From: Burkholderia aenigmatica
Lineage (GTDB): Bacteria > Pseudomonadota > Gammaproteobacteria > Burkholderiales > Burkholderiaceae
Assembly (NCBI RefSeq): GCF_902499175.1
Contig: NZ_CABVQC010000003.1
Location: forward strand, 1 to 64,000
Reading direction: 5' to 3'
DNA: 64,000 nt
Under the pieces are notes generated by a model. That model was not told the DNA's origin. It worked only from the letters and a program-made list of their open reading frames with translations, and made no database searches. The position numbers and the translations under genes are program-made. Of this stretch, positions 1 to 64,000 are shown piece by piece. The stretch's first letter is position 1. Every line of letters begins with the position of its first letter.

Positions 1-84
1 GCCGGAAATGGTCGCCGCCTGCTCGAGCGCCGCGGGCGGCGCAAACTGGCGGGTTTCGTGAAGAACCGATTCAATCGTGGACAA
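1..84 (-). CDS. acs: Acetyl-CoA synthetase, N-terminal fragment (runs off the window)
   Basis: Only the first 28 codons are visible. The translation starts STIESVLHE and continues RQFAPPAALEQAA, which resembles the N-terminus of AMP-forming acetate-CoA ligases of Burkholderia. The start is a TTG at 84, chosen because AGGAG lies about 7 bases upstream and no ATG is available in frame. The enzyme would activate acetate to acetyl-CoA with ATP, the last step of ethanol oxidation. This fits its place next to the PQQ alcohol dehydrogenase locus and the sigma-54 promoter just upstream. The assignment rests on a short stretch plus context. Confidence 0.6.
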   Translation of the reverse strand, partial: MSTIESVLHETRQFAPPAALEQAATISG

Positions 85-131
85 ACGTGTCTCCTTGCGT
101 TCTTGTGGTGCCTGACGGCGTTCGGGAAAAT

Positions 132-146
132 GCAACATGCATGCCA
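132..146 (-). promoter_or_regulatory. Sigma-54 promoter of acs
   Basis: Read on the minus strand the element is TGGCATGCATGTTGC, which matches the -24/-12 consensus TGGCAYGNNNNTTGC at every fixed position. The GG and GC are separated by exactly 10 bases. The predicted start of transcription is near 120, giving a leader of about 35 bases to the TTG start at 84. The element is of the same type as those upstream of the dehydrogenase, TonB receptor, activator and pqqA. Confidence 0.75.
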
Positions 147-274
147 GTATTGATGTTCGATGCACGCATGTGGCGACAGCCTCGGCAGCCGGGCGCGTGC
201 CGATCGATCCGTTCGAACGGGCGACGTCCCGGACGGTAGCGCGAGGCGGCGGGGCGTTCAGAAATGCAGCACGG

Positions 275-284
275 TGTGTTGCAG
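275..284 (+). promoter_or_regulatory. Possible activator half-site upstream of acs
   Basis: The stretch TGTGTTGCAG matches the half-site GGTGTTGCAN that recurs in the dyads at 5840-5892 and 11887-11928. It lies about 155 bases upstream of the predicted acs transcription start, a normal distance for a sigma-54 enhancer site. No clear second half-site is visible, so this is tentative. The rest of 147-331 shows no gene. Confidence 0.35.
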
Positions 285-331
285 TCCTGAGCAGATGGCG
301 TTCGGCTCGACAGGCGGCTGAGGCGGTCGCG

Positions 332-2239
332 TCAGGTGAGCAGCGATCGCAGTGCCGGTGCGTGCCTGAATTGCCGGATTCGTTCGAGCGCCGACACCTC
401 TATCTGACGAACGCGTTCGGCCGACAGGTTCAGTTGCCGGCCGATCTCACGCAGCGAATACTCGCTTTCGACATCGATGCCGTACCTCAGACGAAGAATC
501 CACGCTTCGCGTGCGGGCAGGCTGTCGATCAGCGTCGCCACCGCGGTACGAAGCTGGCCGGCGCTCGCGGATTCTTCCGGGGTTGGCGCATCGGGGTCGA
601 TCGTGACGTCGCATAACGTGAGGTCGTGATCGGGCGAAATGGGTGAGTCCGCGGAGACGGGCTCGCGCACGATGCTCATCAGTTCGCGTATCTTGTCGAC
701 GGGCAGCTGCATCTGTGTGGAGAGTGCGGGCGCATCGGCGACATCGCCGGTTCGTTGCCGGTGCGTTCGCGCGAGCCGCGAGAGCTTGTTGAGCGAGTCG
801 ACCGTATGCGCGGGCACGCGTATCGTGCGGCCCTGATCGGCGAGCGCATGCGTGATGGCCTGTCGGACCCACCAGGTCGCATAGGTCGAGAACTTGAAGC
901 CGCGCCGGTGATCGTAGCGATCGACGGCCTTCAACAAGCCGATATTGCCCTCCTGGATCAGATCGAGGAATGGCAGGCCGCGATCGGGATACCGTTTGGC
1001 GACCGATACGACGAGCCGAAGATTGCTCCGGAACAGCTTCGTTCTCGCGGGTTGCATCGCGCGGTCGATCCGCGACAGCCGTGCATCGAGCGCGACCGCG
1101 ATGTCGAGCGGCAGGGGCGACTGGCCGGCGAGACGGGCGAGTGCGAGACGGGCGTCGATCAGTGCCGGCGCGTGGCGGGCGAGGGCAGCGGCGCATTCCG
1201 GATGCGCGGCGATGCATTCGTGCAGCCATGCGCGCGCGTCGTCGCACGGTGCGAAGAGGTCGCGGCACGTGGATCCGGTAAGCATGCCCGACTCGACCAG
1301 GGTATCGACTAGCCGTGTTTCGATCTGGCGTGCCTGGGTGGCGCGTTCGCCGATCGCATGACCGATACGCTCGATTGCGCGGGAGGTAAAGCGGATCCTG
1401 CCGGTCAACGCGGCAGCCTCGCGAATCAGCGCGCGATAACCGGCCGAGGCGAACCCGTCGACGTTCAATGCGAGTCGCATCGCCGGTGCGAGCGAACCGG
1501 CGCGCGCGAGCGATTCGGCGACCGCATCGCGCCACGCCGGACTGTCCGGGGCGAGGCCCGTGCTGCCTTCCGGCGCCGGCGACGCCATGGTCGGATCGGG
1601 CGCCGCGTCGTTCCCGGGCGAATCGTGGGGCAGCATCGCCGGCGCTTGGGCGAGCGATTCCGCATCGTCGGCGAACCCCGTCACGTAGACCGATGCCGCG
1701 ACCTTGCCGGCGCGGACGTCGTCCGCCATCGCCGCGATGCCGGCGAGCGCAGTCGGATCCCGGCTCAACGCGTCGATGCACGCCGCCCGCCCGCGCTCCA
1801 GATGGAGCGCGAGCGCGATCTCGTCGTCGCGTTCGAGCAGCGGCGTCGCGCTCATGTCCCGCAGATAGAGCCGGACCGGATCGTTGGTTCGGCCCAGGAG
1901 CAGATCGTCGGCCGCGAGCGGCGTCGATGCGTCGGCGAGCGGTAACGTGACATCCGGCGCCTGCGCAAAATGACGGTCGAGTGTCCACGCGGTACGCGAG
2001 CCGGCATGCTCGCGTACCTCGATACCGAGCTCGCGGAGCATCGACGCGGCCGCATTCACATCCGCGTCTTCGGCGGCATCGTCGGGCAACGCGTCGGCGA
2101 TTTCGCCGTGCGTCACGTATCCGCGATCGATGCTCAGCGCGATCAGCGCATGCAGATGCGCCGCGCGTTCGGTGTCCGTGCCGCGGCGCGGTGCGCTGTC
2201 GCGTCCGCGCGCGGGGCCGGGATCAAGCAAGCTTTGCAT
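332..2239 (-). CDS. RpoD-like sigma-70 family RNA polymerase sigma factor
   Basis: The 635-residue protein has the layout of a primary-type sigma factor. A region 1.1-like segment lies near residues 30-80 ([12 protein letters not shown]), and region 1.2 starts near 120 ([10 protein letters not shown]). A long variable segment follows, then region 2 near 415-490 ([32 protein letters not shown]), then regions 3 and 4 with a C-terminal helix-turn-helix ([19 protein letters not shown]). I chose ATG 2239; a TTG at 2266 would extend it but has no ribosome site. The start overlaps the end of the HiPIP gene by 17 bases, so it is probably co-transcribed as the last gene of the alcohol dehydrogenase operon. 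Its variable middle part differs from housekeeping RpoD, so I read it as a paralogue with a restricted role, not the main sigma factor. Confidence 0.85.
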
Positions 2240-2537
2240 AGACGTTGCACCAGCCTTCGGCGGCAACCGCCTTGCCCGCGAACATCGGACACGTGCCGGA
2301 GGATTCGCCTGCGGCGGCCTTGTAGAACCGGCAGTTCGAACAGGTCTGGCCAGCCTGGTACTTCGGGAACTTGCCCGCGTCGACGGTTGTGGCCTTTGCG
2401 CGGTAGCCGAGCGTCTTCGCGGCCGCGTCGTTTTCGTCGACGGGCGGTGCGGCCGCGAATGCGCGGGTGCCGGCCGCGAGTGTGGCGCACAGGCTGGCCG
2501 CGTGGACGAGGAAGGTTCTGCGATTGGGGGAGGTCAT
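2223..2537 (-). CDS. High-potential iron-sulfur protein (HiPIP)
   Basis: The 104-residue protein carries a Tat-type signal (NRRTFLV, then a hydrophobic run ending near AFA, residue 28). The mature part has the four-cysteine HiPIP pattern C66-x2-C69...C83...C97 that binds one 4Fe-4S cluster ([21 protein letters not shown]). HiPIPs are periplasmic one-electron carriers. It lies 98 bases downstream of the fused binding protein/cytochrome c gene and overlaps the sigma factor gene, so it is likely made together with the dehydrogenase. A role in passing electrons from the cytochrome towards a terminal oxidase is inferred. Confidence 0.9.
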
Positions 2538-2635
2538 GGCGTTATCCGGCGTGAAATGAAAAGATGAAGTCCGGCCCCCGCGCCGGGCATGCTTCCCGGT
2601 GCGGGGGGCGGTCGAAACGAAAGCGGGCGGGAAAG

Positions 2636-3844
2636 TTACTTGCGCGGTCCGGCGATGAGCGGCGCCTTCGACGCAGTGGCGATATCGGCGGTCAGCTTGT
2701 GCTTGGACGCATCGTAGCCATTCGAGTAAAGCAGGAATGCCATCACATCCTCGTATTCCTGTGCCGTCATCTTGCCGGGGCGATCGGCCGGCATGTTGTT
2801 CGACAGGTACTGGAAGATGCCACCGACCGTGATGTGCGACTTGCCCTCCGGGGCGAAGGCTTCTCCGCTCAAGGCGGGGGCGGTATTGCCTTCGAGCTGG
2901 TCGCCGTGACATTTCGCGCAGGCGTCGGCATAGAGCTTCTTGCCATGCTGTACCTGTGCCTCGTCGAACGACGGTATCTCTTCGCCTTCGCTGGCTGAAA
3001 CCTTGACGAAGCCGCTCTTTGCCGGGCGCTGTTGCGCGGATGCGACCGCGCCGTCGAGAAACCGGCCGGTTGCACGCGCAGCGGTGGCCTGCGTGACGGT
3101 GTCCGGAAGCGCCCACGCGCGCGTGAGCGAGGCGAGGCGGCCATCGCCGTTCATTCGAGACAACGTTGCGTCGATGCGCTTTTGCAATGCGTCCTTGCCC
3201 GGGCCGAATGCGAACGACAGTTGCCAATTGGAGTACGGCGACGAAGTCGCCGCAACCTGGAACCGTTGGTGCGGGTGCGCATGCTCGTATGCGACGACGC
3301 TCGGATACCAGACGATTGCGCGCTGGGCACGGCCTGCGGCGACCGCACCGATCGTTTTCTCGCTCGTATTTTCGAGGTCGAAGCGGGCGTTCGGCTGCTG
3401 TGCGGCGATCAGCTGCGACGGGCTGCCGTACGTGGCCGCGATCGTTTCCTTTGCACCTGACGAGGCCTGCGCGTCGCGCAACGACACGCTGACGTATCCG
3501 GAGCGCAGATAACCCTGCGAGAACGTCATTCTGGATCCCGACGCATCGGCGATTTCCGAGCGCGGAAAACCCGCGATCACATCGCAGTCGCGTTCGAGCG
3601 ATTTCTTCAGCTCGCTGGCGGAGATGCCGTCGTCGCCGCCATCGTCGTCGACGCCACGCCTGTTGAACGTTGCGGCGATGCCTGCGGTGCGGAAGACTTC
3701 GCGCGCAACGGATCGGTCGAGCGCCGTGGTCGGGCTGCCGGGCAGCGTGCAAATGCGCACGCCGGCCGACGCGGCTGCCGGTGTCAGCGCCACGCCCACG
3801 GCGAGCAGACTGGCAACGGTAACGGAAGTGAGGCGAGTATTCAT
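2636..3844 (-). CDS. Fusion of a MoxJ/XoxJ-like periplasmic binding domain with a c-type cytochrome
   Basis: The 402-residue protein has a signal peptide (cleavage near ASA, residue 27). An N-terminal solute-binding-like domain spans about 29-250 and resembles the MoxJ/XoxJ proteins found beside methanol-type PQQ dehydrogenases. The C-terminal cytochrome c domain spans about 285-385, with heme motif C309-A-K-C312-H313 and probable axial M351 (NNMPADRPG). In most such systems the J protein and the G-type cytochrome are separate genes; here both are in one reading frame. The gene follows the dehydrogenase by 80 bases on the same strand, so it is probably the direct electron acceptor and perhaps the activating partner. 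The fusion is read directly; the function is inferred from family and neighbours. Confidence 0.85.
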   Translation of the reverse strand: MNTRLTSVTVASLLAVGVALTPAAASAGVRICTLPGSPTTALDRSVAREVFRTAGIAATFNRRGVDDDGGDDGISASELKKSLERDCDVIAGFPRSEIADASGSRMTFSQGYLRSGYVSVSLRDAQASSGAKETIAATYGSPSQLIAAQQPNARFDLENTSEKTIGAVAAGRAQRAIVWYPSVVAYEHAHPHQRFQVAATSSPYSNWQLSFAFGPGKDALQKRIDATLSRMNGDGRLASLTRAWALPDTVTQATAARATGRFLDGAVASAQQRPAKSGFVKVSASEGEEIPSFDEAQVQHGKKLYADACAKCHGDQLEGNTAPALSGEAFAPEGKSHITVGGIFQYLSNNMPADRPGKMTAQEYEDVMAFLLYSNGYDASKHKLTADIATASKAPLIAGPRK

Positions 3845-3924
3845 GGTCGTGTGTCCGGTTGAAGCGGGTAGGGCGTCGCGCCCACATCGGGCGCATGCGG
3901 GCGCGACTCGGGCCTGATGCCTGT

Positions 3925-5646
3925 TCAGTCGAGCGCGAACACGTAGAGCGTGCCGCCGCGCGGAACGTCCTTGGCGATGTCGGCCATCGGGCCACCCCAG
4001 ATCGGGTTCGCGCCGCCATAGCCGGCGAGCACGGCGACATATTCCTTGCCGTCGACCTCATACACCGACGGCTGGGAAATGATGCCGCTCGCGAGTTGCG
4101 GGCTCTCCCAGAGCACCTTGCCGGTTGCGGTGTCGAACGCATACAGGTGGCCGTCGAGCGAGCCGCTGAACGCGAGACCGCTCGCGGTGGTCGCGACGCC
4201 GCCGTTCCAGGGCTTCTTCGACCAGTGGCTCCACAGCTTCTTGCCGGTGTTGACGTCGATTGCCGTCAGTTCGCCGTAGCCCTCGCTGCCCGGTTCGGGC
4301 TTGATCTCGAAGCCTTCGCCGAGATACGGCAGGCCTTCCATGTAGCTGACCGACTTGCCGGTAAGGCTCATGCACGCATGCAGCGCTGGCACGACCGCGA
4401 TGTTGCGTTCCTGGTCGTACGAGATCGACCACCAGTTCTTGCCGCCGAGGAAGCTCGGGCACGTTTCAATCGTCGTGCCGGCCTTCGGGAACTTCGATTC
4501 GTCCTGGATCGGCTTGCCGTCGGCCGTGTAACCGGTGACTGACAGCGCCTTCACGAACGGCGTCGCATAAATCAATTTGCCGGTCGTGCGGTCGATCGCG
4601 TGGAAGAAGCCGTTTCGATCCGCGTGGATGATCGCGTCGTAGTCTTTGCCTTTGTACTTGATGTCCGCGAGGACAGCCGCGTTCACGCCGTCGTAGTCCC
4701 ACGTATCGTTGTTCGTGTACTGGTAGTGCCACTTCAGATTGCCGTTCTTCGCATCGAGCGCGAGCAGCGAGTCGGAATACAGGTTGTCGCCGGGGCGCAG
4801 GGCCGCGAGCCACGGGCCCGGGTTGCCGACACCCCAGTAAAGCGTGCGGGACGCGGCGTCGTACGTGCCGGTGAGCCAGGCCGCGCCACCGCCGTGGCTC
4901 TGCATGCCGTCGGGCCAGGTTTCCGCGCCCTTTTCTCCGGAAGCGGGGATCGTGTAGCGTTTCCAGACTTCGGAGCCGTTCTCCGGATTCAGCGCGGCGA
5001 TGTAGCCGCGAATACCGTATTCGCCGCCGGACGTGCCGACGACGATCGCACCATCGATCGCGAGCGGTGCAAGCGAGAACGCGTAGCCGAGGCCCGGCTC
5101 GAACATCTGCTTCTTCCACACGAGATTGCCGGTCTGCGCGTCGAGCGCGGCGACTTCGCCACTCAGCATTGCGACATAGACGTTCTTGCCGTACAGCGCG
5201 ACGCCGCGATTCACGACGTCGCAGCACGCGGTCTTGAACGACGCGGCGCCGAGCTTCGGCTCGTATTTCCACAGCTGCTTGCCCGTCTTGGCATCGAATG
5301 CGTAGACGTTGTCCTTCGGCGTCGTCACGAACAGATAGTCGCCGTTGACGATCGGCGTGGCCTCGAAGCCCTGCTTCAGGTCGGCGGGGAACTTGTAGGC
5401 CCACACCTGCTTGAGATCCTTCGCGTTCGACGTGTCGATCTGCTTGAGCGGCGAATGCGAGCGGCCGTCATAGGTGCGGTAGTAGGTCAGCCAGCCCGGA
5501 TCGGTGTGCGCATCGGTCAGCCGCTGGTAGGTCACGGCCGGGTAGTCCGCGGCCGCTTCCACGAGGCCGGGGTTCAGCGCGACGGCGGCCGCCACCGCGA
5601 TTCCGATCGTCGCCAGCCGGCTCGCTGAAGCCGAGAGTTTCTTCAT
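3925..5646 (-). CDS. PQQ-dependent alcohol dehydrogenase, lanthanide-type active site
   Basis: The 573-residue periplasmic quinoprotein has a signal peptide to about residue 32 (LVEAAA) and an eight-bladed propeller with repeated tryptophan-docking motifs (AxDAKTGKxLW). Adjacent cysteines C141-C142 match the disulfide next to PQQ. Probable metal ligands are E209 (SGGEYG), N275 (GVGNPG) and the catalytic D317. D319, two residues later in WDYDGVN, is the extra aspartate seen in lanthanide-dependent XoxF, ExaF and PedH enzymes; calcium-type enzymes have Ala, Ser or Thr there. It oxidises primary alcohols (probably ethanol and others) to aldehydes. The ATG at 5646 is preceded by CAGGAGA. It heads an operon with the cytochrome fusion, HiPIP and sigma factor, and is driven by a sigma-54 promoter. 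Confidence 0.93.
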   Translation of the reverse strand: MKKLSASASRLATIGIAVAAAVALNPGLVEAAADYPAVTYQRLTDAHTDPGWLTYYRTYDGRSHSPLKQIDTSNAKDLKQVWAYKFPADLKQGFEATPIVNGDYLFVTTPKDNVYAFDAKTGKQLWKYEPKLGAASFKTACCDVVNRGVALYGKNVYVAMLSGEVAALDAQTGNLVWKKQMFEPGLGYAFSLAPLAIDGAIVVGTSGGEYGIRGYIAALNPENGSEVWKRYTIPASGEKGAETWPDGMQSHGGGAAWLTGTYDAASRTLYWGVGNPGPWLAALRPGDNLYSDSLLALDAKNGNLKWHYQYTNNDTWDYDGVNAAVLADIKYKGKDYDAIIHADRNGFFHAIDRTTGKLIYATPFVKALSVTGYTADGKPIQDESKFPKAGTTIETCPSFLGGKNWWSISYDQERNIAVVPALHACMSLTGKSVSYMEGLPYLGEGFEIKPEPGSEGYGELTAIDVNTGKKLWSHWSKKPWNGGVATTASGLAFSGSLDGHLYAFDTATGKVLWESPQLASGIISQPSVYEVDGKEYVAVLAGYGGANPIWGGPMADIAKDVPRGGTLYVFALD

Positions 5647-5738
5647 GGTTGTCTCCTGAGTCATTGTGATCGCACCGCCGCGAACGGTTCGTCGCGCCGG
5701 CACGGTTGGGATTCCGGGCCGAGTGCACTGCCGGTTAC

Positions 5739-5753
5739 GCAAGTCGCATGCCA
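5739..5753 (-). promoter_or_regulatory. Sigma-54 promoter of the PQQ alcohol dehydrogenase operon
   Basis: On the minus strand the element reads TGGCATGCGACTTGC, a full match to TGGCAYGNNNNTTGC with GG and GC 10 bases apart. The predicted start of transcription is near 5727, leaving an 80-base leader before ATG 5646. The paired upstream dyads at 5840-5892 lie at about -113 to -165. Confidence 0.85.
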
Positions 5754-5839
5754 TCGCGGCGCGAAGCCGGCGCGGCGCGGCACACCGGCGTACTGCGCGT
5801 GATGCGCTGTCGGACGCGTCGCGCCATGGCATCCACGAA

Positions 5840-5892
5840 GGTGTTGCATTCAGGTACACCGCCGCACATGAAGTGTTGCCAAACATGACAGG
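5840..5892. promoter_or_regulatory. Shared upstream activator sites between dehydrogenase and TonB genes
   Basis: Two sites sit here. The first (5840-5860) has arms GGTGTTGCAT and GTACACC; the second (5872-5892) begins AGTGTTGCC and ends ATGACAGG. Their starts are 32 bases apart, about three helical turns. The half-site matches those upstream of pqqA. The pair is almost centred between two divergent sigma-54 promoters, about 100-165 bases from each predicted start, so one set of activator sites could serve both. The probable binder is the AcoR-type activator encoded at 9809-11836. The rest of 5647-6060 holds no gene. Confidence 0.65.
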
Positions 5893-5968
5893 TGGTGCAG
5901 TACGCGGGACAGGCGGGCCGTCGCGCGCTTCCGCGCCGCCGGGAATCGGGGCGCGGCGCAGGCAGCGC

Positions 5969-5983
5969 TGGCACAGTTCTCGC
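5969..5983 (+). promoter_or_regulatory. Sigma-54 promoter of the TonB receptor gene
   Basis: The element TGGCACAGTTCTCGC keeps the key GG and GC at the right 10-base spacing and the TGGCA block; it departs from consensus at the G of CACG and in the -12 TT (TC here). The predicted start is near 5995, 66 bases before ATG 6061. It faces away from the dehydrogenase promoter and shares its upstream sites. Confidence 0.65.
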
Positions 5984-6060
5984 GCGTGCGCTTCTCGACA
6001 CCACATCGCCGTGCGGTGCATTGCATGAGCCGGCGGAATACAAGCGCGGAGACAAAGGAA

Positions 6061-8406
6061 ATGATCAGGAGGCCATATGCATCCGGGTGGCGCTGTGCGA
6101 TGCGAGGCGGCCGGCGTGTACGACGCGTCGGCACGGCTCTCGGCACGCTCGCGCTGGTCGGCTTGCCGCCCGGTGGCGCGCATGCGCAGCAGCAGGCGGA
6201 CGGCGCCGTGCCACCGGCCGCGGTCATCGTGCCGCAAACGTCGGCTGTCATGTTGCCGGCCATCGTCGTCGTCGGTACGACGCCGCTGCTCGGAATCGGC
6301 ACGCCGCTGTCGGAGGTGCCGGGGAACGTGCAGACGGTGCGTGGCGCGGAACTCGACCGACAGCATCGTGCGACGCTGACCGACTACTTTGCCGCGAACC
6401 TGCAGAGCGTGACGATCTCGGAGGCGCAGGGCAACCCGTACCAGACGGACGTCAACTATCGTGGTTTCACGGCGTCGCCGCTGCTGGGCACGCCGCAGGG
6501 GATGTCGGTGTTCGTCGACGGCGTGCGCGTGAACGAGCCGTTCGGCGACGTCGTGAACTGGGACATCCTGCCCGAGCAGGCGATCGATCGGGTGCAACTG
6601 ATTCCGGGATCCAATCCTGTCTACGGGCGCAATACGCTCGGCGGCGCACTCGCGATCACGACGAAGAATGGCAGGTCGAGCCCGGGCGGAGAGGCGGAGG
6701 TGTCGGGCGGCTCGTGGGGGCGCAAGACCGTCGGCATCGAGCAGGGCGGGACGGTCGGCTCGAACCTCGACTACTATGCAACCGCTAACGTCGCAAACGA
6801 CGGCGGCTGGGCAGACCATAACGCGAGCCGCGTGCGGCAGGCGTTCGGCAAGCTGCGTTACGTCGATGCGGACACGACGCTGTCGATCGCCGGCGGCGGC
6901 GCGGACAACACGCTATACGGCACCCAGACGATTCCGCGCTCATTCCTCGGTAATCCGAAGCAGGCATACACGTATCCGGATCTGAACCGCAACAGCGCCG
7001 GGTACCTGACGCTGTCGGGCGACCGGTTTTTCGGTGAAAACGTCGAGTTGAGCGGCAACGCGTACTACCGGCACCTGAGAAACGCCAATACGAGCAGCAA
7101 CAACAATACGGACTATGGATCTGCCGGCGAGGATGGTGTAGTCGACACGGTACAAGGCAGCAATGCGCAATCGACGATCGTCACCGACAGCTATGGCGGC
7201 AGCGTGCAGCTCACGCTGCTCGGCAAGCTCGGCGGGATGGCCAACCGTCTGATCGCGGGCGGCGCGGTCGATATCGCGAACTCGAGCTACGTCGCGTCGT
7301 CGCAGGACGCGTACTTCACCGACACCCGCGCGGCGGTCGGCGTCGGCGATTTCGTCCAGCAGACCCGCGCGAAGACGCGCAACGCGAACCTCGGCGTATA
7401 CCTGAGCGACGCGTTGTCGCTGACGCCGCACTGGACGCTGACGCTGTCGGGCCGCTATGACTGGTCGAAAGCGCAGATCGGCGACGAGAGCGGCGTGCAG
7501 CCGCTGCTCGACGGCAGCCATACGTTCTCGCGCTTCAACCCTGCGGTCGGGCTCAACTGGAACCCGGTCGCGGGCTTCACCGCGTATGCGGCGTACAACG
7601 AAGGGATGCGCTCTCCGACCGCGATCGAGCTGGCCTGCGCGGACCCATCCGCCCCGTGTTCGCTGCCGAACGACTTCATCGCTGATCCGGCACTCAGGCC
7701 GGTGATCTCGAAGACGTTCGAAGCCGGCTTGCGCGGCCGCGTCGGCGCGGCGACGACCTGGAGCGCCGCGGCCTACCGCACGACACTGGCCGACGACATC
7801 CAGTTCATCAGCAGTCCGGCAAGCGCGCAGGGCTATTTCCGCAATGTCGGCGATACGCGGCGGCAGGGTCTCGAACTTGCGGGTCGCACGCGGCTTGGCC
7901 CGCTCGCTGTCGGCTTGTCGTACAGCTATGTCGATGCGACCTACCGTTCGTCGTGGACCGAACACAGCCCGGCGAATTCGGCGGCCGACGCGGACGGCAA
8001 CGTGAAGGTCAAGCCGGGCGACCGCATTCCCGGCATTCCCGCGCACACGGTGAAGCTGAGGCTCGACTACGCGGCGACGCACGCATGGGATATCGGCGCG
8101 AACGTCACGTGGCGCAGCGGCGTGTACGCGCGCGGCGACGAGAACAACCAGGACGTGAACGGCAGGATCGCGGGCTACGTGCTCGTCGATCTCGACATGC
8201 GCTACCGGATCACGAAACGGTTCGAGGTGTTCGCGAGCGTGACGAACCTGTTCGATAAACGCTACGCGAGCTTCGGCGCGCTCGGCCAGAACTTCTTCAA
8301 CGGACCGAACCACACGTTCGACGGCACCAGTCCGGTGAACGAACAGTTCGTCGGGCCGGGTGCGCCGCGCGGTGCGTGGGCCGGTGTGCGCTATGCATGG
8401 GATTGA
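6061..8406 (+). CDS. TonB-dependent outer-membrane receptor
   Basis: The product of about 781 residues is an outer-membrane importer. A signal peptide (LGTLALVGLPPGGAHAQ) is followed by a plug domain (VQTVRGAELD... GFTASPLLGTPQGMSVFVDGVRV... RVQLIPGSNPVYGRNTLGG) and a 22-stranded barrel ending in the usual aromatic-rich strand (VRYAWD). I chose ATG 6061. A well-spaced AGGAGG precedes an ATG at 6077, but that frame is not the gene; ATG 6100 would also keep the signal peptide. The gene diverges from the PQQ dehydrogenase and shares its enhancer sites. Receptors in this setting import lanthanide chelates (LutH/LanA type) or PQQ (PqqU/YncD type). Substrate is inferred from context, not from the sequence. 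Confidence 0.9.
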   Translation: MIRRPYASGWRCAMRGGRRVRRVGTALGTLALVGLPPGGAHAQQQADGAVPPAAVIVPQTSAVMLPAIVVVGTTPLLGIGTPLSEVPGNVQTVRGAELDRQHRATLTDYFAANLQSVTISEAQGNPYQTDVNYRGFTASPLLGTPQGMSVFVDGVRVNEPFGDVVNWDILPEQAIDRVQLIPGSNPVYGRNTLGGALAITTKNGRSSPGGEAEVSGGSWGRKTVGIEQGGTVGSNLDYYATANVANDGGWADHNASRVRQAFGKLRYVDADTTLSIAGGGADNTLYGTQTIPRSFLGNPKQAYTYPDLNRNSAGYLTLSGDRFFGENVELSGNAYYRHLRNANTSSNNNTDYGSAGEDGVVDTVQGSNAQSTIVTDSYGGSVQLTLLGKLGGMANRLIAGGAVDIANSSYVASSQDAYFTDTRAAVGVGDFVQQTRAKTRNANLGVYLSDALSLTPHWTLTLSGRYDWSKAQIGDESGVQPLLDGSHTFSRFNPAVGLNWNPVAGFTAYAAYNEGMRSPTAIELACADPSAPCSLPNDFIADPALRPVISKTFEAGLRGRVGAATTWSAAAYRTTLADDIQFISSPASAQGYFRNVGDTRRQGLELAGRTRLGPLAVGLSYSYVDATYRSSWTEHSPANSAADADGNVKVKPGDRIPGIPAHTVKLRLDYAATHAWDIGANVTWRSGVYARGDENNQDVNGRIAGYVLVDLDMRYRITKRFEVFASVTNLFDKRYASFGALGQNFFNGPNHTFDGTSPVNEQFVGPGAPRGAWAGVRYAWD

Positions 8407-8477
8407 GCGTGACGCGGTCGCGCCTGTTGTCGCGTCATGACGTGAGCAGGCGCCGGATTGCGCCCGGCATGAGCAGG

Positions 8478-9494
8478 TCACGTACACGGGACAGTAGCGA
8501 ACATCGCGGCCGCGGCGCGTGCGACGCTGCGTGCCAACGCCGGGTCGCCTGCCAGATGTCCGGCCTGCACGCGTTCGATCTTCACCTCGGGCACCGCACG
8601 CGCGAGGCGGGCGGCGTTGCCGGCCGGGCAAACGGGATCGTGTATCCCGTGCACGGCGAACAGCGGCACACCGGCCTGTGCCGCCCGGCGCGCGAGCGCT
8701 AATACGCTGCGCTCGCCGAGCCAGCAACCGTGCTGCAGGTAATGCGCCTGGATCCGGTATTTGTCGATCAGTCTGCCGACCGTTTTCTCCGAGCGGATCG
8801 CCCGCGCGGGCGAGCGGCGCGTCTGCACCGATGCGAGGACGGCGTCTTCGTACGCGTGCCACGCGAGCGCCACTGCGCGCTGCCGGGCTGCGCTCGCGCC
8901 GCGGCGCAGCCGCCGCGCGCAGCACGACAGCAGTCGCTCCGGCTGGCCGCCGCCGGCTGCTGAATGCATGCGCCGCCATTCGCGCGGCGCGCGCGTGCGC
9001 GACGTGATGAACAGCCGGCGGACTTCGCGCGGCGACGTCAGGAACAGGCCGCGCAGTACGACGCCGGTCACCCGCTCGGGATGCGTGCCCGCATAGGCGA
9101 GAGCGAGCGCGGCGCCCCACGATCCACCGACGACGCCCCAGCGCGCAATGCCGAGTTGATGGCGCACTGCCTCCAGATCGCCGATCAGCCGCGCGGTGCT
9201 GTTGTGACGCGTACCGCCGCGCGGTGCAGATGCCCCCGCGCCGCGCTGATCGATCAGCACGACGCGCACGCGCGTCAGGTCGAACAGTCGCAGGATGCCG
9301 GCCTGGCTGCCGCTGCCGGGCCCGCCGTGCAGCACGACGACCGGGTGGCCGTGCGCGGCGCCGGCCACGGCGAACGCGATCGATTGCCCATCGCGCCGCA
9401 GGCGGTGGGCAGCGGGCGCGGCCGGCGACGCCGGCGGGTCGGGCAAGATCCGCGTCGCGGGCGGCGGCGTGGATCGAATCGGGCGGTGTGTCAT
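8478..9494 (-). CDS. S33-family alpha/beta hydrolase, prolyl aminopeptidase-like
   Basis: The 338-residue protein has the proline iminopeptidase signatures: oxyanion-hole motif HGGPGSGS, then DQRGAG, then nucleophile elbow GGSWGAA, and a late Asp (HGIHDPVCP) and His (QAGHLAGD). This indicates an intact Ser-Asp-His triad that removes N-terminal proline or similar residues. No signal peptide is evident from ATG 9494. It is convergent with the TonB gene and divergent from the activator gene, between the dehydrogenase and pqq blocks. Because the pqq operon here has no pqqF or pqqG protease, a role in trimming the PqqA peptide is possible but not shown. A general peptidase or esterase is the alternative. 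Confidence 0.75.
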   Translation of the reverse strand: MTHRPIRSTPPPATRILPDPPASPAAPAAHRLRRDGQSIAFAVAGAAHGHPVVVLHGGPGSGSQAGILRLFDLTRVRVVLIDQRGAGASAPRGGTRHNSTARLIGDLEAVRHQLGIARWGVVGGSWGAALALAYAGTHPERVTGVVLRGLFLTSPREVRRLFITSRTRAPREWRRMHSAAGGGQPERLLSCCARRLRRGASAARQRAVALAWHAYEDAVLASVQTRRSPARAIRSEKTVGRLIDKYRIQAHYLQHGCWLGERSVLALARRAAQAGVPLFAVHGIHDPVCPAGNAARLARAVPEVKIERVQAGHLAGDPALARSVARAAAAMFATVPCT

Positions 9495-9737
9495 GTCGAT
9501 TTGGCTCGCTGGAATCGGGGCAACCGTCACGCGGCCGTGCGGGTGCCCGGGCGGTCGCAGGGGATGATCTGCGACAAAGCCAGAAACGGGCCAGCCGCGA
9601 TGATCGGGATTCGCACGGGTAGTCACGCGTCCGGAAATCGCGGTATCACGAAGCCGGCCTGTCGCGTGACCCGACACACGCGGTCGCACCCGTGGCGTGT
9701 ATTACGCATTGCTTTCAACTCGGGCGTGGCGCCGGCG

Positions 9738-9752
9738 TGGCCCGATGCTTGC
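9738..9752 (+). promoter_or_regulatory. Possible sigma-54 promoter of the activator gene
   Basis: TGGCCCGATGCTTGC matches the -24/-12 consensus except for one base (C for A in the -24 block). The predicted start is near 9764, 45 bases ahead of ATG 9809. No clear activator dyad was found upstream, so autoregulation is only suggested. The rest of 9495-9808 shows no gene. Confidence 0.55.
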
Positions 9753-9808
9753 TTGCAATGACGGCAAAGAGTCCGGCAAATGACCGGAAGGATCCCCCGG
9801 AGGAGACA

Positions 9809-11836
9809 ATGCGCGATGACATGGAGCAGGCGGCCGGATCACGGGCCGCGCATCCCGCCGGCTGGCCTGCGCCGTCGATCCAGAAGGCCCACGAGCGGTC
9901 GGAGACCTTTGGCCTGCAGGTATCGGCACAGCCCGACTACGACGTGCTGCCGAGCTCGGCGCTGGTGCTCAAGCGCGAGCAGAGCCGGGTACTGTGCGTG
10001 CATGCGATGCCGGTGATGGAAACGCTGCACGAGCAGATCGTCAACACGCAGAGCATGATCGTGTTGACCGACGCGGAAGGGCTGATCCTGCATTCGATCG
10101 GCGACGATGATTTTCTGCGCCGTGCGGAGAAGGTGGCGCTGCGCCCGGGCGCAAACTGGGCCGAGAACCGGCAGGGCACCAATGCGATCGGTACGGCACT
10201 CGCCGAATTGTGCCCGATGGTCGTCCATGGCGACCAGCACTTCCTGGCCGCGAACCGTTTCCTGACCTGTTCGAGCGTGCCGATCCTCGATCCGTACGGC
10301 GACGCGATCGGCGTGCTCGACGTGACCGGCGATCACCGCAGCTATCACCAGCACACGATGGCGCTCGCGAAGATGTCGGTGCAGATGATCGAGAATCATC
10401 TGTTTACGACGACCTTTCAGGAGACGCTGCAGGTGTCGTTCCATGGTCGCCCGGAGTTCCTCGGCACGTTGATGGAGGGGATCGTCGCGTTTACCGCCGA
10501 CGGTCGCTTCCTGTCGGCCAATCGCAGCGCGCAGTTCCAGCTCGGGATGCCGCTCGCCGCGCTGCGTGCACACACGCTGTCGTCACTGTTCGACATTACG
10601 AGCGCGCAGCTGATCGACCGCATGCGGGCGAGCACCGACCGGCACCTGACGCTGAATCTCGGCAACGGCGCGGTGGTTTGCGCGCGCGTGCACTTCCGGC
10701 GAGCGACGCTCGCCGAAGGCAGTCGGCCAACGGACGTCCACGATGCGCTTGGGCCAACCGCGCGCGCGAATGCGGTGCCTGCGCCGGCGGCGGGCACGTC
10801 GGCCGGCCTGTCGCGGCTCAACTATCTCGACACCGGCGATTCGCAGGTCGCATGCGTGATCGCGAAGGTGCGCAAGGTGATCGGCAAGGACATTCCGATC
10901 CTGATCACCGGCGAGACGGGCACTGGCAAGGAACTGCTCGCACAGGCGATCCACAACGACTCGCCGCGGCGAGACGCGCCGTTTGTCGCGGTCAACTGCG
11001 CGTCGATCCCGGAGGCGCTGATCGAGTCCGAGCTGTTCGGCTACGAGGAAGGCGCATTCACCGGCGCACGTCGCAAGGGGGCGATCGGCAAGCTGCTGCA
11101 GGCGAACGGCGGCACGTTGTTCCTCGACGAGATCGGCGACATGCCGTATCCGCTGCAGGTGCGGCTGTTGCGCGTGCTGCAGGAGCGCCTCGTCAACCCG
11201 CTCGGTTCGACGAAGACGATCGCCGTGGACATCGCGATCATCTGCGCGACGCATCGCGATTTGCGCGACATGATTGCGCAGAACCGCTTTCGCGAGGATC
11301 TCTACTACCGGCTGAATGGCCTCGTGGTGCGCCTGCCGCCGTTGCGCGACCGCACGGATATCGCGGTGGTCGTACAAAAGATGCTGCACCGGGAGGCGTT
11401 CGCGGGGCCGGGCCGGCCGCCGCTGTCCGTCGCGCCCGACGTGATGGCGCTGTTCGTGCGCTGCATGTGGCCCGGCAACTTTCGCCAGCTCGGCAACTTG
11501 TTGCGCACGGCGGCGGCAATGGTCGACGACGATGGTGAAATCCGGCGCGAGCACCTGCCGGACGACTTCTTCGACGACCTGCGCCGCGGCGACGCGCAGG
11601 CCGCCCAGGTTGCGCAGGCTGAGCACGATCCGTCTGCCGGATCGTACGTCGCGGACGCGTTCCCGCCGGCCGACGCGCGCCTGCAGGACGTTGCCGCGTC
11701 TGCGATCGCCGCCGCGCTCGCCCGTCATGGCGGAAACGTGTCCGCTGCGGCGCGCGCGCTCGGCGTCTCGCGCAACACGATCTACCGGAAGATGCCGGCA
11801 GCCGACGTGGAACGCCGCCCGTCGGACGAAAGCTGA
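9809..11836 (+). CDS. AcoR-type sigma-54-dependent transcriptional activator
   Basis: The 675-residue protein has an N-terminal GAF-type sensor (about 60-190; NWAENRQGTNAIGTA is typical of the AcoR family) and a PAS-like segment (about 210-290). The AAA+ domain carries Walker A GETGTGKE near 367, the sigma-54 contact GAFTGA near 414 and Walker B TLFLDEIGD near 435. A Fis-type helix-turn-helix lies near 638-665 (GNVSAAARALGVSRNTIYRK). The start at 9809 follows GGAGGAG. There is no receiver domain, so it probably senses a small molecule directly, perhaps an alcohol or aldehyde. Sigma-54 promoters of acs, the dehydrogenase operon, the TonB gene and pqqA surround it, making it the likely regulator of all four. 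Confidence 0.92.
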   Translation: MRDDMEQAAGSRAAHPAGWPAPSIQKAHERSETFGLQVSAQPDYDVLPSSALVLKREQSRVLCVHAMPVMETLHEQIVNTQSMIVLTDAEGLILHSIGDDDFLRRAEKVALRPGANWAENRQGTNAIGTALAELCPMVVHGDQHFLAANRFLTCSSVPILDPYGDAIGVLDVTGDHRSYHQHTMALAKMSVQMIENHLFTTTFQETLQVSFHGRPEFLGTLMEGIVAFTADGRFLSANRSAQFQLGMPLAALRAHTLSSLFDITSAQLIDRMRASTDRHLTLNLGNGAVVCARVHFRRATLAEGSRPTDVHDALGPTARANAVPAPAAGTSAGLSRLNYLDTGDSQVACVIAKVRKVIGKDIPILITGETGTGKELLAQAIHNDSPRRDAPFVAVNCASIPEALIESELFGYEEGAFTGARRKGAIGKLLQANGGTLFLDEIGDMPYPLQVRLLRVLQERLVNPLGSTKTIAVDIAIICATHRDLRDMIAQNRFREDLYYRLNGLVVRLPPLRDRTDIAVVVQKMLHREAFAGPGRPPLSVAPDVMALFVRCMWPGNFRQLGNLLRTAAAMVDDDGEIRREHLPDDFFDDLRRGDAQAAQVAQAEHDPSAGSYVADAFPPADARLQDVAASAIAAALARHGGNVSAAARALGVSRNTIYRKMPAADVERRPSDES

Positions 11837-11886
11837 CGCGCAGGACGCGGGATCGCGGCCTGCGCACAGCGCGCGCTGTCACAGCC

Positions 11887-11928
11887 GGTGTGTCAAGTTG
11901 CAACACCGGTGTTCAACGATTCAACACC
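11887..11928. promoter_or_regulatory. Tandem activator dyads upstream of the pqq operon
   Basis: Two 21-base dyads lie end to end. The first (11887-11907) has arms GGTGT and TTGCAACACC; the second (11908-11928) has arms GGTGTTCAA and TTCAACACC. Their period of 21 bases is two helical turns, placing both on one face of the helix. They lie about 160-205 bases upstream of the predicted pqqA start. The arms match the half-sites at 5840-5892. Confidence 0.65.
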
Positions 11929-12064
11929 TGTTGCTCCCCCCGCGCATCCCGCAGCCGGGGCGGCCGCCCCTATCCGTATGAATCGTGTCGGCTATTCGTA
12001 AGGATTTCATCCCGATGCCCGAATGACGGCCGGTTGCCGCCGCCGGGCGGCCAACGTACGGTTT

Positions 12065-12080
12065 CGGCACGCTCCTTGCT
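12065..12080 (+). promoter_or_regulatory. Sigma-54 promoter of pqqABCDE
   Basis: CGGCACGCTCCTTGCT matches the consensus in the -24 block (GGCACG) and the -12 block (TTGCT) with the invariant GG and GC 10 bases apart; only the first T is replaced by C. The predicted start is near 12091, about 67 bases ahead of pqqA. Confidence 0.8.
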
Positions 12081-12157
12081 GAAGAGGAACCGACCGCCCG
12101 ATTTCCGCGGTTGTTCGACTCACCAGGCAACTCATCAACTCAATCAGGAGACACATC

Positions 12158-12232
12158 ATGCAGTGGACGACACCGACCTACACCGACCTGCGCTTCGGCT
12201 TCGAAATCACGATGTACATCGCCAACCGCTGA
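12158..12232 (+). CDS. pqqA: PQQ precursor peptide PqqA
   Basis: This 24-residue peptide ([16 protein letters not shown], then ITMYIANR) is the ribosomal precursor of pyrroloquinoline quinone. The conserved Glu16 and Tyr20, in the E-x3-Y motif, are the two residues joined to form the cofactor. AGGAG lies 8 bases before the ATG. It is too short for standard gene calling but is placed exactly before pqqB, as in other pqq operons. PqqD would bind it and PqqE would crosslink Glu to Tyr. Confidence 0.97.
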
Positions 12233-12292
12233 TCGCCGCGCGTGCCGCCCGTTTCGCCGTGTCGGCGCGGGCGGCCTCGGGAGCTGACGCCC

Positions 12293-13216
12293 ATGAAGAT
12301 CAAGATACTCGGCTCGGGAGCCGGCGGCGGCCTGCCGCAATGGAACTGCAATTGCGCGAACTGTCGCCGTGCGCGCAGCGGAAGCGGCCACGTGCTGCCG
12401 CGCACGCAGTCGTCGATCGCGGTCAGCGACGACGGCATCGACTGGATCCTCGTCAATGCGTCACCCGACATTCTTTCCCAGTTGCGCGCGGATCCGGACC
12501 TGCAACCGGCGCGCGCGATCCGCGACAGCGGCATCGCTGCCGTCGTGCTGTGCGACGCGCAGATCGATCACGTGACGGGCCTGCTGATGCTGCGCGAGCG
12601 ATCGACGCCGCTGCCGCTTTACGCGAGCGCACCCGTGCTCGACGACTTGTCGACCGGCTTGCCGCTCGTGCCGCTGCTGGGTCATTACTGCGGCGTCGCC
12701 GCTCACACGATCACGCTCGGCGAGCCGTTCGAGGTGCCGGCGGCGCGCGGGATCCGTTTCACCGCGATTCCCGTCGACAGCAAGGCGCCGCCTTATTCGC
12801 CGCGGCGCGCGTCGGCCGCGCCCGGGGACAACGTCGCGCTGTCGATCGAAGATGTCGCGAGCGGCCGCCGCGCGTTCTATGCGCCAGGGCTCGCGGCAGT
12901 CAACGACGACGTACGTGCGGCCATGGACGGCGCCGATCTCGTGCTGGTGGACGGCACGTTCTGGACCGGGACCGAAATGATCGATCTCGGCCTGTCGGGC
13001 AAGCACGCGGCCGACATGGGGCATCTCGCGCAGTGTGCGGAACACGGGCGGCCCGGCATGATCGATTGGCTCGACACGCTGCCCGCACGTACGCGCAAGG
13101 TGCTCACGCACATCAACAACACGAACCCGATTCTCGATCCGCATTCCGTCGAGCACGCGCTCCTGCGCGCGCACGGCATTGACGTCGCACACGACGGAAT
13201 GCAATTCCAGGTCTGA
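12293..13216 (+). CDS. pqqB: PQQ biosynthesis protein PqqB
   Basis: The 307-residue protein is a metallo-beta-lactamase-fold enzyme. It begins [19 protein letters not shown] and carries the cysteine knot CNCANC that binds structural zinc, plus [10 protein letters not shown] where related hydrolases have the metal motif. PqqB is thought to hydroxylate the crosslinked Glu-Tyr intermediate. ATG 12293 is 60 bases after pqqA; an upstream in-frame ATG at 12242 gives an atypical N-terminus. It is separated from pqqC by two bases, so translation is probably coupled. Confidence 0.96.
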
Positions 13217-13218
13217 CG

Positions 13219-13938
13219 ATGAACGCACCGATTCCCGCTACGGCGTTGCACGCAACGCCCTGGATCGCGACCGAATTCGAGGCGCGCCTGCGTGCGCTCG
13301 AATCGCGCTATCACATCCATCATCCGTTCAACCGACGGCTCAACAGTGGCGCCTGTTCGCCCGCGCAGATCCGCGGCTGGGTGGCAAACCGCTTCTACTA
13401 CCAGATCAACATTCCGCTCAAGGATGCGGCGATCCTGTCGAACTGCCCCGACCGTGACACGCGTCGCCGCTGGATTCAGCGGCTGGTCGATCACGACGGG
13501 CAGGGCGACAACGAAGGCGGCATCGAGGCATGGGTACGGCTCGGCGAGGCATGCGGTCTCGCGCGCGCCGAACTGTGGTCGCTCGAACACGTGTTGCCCG
13601 GCGTGCGTTTCGCGGTGGACGCATACGTGAACTTCGCACGGCGCGCGCCATGGCAGGAAGCCGTGTGCTCGTCGCTGACCGAGATGTTCGCGCCGCAAAT
13701 CCATCTCGACCGCCTCGCGGGCTGGCCGTCGCATTACCCGTGGATAGAGCCGGCCGGGCTGCATTACTTCCGCAGCCGCGTCCCGCTCGCGCAGCGCGAC
13801 GTCGAGCATGGTCTCGCCGTGACGCTGCAGCATTTCACGACACCGGATGCGCAGCAGCGCGCGCTCGGCATTCTGCAATTCAAGCTCGACATTCTGTGGT
13901 CGATGCTCGACGCCGTCGAAAAGGCCTACCCCCTATGA
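13219..13938 (+). CDS. pqqC: Pyrroloquinoline-quinone synthase PqqC
   Basis: The 239-residue cofactor-free oxidase carries out the final ring closure and eight-electron oxidation to PQQ. Family hallmarks are visible: [14 protein letters not shown] near the N-terminus, [13 protein letters not shown], and the C-terminal segment [16 protein letters not shown]. Its length matches stand-alone PqqC, so it is not the PqqCD fusion seen in some methylotrophs. Its stop codon overlaps the pqqD start. Confidence 0.97.
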
Positions 13939-14216
13939 ACGCGATCGAAGCCGCTAGCGGCGTACCGCTGCGCCCCTGTCTCAGTGGCATGTACCGCCTG
14001 CAATGGGAGGCGGCCCAGGATGCGTACGTGCTCCTCTATCCGGAGGGAATGGTCAAGCTCAACCCGAGTGCGGGCGAGATTCTCGCGCGCTGCGACGGCA
14101 CGCGCGAACTGGACGACATCATTGGCGAACTCGAGCGCCTGTTCCGCCAATCGGACCTCGCGACCGACGTCTACCGGTTCCTCGATCATGCGCGACTGCG
14201 CGGCTGGCTCGACTGA
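13935..14216 (+). CDS. pqqD: PqqA-binding chaperone PqqD
   Basis: The 93-residue protein has the RRE fold of peptide chaperones: [22 protein letters not shown], then a helical C-terminal half. It presents PqqA to the radical-SAM enzyme PqqE. The ATG overlaps the pqqC stop (ATGA) and the gene ends one base before pqqE, showing tight coupling. Confidence 0.95.
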
Positions 14217-14217
14217 T

Positions 14218-15354
14218 ATGGTTCCCGACACTTCCCGTCCGTCCGCGCCGCTGTGGCTGCTCGCGGAACTCACGTACCGTTGCCCGCTGCACTGCGCGTT
14301 CTGCTACAACCCCGTCGACTTCGCGGCGCACGGCGCGGAACTCGATACCGATGCGTGGCGCGCGGTCATCAACGATGCGCGCGCGCTCGGCGCCGCGCAG
14401 ATCGGCTTCTCGGGCGGCGAACCGCTGCAACGCGGCGACCTCGAGACGCTCGTCGCGCATGCGCGCGGGCTGGGCTTCTATACGAACCTGATCACGTCGG
14501 GCATCGGGCTGAACATTGCACGCATCGAGCGGCTCAAGGCGGCCGGGCTCGATCACATCCAGCTGTCGCTGCAGGATTCGACGCGCGAACTGAACGATTT
14601 CCTGAGCAGTACCCGCACGTTCGAGCTGAAGCGCAGCGTTGCGCGGCTGATCAAGGCGCACGGCTACCCGATGGTGCTCAACTGCGTGCTGCATCGCTAC
14701 AACCTGCCGCACGTGGGACAGATCATCGAGATGGCGCTCGACCTGGGCGCCGATTACCTGGAGCTCGCGAACACGCAGTACTACGGCTGGGCGATGCTGA
14801 ACCGAGACCAGTTGATGCCGACCGTCGAGCAGGTGCGCGAGGCCGAGGAAACGGTCAATCGCTATCGCAAGCTGGTGGGCGAGCGCTGCAAGATCCTGTT
14901 CGTCGTGCCCGACTATTTCGAGCGGCGCCCGAAGGCATGCATGAATGGCTGGGGCTCGGTGTTCCTGGGCGTTGCGCCGGACGGCACCGCGCTGCCGTGT
15001 CATGCCGCGCGGTCGCTGCCCGGACTCGCACTGCCGAACGTGCGCGACCGGTCGCTGCGGGAAATCTGGTACGACAGCGACGCATTCAACGCGTTTCGCG
15101 GCGACGACTGGATGCGCGAGCCGTGCCGCACATGCGACGAACGGCATGCGGATCACGGCGGTTGCCGGTGCCAGGCCTATCTGCTGGCCGGCGATCCGAA
15201 GGAGGCCGATCCGGTGTGCGAGAAGTCCCCGCACCACGGCCAGGTCGAGCAGACCGTGCAATTCGCGCGACGTCGCGAGCCGCGCGACGAACAGCCGATG
15301 GTTTTTCGCAGCCGGGAGAATTCGCTTGCGCGATGCGGGACAGCGAGCGACTGA
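14218..15354 (+). CDS. pqqE: Radical-SAM PqqA peptide cyclase PqqE
   Basis: The 378-residue enzyme joins Glu16 and Tyr20 of PqqA. The radical-SAM cluster motif is C22-x3-C26-x2-C29 (CPLHCAFC), the SAM-binding GGEP is present (IGFSGGEPLQ), and the C-terminal SPASM domain supplies further Fe-S ligands (PCHAARS, EPCRTCDERHADHGGCRCQ). It is the last recognisable gene of the operon. No pqqF-type protease follows it; the next 420 bases have no clear gene. Confidence 0.97.
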   Translation: MVPDTSRPSAPLWLLAELTYRCPLHCAFCYNPVDFAAHGAELDTDAWRAVINDARALGAAQIGFSGGEPLQRGDLETLVAHARGLGFYTNLITSGIGLNIARIERLKAAGLDHIQLSLQDSTRELNDFLSSTRTFELKRSVARLIKAHGYPMVLNCVLHRYNLPHVGQIIEMALDLGADYLELANTQYYGWAMLNRDQLMPTVEQVREAEETVNRYRKLVGERCKILFVVPDYFERRPKACMNGWGSVFLGVAPDGTALPCHAARSLPGLALPNVRDRSLREIWYDSDAFNAFRGDDWMREPCRTCDERHADHGGCRCQAYLLAGDPKEADPVCEKSPHHGQVEQTVQFARRREPRDEQPMVFRSRENSLARCGTASD

Positions 15355-15780
15355 GGACGGAGCACGGTGAAGACGACGACGGGAAGGCGCGGGGCAGGGC
15401 AAAGCGATGAAGATCGTGGCAGTCGATACGCAGTCCTCTTCATGGCGGCGGCGTGTTGCGTCCGGGCGAGGTGATGGAACACCGGATGGAGGGCGTGTTG
15501 AGCACGGCTGCCTTCGATGCGCGAGGGACGGGCGAGACATGCATTTACGTCCGCGATCGTCCTGGTTGCGGCGGCATGCGCGTGGCATCGGCCGTGGCTG
15601 TCATGAGTGTGCTGCATGCGGGCGTATTCGTACCGTTCGCACCTGTTCGAGCCCGGCAGCGCGCACATGATGTACTTGCGTCGCCGCGGCCGGTGCCGTT
15701 TGCGACGGCGATCGGGCGGCGCGAGGTGGTGCACCACGATGCGGCGTCCGGCACCACGCAGACACAAGCGGCGTGAGCCG
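15355..15780. other. Intergenic stretch after pqqE with no recognisable gene
   Basis: Both strands have only overlapping GC-rich open frames without ribosome sites or family motifs. I see no terminator hairpin followed by a T-run. The stretch leads into the exbD remnant and may be decayed sequence of a former TonB-ExbB-ExbD locus. Confidence 0.4.
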
Positions 15781-15970
15781 AGGCCCGCATCCGGTGTCCG
15801 GTGCCGAACGGCAGGCGCGTCTTGCCGCGGCGGCGCGCGCCGCGTCCCAACCGGAAGTGCGCCTGTCGGCCGATCGCGCGACCTGTTACGACAGCGTCGC
15901 GAAGTTGCTGTCGGCGGCGCGGGCAGTCGGCCTTGCGAAGGTCGGTTTCGTTACCGATCCCGCACTCGGC
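15781..15970 (+). pseudogene. ExbD C-terminal remnant
   Basis: In one plus-strand frame the translation reads AERQARLAAAARAASQPEVR and continues LSADRATCYDSVAKL and LSAARAVGLAKVGFVTDP. This is the periplasmic C-terminal part of ExbD/TolR-type proton-channel subunits. The N-terminal membrane segment and the start codon are missing, and the frame drifts into unrelated sequence after FVTDP. It is therefore a truncated remnant. ExbD energises TonB receptors, so the locus next to the pqq operon may once have had its own TonB energiser. Confidence 0.7.
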
Positions 15971-16062
15971 CGATCGCGCGCGGCGCTCCGCTGCTGCGGC
16001 CGCACGACGCGACCTGACGGCGCCGCCCGGCCGCGACGTTACCCATCCTCCGCCTCCGCCTC

Positions 16063-16132
16063 CGCCTTCGCCTGCAGCCCCTTCAAGCCCTGGATGACAA
16101 CCAGCAGCGCGCGCCCGTGCTCGTCCGACTCA
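16063..16132. repeat. Partial copy of the 3' end of the HTH gene at 19587-19934
   Basis: About 70 bases match 19599-19668 with only about four differences; the match starts CGCCTTCGCCTGCAGCCCCT. The second copy is the coding 3' end of the HTH gene (minus strand). The copy here has no start and no intact frame. The two copies bracket the MFS, hydrolase and unknown genes, as expected for a gain-by-recombination scar. Confidence 0.75.
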
Positions 16133-16217
16133 TATCGCGGGCGTAGCGATCAGCGGCCGCTGGCGGTCGGGTTGGAGCAATAGGCGCTGTATCTGTATCC
16201 GAAGCGCGCATTCGCGG

Positions 16218-17432
16218 TCAGCGTGTCGCGATCTGCGCGTTTTCGCGGCGAAGACTCGTGTGAGTGAGCATCAGCAAGTTGATGACAACGACGGCGATCG
16301 TTGCGACGATCATCCAGTTCACCCCGCCGTGGGTCACCAATACGCCCGCTACGTACGGAAACCCGAACAGGCCCGTGAAGTAGGCGATCGTGAAGACTTG
16401 CGAGCTTGCTGATGCGGACAAGCCCTTTTCGCTGGCGAGATTGACCGCCATGCCGTTCAAGGTGGAGTAGCTGAGTCCGTAGCCGATCGCGAAGATGAAC
16501 GAGCCGATCACGTACAGGATTTCACTGCCCGGATTGGACACAAAAATGACCAGCGCCACGAGCGTCATGGCGAACAGCGTGGAGGCGAGCTTTCGGACCG
16601 GCAATCGGCTGATCGTCTGCGCCAGCGTGAATCGGCAGAAGACGGTCGTCAACGTGAATGTCACGAAAAAGAGATCGGGCGACAGATGTCGCGACTCCGC
16701 ATAGATCGCCTGAAAATTCGATAGCGCGGAAAAGACACATGCGGCGAGTCCGATCATGATGATCGGCAGCCGGGTGGCATGGCGCAGTATCTCGGCAACC
16801 CGCGCGGCGGTCAGGCCGGTTGCATCTGCGGGCGGGTGGGGTAGGCGTTCCGCCCGTTTTCGGACAATCGAAAATGCGATGGCGGCAATCACGCAGAGAC
16901 ATGCCAGGCCTGCGTAGACGATGGCGTACGAACCGGAGCGGCTGGCGACGAAGTGGCCGATCGGTGATGCGAGACCCAGCCCGACCATTTGACCGCCGGA
17001 CAGCAAGGTCAGGTATTTGATCCGCGCGGAGGGCCTGAGGTGATGAATGATTTGAAGCGGCGCGAGTATGTAAAAAGCCGACCATCCCATTCCCAGAAGC
17101 AGGCCGCCGATGAATGCGATCCTCAAATCGTGCGCTGCCAGGCTGAACGCGAGCATGGAAAGGGCCATGACGGCAGCGGCGGCCACGATGGTCGACATCA
17201 AGCCGATTCGTTGTGCTACCCATCCGGCGACAAGGGAGCTGACGATCATGGTCAGGATGCCGGTCGAAATCACGGCGCCGGCCATCGACGAATCCAGGCC
17301 GCTCTGACGCAAATGCTCGGAGAGGAGAAAGCTGGCGCCGTAGGCGGCGGCAAGCGCGACGCTCGCGATGAGGAATGGAACGAACGTGGCAGCGGCGAGC
17401 GAAGACGGAAGCGGGGCAGCGGATGGTTTCAT
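16218..17432 (-). CDS. Major facilitator superfamily transporter
   Basis: The 404-residue protein has about twelve hydrophobic segments and begins MKPSAAPLPSSLAAATFVPF. The loop after helix 2 (AGWVAQRIGLMST) is a weak form of the MFS motif. It resembles small-molecule efflux MFS proteins, but no substrate can be assigned. It stands alone on the minus strand inside the bracketed accessory segment; its nearest neighbour, a hydrolase, is divergent. Confidence 0.8.
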   Translation of the reverse strand: MKPSAAPLPSSLAAATFVPFLIASVALAAAYGASFLLSEHLRQSGLDSSMAGAVISTGILTMIVSSLVAGWVAQRIGLMSTIVAAAAVMALSMLAFSLAAHDLRIAFIGGLLLGMGWSAFYILAPLQIIHHLRPSARIKYLTLLSGGQMVGLGLASPIGHFVASRSGSYAIVYAGLACLCVIAAIAFSIVRKRAERLPHPPADATGLTAARVAEILRHATRLPIIMIGLAACVFSALSNFQAIYAESRHLSPDLFFVTFTLTTVFCRFTLAQTISRLPVRKLASTLFAMTLVALVIFVSNPGSEILYVIGSFIFAIGYGLSYSTLNGMAVNLASEKGLSASASSQVFTIAYFTGLFGFPYVAGVLVTHGGVNWMIVATIAVVVINLLMLTHTSLRRENAQIATR

Positions 17433-17721
17433 CGAGTTGGCATCCAGTTTTTATCGCCGCCGTGATGCGTTGAGCGGGCCGGATTTCTTTGATCGTCTTA
17501 TACCCACGGTTGGCATGCAGAAGGCCCGTCCGGATTTTCTGATCCTGAGCTTGACGGGCATTGTGTTTTAGGTAGAAGCGGGATGAAATGTACAGTGAAG
17601 CCGATTTTCTTCTGCACAGTTCCCGCCGTTGCCGATGAGCTTGGGCTCAGAAACTCGAAGTCGATCGAGATTACGTTGGAGGGTTTCGAAGCGTGATCAA
17701 CTACCTGTCTGGATCATTCTG
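17433..17721. other. Divergent intergenic region, lower GC
   Basis: This stretch between the MFS and hydrolase genes is less GC-rich than its surroundings. I see no gene and no confident promoter in it. An in-frame ATG at 17629 could extend the hydrolase, but the extension (MPMSLGSETRSRSRLRW) looks non-coding. Confidence 0.4.
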
Positions 17722-18411
17722 ATGTTGCTACCGCTGATATTTCTACCCGCGATGCCGTGCGACGGCCGCATGTATGCCGACCAGATCGAAGCGCTGAAGG
17801 ATCTTGCTTCGCCGACCGTGAAGATACTCGCGCATGCAACCTTTGCGGAGAGTGCGGAGCAGTTCCTGGCGTCGACAAGCGGTGCGTTCATTCTTGCCGG
17901 CACGGCATATGGCGGGTGTCTCGCGATGGAAGTGCTCGCGAGAGCGCCTGATCGCGTTCGCGGACTCTGGCTGATGAATTGTCAGCCGGGCGCTCATCCG
18001 GATCCGGACGCCGTTCGTGCCACCAGCCGGCGAATTCGCGCCGGAGAGCACGAGCGGGTGATTGCGGAGTTCGCCGAGCAGGCGATTCCGGCGCACGACG
18101 GCGGGTCACGGGCTGCGTTCGTGCAGATGGCCCACGATGCCGGGGCGGAGCTGTTTGCGCGACAATCCGATGCCACGCTGACGCGCTCGGATCATTGGTC
18201 AACGCTGGCGTCGAGCCAGGTTCCTGCGTTGCTCGTCTGGGGGGCTGCGGATCGCTTCGTCCCCGTCGACGTCGGTCGGCGCATCGCCGGCCTGATGCCG
18301 CATGCCCGATTCGAAGCGATCGACGGATGCGGCCATTTCCCGACCCTGGAGCGGCCGTCGCTATGCACGGCGATCGCGCGTGAGTGGTTGAGAGAATCGG
18401 TGCTTGGGTGA
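17722..18411 (+). CDS. Alpha/beta hydrolase-fold protein lacking the nucleophile serine
   Basis: The protein of about 229 residues has the alpha/beta hydrolase layout: LIFLPAMPCDGRMY at the N-terminus, nucleophile elbow AGTAYGGCLA, late acid LVWGAADRFVP and histidine DGCGHFPTLERP. The elbow has Ala where the catalytic Ser of G-x-S-x-G normally lies, while the Asp and His positions are kept. It may be catalytically dead, a binding protein, or use another residue. The start is uncertain; ATG 17722 is chosen because homology-like sequence begins there. It diverges from the MFS gene. Confidence 0.7.
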   Translation: MLLPLIFLPAMPCDGRMYADQIEALKDLASPTVKILAHATFAESAEQFLASTSGAFILAGTAYGGCLAMEVLARAPDRVRGLWLMNCQPGAHPDPDAVRATSRRIRAGEHERVIAEFAEQAIPAHDGGSRAAFVQMAHDAGAELFARQSDATLTRSDHWSTLASSQVPALLVWGAADRFVPVDVGRRIAGLMPHARFEAIDGCGHFPTLERPSLCTAIAREWLRESVLG

Positions 18412-18537
18412 GTCGTGCGCGGGAACGGGTTACATGTGCAGATTGCGCGGGGCTGCATTCGGCCAGTTGCGGTCATCACGACGAGAACGATCTAGTCAGC
18501 CGTTGCTGATCGATGCAGTCCACTTATGAGGCATCTA

Positions 18538-19347
18538 ATGGATAAGAAGGCAAGAAACATCCTGGTCAGCACCTATTGGAGCAGCAATGGATGGGTAGAC
18601 AGAAAGAACAGGAACATCAGCGAAGCCGATTTTGCCTATGCAAAGGAACACGGCGTGATGTTTTCGCCCGTCACGCTGACGCACGACCAGAGCATTACGG
18701 CAATCAAGGACATTCTGCCCAAGGTTGCGCAGGATGCTGTAGCCAGGGCATTTTTAAGCAGCCTCTCGACGCGGCGGCTGGAGTGGCGTTCGGCGCTGGC
18801 TTCTTTCGTGTGTGCGCAACGATTGTCGCCGCCGCATGGATACGTGCCGAAGGTGAGCGGACACGGGTACACGGACGGTGTCATCACACACACCTCTTAT
18901 CGCTGCGGCGTCTGCGATGGATCCCTGGAGTATGAGGATGTGGATTTGAGCGTACTGAATTTCGAGCGCATCAAATGGGGAGGTGTGCGTCTCGGCGACC
19001 GGATGTATACCTTGTTCGATTTGCAGCAATTCCTGCGCGAAGAAATTTCGGAGCCCACGCAAGCCGACATCGACATTCTCAAGTCGATGCTGTCAGTGAT
19101 CGCTCATAGTCAGTCAGATGACTACCCGAGTGCGCTGAGGGACAACCTGGCGCCGGTCATCAAATCGTCGAAACACGAGCGCGACGTGTTGATGGAAATT
19201 CTGGCTTGCGTTGATATTCTGAGACCGTCGTCTTACGACAGGCCCTCGCGAGGAAGGCACGATTGGCATTTCGTGGAGCACTGGCGCGGCGAAGACAAAT
19301 ACAACGAAGCTGCCGTGAAGCAGTATTTCGGCAAGTATCTCGATTGA
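18538..19347 (+). CDS. Hypothetical protein with a CxxC motif
   Basis: This 269-residue protein is not recognised. It begins MDKKARNILVSTYWSSNGWV and is mixed helical, with a single CxxC (YRCGVCDG) near residue 120. The C-terminal third is acidic and charged (YDRPSRGRHDWHFVEHW). It has no signal peptide or membrane segment. Its base composition is less GC-rich than neighbours, and it lies in the segment bracketed by the HTH-gene repeat, so transfer is likely. The ATG at 18526 is an alternative start. Confidence 0.65.
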   Translation: MDKKARNILVSTYWSSNGWVDRKNRNISEADFAYAKEHGVMFSPVTLTHDQSITAIKDILPKVAQDAVARAFLSSLSTRRLEWRSALASFVCAQRLSPPHGYVPKVSGHGYTDGVITHTSYRCGVCDGSLEYEDVDLSVLNFERIKWGGVRLGDRMYTLFDLQQFLREEISEPTQADIDILKSMLSVIAHSQSDDYPSALRDNLAPVIKSSKHERDVLMEILACVDILRPSSYDRPSRGRHDWHFVEHWRGEDKYNEAAVKQYFGKYLD

Positions 19348-19586
19348 CAAGCGGGCGCAACTTGCCTGGTTTGCAGGTCGAGATGGCAGCACCGATTCAG
19401 CCTGCCTCTATTGCTGATGCCGCGCATCGAAGCCAACGCAGGGTTCGGCCGAATGGCGGCTTTCAAGAATGCTGCGCGTCTCTTGCGGGGCGTCAGGCAA
19501 CATCCATTGCAATCTCCGGCGCGCGTTCTCTTCTTCTCTTCCGTTGTTGGCCGTAGCCGCGGGCACATCACGCCCCACCCGCACGA
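19348..19586. other. Short intergenic stretch at the right edge of the accessory segment
   Basis: No gene is visible. The left part is moderately GC-rich and without motifs. The right end abuts the stop of the HTH gene, whose last 70 coding bases form the second copy of the repeat seen at 16063-16132. Confidence 0.35.
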
Positions 19587-19934
19587 TCACCCATCATCCG
19601 CCTTCGCCTGCAGCCCCTTCAACCCCTGGATCACGACCAGCAGCGCGCGCCCGTGCTCGTCCGACCCATCCCACGCGTCGACGATCGCTTCGCGCAGCAG
19701 GTCGTTGTACTGGCGGCGCGACGGCCCGGTATCGACACCATAGAAACTGCATAGCTTATTGAATGGCGCGCTGCGGCGCAGCCGGTGCCCGTTCGACAGC
19801 CTCAGGCGCGATACGGTCGGCTGGCTGACCCCGGAGAGTCGCGCTATTTCGCTGGACGAGCGTGTATCTGCCATCAGGCGGCGCAACAGGTCTTGAACGG
19901 GAAAATCTTGGTCCGGGGCTTCCATGCGATGCAT
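19587..19934 (-). CDS. Small helix-turn-helix regulator
   Basis: The 115-residue protein has an XRE-like DNA-binding segment near residues 25-50 (SSEIARLSGVSQPTVSRL) and a C-terminal helical part (LLREAIVDAWDGSDEHGRA... LLVVIQGLKGLQ). ATG 19934 is used; ATG 19925 is a close alternative. It is divergent from the unknown gene at 20004, with about 70 bases between them including the only AT-rich stretch nearby (TGCATTATACCTATACAG), so it could control both. Its 3' end is duplicated at 16063-16132. Confidence 0.75.
   Translation of the reverse strand: MHRMEAPDQDFPVQDLLRRLMADTRSSSEIARLSGVSQPTVSRLRLSNGHRLRRSAPFNKLCSFYGVDTGPSRRQYNDLLREAIVDAWDGSDEHGRALLVVIQGLKGLQAKADDG
19599..19668. repeat. Second copy of the 70-base repeat (within the HTH gene)
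   Basis: This is the parent copy of the repeat at 16063-16132, inside the coding 3' end of the HTH gene. About four bases differ over 70. The pair is in direct orientation, about 3.5 kb apart. Confidence 0.75.
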
Positions 19935-20003
19935 TATACCTATACAGTTACGGCTGTTGAATGGGCTTGCTGTCACCAGCGAGGCTGTATCCCGAGAAAG
20001 TTG

Positions 20004-20903
20004 ATGACACTGAAACACCTCCCACCCACGTTCTGCTGGACCAAGATCGGTACCGAGTCCGGCGAGGAACTGCCGACCGTCGTGCTCCGCAAGGAATGGG
20101 AGCGCCGGCTCGGGGGCGGGCGTTTTCTGTGGGGCATCAACCAGCCGCTCGGCAGCAGCGCACAAGTCGCCGCGCATCGCACGGGCTCGCTGCTCGCGCT
20201 GTTTTCGCCGGTCGCGTCGCGCCCGCGCGCAGGTGAGCGGAAAGACATGCTGCTGTGGAATGCATGGGTCGACGCGAGCGGGCAGGTGCGGCCGTTGCCG
20301 CCGCACACGTTCATCGCCAGCCGCGCGACCTTGCCGTCGGGGCGGCGTCGCGAACAGCACTACGCGCTCGTGTGCGCGTCATCCACCGCGCTGACGGTCG
20401 GCACGCAATTGCGCGTGTTTCCCGATCACCTGCGCAGCGTGAGCACCGGCCAGCCGCTCGGCGCCGCACAGGGTGCGGCCGTGGTCGATTGCGTCGGGCG
20501 CGCGAAGGAGCAGACGGGCAAGAGCTATCCGCTCGCGCTGTCGGTCGAGCTCGAAGCACCGTATTTCGTCCGGCTCGCACAGCCGTGCGTGCTGAAGGCG
20601 CGCGATCTCGCGGAAGTGAACAAGGCCACGCGCGCGGGCGATTTCGATCGCTTCGTCGAGCTCGTCGCGCGCTTGCGCGGCCGTTCGCCGACGGACGCCG
20701 AGCGCGGCGTCACGCGTGATCTGTTCGACGTGCCGCCGATCGAAACGGCGGCTGCGTACGTTGCGCCCACGCACGTGGCGCGCTTGCGCAATCGGCCTGC
20801 GGCCGAGCATCCGCGCGATCTCACCGGCGACCTGTTCGACCTGTCGCCCGGCGAAGCGGCCGCGTTCGCGGGTCTGTCGCATCCGCGTATCGGGCGCGCG
20901 TGA
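20004..20903 (+). CDS. Hypothetical protein with C-terminal internal repeat
   Basis: This 299-residue protein is not recognised. It begins MTLKHLPPTFCWTKIGTESG and has no signal peptide or membrane span. The C-terminal 70 residues contain two related units, TRDLFDVPPIETAAAYV... THVARLRNRP and TGDLFDLSPGEAAAFAGL... SHPRIGRA. It is divergent from the small HTH gene, so the pair may be a regulator and its target. TTG 20001 is an alternative start. Codon use is typical of the genome, unlike the segment to its left. Confidence 0.65.
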   Translation: MTLKHLPPTFCWTKIGTESGEELPTVVLRKEWERRLGGGRFLWGINQPLGSSAQVAAHRTGSLLALFSPVASRPRAGERKDMLLWNAWVDASGQVRPLPPHTFIASRATLPSGRRREQHYALVCASSTALTVGTQLRVFPDHLRSVSTGQPLGAAQGAAVVDCVGRAKEQTGKSYPLALSVELEAPYFVRLAQPCVLKARDLAEVNKATRAGDFDRFVELVARLRGRSPTDAERGVTRDLFDVPPIETAAAYVAPTHVARLRNRPAAEHPRDLTGDLFDLSPGEAAAFAGLSHPRIGRA

Positions 20904-21110
20904 CGCATCGCGCGCCGCAGATCGCGCAAGAATTTGTTGCAATCTCGCCATAGCGGAGCGGCGAGCGCAGAGGGACAATCGGCACGAAGCGCGCTGCGCG
21001 GCGGCCGATGCGTCGACACTCGATGGGTCGTGGTTCACGCCGCCGACATGCGCACCACGCACACTGAGCGTCGGCGTGCTTCACACTGCAACCCTGAGGG
21101 AGGAGTGTCG

Positions 21111-21344
21111 ATGTCGACCCACATCTGTTCGCAGGAAGCTCGGGCCGCGCAACGCTTCGTCGAAGCCACGCGCAACGTCGATCAGGCCTTTCGCGCCGTG
21201 CGCGGCGAAAGCGACGACGACGGTTCGTCAGCCGAATACGCACGCGCGATGTCACGCCTCGATCGCGCACTCGACGAACTGGCGCGTGCACAGGAATGCT
21301 TCGATCGCGTCGTCAGCGCCGGCACAACAGCGCACGACAACTGA
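21111..21344 (+). CDS. Small hypothetical protein
   Basis: The 77-residue protein begins MSTHICSQEARAAQRFVEA and is predicted to be all helical and acidic. GGGAGGAG lies just ahead of ATG 21111, which is the best support that it is real. No domain is recognised. It stands alone between the unknown gene at 20004 and the broken aldo/keto reductase. Confidence 0.6.
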   Translation: MSTHICSQEARAAQRFVEATRNVDQAFRAVRGESDDDGSSAEYARAMSRLDRALDELARAQECFDRVVSAGTTAHDN

Positions 21345-21441
21345 TCCCGGCGCTACCCCGTGTTCGCGCGTCGGGCGACGCGCGTTCATCATCTTGCCGG
21401 GCATCGCGCCCGGCATGTCATTCAATCATCCCGTTCCGACT

Positions 21442-22449
21442 TCAGACCTTGCGGCCTTCGACCGGATACCCGGGATCGGTATAGCCGTGCGTCGATGCAT
21501 GCCCGGGCGGCACGAGCGCATCGACGAACCGTTCGTCGTCCGGGCCGAGTTCGAGCGTCAGCGCATCGATGTAGCTGTCCCAGTGCGCCTCGGTGCGCGG
21601 CCCCGCGATCGTCGAGCTGACGATGCGGTTCTTCATGACCCACGCGAGCGCGAAGGCAACCGATGTCGTGCCGCGCGCGGCCGCATGCGCGGCCACTTGC
21701 TGCGCGATGTGCAACGATTCGGGCCGCCATTCCGTTTGCTGGATGCGCCGGTCGCCGCGGCCGGCGCGCGAATCGGCGGGCGGCTGTGCATCCACCGCGT
21801 ATTTGCCGGTCAGCACGCCGCGCGCGAGCGGGCTGTACGGCACGACGCCGATCCCGTAATGCGCGGCGGCCGGCAGTTGTTCGACCTCGGCCGTGCGATC
21901 GACGAGGTTGTACAGCGGTTCGCTCGCGACCGGGCGATCGATGCCGAGCTGGTCCGCGAGCCGCACGATCTCGGCGATGCGTCAGCCCTTGAAGTTCGAC
22001 AGCCCGAAGTAGCGCACCTTGCCTAGCCGGATCAGGTCGGCGATCGTGCGCATGCCTTCGTCGAGCGGCGCATCGGTCAAGGTGCGATGGAAATAGAGAA
22101 TGTCGATGTAGTCGGTGCCGAGCCGCTTCAGGCTCGCGTCGACCGATTCGACGATCCATTTGCGCGACTGGCCCTGCCGGTTCGGGCCGGCGTCCGGCCC
22201 GGCCGGAAAGCCGAACTTCGTCGCGACGACCCAGCTGTCGCGACGCGGCGCAATCGCGCGGCCGACGACTTCTTCCGAGCGGCCGGCGTGATAGACGTCG
22301 GCCGTGTCGATGAAGTTGACGCCCTGGTCGAACGCCTTGTCGATGATGCGCGCCGAGGTCGCTTCGTCGGTCTCGCCGCCGAACATCATCGCGCCGAGAC
22401 ACAGCGGCGACACCTTGAGCGCACTGCGCCCGAGATAGCGGTAATCCAT
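21442..22449 (-). pseudogene. Aldo/keto reductase broken by one in-frame TGA
   Basis: From ATG 22449 the frame codes for an aldo/keto reductase: YRYLGRSALKVSPLCLGAMM, FIDTADVYHAGRSEE (catalytic Asp and Tyr), VVATKFGFPAG (Lys) and DILYFHRTL (His). At 21982-21984 a TGA follows SNFKG, and the same frame continues RIAEIVRLADQL to a normal end at 21442. Related enzymes have Trp (GWRIAEI), so one TGG to TGA change explains it. Either the gene is dead or the base is a sequencing error. The full length would be about 335 residues. It precedes no obvious operon partner. Confidence 0.85.
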
Positions 22450-22504
22450 GGAGGCTCCATGCGGGCGCATGCCCGCCGGTTGAATGAGGGGACGCCGCGC
22501 TCGC

Positions 22505-22831
22505 TTACACGCCGGCTTCGTCGAACACGCGCTGCGCGATCGTCAGCGCCGAGCTGGCGGTCGGCCAGCCCGAGTAGAACGCGAGGTGCGTGATCGCTTC
22601 GACCAGCTCGTCGCGCGTGAGGCCGTTGTCGAGCGCTTTCTTCAGGTGGAACGGCAGTTCGTTGATGCGATACAGCGACACGAGGCTCGCGACCGTGACG
22701 AGGCTGCGATCGCGCGGCGACAGGCCGGGGCGCTGCCAGACGTCGCCGAACAGCACGTTGTCGGTGTAGTCGGCGAGGGCGGGGGCGATGGCGCCGAACG
22801 CTTTGCGTGCGGCGGAAATCGGTTCGGACAT
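22505..22831 (-). CDS. Carboxymuconolactone decarboxylase family protein
   Basis: The 108-residue protein fits the small all-helical CMD family: RDRSLVTVASLVSLYRINE, then GLTRDELVEAITHLAFYSGWP with the conserved Glu and His. The CxxC of AhpD-type peroxidases is missing, so a decarboxylase or uncharacterised enzyme is more likely than a peroxidase. It lies 56 bases upstream of the broken aldo/keto reductase on the same strand, and such pairs are common. Confidence 0.85.
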   Translation of the reverse strand: MSEPISAARKAFGAIAPALADYTDNVLFGDVWQRPGLSPRDRSLVTVASLVSLYRINELPFHLKKALDNGLTRDELVEAITHLAFYSGWPTASSALTIAQRVFDEAGV

Positions 22832-22963
22832 CGAGGGCTCCGGGGAAGGTAGGGAACACCGACGATGGTAGCCACCGGGGCGTCTATCGATAATCCCCGG
22901 CAATGCGCATGCACTTATCGACCGGATTCATGAATCGCGGCGCAAGAGCCGCGCGCCGTCGGC

Positions 22964-23857
22964 TCAGGCGCGATAGCGCAGCGCGTCGACGATCACCGCG
23001 AGCGCGCGCGACGATTGCCGCCGGCTCGCGTAGTACAGGTGATGACCGGGGAACGTCGGGCACCAGTCGTCGAGCACGCTGTCGAGGCGGCCGGCGGCGA
23101 CATGCGGCGCCGCGAGTTCGGCGGGCACATAGGCGAGCCCGTAGCCCGCGAGCGCCGCGTCGAGCGTTTCGTACGTGCCGTTGAACGTGACCTGCCCGTC
23201 GACGCGCACCTGCAGCATGTCGTCGCCGCGTGCGAGTTCCCACGCGTACAGCGCGCCGTGCGTCGGCAGGCGCAGGTTGATGCAGTCGTGCGCAACCAGA
23301 TCCTGCGGTGACACCGGGCGCGTGCGTTCCGCGAAATATGCGGGTGCGCCGACGATCGCCATTTTCATGTCGGCCGAGATGCGCACGGCGATCATGTCCT
23401 TCGCCACCTGGTCGCCGAGCCGCACGCCGACGTCGAAGCGTTCCGCGACGATGTCGGACAGCCCGTAGTCGTTCACGAACTCGACTTTCAGGTCGGGATA
23501 GTCGCGCAGGATCGGCGCGAGCTTCGGCCACAGCAGCGTGCGGATCACGAAGTCGGTCGCGTTGATACGCACGGTGCCCGCGGGCTGGTCGCGCAGTTCC
23601 GCGAGCGCCGTCAGTTCGGCCTCGATTTCGTCGAAGCGTGGCGCGAGGTTGCGCAGCAGGCGCTCGCCGGCTTCGGTCGGCGCGACGCTGCGTGTCGTGC
23701 GCGTCAGCAGCCGCACGCCGAGGCGCGTTTCGAGCGAGCGGATCGTATGGCTGAGCGCGGATTGCGAGACGCCGAGCTGTGCGGCCGCACGCGTGAAACT
23801 GCGCTCGCGCGCGACGGCGATGAAGGCGAGGAGGTCCGCAAAGTTGTCGCGCGGCAT
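22964..23857 (-). CDS. LysR-family transcriptional regulator
   Basis: The 297-residue protein has an N-terminal winged helix (FTRAAAQLGVSQSALSHTIR... LETRLGVRLLTRTTR) and a periplasmic-binding-like effector domain (VRINATDFVI to the end). It lies upstream of the CMD and aldo/keto reductase genes, on the same strand and 133 bases from the former, so those genes are possible targets. The effector is unknown. Confidence 0.92.
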   Translation of the reverse strand: MPRDNFADLLAFIAVARERSFTRAAAQLGVSQSALSHTIRSLETRLGVRLLTRTTRSVAPTEAGERLLRNLAPRFDEIEAELTALAELRDQPAGTVRINATDFVIRTLLWPKLAPILRDYPDLKVEFVNDYGLSDIVAERFDVGVRLGDQVAKDMIAVRISADMKMAIVGAPAYFAERTRPVSPQDLVAHDCINLRLPTHGALYAWELARGDDMLQVRVDGQVTFNGTYETLDAALAGYGLAYVPAELAAPHVAAGRLDSVLDDWCPTFPGHHLYYASRRQSSRALAVIVDALRYRA

Positions 23858-23931
23858 GGAAGGTGTCGGGTGGTCGATGCCAGCGCATCGTACCACCGGG
23901 TTTATTGGGCCGCGTTGCGACGCGGCGCGTG

Positions 23932-24822
23932 TCAGCCTGCGCCCGTCATGCCCGGCGCATGGGGCGCCGGATGGGACGCATAGCCGCCATGCTGGAACGA
24001 CGTCGCGAAGAACCGCATCTGGTAGCGGATCGCATTCGCCCAGTAATCCCACGTATGGCCGCCTGGCCGCTCCGCGTAATCGTGCGGCACGCCGAGCGCG
24101 ACGAGCCGTTCGTGCAGCGTGCGGTTCGAGCCGACGAACGCGTCGTCGCGGCCGCAATCGATCGTCAGGTCGAGATGCGCGCGCACGAACGCGCTGGCGC
24201 TGGCGACGATCACGTTGCGGTTCCAGAACGACGGATGGCGGCCGGGGTCGCCGAACACGTGGTCGATGCCCGGCTCGTCCTCGCAACAGCGCGGATCGAC
24301 CGCGCCGCTGATGCTGCCGACCGCGCCGAACGTGTCGGGCCGGTCGAGTGCGATGCGCAGCGCGCCGAAGCCGCCCATGCTGAGCCCGGTGATCGCGCGG
24401 GCGCGTTGGGTTGCGATCGTGCGGAAGTGCGAATCGACGTACGACACGACTTCGTCGCCGATGAAGGTTTCGTAGCGGCTGCCCGAGTCGAACGGGCTGT
24501 CGATGTACCAGCTCTCGTGCCCGCCGTCGGGCATCACGAGAATCACGTGGTAACGGTCGGCCAGCGCGGCGATGTGCGTGTTCGACGTCCAGTCGGTATG
24601 GTCGCCGCCGGAACCGTGCAGCAGATAGACGACCGGATAGCGGTCGCCGTCGCGGCTGCCGCGCGCGTAAGCGTCGGGCAGCACGACGGTGGCCTTGAGC
24701 GTCTCGTTCATCGCGGCGCTGGGAATCGCGACGACCCGCGCGTGGAAGGCGAGAGCAGGGCCTGAAATGGCGAGCAGCAGAAGCAGCCAGAAGGCGCGTG
24801 CCAGGTACATCGATCCTCGCAT
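23932..24822 (-). CDS. Secreted esterase, alpha/beta hydrolase (EstA/esterase D-like)
   Basis: The 296-residue protein has a signal peptide (YLARAFWLLLLLAISGPALA) and the esterase D layout: VVYLLHGSGGDHTDWT, nucleophile elbow GLSMGGFGALR, acid DCGRDDAFV and histidine RPGGHTWDYW. It probably hydrolyses short acyl or aryl esters in the periplasm or outside the cell. ATG 24810 is an alternative start. Confidence 0.85.
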   Translation of the reverse strand: MRGSMYLARAFWLLLLLAISGPALAFHARVVAIPSAAMNETLKATVVLPDAYARGSRDGDRYPVVYLLHGSGGDHTDWTSNTHIAALADRYHVILVMPDGGHESWYIDSPFDSGSRYETFIGDEVVSYVDSHFRTIATQRARAITGLSMGGFGALRIALDRPDTFGAVGSISGAVDPRCCEDEPGIDHVFGDPGRHPSFWNRNVIVASASAFVRAHLDLTIDCGRDDAFVGSNRTLHERLVALGVPHDYAERPGGHTWDYWANAIRYQMRFFATSFQHGGYASHPAPHAPGMTGAG

Positions 24823-24919
24823 GTGTCGACCCCGTCCGGCGCCGGGCGCCGGGAAACCCTGTTCGGGCGACTCTAGCAACCGCGCCTTTCAACCATATTT
24901 CGGCGAATCCTACGGGTTG

Positions 24920-25660
24920 TCAGGCGGGCGCTGCATACGCGATGCGCTCGACCGCCGCGCGAAACGCATCGGGCTGCTCGGCCGGGATCAGATGCCCGCA
25001 GTGCTCGATCGTATCGAAGCCGGCGCAGCGCGCGAGCGCCCAGTCGGGCACGTGCCAGCCTGCGCGCGACCGTTCGCCGGCGACCAGCCAGACCGGGTGA
25101 CGCTCGAACACCTGCGCGAGCGCCGGCAAATAGCCGGGCTCACCCGTCGTCGCGACGACCGAGCGCCCCATCGCGCGCAGCGTCGAGGCCGGCTGATGCG
25201 CGAGCCAGCGGCGGGCGTCGTCGAGCAGGCCTGGCGACGGCATGTCGATCGCGCCACGCAGCCAGCCGGGCGGATCGGCGCGCAGCCTGTCGAGCATCGC
25301 ATCGGCTTCGGCGGGCGTCATGCGGCCGACCGATGCCGACCAGAACGCATCGTCGAGCGTGAAGTTGCCTTCGACGTTGACGATCCGTCGCACGCGTTCG
25401 GGATGCGCATGCGCGAACAGCATCGCGATTGCGCCGCCGACCGAGTGGCCGACGACATCGACGGGCTGCGCGCCGAAGTGCGTATCGACGGTATGGCGGA
25501 CATGCTCGACCTGCGCGGCGAGCGTGATCGCATCGAACGGTACCGCGCGATGCGCGCCGTAGCCGAGCAGGTCGGGGGCGAGGTGCGGGCCGTTCCACCC
25601 GCGCACGTCGAGCGTGCCGATGAAACCGTGAATGAAGACGGCGGGCGTGGGCGAGTTCAT
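24920..25660 (-). CDS. Alpha/beta hydrolase
   Basis: The 246-residue cytoplasmic protein has the fold hallmarks AVFIHGFIGTLD, PDLLGYGAH, nucleophile GHSVGGAIA and histidine IEHCGHLIPAE. Lipases and C-C hydrolases share this layout, so the substrate is open. Its ATG overlaps the stop of the upstream DinB-like gene (ATGA), so both are made from one transcript. Confidence 0.85.
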   Translation of the reverse strand: MNSPTPAVFIHGFIGTLDVRGWNGPHLAPDLLGYGAHRAVPFDAITLAAQVEHVRHTVDTHFGAQPVDVVGHSVGGAIAMLFAHAHPERVRRIVNVEGNFTLDDAFWSASVGRMTPAEADAMLDRLRADPPGWLRGAIDMPSPGLLDDARRWLAHQPASTLRAMGRSVVATTGEPGYLPALAQVFERHPVWLVAGERSRAGWHVPDWALARCAGFDTIEHCGHLIPAEQPDAFRAAVERIAYAAPA

Positions 25661-26463
25661 GCGGCGGGCGCGGAAGGAAGGGGCGGCAATTCGAGTTCGG
25701 CGAGCAGTTCGTCGAGTTCGAGCACGTGCGTGCGGTCATGGTCGAGCAGCTCGCGCACGAGTTCCTCGAGCGACATGCGGCGGATGCCGTCGCGCAATCC
25801 GCAGCGTGCGAGTTGCGTGGGATCGAGCGCGGCCGCGGTTGCGCGCAGCGTGGCGCGCCCCGTGCGGAATGCCGAGACGGCAGCGTCAAGCGGCTGGGCG
25901 AGATAGTCGCGTTGCGCGGCGAGCACGGTGCCGTCGACGGACGCGATCACCGGCAATTCGAGCGTGCGCACGGCGTCGATGCGTTCGGCGAACACCGCGT
26001 CGAGATCGCGCAGGTGGCACGCATGCTCGACCAGCGAGAAGCCCGTGCCGTCGGGGCGGCGTGTCCACAGCGCGGCTGGCACGTGCGCCGCATACGCGGC
26101 GAGCCGATCGGGCAGGCGGGCCAGCGCGGCCACGACGTCGGCGAACGGCAGCAACTGCGGATACGCGCTGAACACCGCGCCATAGCTGAACAACGTGCCG
26201 CCGAGCCGCCCGCGTGCCTGCACGACGTCGTGGCCGTGACGACGCATGACTTCCGCGACCATCGCGCCGCAGAACTGACGGGCCGTCGTGTCGGTTTCGA
26301 TTTCGGGGAATTTCAGAGCGATCTCGTGCTGGATCGCGCCGATCGCGGCGACGCCCACGCGCGACAGCGCGGCGAATTCGACGTAGTGCCCGGGTTGCAC
26401 GATCAGTGCTTCGAGCTGGGCGCCGAGCGGTGTGATGCGAAAGCGGTCGAAGCGGGAATGCAT
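25657..26463 (-). CDS. DinB-like protein with an N-terminal extension
   Basis: The 268-residue protein has a DinB-type four-helix domain in the last 150 residues, with likely metal-binding His (FSLVEHACHLRDLD and LLDHDRTHVLELDEL). The first 110 residues (MHSRFDRFRITPLGAQLEAL...) look like a separate helical domain. DinB family members are thiol-dependent transferases or uncharacterised. The perfect inverted repeat 15 bases upstream of its ATG suggests control by a dimeric repressor, and the hydrolase gene is translationally coupled to it. Confidence 0.75.
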   Translation of the reverse strand: MHSRFDRFRITPLGAQLEALIVQPGHYVEFAALSRVGVAAIGAIQHEIALKFPEIETDTTARQFCGAMVAEVMRRHGHDVVQARGRLGGTLFSYGAVFSAYPQLLPFADVVAALARLPDRLAAYAAHVPAALWTRRPDGTGFSLVEHACHLRDLDAVFAERIDAVRTLELPVIASVDGTVLAAQRDYLAQPLDAAVSAFRTGRATLRATAAALDPTQLARCGLRDGIRRMSLEELVRELLDHDRTHVLELDELLAELELPPLPSAPAA

Positions 26464-26477
26464 GACGGAAGGGTCTT

Positions 26478-26512
26478 GGTGAGTAACGTGTCAAAACGAT
26501 ACGTTACTCACC
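26478..26512. promoter_or_regulatory. Perfect 12-bp inverted repeat, probable repressor operator
   Basis: The arms GGTGAGTAACGT and ACGTTACTCACC are perfect reverse complements with an 11-base spacer. The site ends 15 bases upstream of the DinB-like gene start. The size and symmetry fit a TetR- or MarR-type dimer. No gene for such a repressor is intact next to it. Confidence 0.7.
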
Positions 26513-26550
26513 GGGCAGTGTCAACGGGCGGAATCGGGCAATGCGTTGTG

Positions 26551-26646
26551 TCACGCCTTGCCGGCGCCCTTGGCTGCCTGTTCGATCAGCTTCGCGACTT
26601 CGGCGGGGCGGTCGAGCGGCTCGCGGTGCCGCGCAAACGCGCGTCA
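26551..26646 (-). pseudogene. Possible C-terminal remnant of a lost gene
   Basis: A 30-codon frame ends normally and reads RHREPLDRPAEVAKLIEQAA, like the C-terminus of a cytoplasmic protein, but it is closed upstream by a TGA at 26644. No start or larger frame is visible. It could be the relic of the gene once controlled from the inverted repeat at 26478. Weak evidence. Confidence 0.3.
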
Positions 26647-26699
26647 GCGGGTAGGGGCCGCGCCCGGCGGGTATGCGAAACCGTCGGACGCCGCCGGAT

Positions 26700-27131
26700 T
26701 TACGCGTGCTTCCCGGCCTCGGCTTGCGCGCTCTGCCGTGCCTTTTGCTCCTGCAACGCAGCCGTGAAGGCCGGGCTGAAGTCTTCAGCCTCGAACAGCG
26801 GGCGGATCTCGATGTCGGAGTCGCCGGGCATCGGGTTCGGGCAGCGCTTCACCCATTCGACTGCTTCTTCCATCGATTTCACCTGCCACAGCCAGAAGCC
26901 GGCGACGAGCTCCTTCGTTTCGGCGAACGGGCCGTCGATGACGGTGCGGTTCTTGCCGGCGAAGTGCACGCGCTTGCCGCGCATGCTCGGGTGCAGCCCG
27001 TCGGCGGCGAGCAGGATGCCGGCTTGCGCCAGTTCTTCGTTGAACCGGCTCATTGCGCCGACCATTTCAGGGTCGGGCATCCGGCCGGATTCGGAATCGG
27101 CGGTGGCCTTGACGATTACCAGGACGCGCAT
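26700..27131 (-). CDS. YCII-related (DGPF domain) protein
   Basis: The 143-residue protein carries the family signature IDGPFAETKELVAGFWL near the middle and FNEELAQAGILLAADGL earlier. These small ferredoxin-like proteins often sit beside ECF sigma factors or stand alone; function is unknown. The C-terminus is extended and charged. The start at 27131 follows GGAGAAAC (minus strand). Confidence 0.88.
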   Translation of the reverse strand: MRVLVIVKATADSESGRMPDPEMVGAMSRFNEELAQAGILLAADGLHPSMRGKRVHFAGKNRTVIDGPFAETKELVAGFWLWQVKSMEEAVEWVKRCPNPMPGDSDIEIRPLFEAEDFSPAFTAALQEQKARQSAQAEAGKHA

Positions 27132-27414
27132 GGTCGTTTCTCCTTCGGTGAATGGATGAGGGGCATGCAGGCCGCGCAACGCGGCCTTCTCGGGTTTGCA
27201 ACGATACGACGGGCGGGCGGCGCCGAAATCGACATCACGAAAAAAAATATCCGTGCCGTTGAATCGCAACGGTTCGCCCGGCGGCGGCGACATCGCGACG
27301 TCGCGAACCATCAAGTGCGGGCCGGCGGGGCCTCATAAAGTTCGCTTCAAGGCGGACGGCCAGCAGACCGGGCCGCCGCTCCTTCGACGAACGACAGAAA
27401 CAGGAACCCCGCCC

Positions 27415-28578
27415 ATGCAACCGATCTCCGTTGTGAAGAAGCAAGACATCGTCACCGCCGACCGCTGGAAGCAGCAACGGCCGGAACGCGCGCTTACGCT
27501 GCCGTCGCGCTATTTCTATGACGACGCGGTATTCGCGGCCGAGCGCGATCGCATTTTCATGTCGGCCTGGCATGTGATCGGACACACTTCGGAGCTGAGC
27601 ACCCCGGGGCAATTCGTGATGACCGACGTGTTCGACCAGAGCGTGATCGCCGCGTGCGGCCGCGACGGCCAGGTCCATGCCTTCCACAACGTGTGCCAGC
27701 ATCGCGGCAATCGTCTCGTGGAAGCGCGGCGCGGCGAGCAGAAGGGCCTGTTCCGCTGCGCGTACCACTCGTGGTGCTACGGCGCGGACGGCAGCCTGCG
27801 CGGCGCGCCGCGTACCGATCGCGTCGAAGACTTCGACCTCGCGGCTCACAACATCCCGAAGGTGCGCATCGAGGAACTCGGCGGCTTCTACTACTTCAAT
27901 CTCGATCCCGATGCGCCGTCGATGCGCGACCTGTTCCCCGGCGCCGACGCGGAGATGAAACGCGTGTTCCCGAAGCTGGACGCATACCGGCTGATCGAGG
28001 AGAAGGACGTGATCGTGCCGGCGAACTGGAAGGTCATCATGGACAACTCGATCGAGGGCTATCACTTCTCGCTGTCGGGCCCGCATCACGTCGAACTGGC
28101 CGGCCTGATCGATTTCGCCGGCTACCGGCTCACGCAGCACGACAAGTGGTGGACCTACATCGCGCCGGCCAACCGCGACGCGACCTCGGCCTACGGCGTA
28201 CCGCTCGGCGACAGGAATCCCGACGAGTGCTTCTTCAACATCGGCATCTGGCCGCACAACACGTTCTATACGTTCCCGTACTCGGATTTCCTCGCCACGT
28301 TCCTGATCATCCCGCTGGAACCGGAGAAGACGCTGCTGCGCTTCGGCTACTACTCGACGCACGACGCGGTGCCTGCGGTGACGAAGGCGTGCATGGACTG
28401 GATGAACACCGATCTCGGCCCGGAAGACATCCGCCTGAACATCTCGGTGCAGAAGGGGCTGCATTCGATGGGCTACAACCAGGGCCGCTACGTGATCGAT
28501 GCGCAGCGCAGCAACGAAAGCGAGCATCTGGTGCACCACTTCCATACGCTCGTGCACGACGGCATCCACGGCGCATAG
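27415..28578 (+). CDS. Rieske-type aromatic/quaternary-amine oxygenase, alpha subunit
   Basis: The 387-residue protein binds a Rieske 2Fe-2S cluster through C94-x-H96 and C115-x2-H118 (NVCQHRG, FRCAYHSWCYG). The catalytic domain has NWKVIMDNSIEGYHFSL with likely iron ligands E214, H217 and a second His at 224 or 225. The spacing to the second His is longer than the usual YHxxxxH. The family includes GbcA, CntA and stachydrine demethylases, which demethylate or cleave quaternary ammonium compounds. Its reductase partner is encoded at 30377. The cluster's choline-type binding protein and GMC dehydrogenase support such a substrate, but the exact one cannot be told. Confidence 0.85.
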   Translation: MQPISVVKKQDIVTADRWKQQRPERALTLPSRYFYDDAVFAAERDRIFMSAWHVIGHTSELSTPGQFVMTDVFDQSVIAACGRDGQVHAFHNVCQHRGNRLVEARRGEQKGLFRCAYHSWCYGADGSLRGAPRTDRVEDFDLAAHNIPKVRIEELGGFYYFNLDPDAPSMRDLFPGADAEMKRVFPKLDAYRLIEEKDVIVPANWKVIMDNSIEGYHFSLSGPHHVELAGLIDFAGYRLTQHDKWWTYIAPANRDATSAYGVPLGDRNPDECFFNIGIWPHNTFYTFPYSDFLATFLIIPLEPEKTLLRFGYYSTHDAVPAVTKACMDWMNTDLGPEDIRLNISVQKGLHSMGYNQGRYVIDAQRSNESEHLVHHFHTLVHDGIHGA

Positions 28579-28685
28579 CCGGCGGGGAGCGCCGCTCCCC
28601 ACACCCCATTCCGCTTCCGGCGCCGGGACGGCGACGCCGTTTCGCGCACTCGTGTTCCATGATCTCGATCAACTGCATGCAAGCG

Positions 28686-30371
28686 ATGAAGAAACCACAG
28701 GGAATCGACGCCGTGCGTCGCGACTACGACTACGTGATCGTCGGTGCGGGATCGGCCGGCTGCGTGCTGGCCAACCGGCTCGGGCAGGATCCGGGCGTAA
28801 GGGTGCTGCTGCTCGAGGCCGGCCCGACGAATCGGCACTGGTCGATCGACATGCCGTCCGCGATGGGTATCGTGGTGGGCGGCAACCGTTTCAACTGGCA
28901 ATATCAATCGGAGCCCGAACCGTTCCTGAACCGGCGGCGCATCGCGACGCCGCGCGGGCGCGTGCTGGGCGGATCGTCGTCGATCAACGGGATGGTCTAT
29001 ATCCGCGGTCACGCCCGCGACTATGACGGCTGGTCCGCGCAGGGCTGCACCGGCTGGAGCTATCGCGAGGTGTTGCCGTATTTCATCCGCGCGGAGCGGC
29101 ACGAGCTCGGTGCGGATCCCTATCACGGCGACAGCGGCCATCTGCACGTCACGGCGGGCCGGACCGACACGCCGCTCGCCAGTGCGTTCATCGCGTCCGG
29201 TGTCGATGCGGGCTATGCGCACACCGACGACGTGAACGGCTTTCGCCAGGAAGGCTTCGGCCGCGTCGATCGCACGACGTGGGGCGGGTCGCGCTGGAGT
29301 ACCGCGCGCGGCTATCTCGCGGAGGCGCTCGGGCGCGGCAACGTCACGGTCGTGACCGGCGCGCTCGTGCTGCGCGTGCTGTTCGACGGCAAGCGCGCGT
29401 CCGGCATCGAGTACGCGTGCGACGGCGAGACGCGGCAGGTTCGCGCGAGCGCCGAAGTGCTGCTCTGCGGTGGCGCGATCAATACGCCGCAGTTGCTGCT
29501 GCTGTCCGGCATCGGGCCGGCGAACGAGCTGGAAGGCCTCGGCGTGCGAGCGCGACACGACTTGCCGGGCGTCGGGCGCCGGCTGTCCGATCATCCGGAT
29601 ACGGTGGTGCAGTATCTGTGCCGCAAACCCGTCTCGATCTACCCGTGGACGGTCGCCCCGCGCAAATGGTGGACCGGCGCGAAATGGTTCGCGAACCGCG
29701 CCGGGATTGCCGCGAGCAACCATTTCGAGGCGGGGGCGTTCATTCGTTCACGCGCGGGCGTCGAGCATCCGGACCTGCAACTGACCTTCATGCCGCTCGC
29801 CGTGCAGCCGGGCAGCGTCGAGAGCGTGCGCGCGCACGCGTTCCAGGTGCACATCGACCTGATGCGCCCGACGAGCCTCGGCGCGGTGACGCTGGCGTCC
29901 GGCGACGCGCGCATCCCGCCGCGGATCCTGTTCAACTACCTGAAGACGGAGCGCGATCGGGCCGACATGCGCGCGGGCGTGCGGCTCGTCAGGGAGATCC
30001 TCGCGCAGCCGTCGTTCCGCGCGCTGTGCGGCGACGAACTGTCGCCGGGCGCGGGCAAGACCGACGATGCCGCGCTCGATGCGTGGGCGCGCGACATCAC
30101 CGAAACGGGCTATCACGCGGCGGGCACCTGCAAGATGGGCCCGGCCGACGATCCGGAGGCGGTGGTCGGCCCCGACCTGCGCGTGCATGGCATCGAACGG
30201 TTGCGCGTGATCGACGCGTCGGTGATGCCGACGATCGTCAGCGGCAATACCAATGCGCCGACCGTGATGATCGGCGAGAAGGGCAGCGATCTCGTGCTGG
30301 GGCGCACGCCGCTGGCGCCGTCGGCGGCGCCGGTCTGGGCGCAGCCCGACTGGCGCACCTGCCAGCGGTGA
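28686..30371 (+). CDS. GMC-family FAD oxidoreductase, choline dehydrogenase-like
   Basis: The 561-residue flavoprotein has the N-terminal FAD motif VIVGAGSAGCVLANRL, the GMC signature GRVLGGSSSINGMVYIRG and the C-terminal active site with His (GYHAAGTCKMG) and Asn (SGNTNAPTVMIGEK). It oxidises an alcohol group, as BetA does with choline. It resembles the BetA at 52117 in many places but is not in a bet operon. Starts at 28659 or 28677 are possible. It sits between the Rieske oxygenase and its reductase, so it probably acts on the same pathway. Confidence 0.9.
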   Translation: MKKPQGIDAVRRDYDYVIVGAGSAGCVLANRLGQDPGVRVLLLEAGPTNRHWSIDMPSAMGIVVGGNRFNWQYQSEPEPFLNRRRIATPRGRVLGGSSSINGMVYIRGHARDYDGWSAQGCTGWSYREVLPYFIRAERHELGADPYHGDSGHLHVTAGRTDTPLASAFIASGVDAGYAHTDDVNGFRQEGFGRVDRTTWGGSRWSTARGYLAEALGRGNVTVVTGALVLRVLFDGKRASGIEYACDGETRQVRASAEVLLCGGAINTPQLLLLSGIGPANELEGLGVRARHDLPGVGRRLSDHPDTVVQYLCRKPVSIYPWTVAPRKWWTGAKWFANRAGIAASNHFEAGAFIRSRAGVEHPDLQLTFMPLAVQPGSVESVRAHAFQVHIDLMRPTSLGAVTLASGDARIPPRILFNYLKTERDRADMRAGVRLVREILAQPSFRALCGDELSPGAGKTDDAALDAWARDITETGYHAAGTCKMGPADDPEAVVGPDLRVHGIERLRVIDASVMPTIVSGNTNAPTVMIGEKGSDLVLGRTPLAPSAAPVWAQPDWRTCQR

Positions 30372-30376
30372 ACGCG

Positions 30377-31360
30377 ATGGCACCGATCATCCCGTTCCCG
30401 CCCGGCGATCGCATCGCCGCAGTCGTGGTCGAGGCGGCCATGCTGACGCCGGAGATCCGCGGCATCGTGCTGGCGGCAGCCGACGGTGCGGCGCTGCCCG
30501 CCGCCGAACCCGGCGCACATGTCGAAGTCCGCCTGCCGGACGGCATCGTGCGTCATTACTCGATCGTCGAACGCGTGGCCGACGGTTCGACCTACCGGAT
30601 CGCGGTGCTGCGCGAGCCGCGCTCGCGCGGCGGGTCTGCGTATCTCGTCGAACGGCTTGCACCGGGCGATGCGCTCGACGTGAGCACGCCCCGGAATCAC
30701 TTCGCGCTCGACGAGCACGCGAGCGAGTACATGCTGATCGCGGGCGGAATCGGCATCACGCCGATTCTGCCGATGGCGCGGCGGCTCGATGCGCTCGGCA
30801 AGTCGTTCACGCTGCTGTACCTGGCGCGGTCGCGCGAGCGCATGGCGCTGCGCGACGCGATCGAATGCGGCCCGCTGCGGGAGAACACCCGCCTGCATTG
30901 CAGCGAACAGCACGGCGAAGCGGACCTGCGCACGCTGCTGGGTGTGCCGCGCGCCGGTGCACAGGTGTATGTGTGCGGGCCGGGCCGCCTGATCGACGGT
31001 GTGCTCGACGCGGCGCGTGACTGGCCGGCCGGCGCGGTGCGCTTCGAGCGGTTCGGCGCCGCCGCGGTGCCGCGCGAGCCGGAGGCGGGCGCGCAGGCAT
31101 TCGAAGTGGAACTGGCCCGCACCGGCCGCCGCTTCGCGGTGCCGGCGGGCCGGTCGATCCTCGATGTGCTGCGCGACGAGCGGATCGCCGTCGATTCGGT
31201 GTGCGGCGAAGGCGTGTGCGGCACCTGCGCGGTCACGTTGCTCGACGGCGAGGCGGAGCACCGCGACTGCCTGCAGACGGACGCCGAGCGGCGTGCGAAC
31301 AACCTGATCTACATCTGTGTGTCACGCGCGAAATCCTCGCGTCTCGTTCTCGATCTTTAG
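30377..31360 (+). CDS. Phthalate dioxygenase reductase-type oxidoreductase
   Basis: The 327-residue protein has a flavin domain (RHYSIVER, EPRSRGGSAYLVE), an NAD domain (MLIAGGIGITPILPMARRL, QVYVCGPGRLIDGVL) and a C-terminal plant-type 2Fe-2S domain (SVCGEGVCGTCAVTLL... HRDCL). This order is that of PDR and vanillate demethylase reductases, which pass electrons from NADH to a Rieske oxygenase. The partner is the oxygenase at 27415. A GTG at 30368 overlaps the GMC stop and could be the start. Confidence 0.92.
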   Translation: MAPIIPFPPGDRIAAVVVEAAMLTPEIRGIVLAAADGAALPAAEPGAHVEVRLPDGIVRHYSIVERVADGSTYRIAVLREPRSRGGSAYLVERLAPGDALDVSTPRNHFALDEHASEYMLIAGGIGITPILPMARRLDALGKSFTLLYLARSRERMALRDAIECGPLRENTRLHCSEQHGEADLRTLLGVPRAGAQVYVCGPGRLIDGVLDAARDWPAGAVRFERFGAAAVPREPEAGAQAFEVELARTGRRFAVPAGRSILDVLRDERIAVDSVCGEGVCGTCAVTLLDGEAEHRDCLQTDAERRANNLIYICVSRAKSSRLVLDL

Positions 31361-31390
31361 TCATCCTTTCATTTCTCAGGAGAAGTCACG

Positions 31391-32335
31391 ATGAACGTCA
31401 GAAACACGCTCGGGTGCATCGCACTGGCTGCCGTGTGTACGGGCCAGGCCGCCGCGCAGGAAGCGGCGACCTGCCGCGCGGTGCGGTTTGCCGACATCGG
31501 CTGGACCGACATTGCCGCGACGACCGCGCTCGCGTCGACCGTGCTGTCGAGCCTCGGCTACCAGCCGACCAAGACGATGGCCTCGATTCCGATCGCGCTG
31601 GCCGGGCTCAAGGCACGTCAGATCGACGTCTACCTCGGGGACTGGCGGCCGTCGATGGACGCCACGAGCGCGCCGTTCGTGAAGAGCGGTGCCGTGAAGG
31701 TGCTGGACCGGCCGAATCTCGTCGGCGCGAAGTACTCGCTCGCGGTGCCGGCCTACGCGTACGACGCCGGACTGCGTTCGTTCGACGACATCGCGAAGTT
31801 CGCCGACCGGCTGCAATACCGGATCTACGGGATCGAACCGGGGAACGACGGCAACGAACTGATCCACAAGGCGATCGCGGGCAACCAGTTCGGCCTCGGC
31901 AAGTTCAAGCTGGTCGAATCGAGCGAGGCCGGCATGCTGGTCGAGGTGCGGCGCGCGATCCGCGATCATGCGTGGGTCGTCTTTCTCGGCTGGGAGCCGC
32001 ATCCGATGAACCTCGACTTCAACATGCGCTACCTCGCCGGTGGCGACAACCTGTTCGGCCCGAACTACGGGGAGGCGAAGGTCTATACGATGACGTCGCC
32101 CGATTATGCGGCGCGCTGCCCGAACGTCGCGCGGCTGGTTGCCAACCTGCAGTTCACGACCGAGATGGAGAATCAGGTGATGAAGGCGATCGCCGGCGGC
32201 AAGCAACCGGAAGTCGCGGCGAAGGCGTGGCTGCAGCAGCATCCCGACGTGCTGAAGGGATGGCTGGCCGGGGTCAGGACGGTCGATGGCCGCGATCCGC
32301 AGGCGGCCGTCCAGGCCGCGCTGAATCTTCACTGA
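31391..32335 (+). CDS. Choline/betaine-type ABC substrate-binding protein
   Basis: The 314-residue periplasmic protein has a signal peptide ending near AAAQ (residue 23). Tryptophans and tyrosines in IGWTDIAAT, LGDWRPSMD and FLGWEPHPMN match the aromatic box that holds the trimethylammonium group in ChoX-type proteins. No ABC permease or ATPase is encoded nearby, so it must share one located elsewhere. It points to a quaternary ammonium substrate for this cluster. AGGAG precedes the ATG. Confidence 0.9.
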   Translation: MNVRNTLGCIALAAVCTGQAAAQEAATCRAVRFADIGWTDIAATTALASTVLSSLGYQPTKTMASIPIALAGLKARQIDVYLGDWRPSMDATSAPFVKSGAVKVLDRPNLVGAKYSLAVPAYAYDAGLRSFDDIAKFADRLQYRIYGIEPGNDGNELIHKAIAGNQFGLGKFKLVESSEAGMLVEVRRAIRDHAWVVFLGWEPHPMNLDFNMRYLAGGDNLFGPNYGEAKVYTMTSPDYAARCPNVARLVANLQFTTEMENQVMKAIAGGKQPEVAAKAWLQQHPDVLKGWLAGVRTVDGRDPQAAVQAALNLH

Positions 32336-32442
32336 GCCGGCCGAGCGCAACAGCCGCCGCCATACCGGCGGCGGCGTGAGCGCTGTGCATCCGGGGGCCG
32401 GGCGCGATATGCTCGGCTCGATCCTTTTCGGGAGAAACGACG

Positions 32443-33216
32443 ATGAGCCACAACCGCACCGGCCGGCTGGCCGGGAAAGTTGCCGTGGTGACGGGCGCCG
32501 CGAGCGGCATCGGCAGGAGCATTGCGCTGCGATTCGCGAACGAAGGCGCCAGCGTGGTCGCGACGACGAGCCGCAACACCGCGCAACTCGACGAGACCTG
32601 TCGCCTGGCACGCGACGGGGTCATCGTCGCCAGGCAGGCCGATGCCGGATCGGCGGAGCAGGTCGAGGCGCTGATCGACTTCGTGGAGCGCCGGTTCGGC
32701 CGGCTCGACGTCATGTGCAACAACGCGGGCGTCATTCGCGAGGCCCCGCTCGTCGACACCACCGAAGCGGACTGGGATGCCGTCATGGACGTCAACCTCA
32801 AGGGCGTGTTCCTCGGCTGCAAGTACGCGATTCCGGCGCTGATCCGCGCCGGCGGCGGGTCGATCGTCAATATCGGCTCGACGAGCAGCTTCGTCGGCGA
32901 ACCGCTTCATGCGGCCTATTGCGCATCGAAGGGCGGGGTGCTGATGCTGACCCGCTGCGCGGCGATCGAGCACGCGAAGGATCGCATCCGCGCCAATGCC
33001 GTCTGTCCGGGCTGGATCGATACCCCGATGAATACGCCGTTCATCGACGCGCTCGGCGGGCGCGGCGCGATGGACGCGCTGCTCGACGAGGTTCAGCCGC
33101 TCGGGATGGGGACCCCGGAGCAGGTCGCCGACGTCGCGCTGTTCCTGGCCTCGGACGAAAGCAGTTTTGTCACCGGGACGTCGATCCTCGTGGATGGCGG
33201 CTTGACCGCGCGGTAG
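32443..33216 (+). CDS. Short-chain dehydrogenase/reductase
   Basis: The 257-residue SDR has the NAD(P) motif VTGAASGIGRSIALR, the NNAG motif (CNNAGVIR), catalytic Ser (NIGSTSSFVG) and YxxxK (YCASKGG). It likely oxidises a hydroxyl intermediate in the quaternary-amine cluster. The end matches classical SDRs (ASDESSFVTGTSILVDGG). Confidence 0.92.
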   Translation: MSHNRTGRLAGKVAVVTGAASGIGRSIALRFANEGASVVATTSRNTAQLDETCRLARDGVIVARQADAGSAEQVEALIDFVERRFGRLDVMCNNAGVIREAPLVDTTEADWDAVMDVNLKGVFLGCKYAIPALIRAGGGSIVNIGSTSSFVGEPLHAAYCASKGGVLMLTRCAAIEHAKDRIRANAVCPGWIDTPMNTPFIDALGGRGAMDALLDEVQPLGMGTPEQVADVALFLASDESSFVTGTSILVDGGLTAR

Positions 33217-33338
33217 CGCGCGTGGCGGCGGGTGCGGTGTCGCGTTGACGCGAGTCGCGCTGCGCGGCCCCCCGGCACGCCGGCGATGCACGCGTTCGCG
33301 CGGACGGCGCAGCCCTGCCGGGCCGCGCCGTTCGGCGG

Positions 33339-34088
33339 CTACCACGCGTACGACGGCGCTTCCTCGTCGAGAATGGCCCGGAGCTCCCTCAGATGCTGCT
33401 CCGCGAACCCCGCATAGTCGTCGCGCCACTGCAGCATGGTTTTACGCGCGACGGCGTCGGTCGCGAACCGCAGCGGCTGGCCGGTTTGCAGCGCGGTCAC
33501 ATACGTCTCGCATGCCCGCTCGAAGTAGTACAGGTCGTCGAACGCCTGCGCGACCGACGAAGCGACGACGATCACGCCGTGCTGGCCCATCAGCAGCACG
33601 GGCTTGTCGCCGAGCGCGTCGGCGACGCGGCACGCCTCGTCGCCGAGCCCCATGCCGTCGAAGCCGGTGTCGATCGCAACCCGCTCGAAGAAGCGCATGC
33701 AGTTCTGGTCGAGCGGCGGGAGCGAGGGCTGCGCGAGACACGACAGCACGGTCGCGTACGTCGAATGCACGTGCAGCACGCAGCGCGCGTGCCGGTGGCG
33801 CTTGTGGATTTCCGAGTGAAGCGCCCACGCGGTGATGTCGGGCGCGTTTTCGCGCCGGACCGTCTCCGGGTCGTCGGCATTCACGAGCAGCAGTTCGCTC
33901 GCGCGGATCCGCGAGAAATGGCGCCCACGCGGATTGATCAGAAATTGCCGGTTGTCGTCGGAGACGGCGGCGCTGAAATGGTTGGCGATCGATTCGTGCA
34001 TGCCGAGGCGCGCGGTCCAGCGGAACGCGCAGGCGAGGTCCGCGCGGGTCGCGCGATGCGCCTGATCGGGTTGCGTGGCTGTGAGCAT
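33339..34088 (-). CDS. Class II aldolase/adducin family protein
   Basis: The 249-residue protein has the zinc-binding layout of the class II aldolase family: HESIANHFSAAVSDDNRQFL, HRHARCVLHVHSTYATVL (His-x-His) and LLMGQHGVIVVA. Such enzymes cleave hydroxy-carbonyl compounds, or decarboxylate. It is followed by the aldehyde dehydrogenase on the same strand and converges with the SDR. An aldolase is unusual in known choline or carnitine pathways. Confidence 0.88.
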   Translation of the reverse strand: MLTATQPDQAHRATRADLACAFRWTARLGMHESIANHFSAAVSDDNRQFLINPRGRHFSRIRASELLLVNADDPETVRRENAPDITAWALHSEIHKRHRHARCVLHVHSTYATVLSCLAQPSLPPLDQNCMRFFERVAIDTGFDGMGLGDEACRVADALGDKPVLLMGQHGVIVVASSVAQAFDDLYYFERACETYVTALQTGQPLRFATDAVARKTMLQWRDDYAGFAEQHLRELRAILDEEAPSYAW

Positions 34089-34112
34089 GTCGGGCTCCCG
34101 TTGCGAGAGGGA

Positions 34113-35576
34113 TCAGAACCAGCGTTGCGGGCTGGCTTCGAAGTTGAGGTACGCGTGCTTGAGTTCCGTGTATTCGTCGAGGCCGCTGCGCGACAGTTCG
34201 CGGCCGATGCCGCTGGCCTTGTAGCCGCCCCACGGCGCGCCCGGCAGCGTGACGTTGTAGTCGTTGATCCAGACCGTCGCCGCCCGCAGCCGGCGCATGA
34301 CCCGGTTCGCCCGCGCGAAGTCGCGGGTCCAGACCGCGCCCGCAAGCCCGAACGGCGTGTCGTTGGCCAGGGCCACGGCCTCGTCTTCGCCGTCGAACGC
34401 CTCGACGGTCAGCACCGGGCCGAAGACTTCCTCGCGCGCGATCGTCATCGTCGTCCGGACGTTCGCGATCAGCGTCGGTTCGACCCAGAAGCCGGTTGCG
34501 AACGCGTCGCCCACTGGTACTCGGCCGCCGCACACGATGCGCGCGCCGTCGCGGGCGGCCTCGCCGATCAGCGCGAGCACGCGGTCGCGTTGCTGCGCGG
34601 AAATCACCGGGCCCATCCGGGTGGCATCGTCGTCACCGCGACCGACGCGGATGGCCGCGATGCGCGCGGCAAGCGCATCGACGAACGCATCGTGCAGCGT
34701 GCGTTCGACCAGCAGCCGCGAGCCAGCCGAGCACATCTGGCCGGCGTTGAAGAAGGCCGCGTTCAGCGCGTAATCGAGCGCCGTGTCGAAATCGGCGTCG
34801 GCGAACACGAGGTTCGGATTCTTGCCGCCGAGCTCCAGCGACACGCGCTTGAAATTGCCCGCGGCCGCGCGCATCACGCTGGCGCCGGCGGCGTTGCTGC
34901 CGGTCAGGGAAATCAGGTCGACCTGCGGGCTCGCCGCGAGCGCGTCGCCCACGTCGGCGCCGCCCGTCACGAGATTGAGGACGCCACGGGGCAGGCCCGC
35001 GTCATGCGCGAGTTCCACGAGCCGATGCGTCGACAGCGGCGTCAGCGACGCGGGCTTGACGACGACCGTATTGCCGGCCACCAGCGCCGGGGCGAGCTTC
35101 CATGCCGCCTGCAGCAGCGGGTAGTTCCACGGCGTGATGAGACCGCAGACGCCGACCGGCTCGCGCAGCGTGACGCTGAGCACGTGCGGCCTCGCCGCAT
35201 TCATGCTGCCCGTCTCGGTAACGGCGAGGCTCGCGAAGTAGTCGAATGCCGCCGCGGCGTCGTGCACGTCGGACGACGATTCGGCGAGCGTCTTGCCGGT
35301 GTTCGCGGTTTCGATGCGGGCGAGTGCGGGCGCTTCGTCACGCAGCGCGCTCGCGAGGCGGCGCAGACAGGCCGCCCGTGCTTCGGCGGGCAGGTGCGGC
35401 CACGCGCCCGCGTCGAAGGCCGCGCGCGCCGCGTGAATCGCGTGCCCGGCGTCGGCGGCCGAGCCGTAGGCGACCCGTGCGATCGTTTCGCCGGCGGCAG
35501 GATCGACGATGGCGCGCTGCCCGCCTGCGGCGGCGGGTTGCCAGGCGCCGTCGATGTAGAGCTGTTTGATGTGCAT
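34113..35576 (-). CDS. NAD(P)-dependent aldehyde dehydrogenase, betaine-aldehyde type
   Basis: The 487-residue enzyme shows the ALDH landmarks: [29 protein letters not shown] with the catalytic Glu, and [17 protein letters not shown] with the catalytic Cys. It resembles betaine-aldehyde or aminoaldehyde dehydrogenases. ATG 35576 is chosen; an upstream in-frame extension looks non-coding. It is separated from the aldolase by 24 bases and from the divergent regulator by about 300. Confidence 0.92.
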
Positions 35577-35882
35577 GTGCTGGTTCCACGGAGTCGGAAG
35601 ATCGGCGTGCCCCGCCCGTGCGGAGCGGAACGCGAGCTGAATATAAGGTCGGCCGGCGCCGCTCGCTTGATCGAATGCGACGGCGTGCGACGCGCGTGCA
35701 CGGCCATGACGGGCCGATCCGGCCGGGACGCAATTGGGTGGCGGAAAGCCGGCACAAAGCGACATGGCGATGTCGCTTTTCATCAAGTTCCGGCCCGTCG
35801 CGCGCGGCAGAGTAATGGTTCGCGAGGGCCGTGCCCGCGCGCCCTCGCTCAATCGGCCGGCCCGGCCTTGATCGGTATCGCG

Positions 35883-36902
35883 ATGACTTCACGGAACATG
35901 CAAGCGGCGGCGGTACCCGCGCCGCATCGGGTGGGGCTGCTGGTGATGCCCCAGTTCTCCCACCTCGGGCTCGCGCTCGTGATCGAGGCCATGTCGCTCG
36001 CGAACTGGCTGGCCCAGCGCGTGCGTTACGAGTGGACCGTCCTGTCGATCGACGGCGAACCCGTGGATGCCACGAACGGCATGTGGACGCCGACGCGGCC
36101 GATCGGCGATGCGCGCGGCGGGTTCACGACGATCTTCGTGATCGCGAGTTTCGACGCGCAACGTCACGCGAAGCATCGCGGCGTGAAGACCTGGCTGCAG
36201 AACCAGATGGCCTTCGGCACGCAGATCGGCGGTATCGAGACGGGCACCGAACTGCTTGCGGCGGCCGGCTTGCTGCAGGGCCGTCCGTCGGCCGTGCACT
36301 GGGACAACGTCGAAGGCTTCCAGGAGGCTTATCCGAAGGTCGGCGCCACCACGCGGCTCTACACGATCGAGCCGCGCGTCATCACCTGCGCGGGCGGCAC
36401 GGCGATCATCGACATGATGCTCGAATGGATCGGCCGGTCGGAGGGCGCCGAGCTCGCGCGGGAGATCGCCCGTCACCTGCTGCATGCGAAGCTGCGCGGC
36501 GCGGACGCGCTGCAGCTCGCGGAGGGCGAGGCCGCGCCGGCCTCGACGAGCATGACGGTGGCGAAGGCAGTCAGGCTGATGCGCGAGTCGATGGCGGAGC
36601 CGATGTCGTGCGAGTCGCTTGCGCAGGCGGTCGGGCTGTCGAAGCGGCAGCTCGAGCGTCACTTCAAGCGGCATATGGCGACCGCGCCCTTGCAGTACTA
36701 CCTGAGCCTGAGGGTGGCGACCGCGCATCAATTACTGCAGCAGACGGAGCTGAGCGTATCGCAGGTGGCCGCGGCGACGGGCTTCGAATCGATCGAGCAT
36801 TTTTCGCGCGTGTACAAGTCGCGGTTCGGATGCCCGCCGAGCCGCGACCGGTCGCAATCGTGGGCGGCGCCGGTGATGCGTCACCGGGCGCCGGCGGCCT
36901 GA
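35883..36902 (+). CDS. GlxA-type transcriptional regulator (DJ-1/PfpI plus AraC)
   Basis: The 339-residue protein has a DJ-1/PfpI-like sensor domain (VGLLVMPQFSHLGLALVIEA, GGIETGTELLAAAGLL) and a C-terminal AraC helix-turn-helix pair (ESLAQAVGLSKRQLERHFK, SQVAAATGFESIEHFSRVY). GbdR and CdhR, which control glycine betaine and carnitine use, share this architecture. It is divergent from the aldehyde dehydrogenase gene and probably controls the cluster at 27415-35576. Confidence 0.92.
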   Translation: MTSRNMQAAAVPAPHRVGLLVMPQFSHLGLALVIEAMSLANWLAQRVRYEWTVLSIDGEPVDATNGMWTPTRPIGDARGGFTTIFVIASFDAQRHAKHRGVKTWLQNQMAFGTQIGGIETGTELLAAAGLLQGRPSAVHWDNVEGFQEAYPKVGATTRLYTIEPRVITCAGGTAIIDMMLEWIGRSEGAELAREIARHLLHAKLRGADALQLAEGEAAPASTSMTVAKAVRLMRESMAEPMSCESLAQAVGLSKRQLERHFKRHMATAPLQYYLSLRVATAHQLLQQTELSVSQVAAATGFESIEHFSRVYKSRFGCPPSRDRSQSWAAPVMRHRAPAA

Positions 36903-37021
36903 CGCGTGTGCTGCCGGGCGGGCCCGTTCCGGCGGCGCGCGGGATTGGGGCGCAAACGCCGTTCCGGGTCCACGGCCAAAGCTGGTATCCTGACCGCACC
37001 ACGTTCACGCGGGAGGGTGCC

Positions 37022-37252
37022 ATGGCAGCCAAGGAAGTCTCGAAGAAAAAGTACTTGAAGATCCTGAACAAACGCCTGCGCGCCGAGCCGGATGCCCCGG
37101 CCGGCGCGTCGTTCGCTTTCTACCCGCTGGGTGCGAAGGCGAAGCAGGCGACGGGCGTCGCGTCCAGCGAGCCGCGCAGCAAGCGCGAACTCGCGAAGAT
37201 GGCCGCGATCCAGCGCAAGGCGGCGGAAGAGTTCGTCGTCACCGGCGCCTAG
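37022..37252 (+). CDS. Small basic hypothetical protein
   Basis: The 76-residue protein is rich in Lys and Ala (MAAKEVSKKKYLKILNKRLR) with no recognised domain. GGGAGG lies upstream of the ATG. It may be a nucleic-acid-associated protein but nothing shows this. It lies alone between the GlxA regulator and the broken MBL gene. Confidence 0.6.
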   Translation: MAAKEVSKKKYLKILNKRLRAEPDAPAGASFAFYPLGAKAKQATGVASSEPRSKRELAKMAAIQRKAAEEFVVTGA

Positions 37253-37377
37253 GCCGCGCCATCGTCGTTTGCGCGACCGCGTGGCGGGCGCGCAAACGGC
37301 TTTTCCTGTCGATATCGATTGGATGCCGCGCGGGCGAACCGGCCCGCGCGCGGTGGTTTTTGCCGGCTTTTTTCCCG

Positions 37378-38098
37378 TTACGCGGCCGCCGCCTCGCAAT
37401 GCGCGATCGCGCCGGCGAGCACGCGCGGGATGTCGTGCGTGATGGCAGGGCCGTGCATCGGCAGGATCACGTCGAGATCGAGCGCCTGGATCCGGCGCAG
37501 CGCACTCGCCAGATGAGCGAGCGACGGCAGGTAGTCCGAGCGCCGGCAGGTAGTCCGAGCGCCGGATCGAATCGAGAATCGCCGGCAGCGGGTCGTCCGT
37601 CGCTTCGTCGCCGAAGCGCATCAGGATGTCCGACGACAGCAGCGCCTGGTACGCCGGCAGATACACGACCAGCGCATCCCACTGATGGACATGCTTCGTG
37701 AAGATCGGCACGACGTCGACACCGGAAATCGTCGTCGGCTTGCCGTCCTTCAGCGGCTGCGCGCGCACACCGAAGATATCGGCCAGCCCATGCGTGCAGA
37801 TCGGATGCGCATACGCGACGAGCGCCGGATTGGCCGCGAGGAAGTCGGGCAGGGCGCCCATCTCGTCGACTTCGAAATGCGGAACGATCACGCTGCTCAC
37901 CATCGACGGCGTGATGCCGACGGTCGCGAGGCTCGCGGTCAGTTGCGGAAAGTTGGAACGCGTGCCCGTTTCGATGCAGACGACGTCGCCGTTCGGCGAG
38001 CGGACGAAGAACTGGCTGAAGCCGAGCTTCAGCGTGTCGATATAGGTCGTTGCGCGAAACAGGCCGCTGCGGATTTCTTCGATACGGGCGTTGTCCAT
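37378..38098 (-). pseudogene. Di-iron-type MBL-fold protein disrupted by a 19-bp tandem duplication
   Basis: From ATG 38098 the frame reads like an ODP/flavodiiron-type metallo-beta-lactamase protein: PHFEVDEMGALPDF (His-x-Glu-x-Asp instead of HxHxDH), HPICTHGLADIFG and LLSSDILMRFGDE. After SIRRSDYLPAL the frame is lost because a 19-base unit is present twice. Without one copy the frame continues through SLAHLASALRRI, QALDLDVILPMHGPAI and THDI to a TAA at 37378, giving about 233 residues. The break removes the last metal His (MHGPAI). The gene is either dead, reversible through loss of a repeat, or hit by an assembly error. Confidence 0.85.
37528..37565. repeat. Exact 19-bp tandem duplication
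   Basis: The unit CAGGTAGTCCGAGCGCCGG occurs at 37528-37546 and again directly at 37547-37565 with no mismatch. Nineteen is not a multiple of three, so it shifts the frame of the MBL gene. Confidence 0.95.
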
Positions 38099-38304
38099 CG
38101 ATGCAATCCTTGCGCGGGCAGTGGGGGCCGGACACCACCGTCGCGCGATCGCTGCGATGCGCCGGGCAGGCGCGCGATCCGGTGCCTCGACTCAGTCTAG
38201 CAGTGTCGGTCCGGCCACGAATCCTGTCAGTTCACGCAGCAGCCGGCCGGGCGTAGCGCTGAACGCCGTCCCGGCCGTCATGAACACCCAGGCTGATCCG
38301 GCGC

Positions 38305-39723
38305 TCAGGAGATCTTGTCCGCCGCCGCGTATTGGCCGCTGCCGCCCGTTTCGTCGCCCGCCGCGAGCTGTTCCAGCGCGAGCCCCTTCGTCTCGATCCC
38401 GAGCGTCCACACGGCGAACGCGGCCGCGACGAACGACAGCGCGCCGAGCGTGAATACGCCGCCCTGGCCGAACACGGGCAGCACGACACCGACCACGTAA
38501 GGCCCGATCAACGAGCCGACGCGCCCGATCGCCGACGCAAAGCCCGAGCCCGTCGCGCGCGCGCCGGTGCCGTACAGCTCGGGCGTATACGTGTACAGCG
38601 CGGCCCACATCCCGAACAGGAAGAACTGCATCGCGAGGCCCGTGACGATCAGCAGCGTCGTGCTGCCGCCGTACAGCGCACTTTGGCCGTATGCGTAGGC
38701 CATCACGCCGCCGCCGAGCAGCGACGCGATGCAGGTCGGCTTGCGCCCCCAGCTTTCGACGAGCCACGCGGCGCACAGGAAGCCCGGCACGCCGCCGAGC
38801 GAGATCAGCACCGTGTAGAACACCGATTTCGTGACTTCGAAGCCGGCCTGCTGCAGCAGCGCGCCGAGCCACGACGTGAGGCCGTAGAAGCCGAGCAGCG
38901 CGAAGAACCACAGCAGCCACACCATCACCGTGCGGCGGCGGTACGCGCCGCTCCAGATCTCGCGCAGCGCACCGCGCCCGCGTGCGACGGCCGGCTCCGC
39001 GAGCCGCGACGGCGGCGGCAGCGTCGAGACGCCGGCCGAGCGCATCACCTTCGCCTCGATCGTGTGCATCACCGTGTCGGCTTCCGTGTGCCGGCCCGCA
39101 TGCTCGAGCCAGCGTGGCGATTCCGGCACGATGCGGCGCACGACGAGCACGAACACGGCGGGAATCGCGAGCAGCGCGAACACCGTGCGCCAGCCGAACT
39201 GCGGCAGCACGAAATACGCGACGATGCCGGCCGTGATGAAGCCGAGCGGCCAGAAGCCGTCCATCAGCGCGATCAGGCGGCCGCGCTTCTCGGTCGGCAC
39301 GAATTCGGACAGCAAGGTTTGCGCGACCGGGAATTCCATGCCCATCCCGATCCCGAGCAGCACGCGGTAGACGATCAGCGCGTCGACGCTCTGCGCGGTC
39401 GAGCACAGGTAGGACGCGGCGCCCCACAGCACCATGCTCCACTGGAACACGGGCCGGCGGCCGAAGCGGTCGGCGAGCAGGCCGGCGACGGCCGCGCCGA
39501 GCACCATCCCGAAGAAGCTCGCGCTCGCGACGAGGCCGGCGGCCGCGGTCGACAGCCCGAACTCCTTGCGGATCGAGCCGAGCACGAAGGTCATCGTGCC
39601 GAGGTCGACCGAGTCGAAGAAGAACGCGATCGCGATGATGAAGAAGATCCGCTTGTGATAGCCGGAGAACGGCAGGCGTTCGAGCCGGGCGGCGGCGGAG
39701 GCGGGAGCGGTGGCGGCGGGCAT
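38305..39723 (-). CDS. MFS metabolite:H+ symporter
   Basis: The 472-residue membrane protein has about twelve hydrophobic spans, the MFS motif GLLADRFGRRPVF after helix 2, and ESPRWLEHAGR before the central loop. This pattern belongs to the metabolite/sugar:proton symporter groups; the substrate is probably an organic acid or aromatic. It lies between the MBL pseudogene and the ABC exporter genes, with a terminator separating it from the latter. Confidence 0.88.
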   Translation of the reverse strand: MPAATAPASAAARLERLPFSGYHKRIFFIIAIAFFFDSVDLGTMTFVLGSIRKEFGLSTAAAGLVASASFFGMVLGAAVAGLLADRFGRRPVFQWSMVLWGAASYLCSTAQSVDALIVYRVLLGIGMGMEFPVAQTLLSEFVPTEKRGRLIALMDGFWPLGFITAGIVAYFVLPQFGWRTVFALLAIPAVFVLVVRRIVPESPRWLEHAGRHTEADTVMHTIEAKVMRSAGVSTLPPPSRLAEPAVARGRGALREIWSGAYRRRTVMVWLLWFFALLGFYGLTSWLGALLQQAGFEVTKSVFYTVLISLGGVPGFLCAAWLVESWGRKPTCIASLLGGGVMAYAYGQSALYGGSTTLLIVTGLAMQFFLFGMWAALYTYTPELYGTGARATGSGFASAIGRVGSLIGPYVVGVVLPVFGQGGVFTLGALSFVAAAFAVWTLGIETKGLALEQLAAGDETGGSGQYAAADKIS

Positions 39724-39737
39724 GGCGTCCTCTGAAA

Positions 39738-39774
39738 TGAAAAGGGGCCTCGCAGCGCATGCTCCAAGGCCCCG
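39738..39774 (-). terminator. Rho-independent terminator of the ABC exporter operon
   Basis: On the minus strand GGGGCCT pairs with AGGCCCC across a 16-base loop that can pair further, followed by TTTT. It lies about 100 bases downstream of the ABC permease stop and just ahead of the MFS gene. Confidence 0.6.
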
Positions 39775-39873
39775 ATGCTTCGGTATTCAGTAGACGCGAC
39801 CACAAACTGCCGCATCAGAGGAAAAGCGCCGCCTGCTTGCCCAAATGCGTCATCGGCGGCGGCGCGTGCGGCT

Positions 39874-40635
39874 TCAATTCTTCAGCTTGTAGCCGGTGCG
39901 GAACATCCACGCGACGATCGCCAGCAGGATCACGAGGAACAGCGACGTCGCGCCGAGGCTGACGCCCACGTGCACGTCGGCGATCCCGTAGAACGACCAG
40001 CGGAAGCCGCTGACCAGGTAGACGATCGGGTTGAACAGCGTGACGACGCGCCACGCGGGCGGCAGCATGTCGACCGAATAGAAGCTGCCGCCGAGGAACG
40101 TGAGCGGTGTGATGATCAGCAGCGGCACGAGCTGCAGCTTCTCGAAGCTGTCGGCCCAGATGCCGATCACGAAGCCGAACAGGCTGAACGTGATCGCCGT
40201 CAGCACGAGGAACAGCACCATCCAGAACGGGTGCAGGATGTGCAGCGGCACGAACAGGCCGGCGGTCGCGAGGATGATCACGCCGAGCAGGATCGACTTC
40301 GACGCGGCCGCGCCCACATACGCGATCACGATCTCCCAGTACGACACGGGCGCGGACAGGATCTCGTAGATCGTGCCCGTGAAGCGCGGGAAGTAGATGC
40401 CGAACGACGCGTTCGAGATGCTCTGCGACAGCAGCGACAGCATCACGAGCCCCGGCACGATGAACGAGCCGTAGCCGATGCCGTTTACGTCGCTGATGCG
40501 CGAGCCGATCGCGGAGCCGAACACCACGAAGTACAGCGACGTCGAGATCACCGGCGCGATGATGCTCTGCATCAGCGTGCGGCGCGTGCGGGCCATTTCT
40601 GCGCGGTAGATCGCGCGGATTCCATGCAGGTTCAT
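39874..40635 (-). CDS. ABC-2 type transporter permease (YadH-like)
   Basis: The 253-residue protein has six hydrophobic spans and the ABC-2 pattern seen in YadH and NodJ ([45 protein letters not shown]). It forms the membrane part of an exporter with the ATPase three bases upstream. The cargo is not known; polysaccharide or lipid export is typical of relatives. Confidence 0.92.
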
Positions 40636-40638
40636 GCG

Positions 40639-41586
40639 TCAGGCTCCTTGCTGCACGCCGTTGCGGCGGTTGTCGATCAGGCTGACGAAAATGTCCTCGA
40701 GCGAGCTCTGCGTCGTATGCAGGTCGCGGAAGCCGATGCCGGCCGAGCCGAGCGCGTTGATCAGCGTCGCGATGCTCGCGTCGTCGCGCTGCGAGTCGTA
40801 CGTGTAGACGAGCGCGGCGCCGTCGTCCGCGCGTTCGAGCCCGAACGGCGCGAGCGCGGGCGGCACGTCCGCGAGCGGATGCTCGAGCTGCACGGTGAGC
40901 TGCTTCTTGCCGAGCTTGCGCATCAGCTCGCGCTTCTCCTCGACGAGCACGAGCTCGCCGCCGAGGATGATGCCGATCCGGTCGGCCATTTCCTCGGCTT
41001 CCTCGATGTAGTGCGTGGTCAGCAGGATCGTCACGCCGCTCTCGCGCAGCGAATCGACGAGCTTCCACATGTCGCGGCGCAGCTCGACGTCGACGCCGGC
41101 CGTCGGTTCGTCGAGGAACAGGATGCGCGGCTCGTGCGACAGCGCCTTCGCGATCATCACGCGGCGCTTCATGCCGCCCGACAGCGTCATCAGCTTGTTG
41201 TCGCGCTTGTCCCACAGCGACAGCGCCTTCAGCGTCTTCTCGATATGGGCGGGATCGGGCGCCTTGCCGAACAGGCCGCGGCTGAACGACACGGTCGCCC
41301 AGACGGTCTCGAACGCGTCGGTCGTCAGTTCCTGCGGCACGAGGCCGATCATTTCGCGGGCCGCACGGTATTGATCGCGGATGTCGTGGCCGCCGACCGT
41401 CACGCGGCCTTCGGTCGGCGTGACGATGCCGCAGATCGAGCCGATCAGCGTCGTCTTGCCGGCGCCGTTCGGCCCGAGCAACGCGAAGATCTCGCCGGGG
41501 CGGATGTCGAGGGTCACATGCTTCAGCGCCTGGAAGCCGGACGCGTAAGTCTTGGAGAGGTCGGAGACGGAAAGGATCGGTTGCAT
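40639..41586 (-). CDS. ABC transporter ATP-binding protein (YadG-like)
   Basis: The 315-residue ATPase has Walker [11 protein letters not shown], signature [15 protein letters not shown], Walker [14 protein letters not shown] and the switch His in [13 protein letters not shown]-terminal extension follows (from about 225). ATG 41586 ([14 protein letters not shown]) is chosen over ATG 41622. It works with the permease at 39874. Confidence 0.95.
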
Positions 41587-42009
41587 GCTCACGGATGGCA
41601 CGGCCGGCCGGCGTGACGGCATGCGCCGCGCGTGCCCGGTGCCGCCGCCGCTGTGCTGCGGCCGGGACCGGGGACGGCATGGCGAACGGGCGTCATGTCG
41701 AACGGCGTTGTGGTGCGGGATCGCGGGATCGCCATATTAGCAATCGATAGATGGAAATGCATGCTGGTGGAAAGGACGCGCGTTGCCGGCGTCTGATTTG
41801 CGCGAATTGCCGCGGCATTGTTTAGTAAAACGCTGCTTTATTTGCGCCAGGTGAACAATTTGTGCCGTTTTCGACGAAGCGGGCGGCGATTGCATTCCGG
41901 CGCGGCTGGCAGGCCGACTGTGCCGCCCGAACGCCGTCGCGCCGTACCGGGACGGCATGCGCGGCGCTCGCGATAATGCGTTCCTTTCATCGTTCATGGA
42001 GCGGGGCGC
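41587..42009. other. Intergenic region between ABC and cupin genes
   Basis: The middle part (about 41730-41850) is AT-richer (TATTAGCAATCGATAG, TTGTTTAGTAAAACG) and probably holds the divergent promoters. I see no gene and no confident -35/-10 pair. Confidence 0.4.
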
Positions 42010-42306
42010 ATGTCTTTGATCGATTTCAAATCTGTGGCGGCTGCGCAGGCCGTTGCGTGGAAATCCACGATCGTTGGCGAGGTCGGGCCGGCCAGGATCA
42101 AGGTGCTGCGCATGGATGCGCAGGCTTACGAGGCGGAAGTGCACGACTACAACGAGGGGCTGCTGGTGCTGGACGGCCGGATGATGCTCGAGGTCGCGGG
42201 CGAGACGGTCGTCGTCGAGGCCGGGCAGATGTACCTCGCGCTCGCCGGCACGCTTCACGCGGTGCTGCCGGGCAGCCACGGCACGCTCGCGATCATCGAC
42301 GTGTAA
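42010..42306 (+). CDS. Small single-domain cupin protein
   Basis: The 98-residue protein is a single cupin barrel: DYNEGLLVLDGRMMLEVAGE is the first motif and LALAGTLHAVLPGSHGTL carries the second. The usual HxH of metal cupins is reduced, so metal binding is uncertain. It stands alone, and its role is unknown. Confidence 0.85.
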   Translation: MSLIDFKSVAAAQAVAWKSTIVGEVGPARIKVLRMDAQAYEAEVHDYNEGLLVLDGRMMLEVAGETVVVEAGQMYLALAGTLHAVLPGSHGTLAIIDV

Positions 42307-42923
42307 GGTTGCGCCGCAGCATCGATACGGCCCGTCGCGGGCCGGCCAGCAAGGCCGGGCGCGGGTTGGGCGTCGTTGTTCAAACGCGCGTTGGATGGGG
42401 TGGGTATTTGTCTGAGCAAATAAATCGAAGGCTGTTTGAAAAACTGTCAAATCCCCTGCACGCGCTAGGATTGCGCGGTTTCGGTCGTTTGGAACTCTGC
42501 ATCCATTTACTTGTGGGTATCGTCCGATCATAGTTTCCACAAACGACGCATCACGATAACGAATCAAGCGTACGTACGGAGACCAATTCATGAGACGCCT
42601 ATCCGCGGGGCCAGTCGGACTGCCGTTTCCCGTTTTTTCGCTGAATGCAGGCGCGATGCAGATCGCGTCCCTGCGTTGTCATTTCGCCGTGTAGCGGCGA
42701 ACCACTTCCCGTTTCGATCGTTCCGACGGCGCCGTGCCGCATGACGGCGCTGCGGGAGCGCGCTTGTCTGCCGCCGCGGCGTATGCCGCATTTGCCTGAC
42801 CGGCATCGCGGCCGCCTTGCGCACACCGTCATGCGCCGCGCGTTCGTGCGGCGGCGCGATACCAACCGGCGGGCCATGCAGCCTGTCCGGACGAGACTTG
42901 TCGTACCTGAAAAGGAGGGGTTG
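42307..42923. other. Long leader region before the DUF2957 genes
   Basis: The first 200 bases are AT-richer (AGCAAATAAATCGAAGGC, AAACTGTCAAATCCC) and look regulatory. A 34-codon frame starts at 42590 (MRRLSAGPVGLPFPVF) but has weak support. Nothing else coding is visible up to the ribosome site AAGGAGGGG before 42924. Confidence 0.4.
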
Positions 42924-44537
42924 ATGATTTGCATTCCTGAATGGCGGAAAGCGATCCTGTCATGCGCGGTCGTCGTTTTGCCGTTCGTCGCCGGTTGCGG
43001 CGGCGGCGACGATCCGGGGCCGATCACCGTGCCGCAGTGCTCGGGGAGCGCATGCGGGCCGAGCGGTGCCGAAACGACGCCGCCTGTCGTGACGAAGCTG
43101 TGTCCGGACGCGCTCGATTACACGACGACCTACACGGGCGGCGCGGGCAGCGGCGAGTACGTGAAGGTGAAATTCGACACGACGAAGCTCACCTATCAGA
43201 TGCAGTTCCTCGAATCGTCGGTGCCGACGTCGGCAGGGCAAGTCAACAATACCCGCGCGGGCCTGACGATCAGCGGATCGTTCCATCATCCGACCACCCT
43301 CCCGACCGCCGAGCAGAACCGCTGCGCGTTCGTGCTCGACAACGGCGCGACGAGCAACGGCGCGTATGCGGTGACGATCAACCGCGCGGATCCGCCGATG
43401 CTGTTCGTCGGCAATGGCGTGGTGGGTGGCGGGATTCCGGGGGCGACGATTGCGTACAAGGGTATCGACCTCGGGACCCCCACGCCCATCGGCTACGTGC
43501 CGTCGCGGACATTCGATTTCTATCCGTTCATCGGCTTCATCGAAACGGAAACCGATTTTTCGAAGGTCGCCGGCAATTACAACGAGGTCGGCATTCATCT
43601 GTCACCGCTCGGCGGGGGCGGGCAGAGCACGGCCGGTCTGGTCGGCTGGGAGCCGGACGTCGTCAACTGGAACCAGACGCTCAATGCGGACGGCTCATGC
43701 ACGATCACGCCCGGTAGCGACTACTCGTGCCAGACGACCGGGACGCCGTGGACACTGCGCAAGAACGCGGACGGGTCGGCCGACAATGTGTTCGTGAGCA
43801 ACGGGCTGCCGAACGCGTTTGGCGTGGTCTCGTATCCGATGGCGGGGCAGGGGGCGTCGGTCATCCTTCTTGCATCGAGCCAGGCCAAAGGCATCATGAT
43901 CGTCGGCAAGCTGAACGGCGTGCGGATACCGGTCGTGATTCGTGTCGGCTATACGTATGTCGATACGTCCAATCCGCTCGTGTCGGTCGCCGATGCCGAA
44001 GTCGGGATCTCGATGCTGTCGTCGGCCACCGCGATTGCCGCCAATTCGCTGAAAGGCGGTTACATCGGCGCGACCAGCGCATCCGCCTGCGGCGTCGTGA
44101 CGTCGCTCGGCGTTACGAGCTTCTACCCGGCGGCGGGCCCGAGCTTCGATCCCAAAGTGCCGCACCCGGAGTTGCCCGGCAAGTTCATCGACGGCAACTT
44201 CATGTCTGAAGCAGGAACCTGCAACGACGGCACCGCCGTGTCGACGATGGCCGCGAACTATACGTCCACGCTGTTCCAGGGCAATACCGCGGCGTTCATC
44301 GATCCGCAGACGTCGTCGGTGACCTCGCAGTTCGCGCTCGACTATACGCAGGCCACGCCCGGCAAGATCAAGGTCACGGCCACGCAGGACTTCAACGCGA
44401 AGGGTGCGAACGGCAACGTGGCGATCTTCAGCAAGGGCGACACGGGCTGGCTCGTGACGGCCGGCAACGTCTACGCGATGGTCGTCAACAACAACAAGGT
44501 CAACCCGTTCTTCACGGTCGGCGCGTTCGTCCAGTGA
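42924..44537 (+). CDS. DUF2957 lipoprotein
   Basis: The 537-residue protein has a lipoprotein signal with lipobox FVAGC (Cys25), then a Gly-rich spacer and a mainly beta-strand body. It resembles the DUF2957 family known mostly from Burkholderia. Shared elements with the next gene are LCPDALDYTT, GAGSGEYVKVKFDTTKLTY, PGATIAYKG and the C-terminal FFTVGAFVQ. It is probably on the cell surface or periplasmic face of the outer membrane. It heads a run of five exported proteins; function is unknown. Confidence 0.85.
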   Translation: MICIPEWRKAILSCAVVVLPFVAGCGGGDDPGPITVPQCSGSACGPSGAETTPPVVTKLCPDALDYTTTYTGGAGSGEYVKVKFDTTKLTYQMQFLESSVPTSAGQVNNTRAGLTISGSFHHPTTLPTAEQNRCAFVLDNGATSNGAYAVTINRADPPMLFVGNGVVGGGIPGATIAYKGIDLGTPTPIGYVPSRTFDFYPFIGFIETETDFSKVAGNYNEVGIHLSPLGGGGQSTAGLVGWEPDVVNWNQTLNADGSCTITPGSDYSCQTTGTPWTLRKNADGSADNVFVSNGLPNAFGVVSYPMAGQGASVILLASSQAKGIMIVGKLNGVRIPVVIRVGYTYVDTSNPLVSVADAEVGISMLSSATAIAANSLKGGYIGATSASACGVVTSLGVTSFYPAAGPSFDPKVPHPELPGKFIDGNFMSEAGTCNDGTAVSTMAANYTSTLFQGNTAAFIDPQTSSVTSQFALDYTQATPGKIKVTATQDFNAKGANGNVAIFSKGDTGWLVTAGNVYAMVVNNNKVNPFFTVGAFVQ

Positions 44538-44608
44538 CCCCGCATTGAACACGCAGCACCGGCGGCGCATGCGTCGCCGCCGGCGAATCGAATTTCAAGA
44601 GGATTCCT

Positions 44609-45862
44609 ATGAATTTGAAACAATGGATGGCCGCGGCGTCGCTCGCGCCCGTGCTGGCCGCGTGCGGCGGCGACGGCGACCCGCCGCCCGCGCCGGTGGT
44701 CCGGCTGTGCCCGCAGACGATCGACTACAACACGGTGTTCATCGGTGGCTCGGGGTCGGGTGAGCTCGTGAAGGTGCAGCTCGACACGACGAAGATGACG
44801 TACCGGATGACCTACCTCGCATCGCCGGTGCCGACCACCGCGGGCACCGTGCAGCCGACCCGCGATATGGCCCCCGCCAACGTGGTCGACGGCACGCTGG
44901 CCGACGAAACGGGGCTGCCGACGGTGAAGCTGAACCAGTGCACGTTCCGGATGCAGAACGCGAGCCTCGACCCGAGCCGCCCGGCGCGGCTGTTCCTCGG
45001 CGAAGGCGTGCTGGGCGGCGCGATCCCCGGCGCGACGATCCAGTTCGACGGCGTGATCGGCGTCGGCAAGATCCCGAAGACGACATTCCCGTACTACCCG
45101 TTCATCAGCTTCTCGTCGCTGGAAACCGACCTGACGAAGATCGCCGGCACGTACAACCAGCTCGGCTATCACCAGGTGCCGTCGCAGAACTTCCAGCCGG
45201 TGGCGCTCGACCAGAAGGTGACGATCAACGCGGACGGCAGCTATACGGAAACCGACAACTTCGGCAAGAAGAACGGCGGGCAGCCGCTTGCGTCGAGCGC
45301 AACCGTGAACCAGCCGTTCACGCTGCGCCCGGATGCGCCGGCGTTCCAGTCGCTCAACTATCAGCCGCAGATTCCGCCGACGCTCGCCGCGCTCGATCCG
45401 GCGAAGGCCGGCAAGGGGATCCTGATCGTCGGCAAGCTGCGCAACCAGCTCGTGCCGATCTTCATCCGCACCGGCGCCGCCAACGCGGACCTCACGCAAG
45501 GCCCGCCGAGCGCGGACGACGAATCGGGCATCTCGTTCCTGAGCCCGCAGACGGCGATTACGCAGGGCTCGCAGGACGGCGAGTACACGGGCGTCGACAG
45601 CGCGTTCAACTACCGTGCGACCGCGCTCATCGGCGCGCAGGCCACGCTGCTCGATCCGTTCAACGCGTCGCAGGCCGCGCTGACGCGCGCGCTGAACCTC
45701 GACTACACGCAGAAAGTGCCGGGCGTCGTGACGACCGTGCATGCGGACGCGGCGTCGGGGCCGGCAACCGGCAAGTTCGTGTTCACCGGTGGCGTGTTCG
45801 GGTTCCTCGACATGGTCGATACGAGCAACCCGTACTTCACGGTCGGCGCGTTCGTGCAGTGA
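44609..45862 (+). CDS. DUF2957 lipoprotein, second copy
   Basis: The 417-residue protein is a paralogue of its upstream neighbour. It has a lipobox LAAC (Cys19) and the same landmarks: LCPQTIDYNT, GSGSGELVKVQLDTTKMTY, PGATIQFDG and PYFTVGAFVQ. It is about 120 residues shorter, mainly in the middle and late loops. The gene starts 71 bases after the first copy and is likely in the same transcript. Confidence 0.85.
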   Translation: MNLKQWMAAASLAPVLAACGGDGDPPPAPVVRLCPQTIDYNTVFIGGSGSGELVKVQLDTTKMTYRMTYLASPVPTTAGTVQPTRDMAPANVVDGTLADETGLPTVKLNQCTFRMQNASLDPSRPARLFLGEGVLGGAIPGATIQFDGVIGVGKIPKTTFPYYPFISFSSLETDLTKIAGTYNQLGYHQVPSQNFQPVALDQKVTINADGSYTETDNFGKKNGGQPLASSATVNQPFTLRPDAPAFQSLNYQPQIPPTLAALDPAKAGKGILIVGKLRNQLVPIFIRTGAANADLTQGPPSADDESGISFLSPQTAITQGSQDGEYTGVDSAFNYRATALIGAQATLLDPFNASQAALTRALNLDYTQKVPGVVTTVHADAASGPATGKFVFTGGVFGFLDMVDTSNPYFTVGAFVQ

Positions 45863-45935
45863 CCGCATGTGGATGGAGACACGGCGGCGCCGCGCGCGGA
45901 TGCGCGGCGCCCCGACAGAATGAGGGGGAGACTTC

Positions 45936-46760
45936 ATGAAGAAGCTGATTGTCGCGGGTGTCGTCGCAGGCGTGTCGACGCTCGCATCGGCCCAGCAGGC
46001 GGGCGACAACGTCGCGACGCTGGGCTGGCTGCACATCATGCCGCAGGATTCGACCAACGGGCTGACGACGAATCTCGCGAGCATGCCGATCAACGGGCCG
46101 CTGCGCCTGCCCGGTTCGTTCACGTCGCCGGGCACGAGCCTGACGGTCAACAACGCCGATACGGTCGGCCTCACGCTCACGCACTTCTTCACCGATCACA
46201 TCGCGGTGACGTCGGTGCTCGGCGTGCCGCCCGAGTTCACGCTGACCGGCCACGGCGTGATCAAGCCGCCGGGCCCGGCGGGCGCGCTCGGCAACGTCGA
46301 CATGGACAAGTCGGCGAACCAGCCGGCCGTGAAGAACGCGCGGCAGTGGAGCCCGACGGTCATCCTGCAGTACTACTTCAACTCGCCGACGGCGCGGTTC
46401 CGCCCGTTCGTCGGGATCGGCGTGGCCTACAGCTGGTTCAGCAACATCGAACTGAACGGCAACTTCGCGAAGGACATCAACGAGAACCTCGGCAGCGTAC
46501 TCGCGGCCGGCGCTGGCAAGCCGGGTGCGACGTCGGTGGAGGGCAAGGCGTCGTCGTCGTTCACGCCGGTCTACAACGTCGGCGCGAGCTATGCGATCGA
46601 CAAGCACTGGGGCGTAACGGCGACGCTGACCTACATGCCGCTGAAGACGTACTCGTCGCTCGTGATCAAGGCGGCCGACGGCTCGACGCTCGCCACCACG
46701 CGCACGCGGCTGAAGGCCGATCCGCTGATCACGTTCGTGGGGATTTCCTACAAGTTCTGA
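45936..46760 (+). CDS. OmpW-family outer-membrane protein
   Basis: The 274-residue protein has a signal peptide (VAGVVAGVSTLASA) and the eight-stranded OmpW barrel: LGWLHIMPQDS near the start, VGLTLTHFFTDHIAV, FRPFVGIGVAYSWF, and the C-terminal signature VGISYKF ending in Phe. OmpW proteins form a hydrophobic channel for small apolar molecules. It lies between the DUF2957 and PraB-like genes, suggesting a surface function with them. Confidence 0.92.
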   Translation: MKKLIVAGVVAGVSTLASAQQAGDNVATLGWLHIMPQDSTNGLTTNLASMPINGPLRLPGSFTSPGTSLTVNNADTVGLTLTHFFTDHIAVTSVLGVPPEFTLTGHGVIKPPGPAGALGNVDMDKSANQPAVKNARQWSPTVILQYYFNSPTARFRPFVGIGVAYSWFSNIELNGNFAKDINENLGSVLAAGAGKPGATSVEGKASSSFTPVYNVGASYAIDKHWGVTATLTYMPLKTYSSLVIKAADGSTLATTRTRLKADPLITFVGISYKF

Positions 46761-46881
46761 GCCGTCCGGCGCGCATGACGCGCGCTGGCGGTTTCCTGCG
46801 ACCGGCTGGCCGGACCCTTCCGGCCGGGAGATCGCGTTCCTGGCGGCGTGCCGCCATTTGTGAAGAGAGGGGGCAGTTCAA

Positions 46882-47385
46882 ATGAGCATTCGCAAAATCG
46901 TATCGCTTGTTGCTGCAGTGGCTTTCACCGCGGTTTCGGCCGCGCCTGCTTTCGCAGTTACCGTTACGCGGGCCGATGGCCAGGCGATGAACCCGAACGG
47001 CGAGCCGTTCTCGGCGACCGGGCTCACGAACCTCAGCAAGGGATCGATCAGTGCGGCCTGTAACGCGACCTTCAACGGCACGATCACGTCAACCGGCATC
47101 GTCAACATCACGTCGACGACGTTCTCGGGCGGCGCGACGTGCGGGCTGATCAGCGGCAGCGCGAGCAGCACGTCGCCGTGGACGGGGCAGGCCGACAGCA
47201 CGACGCAGCTGACGATCAACAACGTGAAGGTGAACGTCACGCTGCTCGGCGCCTGCGGGCCGAGCAAGGTCGTGACGGCGTGGAGCGATACGAACTCGTC
47301 GCTGACGTTCAACAGCGCCGTGCTGACGCCGGATTGCACGGTGGGCGGCACGGTCCTGACGTCGCCGAAGTTCCACGTGCAATAA
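46882..47385 (+). CDS. PraB-like secreted protein, copy 1
   Basis: The 167-residue protein has a signal peptide (IVSLVAAVAFTAVSAAPAFA) and a Thr/Ser-rich beta-strand body with four cysteines. It resembles PraB, called an activator of alkane oxidation in Pseudomonas and found at the cell surface and in biofilms. It ends LTSPKFHVQ, as does copy 2. A pairing with OmpW and the DUF2957 lipoproteins suggests a surface or hydrophobic-substrate role. Confidence 0.8.
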   Translation: MSIRKIVSLVAAVAFTAVSAAPAFAVTVTRADGQAMNPNGEPFSATGLTNLSKGSISAACNATFNGTITSTGIVNITSTTFSGGATCGLISGSASSTSPWTGQADSTTQLTINNVKVNVTLLGACGPSKVVTAWSDTNSSLTFNSAVLTPDCTVGGTVLTSPKFHVQ

Positions 47386-47407
47386 GCGCCGCGGATCGAA
47401 GCGGGTA

Positions 47408-47448
47408 CCCGCCGCGCGCGAGGGCCGTGCGGTATGCGCGGCGGGTTT
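47408..47448 (+). terminator. Possible hairpin terminator between the PraB-like genes
   Basis: CCCGCCGCGC pairs perfectly with GCGCGGCGGG over an 18-base loop and is followed by only three T. It may attenuate rather than stop transcription. The corresponding stretch after copy 2 is degenerate. Confidence 0.4.
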
Positions 47449-47566
47449 CCGCGGTTTCGATGGGTTCGTGCTGTCGCGTGTATCGGCGCGGCGGCCGGAT
47501 TCGTTCGGCAGAGCGGTCGTGTTTCTCGTGTAAGGCCGCCACATATCAAGAGAGAGGGCCGTATAG

Positions 47567-48070
47567 ATGAACATTCGTCAAATTGCATCGCTTGTTGCTG
47601 CAGTGGTGTTCACCACGATTTCGGCTGCGCCTGCTTTTGCGGTGACCGTGTCGCGCGCGGATGGGCAGCCGATGAATCCGAACGCCGAAGCATTTTCTGC
47701 GTCGGGGGTGATGTCGCTGACCAAAGGTGCGATCAACACGGTTTGTACCTTGACGTTTAACGGGACGATTACGCCGGCAGGTATCGTCAATGTCACGTCG
47801 GCGCAGTTCAACGGGGGCAACTGGTGCCCGTTTGTCAGCACTACCGCGAGTAGTGCGTCGCCGTGGACGGGGCAGGTGGAAAGCGCGACGCAGATTTCGA
47901 TCGACAACGCACAGGTGAGTATCAAGTTGCTCGGAACCTGCGGGCCCGGCAAGGTTGTTGAGGCATGGAACGATTCGAAATCGTCGCTGACGTTCAACAA
48001 TGTCGACTTGACACCGGATTGCAGGTTGGCCGGCGAGCTCGTGACGTCGCCGAAGCTCCACGTGCAGTAA
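47567..48070 (+). CDS. PraB-like secreted protein, copy 2
   Basis: The 167-residue paralogue is the same length as copy 1 and starts almost identically (MNIRQIASLVAAVVFTTISA), with the same cysteine positions (TVCTLTFNGT, NWCPFV, LGTCGPGKV, TPDCRLAG) and end (TSPKLHVQ). The body has diverged by roughly a third, so the duplication is not recent. A ribosome site (GAGAGAGGG) precedes it. Confidence 0.8.
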   Translation: MNIRQIASLVAAVVFTTISAAPAFAVTVSRADGQPMNPNAEAFSASGVMSLTKGAINTVCTLTFNGTITPAGIVNVTSAQFNGGNWCPFVSTTASSASPWTGQVESATQISIDNAQVSIKLLGTCGPGKVVEAWNDSKSSLTFNNVDLTPDCRLAGELVTSPKLHVQ

Positions 48071-48303
48071 GCATCGCGGAGCGAAGCGAGGTGCACGCCG
48101 TGCGCGAGGGCCGCGCGGCACGCACGTGTGTTCCCGCTTTCTCGACGCATTCGTGTCGTCGCGCGTATCGGCGCGACGGCCGGCTGACCGCCCGTGTCGC
48201 AATCCGATCCGGGTGGACATGCAGGGCTGGCGCGGCGTGCCGCGCTGCCCGATTCGATTGAAACAACACCATTCCAATTGGCCGGAACTATCCCGGAAGA
48301 CCC

Positions 48304-49395
48304 ATGCTTACCGATCCAGCAAAGTATGGCGATGCCCGCGGCGCGACGCCTGACCGGCTGCGCACGGCCGCGTGGCTGCAGTACCTGATCGAGCGACTCG
48401 ACGCTGCCGCTTGCGCAGCGGAGGCGGGTGACGCCGACGACACGACTGTCCTCGCGTCATACGCGCTGCGCGTGCGAGCCGGCACGACCCTGTCCCGAGA
48501 AGCAACGGCGATGCTTCACCGGCTCGCGCCGTGGATTGCATCGGACGGCGGCGCCTGCGCATGCGACCTGACCGACCCGTTCGGTGCGTGCTCGCACGTG
48601 CCTTCGATGCAGCAACTAGACGAAGCCGAACGCAGCTGCCCCGGCTCGCGCGCCGCGTTCGACACCGCGTACGGTGTGATCGATGCGTGCGCATTCGACG
48701 ATCCCGATGTCGGCTGGGCCGCGCTCGAGCGGATTGCCGGCGGTGTCGAATGCTGCGGGGGCGATGACGGTGAATGTACTGAACATGAAAAGGGCGCGCA
48801 GGGCGACACGCCGCCTGCGAAGAACCTGAGAGAGAGGTTGGCCGTCGCCGCGGCGGCGAATGGGGAAACGTCGGCCATGCCTGGCGCCGTCATCGACGCG
48901 ATCGTGCTGCGCGCGTGCGGGCCGCGTGACGATGCATCGCGCATCGACGAGATGGCGGCGCTCGTGGCGTTCTCGGCCGCGCTTGCTGCCGGCGACGGGA
49001 CCTCCGTTGCCGCGTATGGCGGTCAGCACAACCTCGTTGCGCGGGCGATCCGCATGCATCGCGCGGATCTCGCGTCGGTGGACGGGCTGCTCGCGGCGCT
49101 CTCCGTGTGCAGGCTCGATCAACTCGTCGGTGGTGGCAGTTTCTGGGCTTGCTACCTGCTGGCGGGCATCGTGATCGCGGCGCCGGAGGCCGTGCGGGAA
49201 ATCGGTGGCCGCTTTCATGGCGACGAGTGGCAGGCATGGCTCGATCATGTGCTCGCCTGGCCGGCAGTGAGCCGCTTCGGGCCGAAGGAGGACGCCGCGT
49301 TCGAGCGCCTGCGTGGCGCAATGAGCCTGACCTCGCGATCGAATCCGATCGTCCGCGGGAAACGGATGGGGAGGCGGGCCGTTGTGACGTCCTGA
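48304..49395 (+). CDS. Hypothetical cysteine-containing protein
   Basis: The 363-residue protein is not recognised. It begins MLTDPAKYGDARGATPDRLR, lacks a signal peptide, and has a cysteine-rich middle (DGGACACDLTDPFGACSH, GVECCGGDDGECTEHE). The remainder is helical and Ala-rich. It follows the PraB-like genes but need not be in their transcript. Confidence 0.6.
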   Translation: MLTDPAKYGDARGATPDRLRTAAWLQYLIERLDAAACAAEAGDADDTTVLASYALRVRAGTTLSREATAMLHRLAPWIASDGGACACDLTDPFGACSHVPSMQQLDEAERSCPGSRAAFDTAYGVIDACAFDDPDVGWAALERIAGGVECCGGDDGECTEHEKGAQGDTPPAKNLRERLAVAAAANGETSAMPGAVIDAIVLRACGPRDDASRIDEMAALVAFSAALAAGDGTSVAAYGGQHNLVARAIRMHRADLASVDGLLAALSVCRLDQLVGGGSFWACYLLAGIVIAAPEAVREIGGRFHGDEWQAWLDHVLAWPAVSRFGPKEDAAFERLRGAMSLTSRSNPIVRGKRMGRRAVVTS

Positions 49396-49807
49396 TTCGG
49401 CGAACAGGGGGCCAAGGCGGGCGGATGCACCGCCTGTGCCGAACCAATACGCAAGGATTCCGAACGATCTGTGCGCGAGCCGCCTGGTTCGCGCCGAAAT
49501 GCCGGGCCCCGTTCGCACGTGCGAGCGGGCGTCAGGCGGCGGCACGCCAAGACGTCATGGCGTCGGTGTGTACACTGGCCACGCGCCTTGCCACGCCATC
49601 TTGACCGCCTGCGTGTCACGCCCGATCCGGGCGCCATCGACCGAACGCAGTATGATTCCGCAGACGATGCCGGCGATCGCGTTGCTGTAACCGCCCGCAC
49701 CGCCGAAGATCTGCCAAGCTTGTTGTAAGCCGAACGCGAACCGCCGCCGCGTGAGAGCGTCGCCGCGAACCCACGTCCGGACCACCTTCATCGAAACGGT
49801 CAGTCAG
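49396..49807. other. Intergenic stretch without a recognisable gene
   Basis: Only overlapping GC-rich frames without ribosome sites are present. The last 120 bases probably contain the promoter of the glycosyltransferase operon, but no clear element is visible. Confidence 0.4.
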
Positions 49808-50950
49808 ATGTCAAAGCAAAACAAGAAGATTCTCCTCCTGAGCGTGAGCGCCGGCGCCGGCCATACCCGAGCGGCCGAAGCGATCCGCGCGTTCGCCGAC
49901 CACCATCCCGCCGGCGTCGACGCCACCCACCTGGACGTGATGGATTTCGTGTCCACCGGCTTCCGCAAGCTGTACACCGATCTCTACATCAAGCTCGTCA
50001 GCAGCCAGCCGGCGCTGTGGGGCTACCTGTACCAGAAGACCGACGAAGTCGATCCCGCCGCGCCGTCGCAGAAGATCCGGCGCGCGATCGAGCGGCTCAA
50101 TTGCCGTCCGCTGCTCGCGGAGATCGAACGGCAGCGCCCGGACGCGATCATCTGCACGCACTTCCTGCCCGCCGAACTGCTGTCTCGCGAGATTCGCAAG
50201 GGGCGCGTCGACACGCCGGTGTGGGTGCAGGTCACCGATTTCGACCTGCACAGCATGTGGGTCGTGCCGAACATGCGCGGCTATTTCGCGGCCAACGACG
50301 AGATCGCGTGGCGCATGCATGCGCGCGGCATGTCACCCGACACGGTGCACGTCAGCGGCATCCCGATCATGCCGGCGTTCGGCCAGCCGCTCGATCGCGC
50401 GGCCTGCGCGGCCGAATTCGGCCTCGATCCCGCGCGCCCGACCTTCCTGATGATGTCCGGCGGCGCGGGCCTCGGCGGGCTCGACGTGCTGGCTGCGCGC
50501 CTGCTGGAGATGGATGCCGACTTCCAGCTGATCGCGCTGGCCGGCAAGAACCAGGCGATGCTGGCGTCGTTGCAGGCACTGGCCGCGCAGCATCCCGGCC
50601 GGCTGTTTCCGCAGGGCTTCACGCAGCAGGTGGAACGCCTGATGGCCTGCGCCGACCTCGTGATCACGAAGCCGGGCGGCCTGACGACATCCGAATGCCT
50701 CGCGATGCAGCTGCCGATGATCGTCAATTCGCCGATTCCGGGCCAGGAAGAGCGCAATGCGGATTTCCTGCTCGAACAGGGTGTCGCGCTGAAGGCGATC
50801 GACGACGATGCGCTCGTCTACCGGATCCGCGCGTTGCTGCAGACGCCCGAGCGTCTCGCCGACATGCGCCGCCGTCTCGCGCCGCTCGGGCGGCCGCTCG
50901 CCGGCCGCTTCGTGCTCGATCGCGTGCTGGGCCTGGAGCCGGCTGCATGA
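49808..50950 (+). CDS. MGDG synthase/UgtP-like glycolipid glycosyltransferase
   Basis: The 380-residue protein has the MGDG-synthase-type N-terminus (KILLLSVSAGAGHTRAAEAI, VMDFVSTGFRKLYTDLYIK) and a GT28 C-terminal domain with the UDP-sugar site (GFTQQVERLMACADLVITKP and GGLTTSECLAMQLPMIV). It likely transfers sugar to diacylglycerol or a related lipid at the inner membrane. It is the first gene of a three-gene run with a membrane protein and a phosphatase, with overlapping stop and start to the next. Confidence 0.9.
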   Translation: MSKQNKKILLLSVSAGAGHTRAAEAIRAFADHHPAGVDATHLDVMDFVSTGFRKLYTDLYIKLVSSQPALWGYLYQKTDEVDPAAPSQKIRRAIERLNCRPLLAEIERQRPDAIICTHFLPAELLSREIRKGRVDTPVWVQVTDFDLHSMWVVPNMRGYFAANDEIAWRMHARGMSPDTVHVSGIPIMPAFGQPLDRAACAAEFGLDPARPTFLMMSGGAGLGGLDVLAARLLEMDADFQLIALAGKNQAMLASLQALAAQHPGRLFPQGFTQQVERLMACADLVITKPGGLTTSECLAMQLPMIVNSPIPGQEERNADFLLEQGVALKAIDDDALVYRIRALLQTPERLADMRRRLAPLGRPLAGRFVLDRVLGLEPAA

Positions 50951-51441
50951 GCGTCGCGCGTTTTGTGCCGACGCGCCATACGGTGTTCGTCGTCGCGTGG
51001 GTCGTGTTGCTCGCGTACTTCTTCGCGAACGTCGAGATCCAGATCGAAGGCAGCGCGGGCTGGGCCGCCAACCTGCCGACCTGGCGCATCGAACATCACT
51101 GGCTGCTCGACATCTTCTGGGGCGGGCGGCCGATGACCGGCTACCACGCGTGGGTGTTCCCGTTCGTCGCGCTGTTCTTTCACCTGCCGGCCGTGTTCAA
51201 CGGGCGCTGGTCGTGGCGCATCGAGGCGCGCATCGTCGCGTGCATCATGGTGTTCTGGCTGACCGAGGATTTCCTGTGGTTCGTGCTGAACCCGGCTTAC
51301 GGCCTGGCCCGCTTCAATCCGGCCAACGTGCCTTGGCATATCCACTGGCTCGGCGTGGCGCCGACCGACTACTGGACGATGAGCGCCGCCGCGATCGTGC
51401 TGTTCATTCTTTCCCGCGAGCGCAAGCGCGCATTTTATTGA
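50947..51441 (+). CDS. Integral membrane protein of unknown function
   Basis: The 164-residue protein has about four hydrophobic spans (VFVVAWVVLLAYFFANVEI, VFPFVALFFHLPAVF, IVACIMVFWLTEDFLWFV and WTMSAAAIVLFIL) and several conserved-looking Trp, His and Asp residues between them. Its ATG overlaps the stop of the glycosyltransferase gene (ATGA), so it is made together with it and probably helps with lipid transport or modification. Confidence 0.75.
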   Translation: MSVARFVPTRHTVFVVAWVVLLAYFFANVEIQIEGSAGWAANLPTWRIEHHWLLDIFWGGRPMTGYHAWVFPFVALFFHLPAVFNGRWSWRIEARIVACIMVFWLTEDFLWFVLNPAYGLARFNPANVPWHIHWLGVAPTDYWTMSAAAIVLFILSRERKRAFY

Positions 51442-51447
51442 ACCGAC

Positions 51448-52032
51448 ATGAAACTCGCCATCATTGCCGCGATCGCCGCCACGCTTGCCGGGCTCGCTCA
51501 GCCGGCCTGCGCGGACCCGGCCTCCGAGGTGTCCGCCCGGCCGATCAAATGGGCGCAGAGCGTGACCGATGCGCATGTGAACAACCTGCATCGCATCACG
51601 CCGTCGCTGTACCGCAGCGCGCAGCTGTCGCGCAGCGACGTGCCGGAGTTGCAGAAACTCGGGATCCGCAAGGTCATCAGCTTCCGTTCGTTTCACGCGG
51701 ACGACAGCATCCTGGCCGGCACGCAGATCAAGATGCAACGCATCCGGATCAACACGTGGGACATCCGCGACGAAGACATGGTCACCGCGCTGAGGGCGCT
51801 GCGGACGGCCGACCAGGACGGCCCGGTGCTGATCCACTGCCAGCACGGCGCCGATCGTACCGGTCTCGTGTCGGCGTTGTACCGGGTGGTGTATCAGGGC
51901 TGGACACGCGAGCAGGCACTCGATGAGCTGCAGCACGGTGGTTACGGGTTCCATCCGATCTGGCAGAACATCACGAACTACTTGAAAAACGTCGACATCG
52001 AGCGTTTGAAGCGAGAAGTGAACAGCGGCTGA
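51448..52032 (+). CDS. Exported dual-specificity/tyrosine phosphatase-like protein
   Basis: The 194-residue protein has a signal peptide ending near ACA (residue 22) and a cysteine phosphatase signature HCQHGADRTG with C131 and R137. The general acid is probably in WDIRDED. Exported members of this family act on phospholipids or phosphoproteins in the periplasm. Being third in an operon with a glycolipid synthase, a lipid phosphate substrate such as phosphatidylglycerophosphate or phosphatidate is a reasonable guess. Confidence 0.85.
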   Translation: MKLAIIAAIAATLAGLAQPACADPASEVSARPIKWAQSVTDAHVNNLHRITPSLYRSAQLSRSDVPELQKLGIRKVISFRSFHADDSILAGTQIKMQRIRINTWDIRDEDMVTALRALRTADQDGPVLIHCQHGADRTGLVSALYRVVYQGWTREQALDELQHGGYGFHPIWQNITNYLKNVDIERLKREVNSG

Positions 52033-52044
52033 CGATCGCATGCA

Positions 52045-52077
52045 AAACGCCGCCGACAATGACTGTCGGCGGCGTTT
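52045..52077. terminator. Strong bidirectional terminator
   Basis: AAACGCCGCCGACA pairs perfectly with TGTCGGCGGCGTTT over a 5-base loop, giving a 14-bp stem that ends in T on both strands. It sits between the convergent phosphatase and betA genes and can stop transcription from both sides. Confidence 0.9.
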
Positions 52078-52116
52078 CGTCGGCACATTGATGAGCGGGC
52101 AGCAGGCCCGCCGTTA

Positions 52117-53817
52117 TCAGACCGTCTCCGGCTGCCGCACGGCCTTCGCGATATTGCGTGCCATCGCCCCATTCGCAACGAAATAGGGCACCTCCACCCG
52201 CGCAAGCGCCTTGCGCCCGCGAATCTTGTCCGCGATCTTCTCGGCGATCATGATCGTCGGCGCATTGAGGTTGCCGGTCGTGATGATCGGCATGATCGAC
52301 GCATCGACGACCCGCAGGCCTTCGAGCCCATGCACGCGGCCTTCTTCATCGACCACGGCCATGTCGTCATACCCCATCTTGCACGAGCACGACGGATGGA
52401 ACGCGGTCTCCGCGCGGGCCCGCACGAACGCGTCGAGTTCCTTGTCGGACTTGCAGTCCGCACCCGGGTTCAGCTCGCGGCCGCGATAGCGGTCGAGCGC
52501 GGGCTGCCGCATGATCTCGCGCGTCGCGCGGATCGCATCGCGGAACTCGCGCCAGTCGAGCGCTTCGGCCATGTAGTTGAACAGGATGCTCGGATGCTGG
52601 TTCGGATCGCGCGAGCGCAGCTTCACGCGGCCGCGGCTCGGCGAGCGCATCGAGCCGACGTGCGCCTGGAAGCCGTGCATCTCGATCGCGTTCGAGCCGT
52701 TGTAGTTGATCGCAACGGGCAGAAAGTGATACTGGATGTTCGGCCACAGATCGTCGTCGCGCGTGCGGATGAAGCCGCCCGCCTCGAAGTGGTTGCTTGC
52801 GCCGAGGCCCGTGCCGTTCAGCATCCATTCGAGGCCGATCTTCGGCTGGTTCCACCACTTGAGCGCCGGATACAGCGATACCGGCTCCTTGCACTCGTAC
52901 TGGATGTACATCTCCAGGTGATCCTGCAGGTTCTGGCCGACACCGGGCAGATCGAGCACGACCGGGATGTCGAGTTCCTTCAGCCATGCGCCGGGGCCGA
53001 CGCCCGAGCGCTGCAGCAGTTGCGGCGACGCAATCGCGCCGCTGCACACGAGCACTTCGCGGCGCGCATGCGCGGTCGCGCGCTCGCTGCCGCGCAGGTA
53101 CGTGACGCCCGACGCGCGCTTGCCGTCGAACAGGATGCGGTCGGCGAGCGCGTGCGTGACGATCTCGAGGTTCGACCGGACCTTCGCCTGGTCGAGGTAG
53201 CCGCGCGCGGTGCTCGCGCGGCGGCCTTTCGGCGTGACCGTGCGGTCCATCGGGCCGAAGCCTTCCTGCTGATAGCCGTTCAGGTCGTCGGTGCGCGGAT
53301 AGCCGGCCTGCACGCCCGCGTCGACCATTGCCTCGAACAGCGGGTTCACGCCCGGCTTGCTGGTCGTGACCGACACGGGACCGTTGCCGCCGTGATAATC
53401 GTTCGGGCCGACGTCGCGCGTCTCGGCTTTCTTGAAGTACGGCAGGCAGTCGAGATACGTCCAGTTCTCGAGGCCCTTGTGCGTCGACCAGTTGTCGTAG
53501 TCGAGCGCGTTGCCGCGGATGTAGCACATGCCGTTGATCAGCGATGAGCCGCCGAGCCCCTTGCCGCGCCCGCATTCCATCCGGCGGTTGTCCATGTGCG
53601 GCTCGGGGTCGGTTTCGTATGCCCAGTTGTAGCGGCGCCCTTGCAGCGGATAGGCGAGGGCGGCCGGCATCTGCGTGCGGAAGTCGAAGCGGTAGTCCGG
53701 GCCACCCGCTTCGAGCAGCAGCACCGTCACGTCCGGATCTTCCGTCAGGCGCGTTGCGAGCACGTTGCCCGCGGAACCTGCGCCGCAGATGATGTAGTCG
53801 TATTCGCGTGTCGTCAT
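52117..53817 (-). CDS. betA: Choline dehydrogenase BetA
   Basis: The 566-residue GMC flavoprotein oxidises choline to betaine aldehyde at the membrane. It shows the FAD motif [20 protein letters not shown] signature [20 protein letters not shown] and active-site His/Asn ([25 protein letters not shown]). The length is that of BetA. It is the last gene of the betI-betB-betA order on the minus strand, 25 bases after betB. Confidence 0.97.
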
Positions 53818-53842
53818 GACGGTCAGTCTCCTTTCGTGATTC

Positions 53843-55312
53843 TCAAAACACCGGGTTGTAGCGGCCGAGCTCGACCTGCACCGACTTGATTCGAGTGTAG
53901 TGTTCGAGCGTCGTGATGCCGTTCTCGCGTCCGACACCGGATTGCTTGTATCCGCCAACCGGCATCTCGGCCGGCGATTCGCCCCACGTGTTGATCCAGC
54001 AGATGCCGGCTTCGAGGCGATGGATCGTGCGGTGCGCGCGCGACAGGTTCTCGGTCACGACGCCGGCCGCGAGGCCATAGTGCGTGTCGTTCGCGCGGGT
54101 AATCACTTCGTCCTCCGATTCGAAATCGAGGATGCTCATCACCGGCCCGAAGATTTCTTCGCGGACGATCTTCATGTCGTCGCGGCAGTCGCCGAACACG
54201 GTCGGCGCGACGTACTGGCCGTTGCCGAAGTGGCCGTCGGTCAGGCGCGTGCCGCCCGCGAGCAGCTTCGCGCCTTCCGCCTTGCCGCTTTCGATGAAGC
54301 CGAGCACCTTGTCGAGCTGTGCGGCCGACACGAGCGGGCCGAAGTTGGTATCGGCATCGGTCGGTTTGCCGACGCGGATGCGCTTCACGCGTTCGAGCAC
54401 GCGCTGCGTGAACGCATCCTTGATCGAACGGTGTACGAATACGCGCGTGCCGTTCGTGCAGACCTGGCCCGAGCTGAAGAAGTTGGCGGTGACCGCGATG
54501 TCGGCCGCACGGTCGAGGTCCGCATCGTCGAACACGATCAGCGGCGACTTGCCGCCGAGCTCCATCGTCACTTCCTTCAGCGACGACGCGCCGGCCAGCG
54601 ACATCACCTTCTTGCCGGTCTCGACGCCGCCCGTGAACGACACCTTCGCGATGTCCGGGTGGCCCGTCAGCAGCGCGCCGACCGAGCCGTCGCCCTGCAC
54701 GACGTTGAACACGCCGGCCGGCACGCCGGCTTCCGTATAGATTTCCGCGAGCTTGAGCGCGGTGAGCGGCGTGACCTCGCTCGGCTTGAACACCATTGCG
54801 TTGCCTGCGGCGAGCGCGGGTGCCGTCTTCCAGCATGCGATCTGGATCGGGTAGTTCCATGCGCCGATGCCCGCGCACACGCCGAGCGGTTCGCGGCGCG
54901 TATAGACGAACGACTCGGCGCGCAGCGGCACCTGCAGCCCTTCGATCGCGGTCGCGAGGCCCGCGTAGTACTCGATCACGTCCGCGCCGGTGACGATGTC
55001 GACCGCGAGCGTCTCGCCGATCGGCTTGCCCGTGTCGCGCGTTTCCAGTGCGGCGAGTTCGTCGTTGCGCTCGCGCAGCAGGTCGACGGCGCGGCGCAGG
55101 ATGCGCGAGCGCTGCATCGCGGTCATCGCGGCCCATTCACGCTGGCCTTCCTGCGCGGACGCGACTGCGCGATCAACGTCGGCGGCGCTCGCCTGCTGCA
55201 CTTGCGCCAGCAGTTCGCCGGTGGCGGGATCGAAGGTGTCGAAAGTCTTGCCGCTCGTGGCGTCGACGTAATCGCCGCCGATGTAGAGGCGCTGCAAACC
55301 GTATACGGACAT
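53843..55312 (-). CDS. betB: Betaine-aldehyde dehydrogenase BetB
   Basis: The 489-residue enzyme oxidises betaine aldehyde to glycine betaine with NAD(P). Landmarks are [37 protein letters not shown] and the catalytic Cys in [17 protein letters not shown]. It lies between betI and betA, and the product serves as osmoprotectant or carbon source. It is distinct from the ALDH at 34113. Confidence 0.97.
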
Positions 55313-55344
55313 GAGGATCTCCTTGAGGGCGACTGCGTGGCGCG

Positions 55345-55929
55345 TCAGGCGGACGCGAGCAGCAGGTCGATGTAATCGTGGGTGAGCTTCAATGCAGCCC
55401 GGGTGTCGATCGGGCCGCCGGCGAGCGCGCCGCGCAGCCACAGGCCGTCGATCAGCGCGGCGAGGCCGCTGGCGGCTTCGCGCGCCTTCGCACGCGGCAG
55501 CGCCTTCGCGAATTCCGCGCACAGGTTCGAATGGAGGCGCCGCGTGTTGACGTGCTGCAGGCGCTTGAGCATCGGGTCGTGCATGCTCTGCGACCAGAAC
55601 GCGAGCCACGTCTTCATCACGGGCGCACTGACCTGCGTGTCGTCGAAGTTCGCGGCGGCGATTGCACGCAGCCGTGAACGCGGGTCCTTGCGTGTACCGC
55701 CGCGGCGGCGCGTGGTGGCCGACCACAGATCGCGCAGCACATGCCGCATCGTCGCTTCGAGCAGGCCGTCCTTGTCGCCGAAGTAGTGGCTGACGATGCC
55801 CGTCGAGATGTTCGCGCGTTGCGCGACCGAGGCGAGCGTCGTGCCGGGCAGGCCCGCCTCGTCAATCGAGCGCAGCGTGGCGTCGATCAACTGTGCGCGG
55901 CGAATCTCCCGCATTCCGACTTTCGGCAT
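55345..55929 (-). CDS. betI: TetR-family repressor BetI
   Basis: The 194-residue repressor has the TetR helix-turn-helix ([21 protein letters not shown]) and a BetI-type C-terminal domain ([20 protein letters not shown]). It represses the betIBA operon in the absence of choline. It is first in the operon with betB 32 bases downstream. Confidence 0.95.
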
Positions 55930-55987
55930 CGCGACTCCCTTCGCCCGGACGGGCCGTCCATGGAAGTCGAGAGCTTAGCGGTTTTTT

Positions 55988-56001
55988 ATTGATCGTTCAA
56001 T
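55988..56001. promoter_or_regulatory. Probable BetI operator
   Basis: ATTGATCGTTCAAT is a near-perfect palindrome (one symmetric pair differs) located about 60 bases upstream of the betI start, within an AT-rich promoter-like stretch. BetI sites in other bacteria have the same ATTGA...TCAAT arms, so autoregulation of betIBA is expected. Confidence 0.7.
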
Positions 56002-56649
56002 CAACAAAAAATCGGGGTCTGACGGCGAAGGCGGGTGTGCGGCGGTGAGCGCGGCCCCCGCTCGCGCGTTGTGCAGGTGCGGAAAAATAATTGAAAGATG
56101 ATTAAAAAAGCTGGAGTTTGTTTAAAACGCATTCTGAAGCGAGCGATCAATCGGGTTAATCGTTGCGGGTGCTGAAGCGATTACGGAATGAAAGAGTATT
56201 GAGCTATGTGATATTCGATGAAACAGGGAAGTCGGCCTGCGAATCGGCGTCACGATTCATTCATGAAAATCCGTTTTAAATAAGCGAATTAAACGAAGTA
56301 ATGCATTGATTTTAAAGGGATGATTGTCTGTTTGTCGGGTGTCGGAAACCGTTCCGCAAACGATTGCACTCACCCTCGAAAGCATTCCGTTTACCATAAA
56401 AAATGCGGGAATAATTTGAATCTACCGAATTTCCTAACAGAGTAGAGGGTATCGTTGGAATGACTTGAGTCAGTAATATTGTCCGTATTAGTATGGCGCC
56501 GCACTACGAGGAATGAATCGATGCCGCCGGTATTGCCGCGGTGCATTGGCCAATCGCGCGATTCGGATTGCGCGCAAACAACCGGCGCAGTCATTGCGCA
56601 CCTGCAGCATGCCGCGACGTCGAGACGCCGCATCCACCGGAGAACGACG
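56002..56649. promoter_or_regulatory. AT-rich region upstream of the rhl operon
   Basis: About 480 bases (56060-56510) are far more AT-rich than anything else in the window, with runs such as TTTTAAATAAGCGAATTAAA and no convincing gene. A weak promoter candidate is TTGAGT near 56466 with TAGTAT about 18 bases later. I could not find a clear lux-type box. The stretch is a likely target for H-NS-like silencing and for the regulators of rhamnolipid synthesis. Confidence 0.5.
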
Positions 56650-57552
56650 ATGCTGACCGAAAAACACGTGGTCCCGCTGCCGAATGGTCTGAAGGTCTAC
56701 GTCGAACGGAACGTGTTCGACCCGGCGTTCGACACGGCGATGCTCGTCAACGGCGCGCTCGCGACGACCGCGTCGTTCGGGCAGACCGTCCAGTATCTCG
56801 GCGAGCGGATCAACACGATCTGCTTCGACCTGCCGTATGCGGGGCAGTCGCGTCAGCACAACCCGGGCTGCTTCATCCTGACGAAGGATGACGAAGCCGC
56901 GATCCTGCAGCATCTGGTCGAACGCTTCGCGCCGTCGTACCTCGTATCGGTGTCGTGGGGCGGCGTCGCGTCGCTGTTCGCGCTTGCGCGCGGCTGCCCG
57001 AGCGTGCGGCGCGCGGCGATCTGCTCGTTCTCGCCGTTCCTGAACGATGCGATGGTCGACTACGTGACGCGCGCCCGCGACCACATCGCGGCCGGCGAGA
57101 ACCTGAAGGCCGCGCAGCTGCTGAACGATACCGTCGGCCGCTACCTGCCGCGCATCATGAAGCTGTACAACTACCGCTACCTCACGCGCCTGCCGCGCGA
57201 CGAGCAGGACCAGGTCGCGTTTCACGTCGACCAGATCCTGTCGCTGCAGCCCGAGCGCTACTTCAGCGAGTTCTCGAACATCGGCTGCGAACTGCTGTTC
57301 CTGAACGGCGAGCGCGACGAATACACGACGCCCGCCGACGTGCGCCAGCTCGGCGCGCACGTGCCGCGCGCGCGGTTCGCGACGGTGCCCGACGCCGGCC
57401 ATTTCCTCGACATCGAAGGCCGCGCGCAGCGCGAATACACGCGCTCGGCGCTGCTCGACTTTTTCTGCGGCGGGTCGTCGCTTGCCGCAGGCATCGCGCT
57501 CGCCGCTGCGCAGGTGTGCGTGCCCGCACCGATGCACGCGCTGTCGTCGTGA
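56650..57552 (+). CDS. rhlA: HAA synthase RhlA
   Basis: The 300-residue alpha/beta-hydrolase-fold enzyme joins two 3-hydroxyacyl units into the lipid part of rhamnolipids. The triad positions are S102 (SVSWGG), D223 (NGERDEYTT) and H251 (PDAGHFLD), the same numbering as I recall for Pseudomonas aeruginosa RhlA. GGAGA lies ahead of ATG 56650. It is the first gene of the rhl operon. Burkholderia RhlA usually prefers longer chains (C14) than Pseudomonas. Confidence 0.95.
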   Translation: MLTEKHVVPLPNGLKVYVERNVFDPAFDTAMLVNGALATTASFGQTVQYLGERINTICFDLPYAGQSRQHNPGCFILTKDDEAAILQHLVERFAPSYLVSVSWGGVASLFALARGCPSVRRAAICSFSPFLNDAMVDYVTRARDHIAAGENLKAAQLLNDTVGRYLPRIMKLYNYRYLTRLPRDEQDQVAFHVDQILSLQPERYFSEFSNIGCELLFLNGERDEYTTPADVRQLGAHVPRARFATVPDAGHFLDIEGRAQREYTRSALLDFFCGGSSLAAGIALAAAQVCVPAPMHALSS

Positions 57553-57619
57553 CACCGCACGCGGGGCGGCCGGTACGCCCGACGCATCCGAATTCCCATC
57601 CCAACGAGGCAGGCCAGCC

Positions 57620-58189
57620 GTGAATATCGTTCAGACCATCGCCATCGTCGTTCCGTGGGCCGCGTGGCTCGCCTACTGGATCGTCACCTCGCAAGGCGCG
57701 AAGACGACCGTGCGCAAGGAAGCGTCGCGCTCGCGCACGCTGCAGTCGATTCCGCTGATCGTCGGCGGCGCGCTGATCATCCTGCCCGATCCGTCGTGGC
57801 AGGCGCTCGTGCCCGACTGGCAGCGTTTCGGCATGCAGGCGCAGGGCGGGCTCGCGGTGCTGGTGGCCGGCCTGCTGTTCTCGGTGTGGGCGCGGCTGCA
57901 CCTCGGCACGAACTGGAGCGTGTCGGTCACGCTGAAGGAAGACCATGAACTCGTCCGCACGGGGCCGTATGGGCTCGTGCGTCACCCGATCTATACGGGC
58001 TGCCTGATCGCGCTCGTCGGCGCCGCGCTGATCGGCGGCGAATGGCGCGGCGCGATCGGCGTGCTGCTCGTGTTCGCGTCGCTCGCGTACAAGGTGCGCG
58101 TCGAGGAGAGCTGGCTGACCGGGTATTTCGGGCCGGCGTACACGCAGTACCGCCGCGAGGTCGCGGCGCTGATTCCCGGCTTCTACTGA
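57620..58189 (+). CDS. Isoprenylcysteine carboxyl methyltransferase (ICMT)-family protein
   Basis: The 189-residue membrane protein has four to five hydrophobic spans and the ICMT/PEMT core near the C-terminus: LVRTGPYGLVRHPIYTGCL (SAM-binding side) and the RVEESWLTGYFGPAYTQYRR motif. It starts with GTG 57620. Such enzymes methylate carboxyl groups of lipids at the membrane. Its position between rhlA and rhlB suggests methylation of the HAA or rhamnolipid carboxylate. The well-known B. pseudomallei/B. thailandensis rhl order has, as far as I recall, no such gene at this position. Confidence 0.85.
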   Translation: MNIVQTIAIVVPWAAWLAYWIVTSQGAKTTVRKEASRSRTLQSIPLIVGGALIILPDPSWQALVPDWQRFGMQAQGGLAVLVAGLLFSVWARLHLGTNWSVSVTLKEDHELVRTGPYGLVRHPIYTGCLIALVGAALIGGEWRGAIGVLLVFASLAYKVRVEESWLTGYFGPAYTQYRREVAALIPGFY

Positions 58190-58206
58190 CACCCGCGAGG
58201 CGCGCG

Positions 58207-59490
58207 ATGGCGAAGATGATCGTGACCGCGATCGGTTCGGCGGGCGACGTGCATCCGCTGCTCGGCGTCGCGCGCACGCTCGCGGCGCGCGGTCACGACG
58301 TCGTGTTCTGCACGCACGCGCCATTCGAGGCAACTGTGCGCCGTTGCGGGTTCGCGTTCGTGCCGATCGGCACCGCGGCCGAATACGAGGCCGCGATGGC
58401 GAACCCCGCGCTGTGGGATTCGCGCACGTCGTTTCGCACGCTGTGGCAGGTGATCGCGCCGACGCTGCGCCCGCATTACGACACGCTGCGCGCGCTGACC
58501 GACGGCGATACGGTGCTCGTCGGCACGCTGTGGGCGTTCTCCGCGCGCTTCATGCAGGAATTGCACGGCATGCCGTACGTGTCGGTGCAGGTGTCGCCGT
58601 CGACGCTGCTGTCCGCGCATGCGCCGCCGACGCACCCGCGCCTGACGATTCCCGCGCGCTGGCCGTTGCCGGTGAAGGCGGCGCTGATGACGCTGATCGA
58701 GCGGCAGGTGCTCGATCGCACCTGCGGCCCCGCGCTCAACGCGGTGCGCCACGCGCTCGGGCTCGCGCCGGCGCGGCGCGTGCTGGGCCGCTGGCTGCAT
58801 TCGACCGACGGCGTGCTGTGCCTGTTTCCCGGCTGGTTCGCGCCGCCGCAGCCGGACTGGCCGTCGAATCATCTGCAAAGCGGCTTCCCGTTGTTCAACG
58901 ATATTGCGACTCCCGAAGAAGATGTGGCACTCGATGCGTATCTCGCGGCCGGTGAACCCCCGGTCGTGTTCACGGCCGGTTCGACACGCGTCGATCACGC
59001 GGCCTATGCGCACGCGGTGGCGGACGCGCTGCGCACGACCGGCGCGCGCGGGATCCTGCTGACGCCGCACGATGCGGCGCCGGACAGCGACCGGTTGCTC
59101 GTGCGCCGCTTCGTGCCGATGCGCACGCTGCTGCCGCGCTGCCGCGCACTCGTGCATCACGGCGGGATCGGCACGGCGGCGCTTGCGTTCGAAGCCGGGA
59201 TCGCGCAGGTCGTCACGCCGTTCGCCCACGACCAGTTCGACAACGCGCAACGGGTCGCCGTGAGCGGCTGCGGCGTGCGGGTCGACGGCCCGATCGACGG
59301 CGCGCGGCTCGGCGCAGCGCTCGCGCGCGTGCTTGATGAGCCCGCGTTTGCCGCGCACGCGACGCGTACACGCGCACTGCTGGCGGCCGAGCGGGATGGT
59401 TGCGAAGCCGCCGCCGATTTCATCGAACGGTTCGCGCCGCCGCGCGGGCGAGCGGCCGCGCGGCCCGAAGTCGTGGTGGCCGGCGCATGA
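58207..59490 (+). CDS. rhlB: Rhamnosyltransferase 1 RhlB
   Basis: The 427-residue GT1-type enzyme adds dTDP-L-rhamnose to HAA to make mono-rhamnolipid. It begins MIVTAIGSAGDVHPLLGVAR, and the nucleotide-sugar site includes VHHGGIGTAALAFEAGIAQV and PFAHDQFDNAQRV. The start at 58207 is 17 bases after the methyltransferase. Its ATG-TGA overlap with the next gene shows translational coupling. Confidence 0.93.
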   Translation: MAKMIVTAIGSAGDVHPLLGVARTLAARGHDVVFCTHAPFEATVRRCGFAFVPIGTAAEYEAAMANPALWDSRTSFRTLWQVIAPTLRPHYDTLRALTDGDTVLVGTLWAFSARFMQELHGMPYVSVQVSPSTLLSAHAPPTHPRLTIPARWPLPVKAALMTLIERQVLDRTCGPALNAVRHALGLAPARRVLGRWLHSTDGVLCLFPGWFAPPQPDWPSNHLQSGFPLFNDIATPEEDVALDAYLAAGEPPVVFTAGSTRVDHAAYAHAVADALRTTGARGILLTPHDAAPDSDRLLVRRFVPMRTLLPRCRALVHHGGIGTAALAFEAGIAQVVTPFAHDQFDNAQRVAVSGCGVRVDGPIDGARLGAALARVLDEPAFAAHATRTRALLAAERDGCEAAADFIERFAPPRGRAAARPEVVVAGA

Positions 59491-61082
59491 GCACCGCGTC
59501 GCCGTTTCGCGACGGGCCTGTCGCGCCATCCGCGTTCGACGTGCCGGCCCCCGTGCCGGCCGCGCAGCCGGTGCGCGGCCTCCGGCTCGCGCTGCTGACG
59601 TTCGCGCTGTCGCTCGCGACTTTCATCGAGGTGCTCGATTCGACCGTGACGAACGTCGCGGTGCCGGCGATCTCCGGCAGTCTCGGCGTCTCGAACAGCC
59701 AGGGCACGTGGGTGATCAGCTCGTATTCGGTCGCGGCTGCGATCGCGGTGCCGCTGACGGGCTGGCTTGCGCGCCGCGTCGGCGAGTTGCGGCTGTTCGT
59801 CGGCGCGGTGCTGCTGTTCACGCTGACGTCGCTGCTGTGCGGGCTCGCGCGCGACCTGCACGTGCTCGTGATCTGCCGCGCGCTGCAGGGGCTGTTTTCG
59901 GGGCCGATGGTGCCGCTGTCGCAGACGATCCTGCTGCGCACGTTCCCGCCGGACAAGCGCACGATCGCACTCGCGCTGTGGGCGATGACGGTGCTGCTCG
60001 CGCCGATCTTCGGGCCGGTGGTCGGCGGCTGGATCGTCGACAACTTCTCGTGGCCGTGGATCTTCCTGATCAATTTGCCGATCGGACTGTTCTCGTTCGC
60101 GGTCTGCACCGCGATGCTGCGCCCGGATGCGCAACGCGGCGCGGCCGGCCCGGTCGACGTGCCGGGCATCGTGCTGCTCGTGATCGGCGTCGGCTCGCTG
60201 CAGGCGATGCTCGATCTCGGCCACGATCGCGGCTGGTTCGGGTCGCCGCTGATCGTCACGCTCGCGGTGGTCGCGGGGCTGTCGATCGTGTCGCTGCTGA
60301 TCTGGGAGGCGGGCGAAGCGCATCCCGTCGTCGATCTGAGCCTGTTCCGCGATCGCACGTTCTCATTCTGCGTGCTGATCATCTCGCTCGGGATGATGAG
60401 CTTCTCGGTGGTCGGCGTCGTGTTCCCGCTGTGGATGCAGGCCGTGATGGGCTACAACGCGTTTCACGCGGGGCTCGCCACCGCGTCGCTCGGCGTGCTC
60501 GCGCTGGTGTTCTCGATCGTCGTCGGGCTCCATGCGCATCGCTTCGACGCACGCGTGCTGGCGACCTTCGGCTTCCTCGTGTTCGCGGCCGTGCTCGCGT
60601 GGGATGCGCATTTCACGCTGAAGATGACGTTCGCGCAGATCGCCGCGCCGGGGCTGATCCAGGGGATCGGGCTGCCGTGCTTCTTCATTCCGCTGACCGC
60701 CGCGACGCTGTCGCGCATTCCGGACGACCGGCTCGCGGCCGCGTCGAGCCTGTCGAATTTCCTGCGCACGCTGTCGGCCGCGTTCGGCACCGCGATGAGC
60801 GTGACGCTGTGGGACAACCGCGCGACCTATCACTACGATGTCGTGTCGCAATCCGTCACGCAGGCATCGGCGAATACGCAGCGCTTCGTGCACACGCTGA
60901 ACGGGATGGGGGTGGACGGCGTGCGCGAGCTATCCACGCTGCACCAGGTCGTGATGCAGCAGGCGTACATGATGGCGACCAACGACATGTTCTGGATGGC
61001 GAGCATGACGTGTCTCGCGCTCGCGGCGATGATGTGGCTGACGCGGCCGAAGCGCGGCGCGGCGGCGTCGTTCGGGCATTGA
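59487..61082 (+). CDS. EmrB/QacA-type MFS exporter of the rhl operon
   Basis: The 531-residue protein has 14 hydrophobic spans and the drug:H+ antiporter-2 motifs (LDSTVTNVAVPAISGSLG, GWLARRVGELRLF, LAPIFGPVVGGWIVD). With the outer-membrane factor and the membrane-fusion protein at the end of this operon it can form an EmrAB-TolC-like tripartite pump, probably for rhamnolipids. It overlaps rhlB by four bases. Confidence 0.93.
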   Translation: MSTASPFRDGPVAPSAFDVPAPVPAAQPVRGLRLALLTFALSLATFIEVLDSTVTNVAVPAISGSLGVSNSQGTWVISSYSVAAAIAVPLTGWLARRVGELRLFVGAVLLFTLTSLLCGLARDLHVLVICRALQGLFSGPMVPLSQTILLRTFPPDKRTIALALWAMTVLLAPIFGPVVGGWIVDNFSWPWIFLINLPIGLFSFAVCTAMLRPDAQRGAAGPVDVPGIVLLVIGVGSLQAMLDLGHDRGWFGSPLIVTLAVVAGLSIVSLLIWEAGEAHPVVDLSLFRDRTFSFCVLIISLGMMSFSVVGVVFPLWMQAVMGYNAFHAGLATASLGVLALVFSIVVGLHAHRFDARVLATFGFLVFAAVLAWDAHFTLKMTFAQIAAPGLIQGIGLPCFFIPLTAATLSRIPDDRLAAASSLSNFLRTLSAAFGTAMSVTLWDNRATYHYDVVSQSVTQASANTQRFVHTLNGMGVDGVRELSTLHQVVMQQAYMMATNDMFWMASMTCLALAAMMWLTRPKRGAAASFGH

Positions 61083-61092
61083 GGAGAGGAAC

Positions 61093-62031
61093 ATGACGAC
61101 ACTCGGCGCACTCGTGATCCTGTATCACCCGAGCGATGCACAGCTCGACGCGCTCGGCGCGTGGCGGCATGCGTGCGACGCATTGCTCGTCGTCGACAAC
61201 ACGCCGCAGCCCGATGCGCGCGCCCGCGCGCTGTGCGCGCGCGAAGGCATCGCGCTGCTGCATCATGGCAACCGCGGCGGGATCGCGGGCGCGTACAACG
61301 CGGGGCTCGCGGCGCTGTTTCGCGACCGCATCGATGCCGTCGCGCTGTTCGACCAGGATTCGTCGGTGCCGGCCGCGTATTTCCCCGCGATGCGCGACGT
61401 CTGCGCGGGGCTCGCGGGGCGTGCGTTCCTGGCCGGCCCGCGCATTTTCGACGAGAACGCGCGCAGTTTCCTGCCCGAACTCTCGACCAACGGGATCGGG
61501 CTGCGCCGCCTGCGCATCGAGCCGGGCGCGCCGCTGCAGCGCTGCGCATTCCTGATCTCGTCGGGCTGCGTCGTGTCGCGCGACGCGTTCGACGTGCTCG
61601 GCCGCTTCGACGAGACGCTGTTCATCGATCACGTCGACACCGAATACAGCTTCCGCGCGCTGGCGCGCAACGTGCCGCTCTATGTCGTGCCGTCGCTGGT
61701 GCTGCCGCACCGGATCGGCGCGAAGCAGCGTCACGCGATCGGCCCTTTTGAAATGACGTCGATGAATCACTCGTGGCAACGGCGCTATTACAGCGCACGC
61801 AATGCGGTGCAACTCGGGATGCAGTACGGGCTGCGCTTTCCGGTGGCGATCGTGCCGAACCTGCTGACCCTGTGGCAGGTCGTGCAGATCGCGCTCGTCG
61901 AACGCGACAAGCGCGCGAAGCTCGCCGGCATCCTGTTCGGCGTCGCGGACGGCCTGTTCGGCCGGCTCGGCCCGCTCGAACGCACGCGGCCGCGTCTCGC
62001 CGCGCGTGCGCAGCGCGTTCAGCAGGGATGA
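61093..62031 (+). CDS. rhlC: Rhamnosyltransferase 2 RhlC
   Basis: The 312-residue GT2-family enzyme adds the second rhamnose. Key features are LVVDNTPQPD, GNRGGIAGAYNAGLAALF, the metal-binding FDQDSS and FIDHVDTEYSFRA. GAGGAG precedes the ATG. It follows the exporter gene by 10 bases, the arrangement known from Burkholderia rhl operons. Confidence 0.94.
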   Translation: MTTLGALVILYHPSDAQLDALGAWRHACDALLVVDNTPQPDARARALCAREGIALLHHGNRGGIAGAYNAGLAALFRDRIDAVALFDQDSSVPAAYFPAMRDVCAGLAGRAFLAGPRIFDENARSFLPELSTNGIGLRRLRIEPGAPLQRCAFLISSGCVVSRDAFDVLGRFDETLFIDHVDTEYSFRALARNVPLYVVPSLVLPHRIGAKQRHAIGPFEMTSMNHSWQRRYYSARNAVQLGMQYGLRFPVAIVPNLLTLWQVVQIALVERDKRAKLAGILFGVADGLFGRLGPLERTRPRLAARAQRVQQG

Positions 62032-62039
62032 GGGGCGCG

Positions 62040-63917
62040 ATGCGGGGTGTGAAAGAGACGGTGGATCGGGCGCGTGGCGTGAAGGGCGGCTCGATGATGA
62101 TCGTCGCCGCGGCGGTGTCGCTGGCGTTGAGCGGATGCGTGCCGTCGGGCTTCCTGCCGTCGCTGTCGTTGCGCGCGCCGGCCGACGATGCGCTCGCGCA
62201 TACGGCCGGCCCCGGCGTGAACGGCGCGTGGCCTGCGCCCGACTGGGTGAAGCAGCTGCGGGATCCGCAACTCGACGCACTGGTCGCCGAGGCATCGCAG
62301 CACAACCCCGACCTGCAGGTCGCGCAGGCACGGCTGCGGATCGCGCAGGCGCAGCTTCAGCAGTTCGATTCGTTGACGGGGCTGACGGGCACGGCCGGCG
62401 CGACGGTCAGCCGCGCGCGCATGCCGAAGCCGGGCAACGACGTCGCCGACGTATCGGCCGGCGGCTATCGTGTACCCGTCGAGATCTTCGGCGATCCGAA
62501 CACCTCGCCATCGTCGGTGTTCGTCGGGCTGACCTACCAGCTCGACCTGTGGGGGAAGAACCGCGCCGCGACGAAAAGCCTGATGTCGCTGCGCGAAGCG
62601 GCGCGGGTCGAGGCCGAGCAGGTGCGGCTCACGCTCGCGGTGGCGATCGTCACCGTGTACTGCCAGCTCGACCAGGCCTATGCGACGCAGGAGCTGCTGC
62701 AGCAGAAACTGAAGGTCAGCCAGCGCGTGACGACCGTGTTGCGCGAGCGCACCGCGCGCGGGCTCGACAATGCGTACGACGCGAGCGACGCATCGATCAA
62801 GCGCAGCAAGCTGCTCGCGCAGATCGCGCTGAACGACGAGCAGATCAAGCTTGCGCAATTGCAGCTCGGCGTGCTGTCTGGCCGCGGCCCCGAGCGCGGG
62901 CTCGTGCTGCAACGGCCGCGCGTCGGCGCATTCGCGGGCGGCGCGCTGCCTGCGCGGCTGCCGGCCGATCTCCTGGGTCGCCGGCCCGACATCGTCGCCG
63001 CACGGTTGCGAGTCGAGGCCGCGTTCGCGAATGCCGATTCGACGCGCGCGCAGTTCTATCCGGACGTGAACCTCGTCGCGCTCGGCGGCGTGTTCGCGCT
63101 GACGCCCGCGTCGCTGTTCTCGCGCGATGCGCTCGCCGGTTCCATCGGCCCGGCGATCTCGCTGCCGATCTTCGATCGCGGCCGGCTGAAGGCCAAGCTC
63201 GGTGCGGATGTCGCGCAGGCCGACGTCGCGATCGGGTTGTACAACAAGACCGTCGATGATGCGCTCGGGCAGGTCGCGCAGATCGTCACGTCGCTGCAGA
63301 CGTCGCAGACGCTCGTCGCGGAGCAGCAGGACGCGGTAGCGGCCGCGCAGAAGATCGTGGAGATCGCGACCGACCGTCACCGGCGCGGCGTGCTGATGCA
63401 GAAGGATGTGGATGTCGCGGATCTCACGCTGATCGACGAGCGCGCGCAGATGATCGCATTGCTCGGCCGGCAGCGGACGCTGCGCGTCGGGCTGATCGGC
63501 GCGCTGGGCGGCGGATTCGATGCGGGCGCAACGGTCGCGCAGGCGCAGGCCGGGCATCGCGCGCGTGGCGGGGCGGCGAAGCGAGGCGCTTCGACTGTCG
63601 CGCCCGCTGCGACCGCCGTGGCTGCGGCGACCGTCACGCCCGTACCGACCGCTGCCGCGACCGCGAGCCGATCGATGGCGGGGCCGTCGGCCGATGCGCG
63701 GGCGGCGAGTGCGGCCGTGCCGCAGGCCGTCGCTGCATCGAATGCGGGGGCGGCACGGCGCGACGACGTGGCACGCACGCCGGCTGTCGGTGCGACACCT
63801 CGCGGCACCCCCGTTCTCGCGCGCGCGGCCGCGGTGAATTCGGCGCCGAGCCCGTCGGTCATACCGCCGATCCCCCTGTTCCAGCACGATCGTCTGATCG
63901 TTACGCAAAGCGACTGA
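62040..63917 (+). CDS. NodT/OprM-type outer-membrane efflux lipoprotein with an Ala-rich tail
   Basis: The 625-residue protein has a lipoprotein signal (VAAAVSLALSGC) and the TolC/NodT double repeat (VKQLRDPQLDALVAEA... RADLLGRRPDIVAARL-type landmarks, ending DVADLTLIDERAQMIALLGR). After about residue 500 comes an unusual tail of some 125 residues rich in Ala, Pro and Thr that normal members lack. An alternative ATG at 62028 overlaps the rhlC stop. It forms the outer channel of the rhl exporter. Confidence 0.9.
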   Translation: MRGVKETVDRARGVKGGSMMIVAAAVSLALSGCVPSGFLPSLSLRAPADDALAHTAGPGVNGAWPAPDWVKQLRDPQLDALVAEASQHNPDLQVAQARLRIAQAQLQQFDSLTGLTGTAGATVSRARMPKPGNDVADVSAGGYRVPVEIFGDPNTSPSSVFVGLTYQLDLWGKNRAATKSLMSLREAARVEAEQVRLTLAVAIVTVYCQLDQAYATQELLQQKLKVSQRVTTVLRERTARGLDNAYDASDASIKRSKLLAQIALNDEQIKLAQLQLGVLSGRGPERGLVLQRPRVGAFAGGALPARLPADLLGRRPDIVAARLRVEAAFANADSTRAQFYPDVNLVALGGVFALTPASLFSRDALAGSIGPAISLPIFDRGRLKAKLGADVAQADVAIGLYNKTVDDALGQVAQIVTSLQTSQTLVAEQQDAVAAAQKIVEIATDRHRRGVLMQKDVDVADLTLIDERAQMIALLGRQRTLRVGLIGALGGGFDAGATVAQAQAGHRARGGAAKRGASTVAPAATAVAAATVTPVPTAAATASRSMAGPSADARAASAAVPQAVAASNAGAARRDDVARTPAVGATPRGTPVLARAAAVNSAPSPSVIPPIPLFQHDRLIVTQSD

Positions 63918-64000
63918 TGCACCACGACAACCTTCATACCGCCGCGCCGCCGGCTGCCCTGAACGACCCGGCACTCGACGCGCGCCGCGCGACGCGCCGC
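63917..64000 (+). CDS. Start of a probable EmrA/HlyD-type membrane-fusion protein (runs off the window)
   Basis: Only 28 codons are present (MHHDNLHTAAPPAALNDPAL, then an Arg-rich stretch). No domain can be seen. The ATG overlaps the TGA of the outer-membrane factor, and rhl operons of related species carry an emrA-like gene here, so that is the likely identity. Confidence 0.55.
   Translation, partial: MHHDNLHTAAPPAALNDPALDARRATRR

Follow-up and report, generated by a model that had tools for sequence, protein, structure and literature searches.

Several described systems come close to the one reported here. BmoR, which acts at Pbmo of Thauera butanivorans, is an alcohol-responsive sigma-54 activator with an N-terminal sensor domain, a central sigma-54 domain and a C-terminal DNA-binding domain; its site lies ~193 bp upstream of a sigma-54 promoter for alcohol metabolism, and, as far as these accounts describe it, it serves one alkane monooxygenase operon, while the promoter of bmoR itself is called constitutive (PMC8899819, PMC8784404). 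When the putative BmoR site was deleted, the response remained (PMC8899819). In the Pseudomonas ped cluster, PQQ alcohol dehydrogenases are co-regulated with the pqq operon, and the regulators described are AgmR and two-component systems (PMC12997753; PedS2/PedR2, PMC6115532). The Clostridiales regulators AdhR and AorR, as well as AcoR, act with sigma-54 to turn on genes of alcohol or acetoin metabolism; the enzymes concerned are fermentative or act on acetoin, and PQQ is not mentioned in the part of that work devoted to them (PMC6615313). Insect-associated Burkholderiaceae symbionts carry PQQ genes, a PQQ alcohol dehydrogenase gene and a gene for a sigma-54-dependent Fis family regulator together in one region, many genes of which are induced in symbiosis; the terms "promoter" and "regulon" are absent from the main text on this region (PMC9088363). 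A term search of the main texts of a sigma-54 study and an NtrC study returned no PQQ or alcohol gene.

Here we analyze a locus of Burkholderia aenigmatica (GCF_902499175.1, genome of 8.9 Mb) within positions 1-64,000 of contig NZ_CABVQC010000003.1, the whole stretch of 64,000 nucleotides being referred to as the window. Like BmoR-Pbmo, the locus combines alcohol metabolism, sigma-54 promoters, upstream sites and an activator of three-domain layout; unlike it, the locus spans several units, among them acs and the one for cofactor synthesis, and a sigma-54 site also precedes the regulator gene. In contrast to the ped cluster, the candidate regulator is a one-component sigma-54 activator. The symbiont region has the same kinds of genes, its regulator being likened to ours by family label and not by orthology. 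The best explanation, in which we have considerable confidence, is a local sigma-54 regulon run by an activator encoded between its target units.

Materials and Methods

Scoring was ad hoc, starting from the general consensus, and the -24/-12 cut-off was the score of the weakest window site. A promoter was called when a -24/-12 site lay no more than 170 nt from the gene start (260 nt in a wider setting), and a dyad when one scoring at least 10.5 lay within 300 nt. The window itself is part of all conservation counts, which are made over related loci; two rpoN loci (L001, L002) and loci whose upstream stretch is ended by a contig end were left out. Homologs of the locus include L048 of Paraburkholderia xenovorans LB400 and L031 of Paraburkholderia sacchari, both laboratory strains. 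The upstream regions of pqqB, pqqC, pqqE, hipip, abh, sbp-cyt and sig70 served as controls, together with shuffled DNA. A class-wide activator search at E<=1e-190 covered 369 genomes and gave matches in 2, the source genome among them, and a family-wide search gave matches in 201 of 398 genomes at E<=1e-195, among the matches listed; after these searches, 40 further regions were picked for distance and genus. The half-site/helix count omits activators with identical first 300 residues or without the SRxTxYR pattern.

Gene content of the locus

Features are collected in Table 1.

Table 1. Genes and putative control sites of the locus, by position in the window
Feature	Position	Strand	Sequence	Remarks
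acs, acetate--CoA ligase, 5' end only (contig start), TTG start	1..84	-		28 aa readable
acs -24/-12 element	131..146	-	TGGCATGCATGTTGCA	kept in 8/8 loci holding acs start
acs weak second dyad	255..271	-	TGCTGCATTTCTGAACG	22 bp from first; conserved alignment block, by eye; below scoring cut-off
acs dyad	277..293	-	TGCTCAGGACTGCAACA	score only 9.5 in window
RpoD-like sigma-70 factor, last exaA-operon gene	332..2239	-		overlaps HiPIP gene
High-potential iron-sulfur protein (HiPIP)	2223..2537	-		PF01355, 79.7 bits
sbp-cyt, periplasmic binding-protein-like domain fused to cytochrome c	2636..3844	-		
exaA, PQQ-dependent alcohol dehydrogenase, lanthanide type (WDYDG)	3925..5646	-		TIGR03075 565 bits, cut-off 480
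exaA operon -24/-12 element	5738..5753	-	TGGCATGCGACTTGCG	58/68 loci <=170 nt; 65/68 <=260 nt
exaA/tonB intergenic dyad 1	5842..5858	both units	TGTACCTGAATGCAACA on minus	
exaA/tonB intergenic dyad 2	5874..5890	both units	TGTCATGTTTGGCAACA on minus	
tonB -24/-12 element	5969..5984	+	TGGCACAGTTCTCGCG	19/27 loci; absent 8/27
TonB-dependent receptor, start codon uncertain	6061..8406	+		PF00593, PF07715
Alpha/beta hydrolase, prolyl aminopeptidase-like	8478..9497	-		no sigma-54 site <=170 nt (0/25)
Activator-gene candidate dyad, different form	9660..9676	+	TGTCGCGTGACCCGACA	score 11.0 in window
Activator gene -24/-12 element	9738..9753	+	TGGCCCGATGCTTGCT	67/81 loci; absent 14/81
Activator: GAF, sigma-54 AAA+ with GAFTGA loop, Fis-type HTH (helix SRNTIYRK)	9809..11836	+		
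pqqA dyad 1	11889..11905	+	TGTGTCAAGTTGCAACA	
pqqA dyad 2	11910..11926	+	TGTTCAACGATTCAACA	21 bp from dyad 1
pqqA -24/-12 element	12065..12080	+	CGGCACGCTCCTTGCT	69/69 loci
pqqA, 24-aa PQQ precursor peptide	12158..12232	+		TIGR02107 46.2 bits, cut-off 20
pqqBCDE	12293..15354	+		pqqB 12293-13216, pqqC 13219-13938, putative pqqD, pqqE to 15354

PQQ alcohol dehydrogenases have a catalytic Asp, and a second Asp two residues on marks lanthanide use. The exaA product has this second Asp: its WDYDG motif, found in 68/68 loci (window counted), aligns with WDFDG of the closest solved chain, 6zcw (presumably PedH), and with WDFSG of 1flg. We regard the dehydrogenase as probably rare-earth dependent. With exaA as the query, it is the only strong family match in the genome, the next being a 25% identical stretch at E 1e-4. 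In sbp-cyt, the cytochrome c domain spans residues 296-371 and the N-terminal MoxJ-type match is weak, far below the cut-off; the protein exceeds 350 aa and holds CxxCH in 67/67 loci (window counted). The RpoD-like factor has Pfam regions 1.1, 1.2, 2, 3 and 4, scores 457 bits against NCBIfam RpoD, below the cut-off of 555, and shares 35% identity with two further long RpoD-like sequences encoded in the genome; its gene follows sbp-cyt in 13 loci and is missing in 44 with room for it, a further 10 loci being too short. Neither this sigma factor nor the lanthanide type of the dehydrogenase figured in the preliminary description of this DNA. A relative with a 98% identical activator has a full-length acs in the corresponding position (L223:2344-4323, G745), whose product scores 971.6 bits against TIGR02188 AcsA (cut-off 724.95). 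PqqC (PF03070) and PqqE (radical SAM/SPASM) were assigned by Pfam, and pqqB from its conserved place and from its frame in relatives. Inspection by eye of the longest ORFs in the rest of the window showed no C1 or methylotrophy genes.

The activator matches PF00158 (229 bits), PF02954 and PF01590, and GAFTGA was read in its translation; it thus has the sigma-54 AAA+ domain and the Fis-type HTH required of an enhancer-binding protein. It was rejected as an AcoR, the neighbors being PQQ and alcohol genes with no acetoin dehydrogenase among them and the GAF-AAA-Fis layout being all that is common; a paralogue elsewhere in the genome, 41% identical, we take to be AcoR-like. The genome has two copies of the sigma-54 gene.

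The TonB receptor was likewise rejected as a PqqU. PqqU, which imports PQQ, is a TonB-dependent receptor near PQQ genes, as here, with a signature given as an aromatic residue at 99 and Arg at 304 and 365 in E. coli numbering (PMC12124388). These residues are absent from the receptor of this locus and were found in 0/25 aligned receptors, a result of a global alignment of distant receptors in which single columns could be shifted; against the NCBIfam PqqU model the receptor scores 118.7 bits (cut-off 1200). The tonB promoter is, moreover, the weakest of the five and the least conserved, its -12 reading TCGC, and the earlier proposal that import belongs to the regulon's functions is not supported.

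Predicted sigma-54 promoters before five units

All five -24/-12 elements of GG-N10-GC geometry that had been proposed were found again. A bare count of such sites was discarded as evidence: 12 were counted in the 64-kb window, and 20 dinucleotide shuffles of it gave 9.3 on average. The case therefore rests on placement and conservation. Within 170 nt, 4 of 271 control upstream regions had a promoter, namely 2/67 for sbp-cyt and 2/10 for sig70, with none for pqqB (0/43), pqqC (0/44), pqqE (0/45), hipip (0/37) or abh (0/25); the rate in shuffles was 0.4-2.5%. At 260 nt, pqqB scored 43/43 because the pqqA promoter then falls inside the stretch. The activator-gene element mostly reads TGGC[C/G]C[G/A]-N4-TTGC; 67 of the 81 loci have one, and in the majority of these it sits roughly between -65 and -98. 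Among the 40 further regions, the pqqA site was present in 27/27 with a scored pqqA, and the activator-gene site was also found in 10 regions from other genera with 56-58% activator identity (L207-L213, L217-L219).

Upstream dyads and their likely reader

The repeats noted earlier upstream of four units were confirmed before exaA, tonB, pqqA and acs, in tandem at exaA/tonB and at pqqA; they are better described as 17-bp dyads of the form ~TGTnnC-N5-GnAACA, the exaA/tonB dyads being common to both divergent units. The exaA pair is spaced 30-33 bp in 57/66 two-dyad loci and the pqqA pair 20-22 bp in 55/64. Measured start to start, the dyads of the window sit 95-176 bp upstream of the -24/-12 promoters; no period stood out over the distinct distances, and helical phasing is not claimed. 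Dyads scoring at least 10.5 within 300 nt were found for pqqA in 64/69 loci, exaA in 56/68, tonB in 19/27, the activator gene in 15/81 and acs in 2/8, the controls giving 6/43 (pqqB), 8/67 (sbp-cyt), 3/25 (abh), 1/44 (pqqC), 0/45 (pqqE), 0/37 (hipip) and 0/10 (sig70), and shuffles 0.4-3.3%. The acs dyad is identical in 5/8 loci (window counted); in L014, in L020 and, farther upstream, in L007 it takes the form TGTTGA...TGCAACA. At the same cut-off, altered copies of the activator-gene candidate dyad occur in L004 and L005 only.

Dyads and one recognition-helix residue changed together in one clade, which points to the local activator as the reader. With SRAT activators (8 distinct), 23/32 pqqA and 12/18 exaA half-sites have C at base 4, as opposed to 4/104 and 55/178 with SRNT activators; SRAT-type dyads are found in Trinickia, for example; the change is weaker at exaA than at pqqA, and the four SRTT activators have mixed sites. 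The helix change has a single origin on a tree of 81 activators, 7 of them SRAT. No second origin was found among the 40 further regions, since the SRAT activators there (L182-L184, L186-L190), which were left off the tree, all come from genus g296. An SRAT paralogue, L122, has GTCTC/GAGAC repeats of other spacing before its target, seen by eye and a hint only.

In distant loci (L202-L204, L207-L214, L217-L219; 55-64% identity), a search of the 420 nt next to pqqA gave no such dyad in any of the 14, the sigma-54 site before pqqA still being present in 14/14, and the activator-gene site was not found in L202-L204. The binding rule is therefore not general.

Confinement to the locus and alternative readings

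A composite dyad-plus-promoter pattern matched the 8.9-Mb genome five times, each time inside the window, and its reversed control gave no match; the five window matches arise by construction, and the informative part is that there were no others. The pattern was drawn to include acs, the third unit and the only other one beside exaA and pqqA. Over the genome it caught no aldehyde dehydrogenase and no further target, and the earlier suggestion that everything needed for the pathway is under this control is not supported. The sites, the gene content, their conservation and, at the stringency tested, their confinement to the locus can be read from the DNA itself. The dyad alone is common, with 19 genome matches of TGTNNCN5GNAACA versus 10 for the reversed pattern. 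It occupies 16 places, 14 beyond those of the window, which were rejected as targets: 12 have no -24/-12 partner under the scan rule, and 10 of the 14 were read in context. The two others have a poor partner (L083, 14.6 at 297 bp; L093, 15.6 beside a weak dyad). Strict -24/-12 sites number 21 genome-wide (reversed control, 8); besides acs, four have a weak dyad scoring 9.6-10.5 (L100, L107, L110, L112; in L107 the promoter scores 17.0 and the dyad 9.7), which we take for chance.

The alternative that survives best, although we think it rather unlikely, has real sigma-54 promoters served by several enhancer-binding proteins, the local one for exaA and pqqA, whereas acs, tonB or the activator gene would answer to others, for example a 52% identical paralogue or a regulator of nitrogen or carbon use. 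The activator query matches 31 stretches of the genome, the 52% paralogue has an upstream dyad of its own, TGTTCCGCATTGCAACA, the acs dyad is imperfect, and no widely conserved dyad accompanies the sigma-54 site of the activator gene. However, acs has dyad and promoter in the same arrangement, a composite match to the pattern drawn to include it, and in the SRAT clade the dyads of exaA and those of pqqA have changed jointly. No -24/-12 site scoring at least 15 was found in the 12 kb surrounding the paralogue dyad (L086/L150). It is less likely still that exaA, pqqA and acs are the only sigma-54 units and that the tonB and activator elements are look-alikes before genes on sigma-70 promoters. 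Such a reading would fit the TCGC of tonB, the 8 of 27 loci without its site and the equal abundance of bare sites of such score in shuffled DNA, whereas the tonB element is kept in the other 19 loci and the activator element in most loci, with a related one in the 10 at 56-58% identity. Promoter conservation relative to controls and the helix-dyad change with the adjacent activator make it highly improbable that the -24/-12 elements arose by chance and that an unrelated repressor or a nucleoid protein uses the dyads as its operators.

Discussion

The same two kinds of control site are kept across related species, and the units are therefore very probably switched on together by the activator. 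The proposal of one enhancer-binding protein for all units stands as regards the sigma-54 promoters before five units, the shared dyads before four, the single GAF-AAA-Fis activator among them and the clade-wise dyad/helix change; it falls short at the activator gene. Because no widely conserved dyad lies beside its conserved sigma-54 promoter, control of that promoter by the activator itself is a guess.

In the local regulon, the activator, probably a dimer, would bind tandem 17-bp dyads spaced by about two helical turns at pqqA and three at exaA/tonB, presumably in response to an alcohol or its product as the small molecule acting on the GAF domain. Together with RNA polymerase-sigma-54 it would turn on pqqABCDE, acs and the exaA operon, with its lanthanide-type PQQ alcohol dehydrogenase, binding-protein/cytochrome c, HiPIP and RpoD-like sigma factor, and, less surely, the divergent TonB receptor. 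Alcohol would then be oxidized in the periplasm, PQQ being made on demand and the resulting acetate activated. Since the BmoR response survived removal of its putative site, a dyad may be dispensable. In its details the arrangement is new; in its working it resembles known sigma-54 switches.

A bolder and doubtful extension is a self-contained sigma cascade, in which the activator turns on rare-earth PQQ alcohol oxidation, the cofactor operon, acs and, by way of its sigma-54 promoter, itself, the RpoD-like sigma factor from the exaA operon then starts a second program, and base 4 of the dyad is dictated by one helix residue, the Asn or Ala of SR-x-T. If this were true, that residue would be a natural specificity switch.

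Two easy assumptions are corrected by this analysis: judged by their residues, the receptor next to these genes is no PqqU, and the dehydrogenase seems to depend on rare earths. A probable reader and its sites are named, and DNA recognition by this class of activators can be studied on a helix/site pair that occurs in nature. For PQQ-dependent alcohol oxidation in Burkholderia sensu lato, the locus offers a concrete wiring scheme that can be tested and that differs from the one described for the Pseudomonas ped cluster.

Locus organization

The window is the beginning of contig C3 in a genome of 8.9 Mb. Its left part carries acs (the first 28 codons, minus strand), an RpoD-like sigma-70 gene, a HiPIP gene, a binding-protein/cytochrome c fusion gene and exaA, encoding a PQQ alcohol dehydrogenase; the last four all lie on the minus strand in operon order. 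To the right are a divergent TonB receptor gene, an alpha/beta hydrolase gene, a GAF-AAA-Fis activator gene and pqqA, B, C, (D) and E. The contig end truncates acs, and a relative has a full acetate--CoA ligase gene at the same place, with a 5' end of the same kind. The activator beside the dyads described below contains the domains expected of a sigma-54 activator, and its nearest homologues among the 80 kept are those of Burkholderia puraquae (98%) and B. cenocepacia (95%). Two rpoN genes are present in the genome. A PqqA precursor of 24 aa is of the usual size.

Features of the alcohol dehydrogenase and PQQ locus
Feature	Position	Strand	Remark
-24/-12 element, acs	132-146
Sigma-70 gene	332-2239	-	last gene of exaA operon; all regions, including 1.1
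Binding-protein-like domain and cytochrome c in one gene	2636-3844	-	same long form with CxxCH in 67/67 loci
-24/-12 element, exaA	5739-5753
-24/-12 element, TonB receptor	5969-5983
Candidate dyad before activator	9660-9676		altered in regions L004 and L005; under cut-off in most other loci
TT(A/G)C...CTTTC block	about 9700-9720	+	upstream of the activator's sigma-54 element; conserved in Burkholderia (alignment)
-24/-12 element, activator	9738-9752
Activator leader	9770-9806	+	TCCGG...CCGGA repeat and second CCGGA entering ribosome site (GGAGGAG); conserved in Burkholderia alignment
-24/-12 element, pqqA	12065-12080
pqqA			24-aa precursor, above family cut-off (TIGR02107)

Conservation of the sigma-54-type promoters

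All five GG-N10-GC elements that the preliminary description had reported in the first 15.4 kb are present at the stated coordinates. Since the tally of -24/-12 elements for the window is no higher than chance would allow (12 versus a shuffled mean of 9.3), conservation was tested instead across the window and 80 loci retrieved with the activator as query, with upstream regions anchored by tblastn. A sigma-54 site lies within 170 nt of the start of pqqA in 69/69 loci, the activator gene in 67/81, acs in 8/8, the TonB receptor gene in 19/27 and exaA in 58/68 (65/68 when the limit is set at 260 nt, some leaders being longer). These counts come from related loci and are therefore not independent trials; the flanks between the elements have nonetheless diverged in the alignments. 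The same search of control upstream regions gave 0/43 for pqqB, 0/44 for pqqC, 0/45 for pqqE, 0/37 for the HiPIP gene, 0/25 for the hydrolase gene, 2/67 for the fusion gene and 2/10 for the sigma-70 gene, and the rate in shuffled sequences was 0.4 to 2.5%.

Upstream dyads

The upstream repeats are 17-bp dyads, which in the window begin 95 to 176 bp upstream of the promoters. At a score cut-off of 10.5 and within 300 nt, such dyads precede pqqA in 64/69 loci, exaA in 56/68, the TonB receptor gene in 19/27, acs in 2/8 and the activator gene in 15/81; control regions gave 6/43 (pqqB), 8/67 (fusion), 3/25 (hydrolase), 1/44 (pqqC), 0/45 (pqqE), 0/37 (HiPIP) and 0/10 (sigma-70). Spacing is 20 to 22 bp in 55/64 two-dyad pqqA loci and 30 to 33 bp in 57/66 two-dyad exaA loci. 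The exaA pair is common to the TonB receptor gene and, in regions L029 and L033-L036, also to the activator gene. At acs, a dyad with a TGCAACA end occurs in 8/8 loci (identical in 5, placed elsewhere in region L007), together with a weak second dyad.

Of the 15 dyads before the activator gene, eight come from a separate clade lacking pqq (L060-L062, L065, L066, L072, L074 and L079). In these regions, which hold activator homologues of 71 to 74% identity and where no pqq or exaA was found nearby, a dyad near TGTTCCGTTTCGGAACA lies 160 to 192 nt upstream of the homologue. Translational control by the leader repeat of the activator gene is possible.

Extent of the probable regulon in the genome

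In the genome, the pattern TGTNNCN5GNAACA gives 19 matches spread over 16 places, two of which lie here; its reversed control gives 10 matches. The composite TGY-N9-CAACA-N70..162-GGCAY-N5-TTGC has five matches, two each at exaA and pqqA (one per dyad) and one at acs, with none elsewhere in the genome and none in the reversed control; as it was drawn from these very sites, its informative outcome is that no further match appeared. The regulon is thereby confined, at this stringency, to the present locus. The composite does not cover the promoters of the TonB receptor and activator genes, and other members with such variants would escape it.

Elsewhere in the genome, L107 (G000:C8:31191) carries a -24/-12 site with a perfect score; the ORF that follows begins like a lipoprotein gene, and a weak dyad lies 141 bp upstream. 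A paralogue of the activator, 52% identical, lies at 4408-6390 of L150 (G000:C3:218410-220269), with the dyad TGTTCCGCATTGCAACA upstream.

Recognition helix and dyad

Among distinct activators, 98 have SRNT in the recognition helix, 8 have SRAT, 4 have SRTT and 1 has SRST. With SRAT, base 4 of the half-site is C in 23/32 pqqA and 12/18 exaA half-sites; with SRNT, in 4/104 and 55/178; with SRTT helices it is mixed. The SRAT change has a single origin on a tree of 81 activators (7 SRAT) and therefore represents one event at two promoters, not many. Even so, the joint change of helix and dyad ties the exaA and pqqA promoters to the local activator more firmly than their proximity does.

A further 40 regions were chosen by us. 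All 27 holding a scored pqqA have a sigma-54 site before it, and ten of these, from other genera and with 56 to 58% activator identity, also keep one before the activator. L214, a region of another family (55% activator identity), has a poorer site at -215 of the activator, and regions L202-L204 have none before theirs. A dyad of the window type precedes pqqA in 0/14 of these distant regions (the ten, L214 and L202-L204).

Enzyme, receptor and sigma factor

In PQQ alcohol dehydrogenases, a second Asp placed two residues beyond the catalytic Asp is a mark of lanthanide use. ExaA, whose nearest solved chains are 6zcw/6zcv, has Asp at this position, as does 6zcw, while 1flg has Ser; the WDYDG motif is present in 68/68 loci. 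ExaA is thus predicted to use a lanthanide.

The sigma-70 factor falls below the RpoD equivalog cut-off and shares 35% identity with two further long genes in the genome. Its gene follows the fusion gene in 13/57 testable loci; the other 44, each offering 3 kb of space or more, lack it, and 10 more loci are too short. The product in the window would be a sigma-70 factor under sigma-54 control.

A PqqU identity is not supported for the TonB receptor: it is below the PqqU family cut-off, and the signature residues of PqqU reported in PMC12124388 occur in 0/25 aligned TonB receptors. Its cargo is perhaps a metal chelate.

Relation to known systems

One enhancer-binding protein had been proposed to govern alcohol oxidation, PQQ synthesis, import and acetate use; the core of this proposal stands, and its edges were drawn too wide. 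Among the matches listed in searches of open-access literature, none concerned a Burkholderia regulon in which sigma-54 serves PQQ alcohol dehydrogenase, pqq and acs. An earlier study reportedly dealt with ethanol dehydrogenases in Azoarcus. PMC9088363 places a sigma-54-dependent regulator of the Fis type alongside PQQ genes in one region and describes pqqA as a fragment some 100 bp long, in contrast to the 24-aa precursor in the window; the word "promoter" is absent from its main text. The locus is a conserved new case within the known class of local sigma-54 regulons, and it supplies a useful natural helix/site pair, plus an odd sigma-70 passenger.
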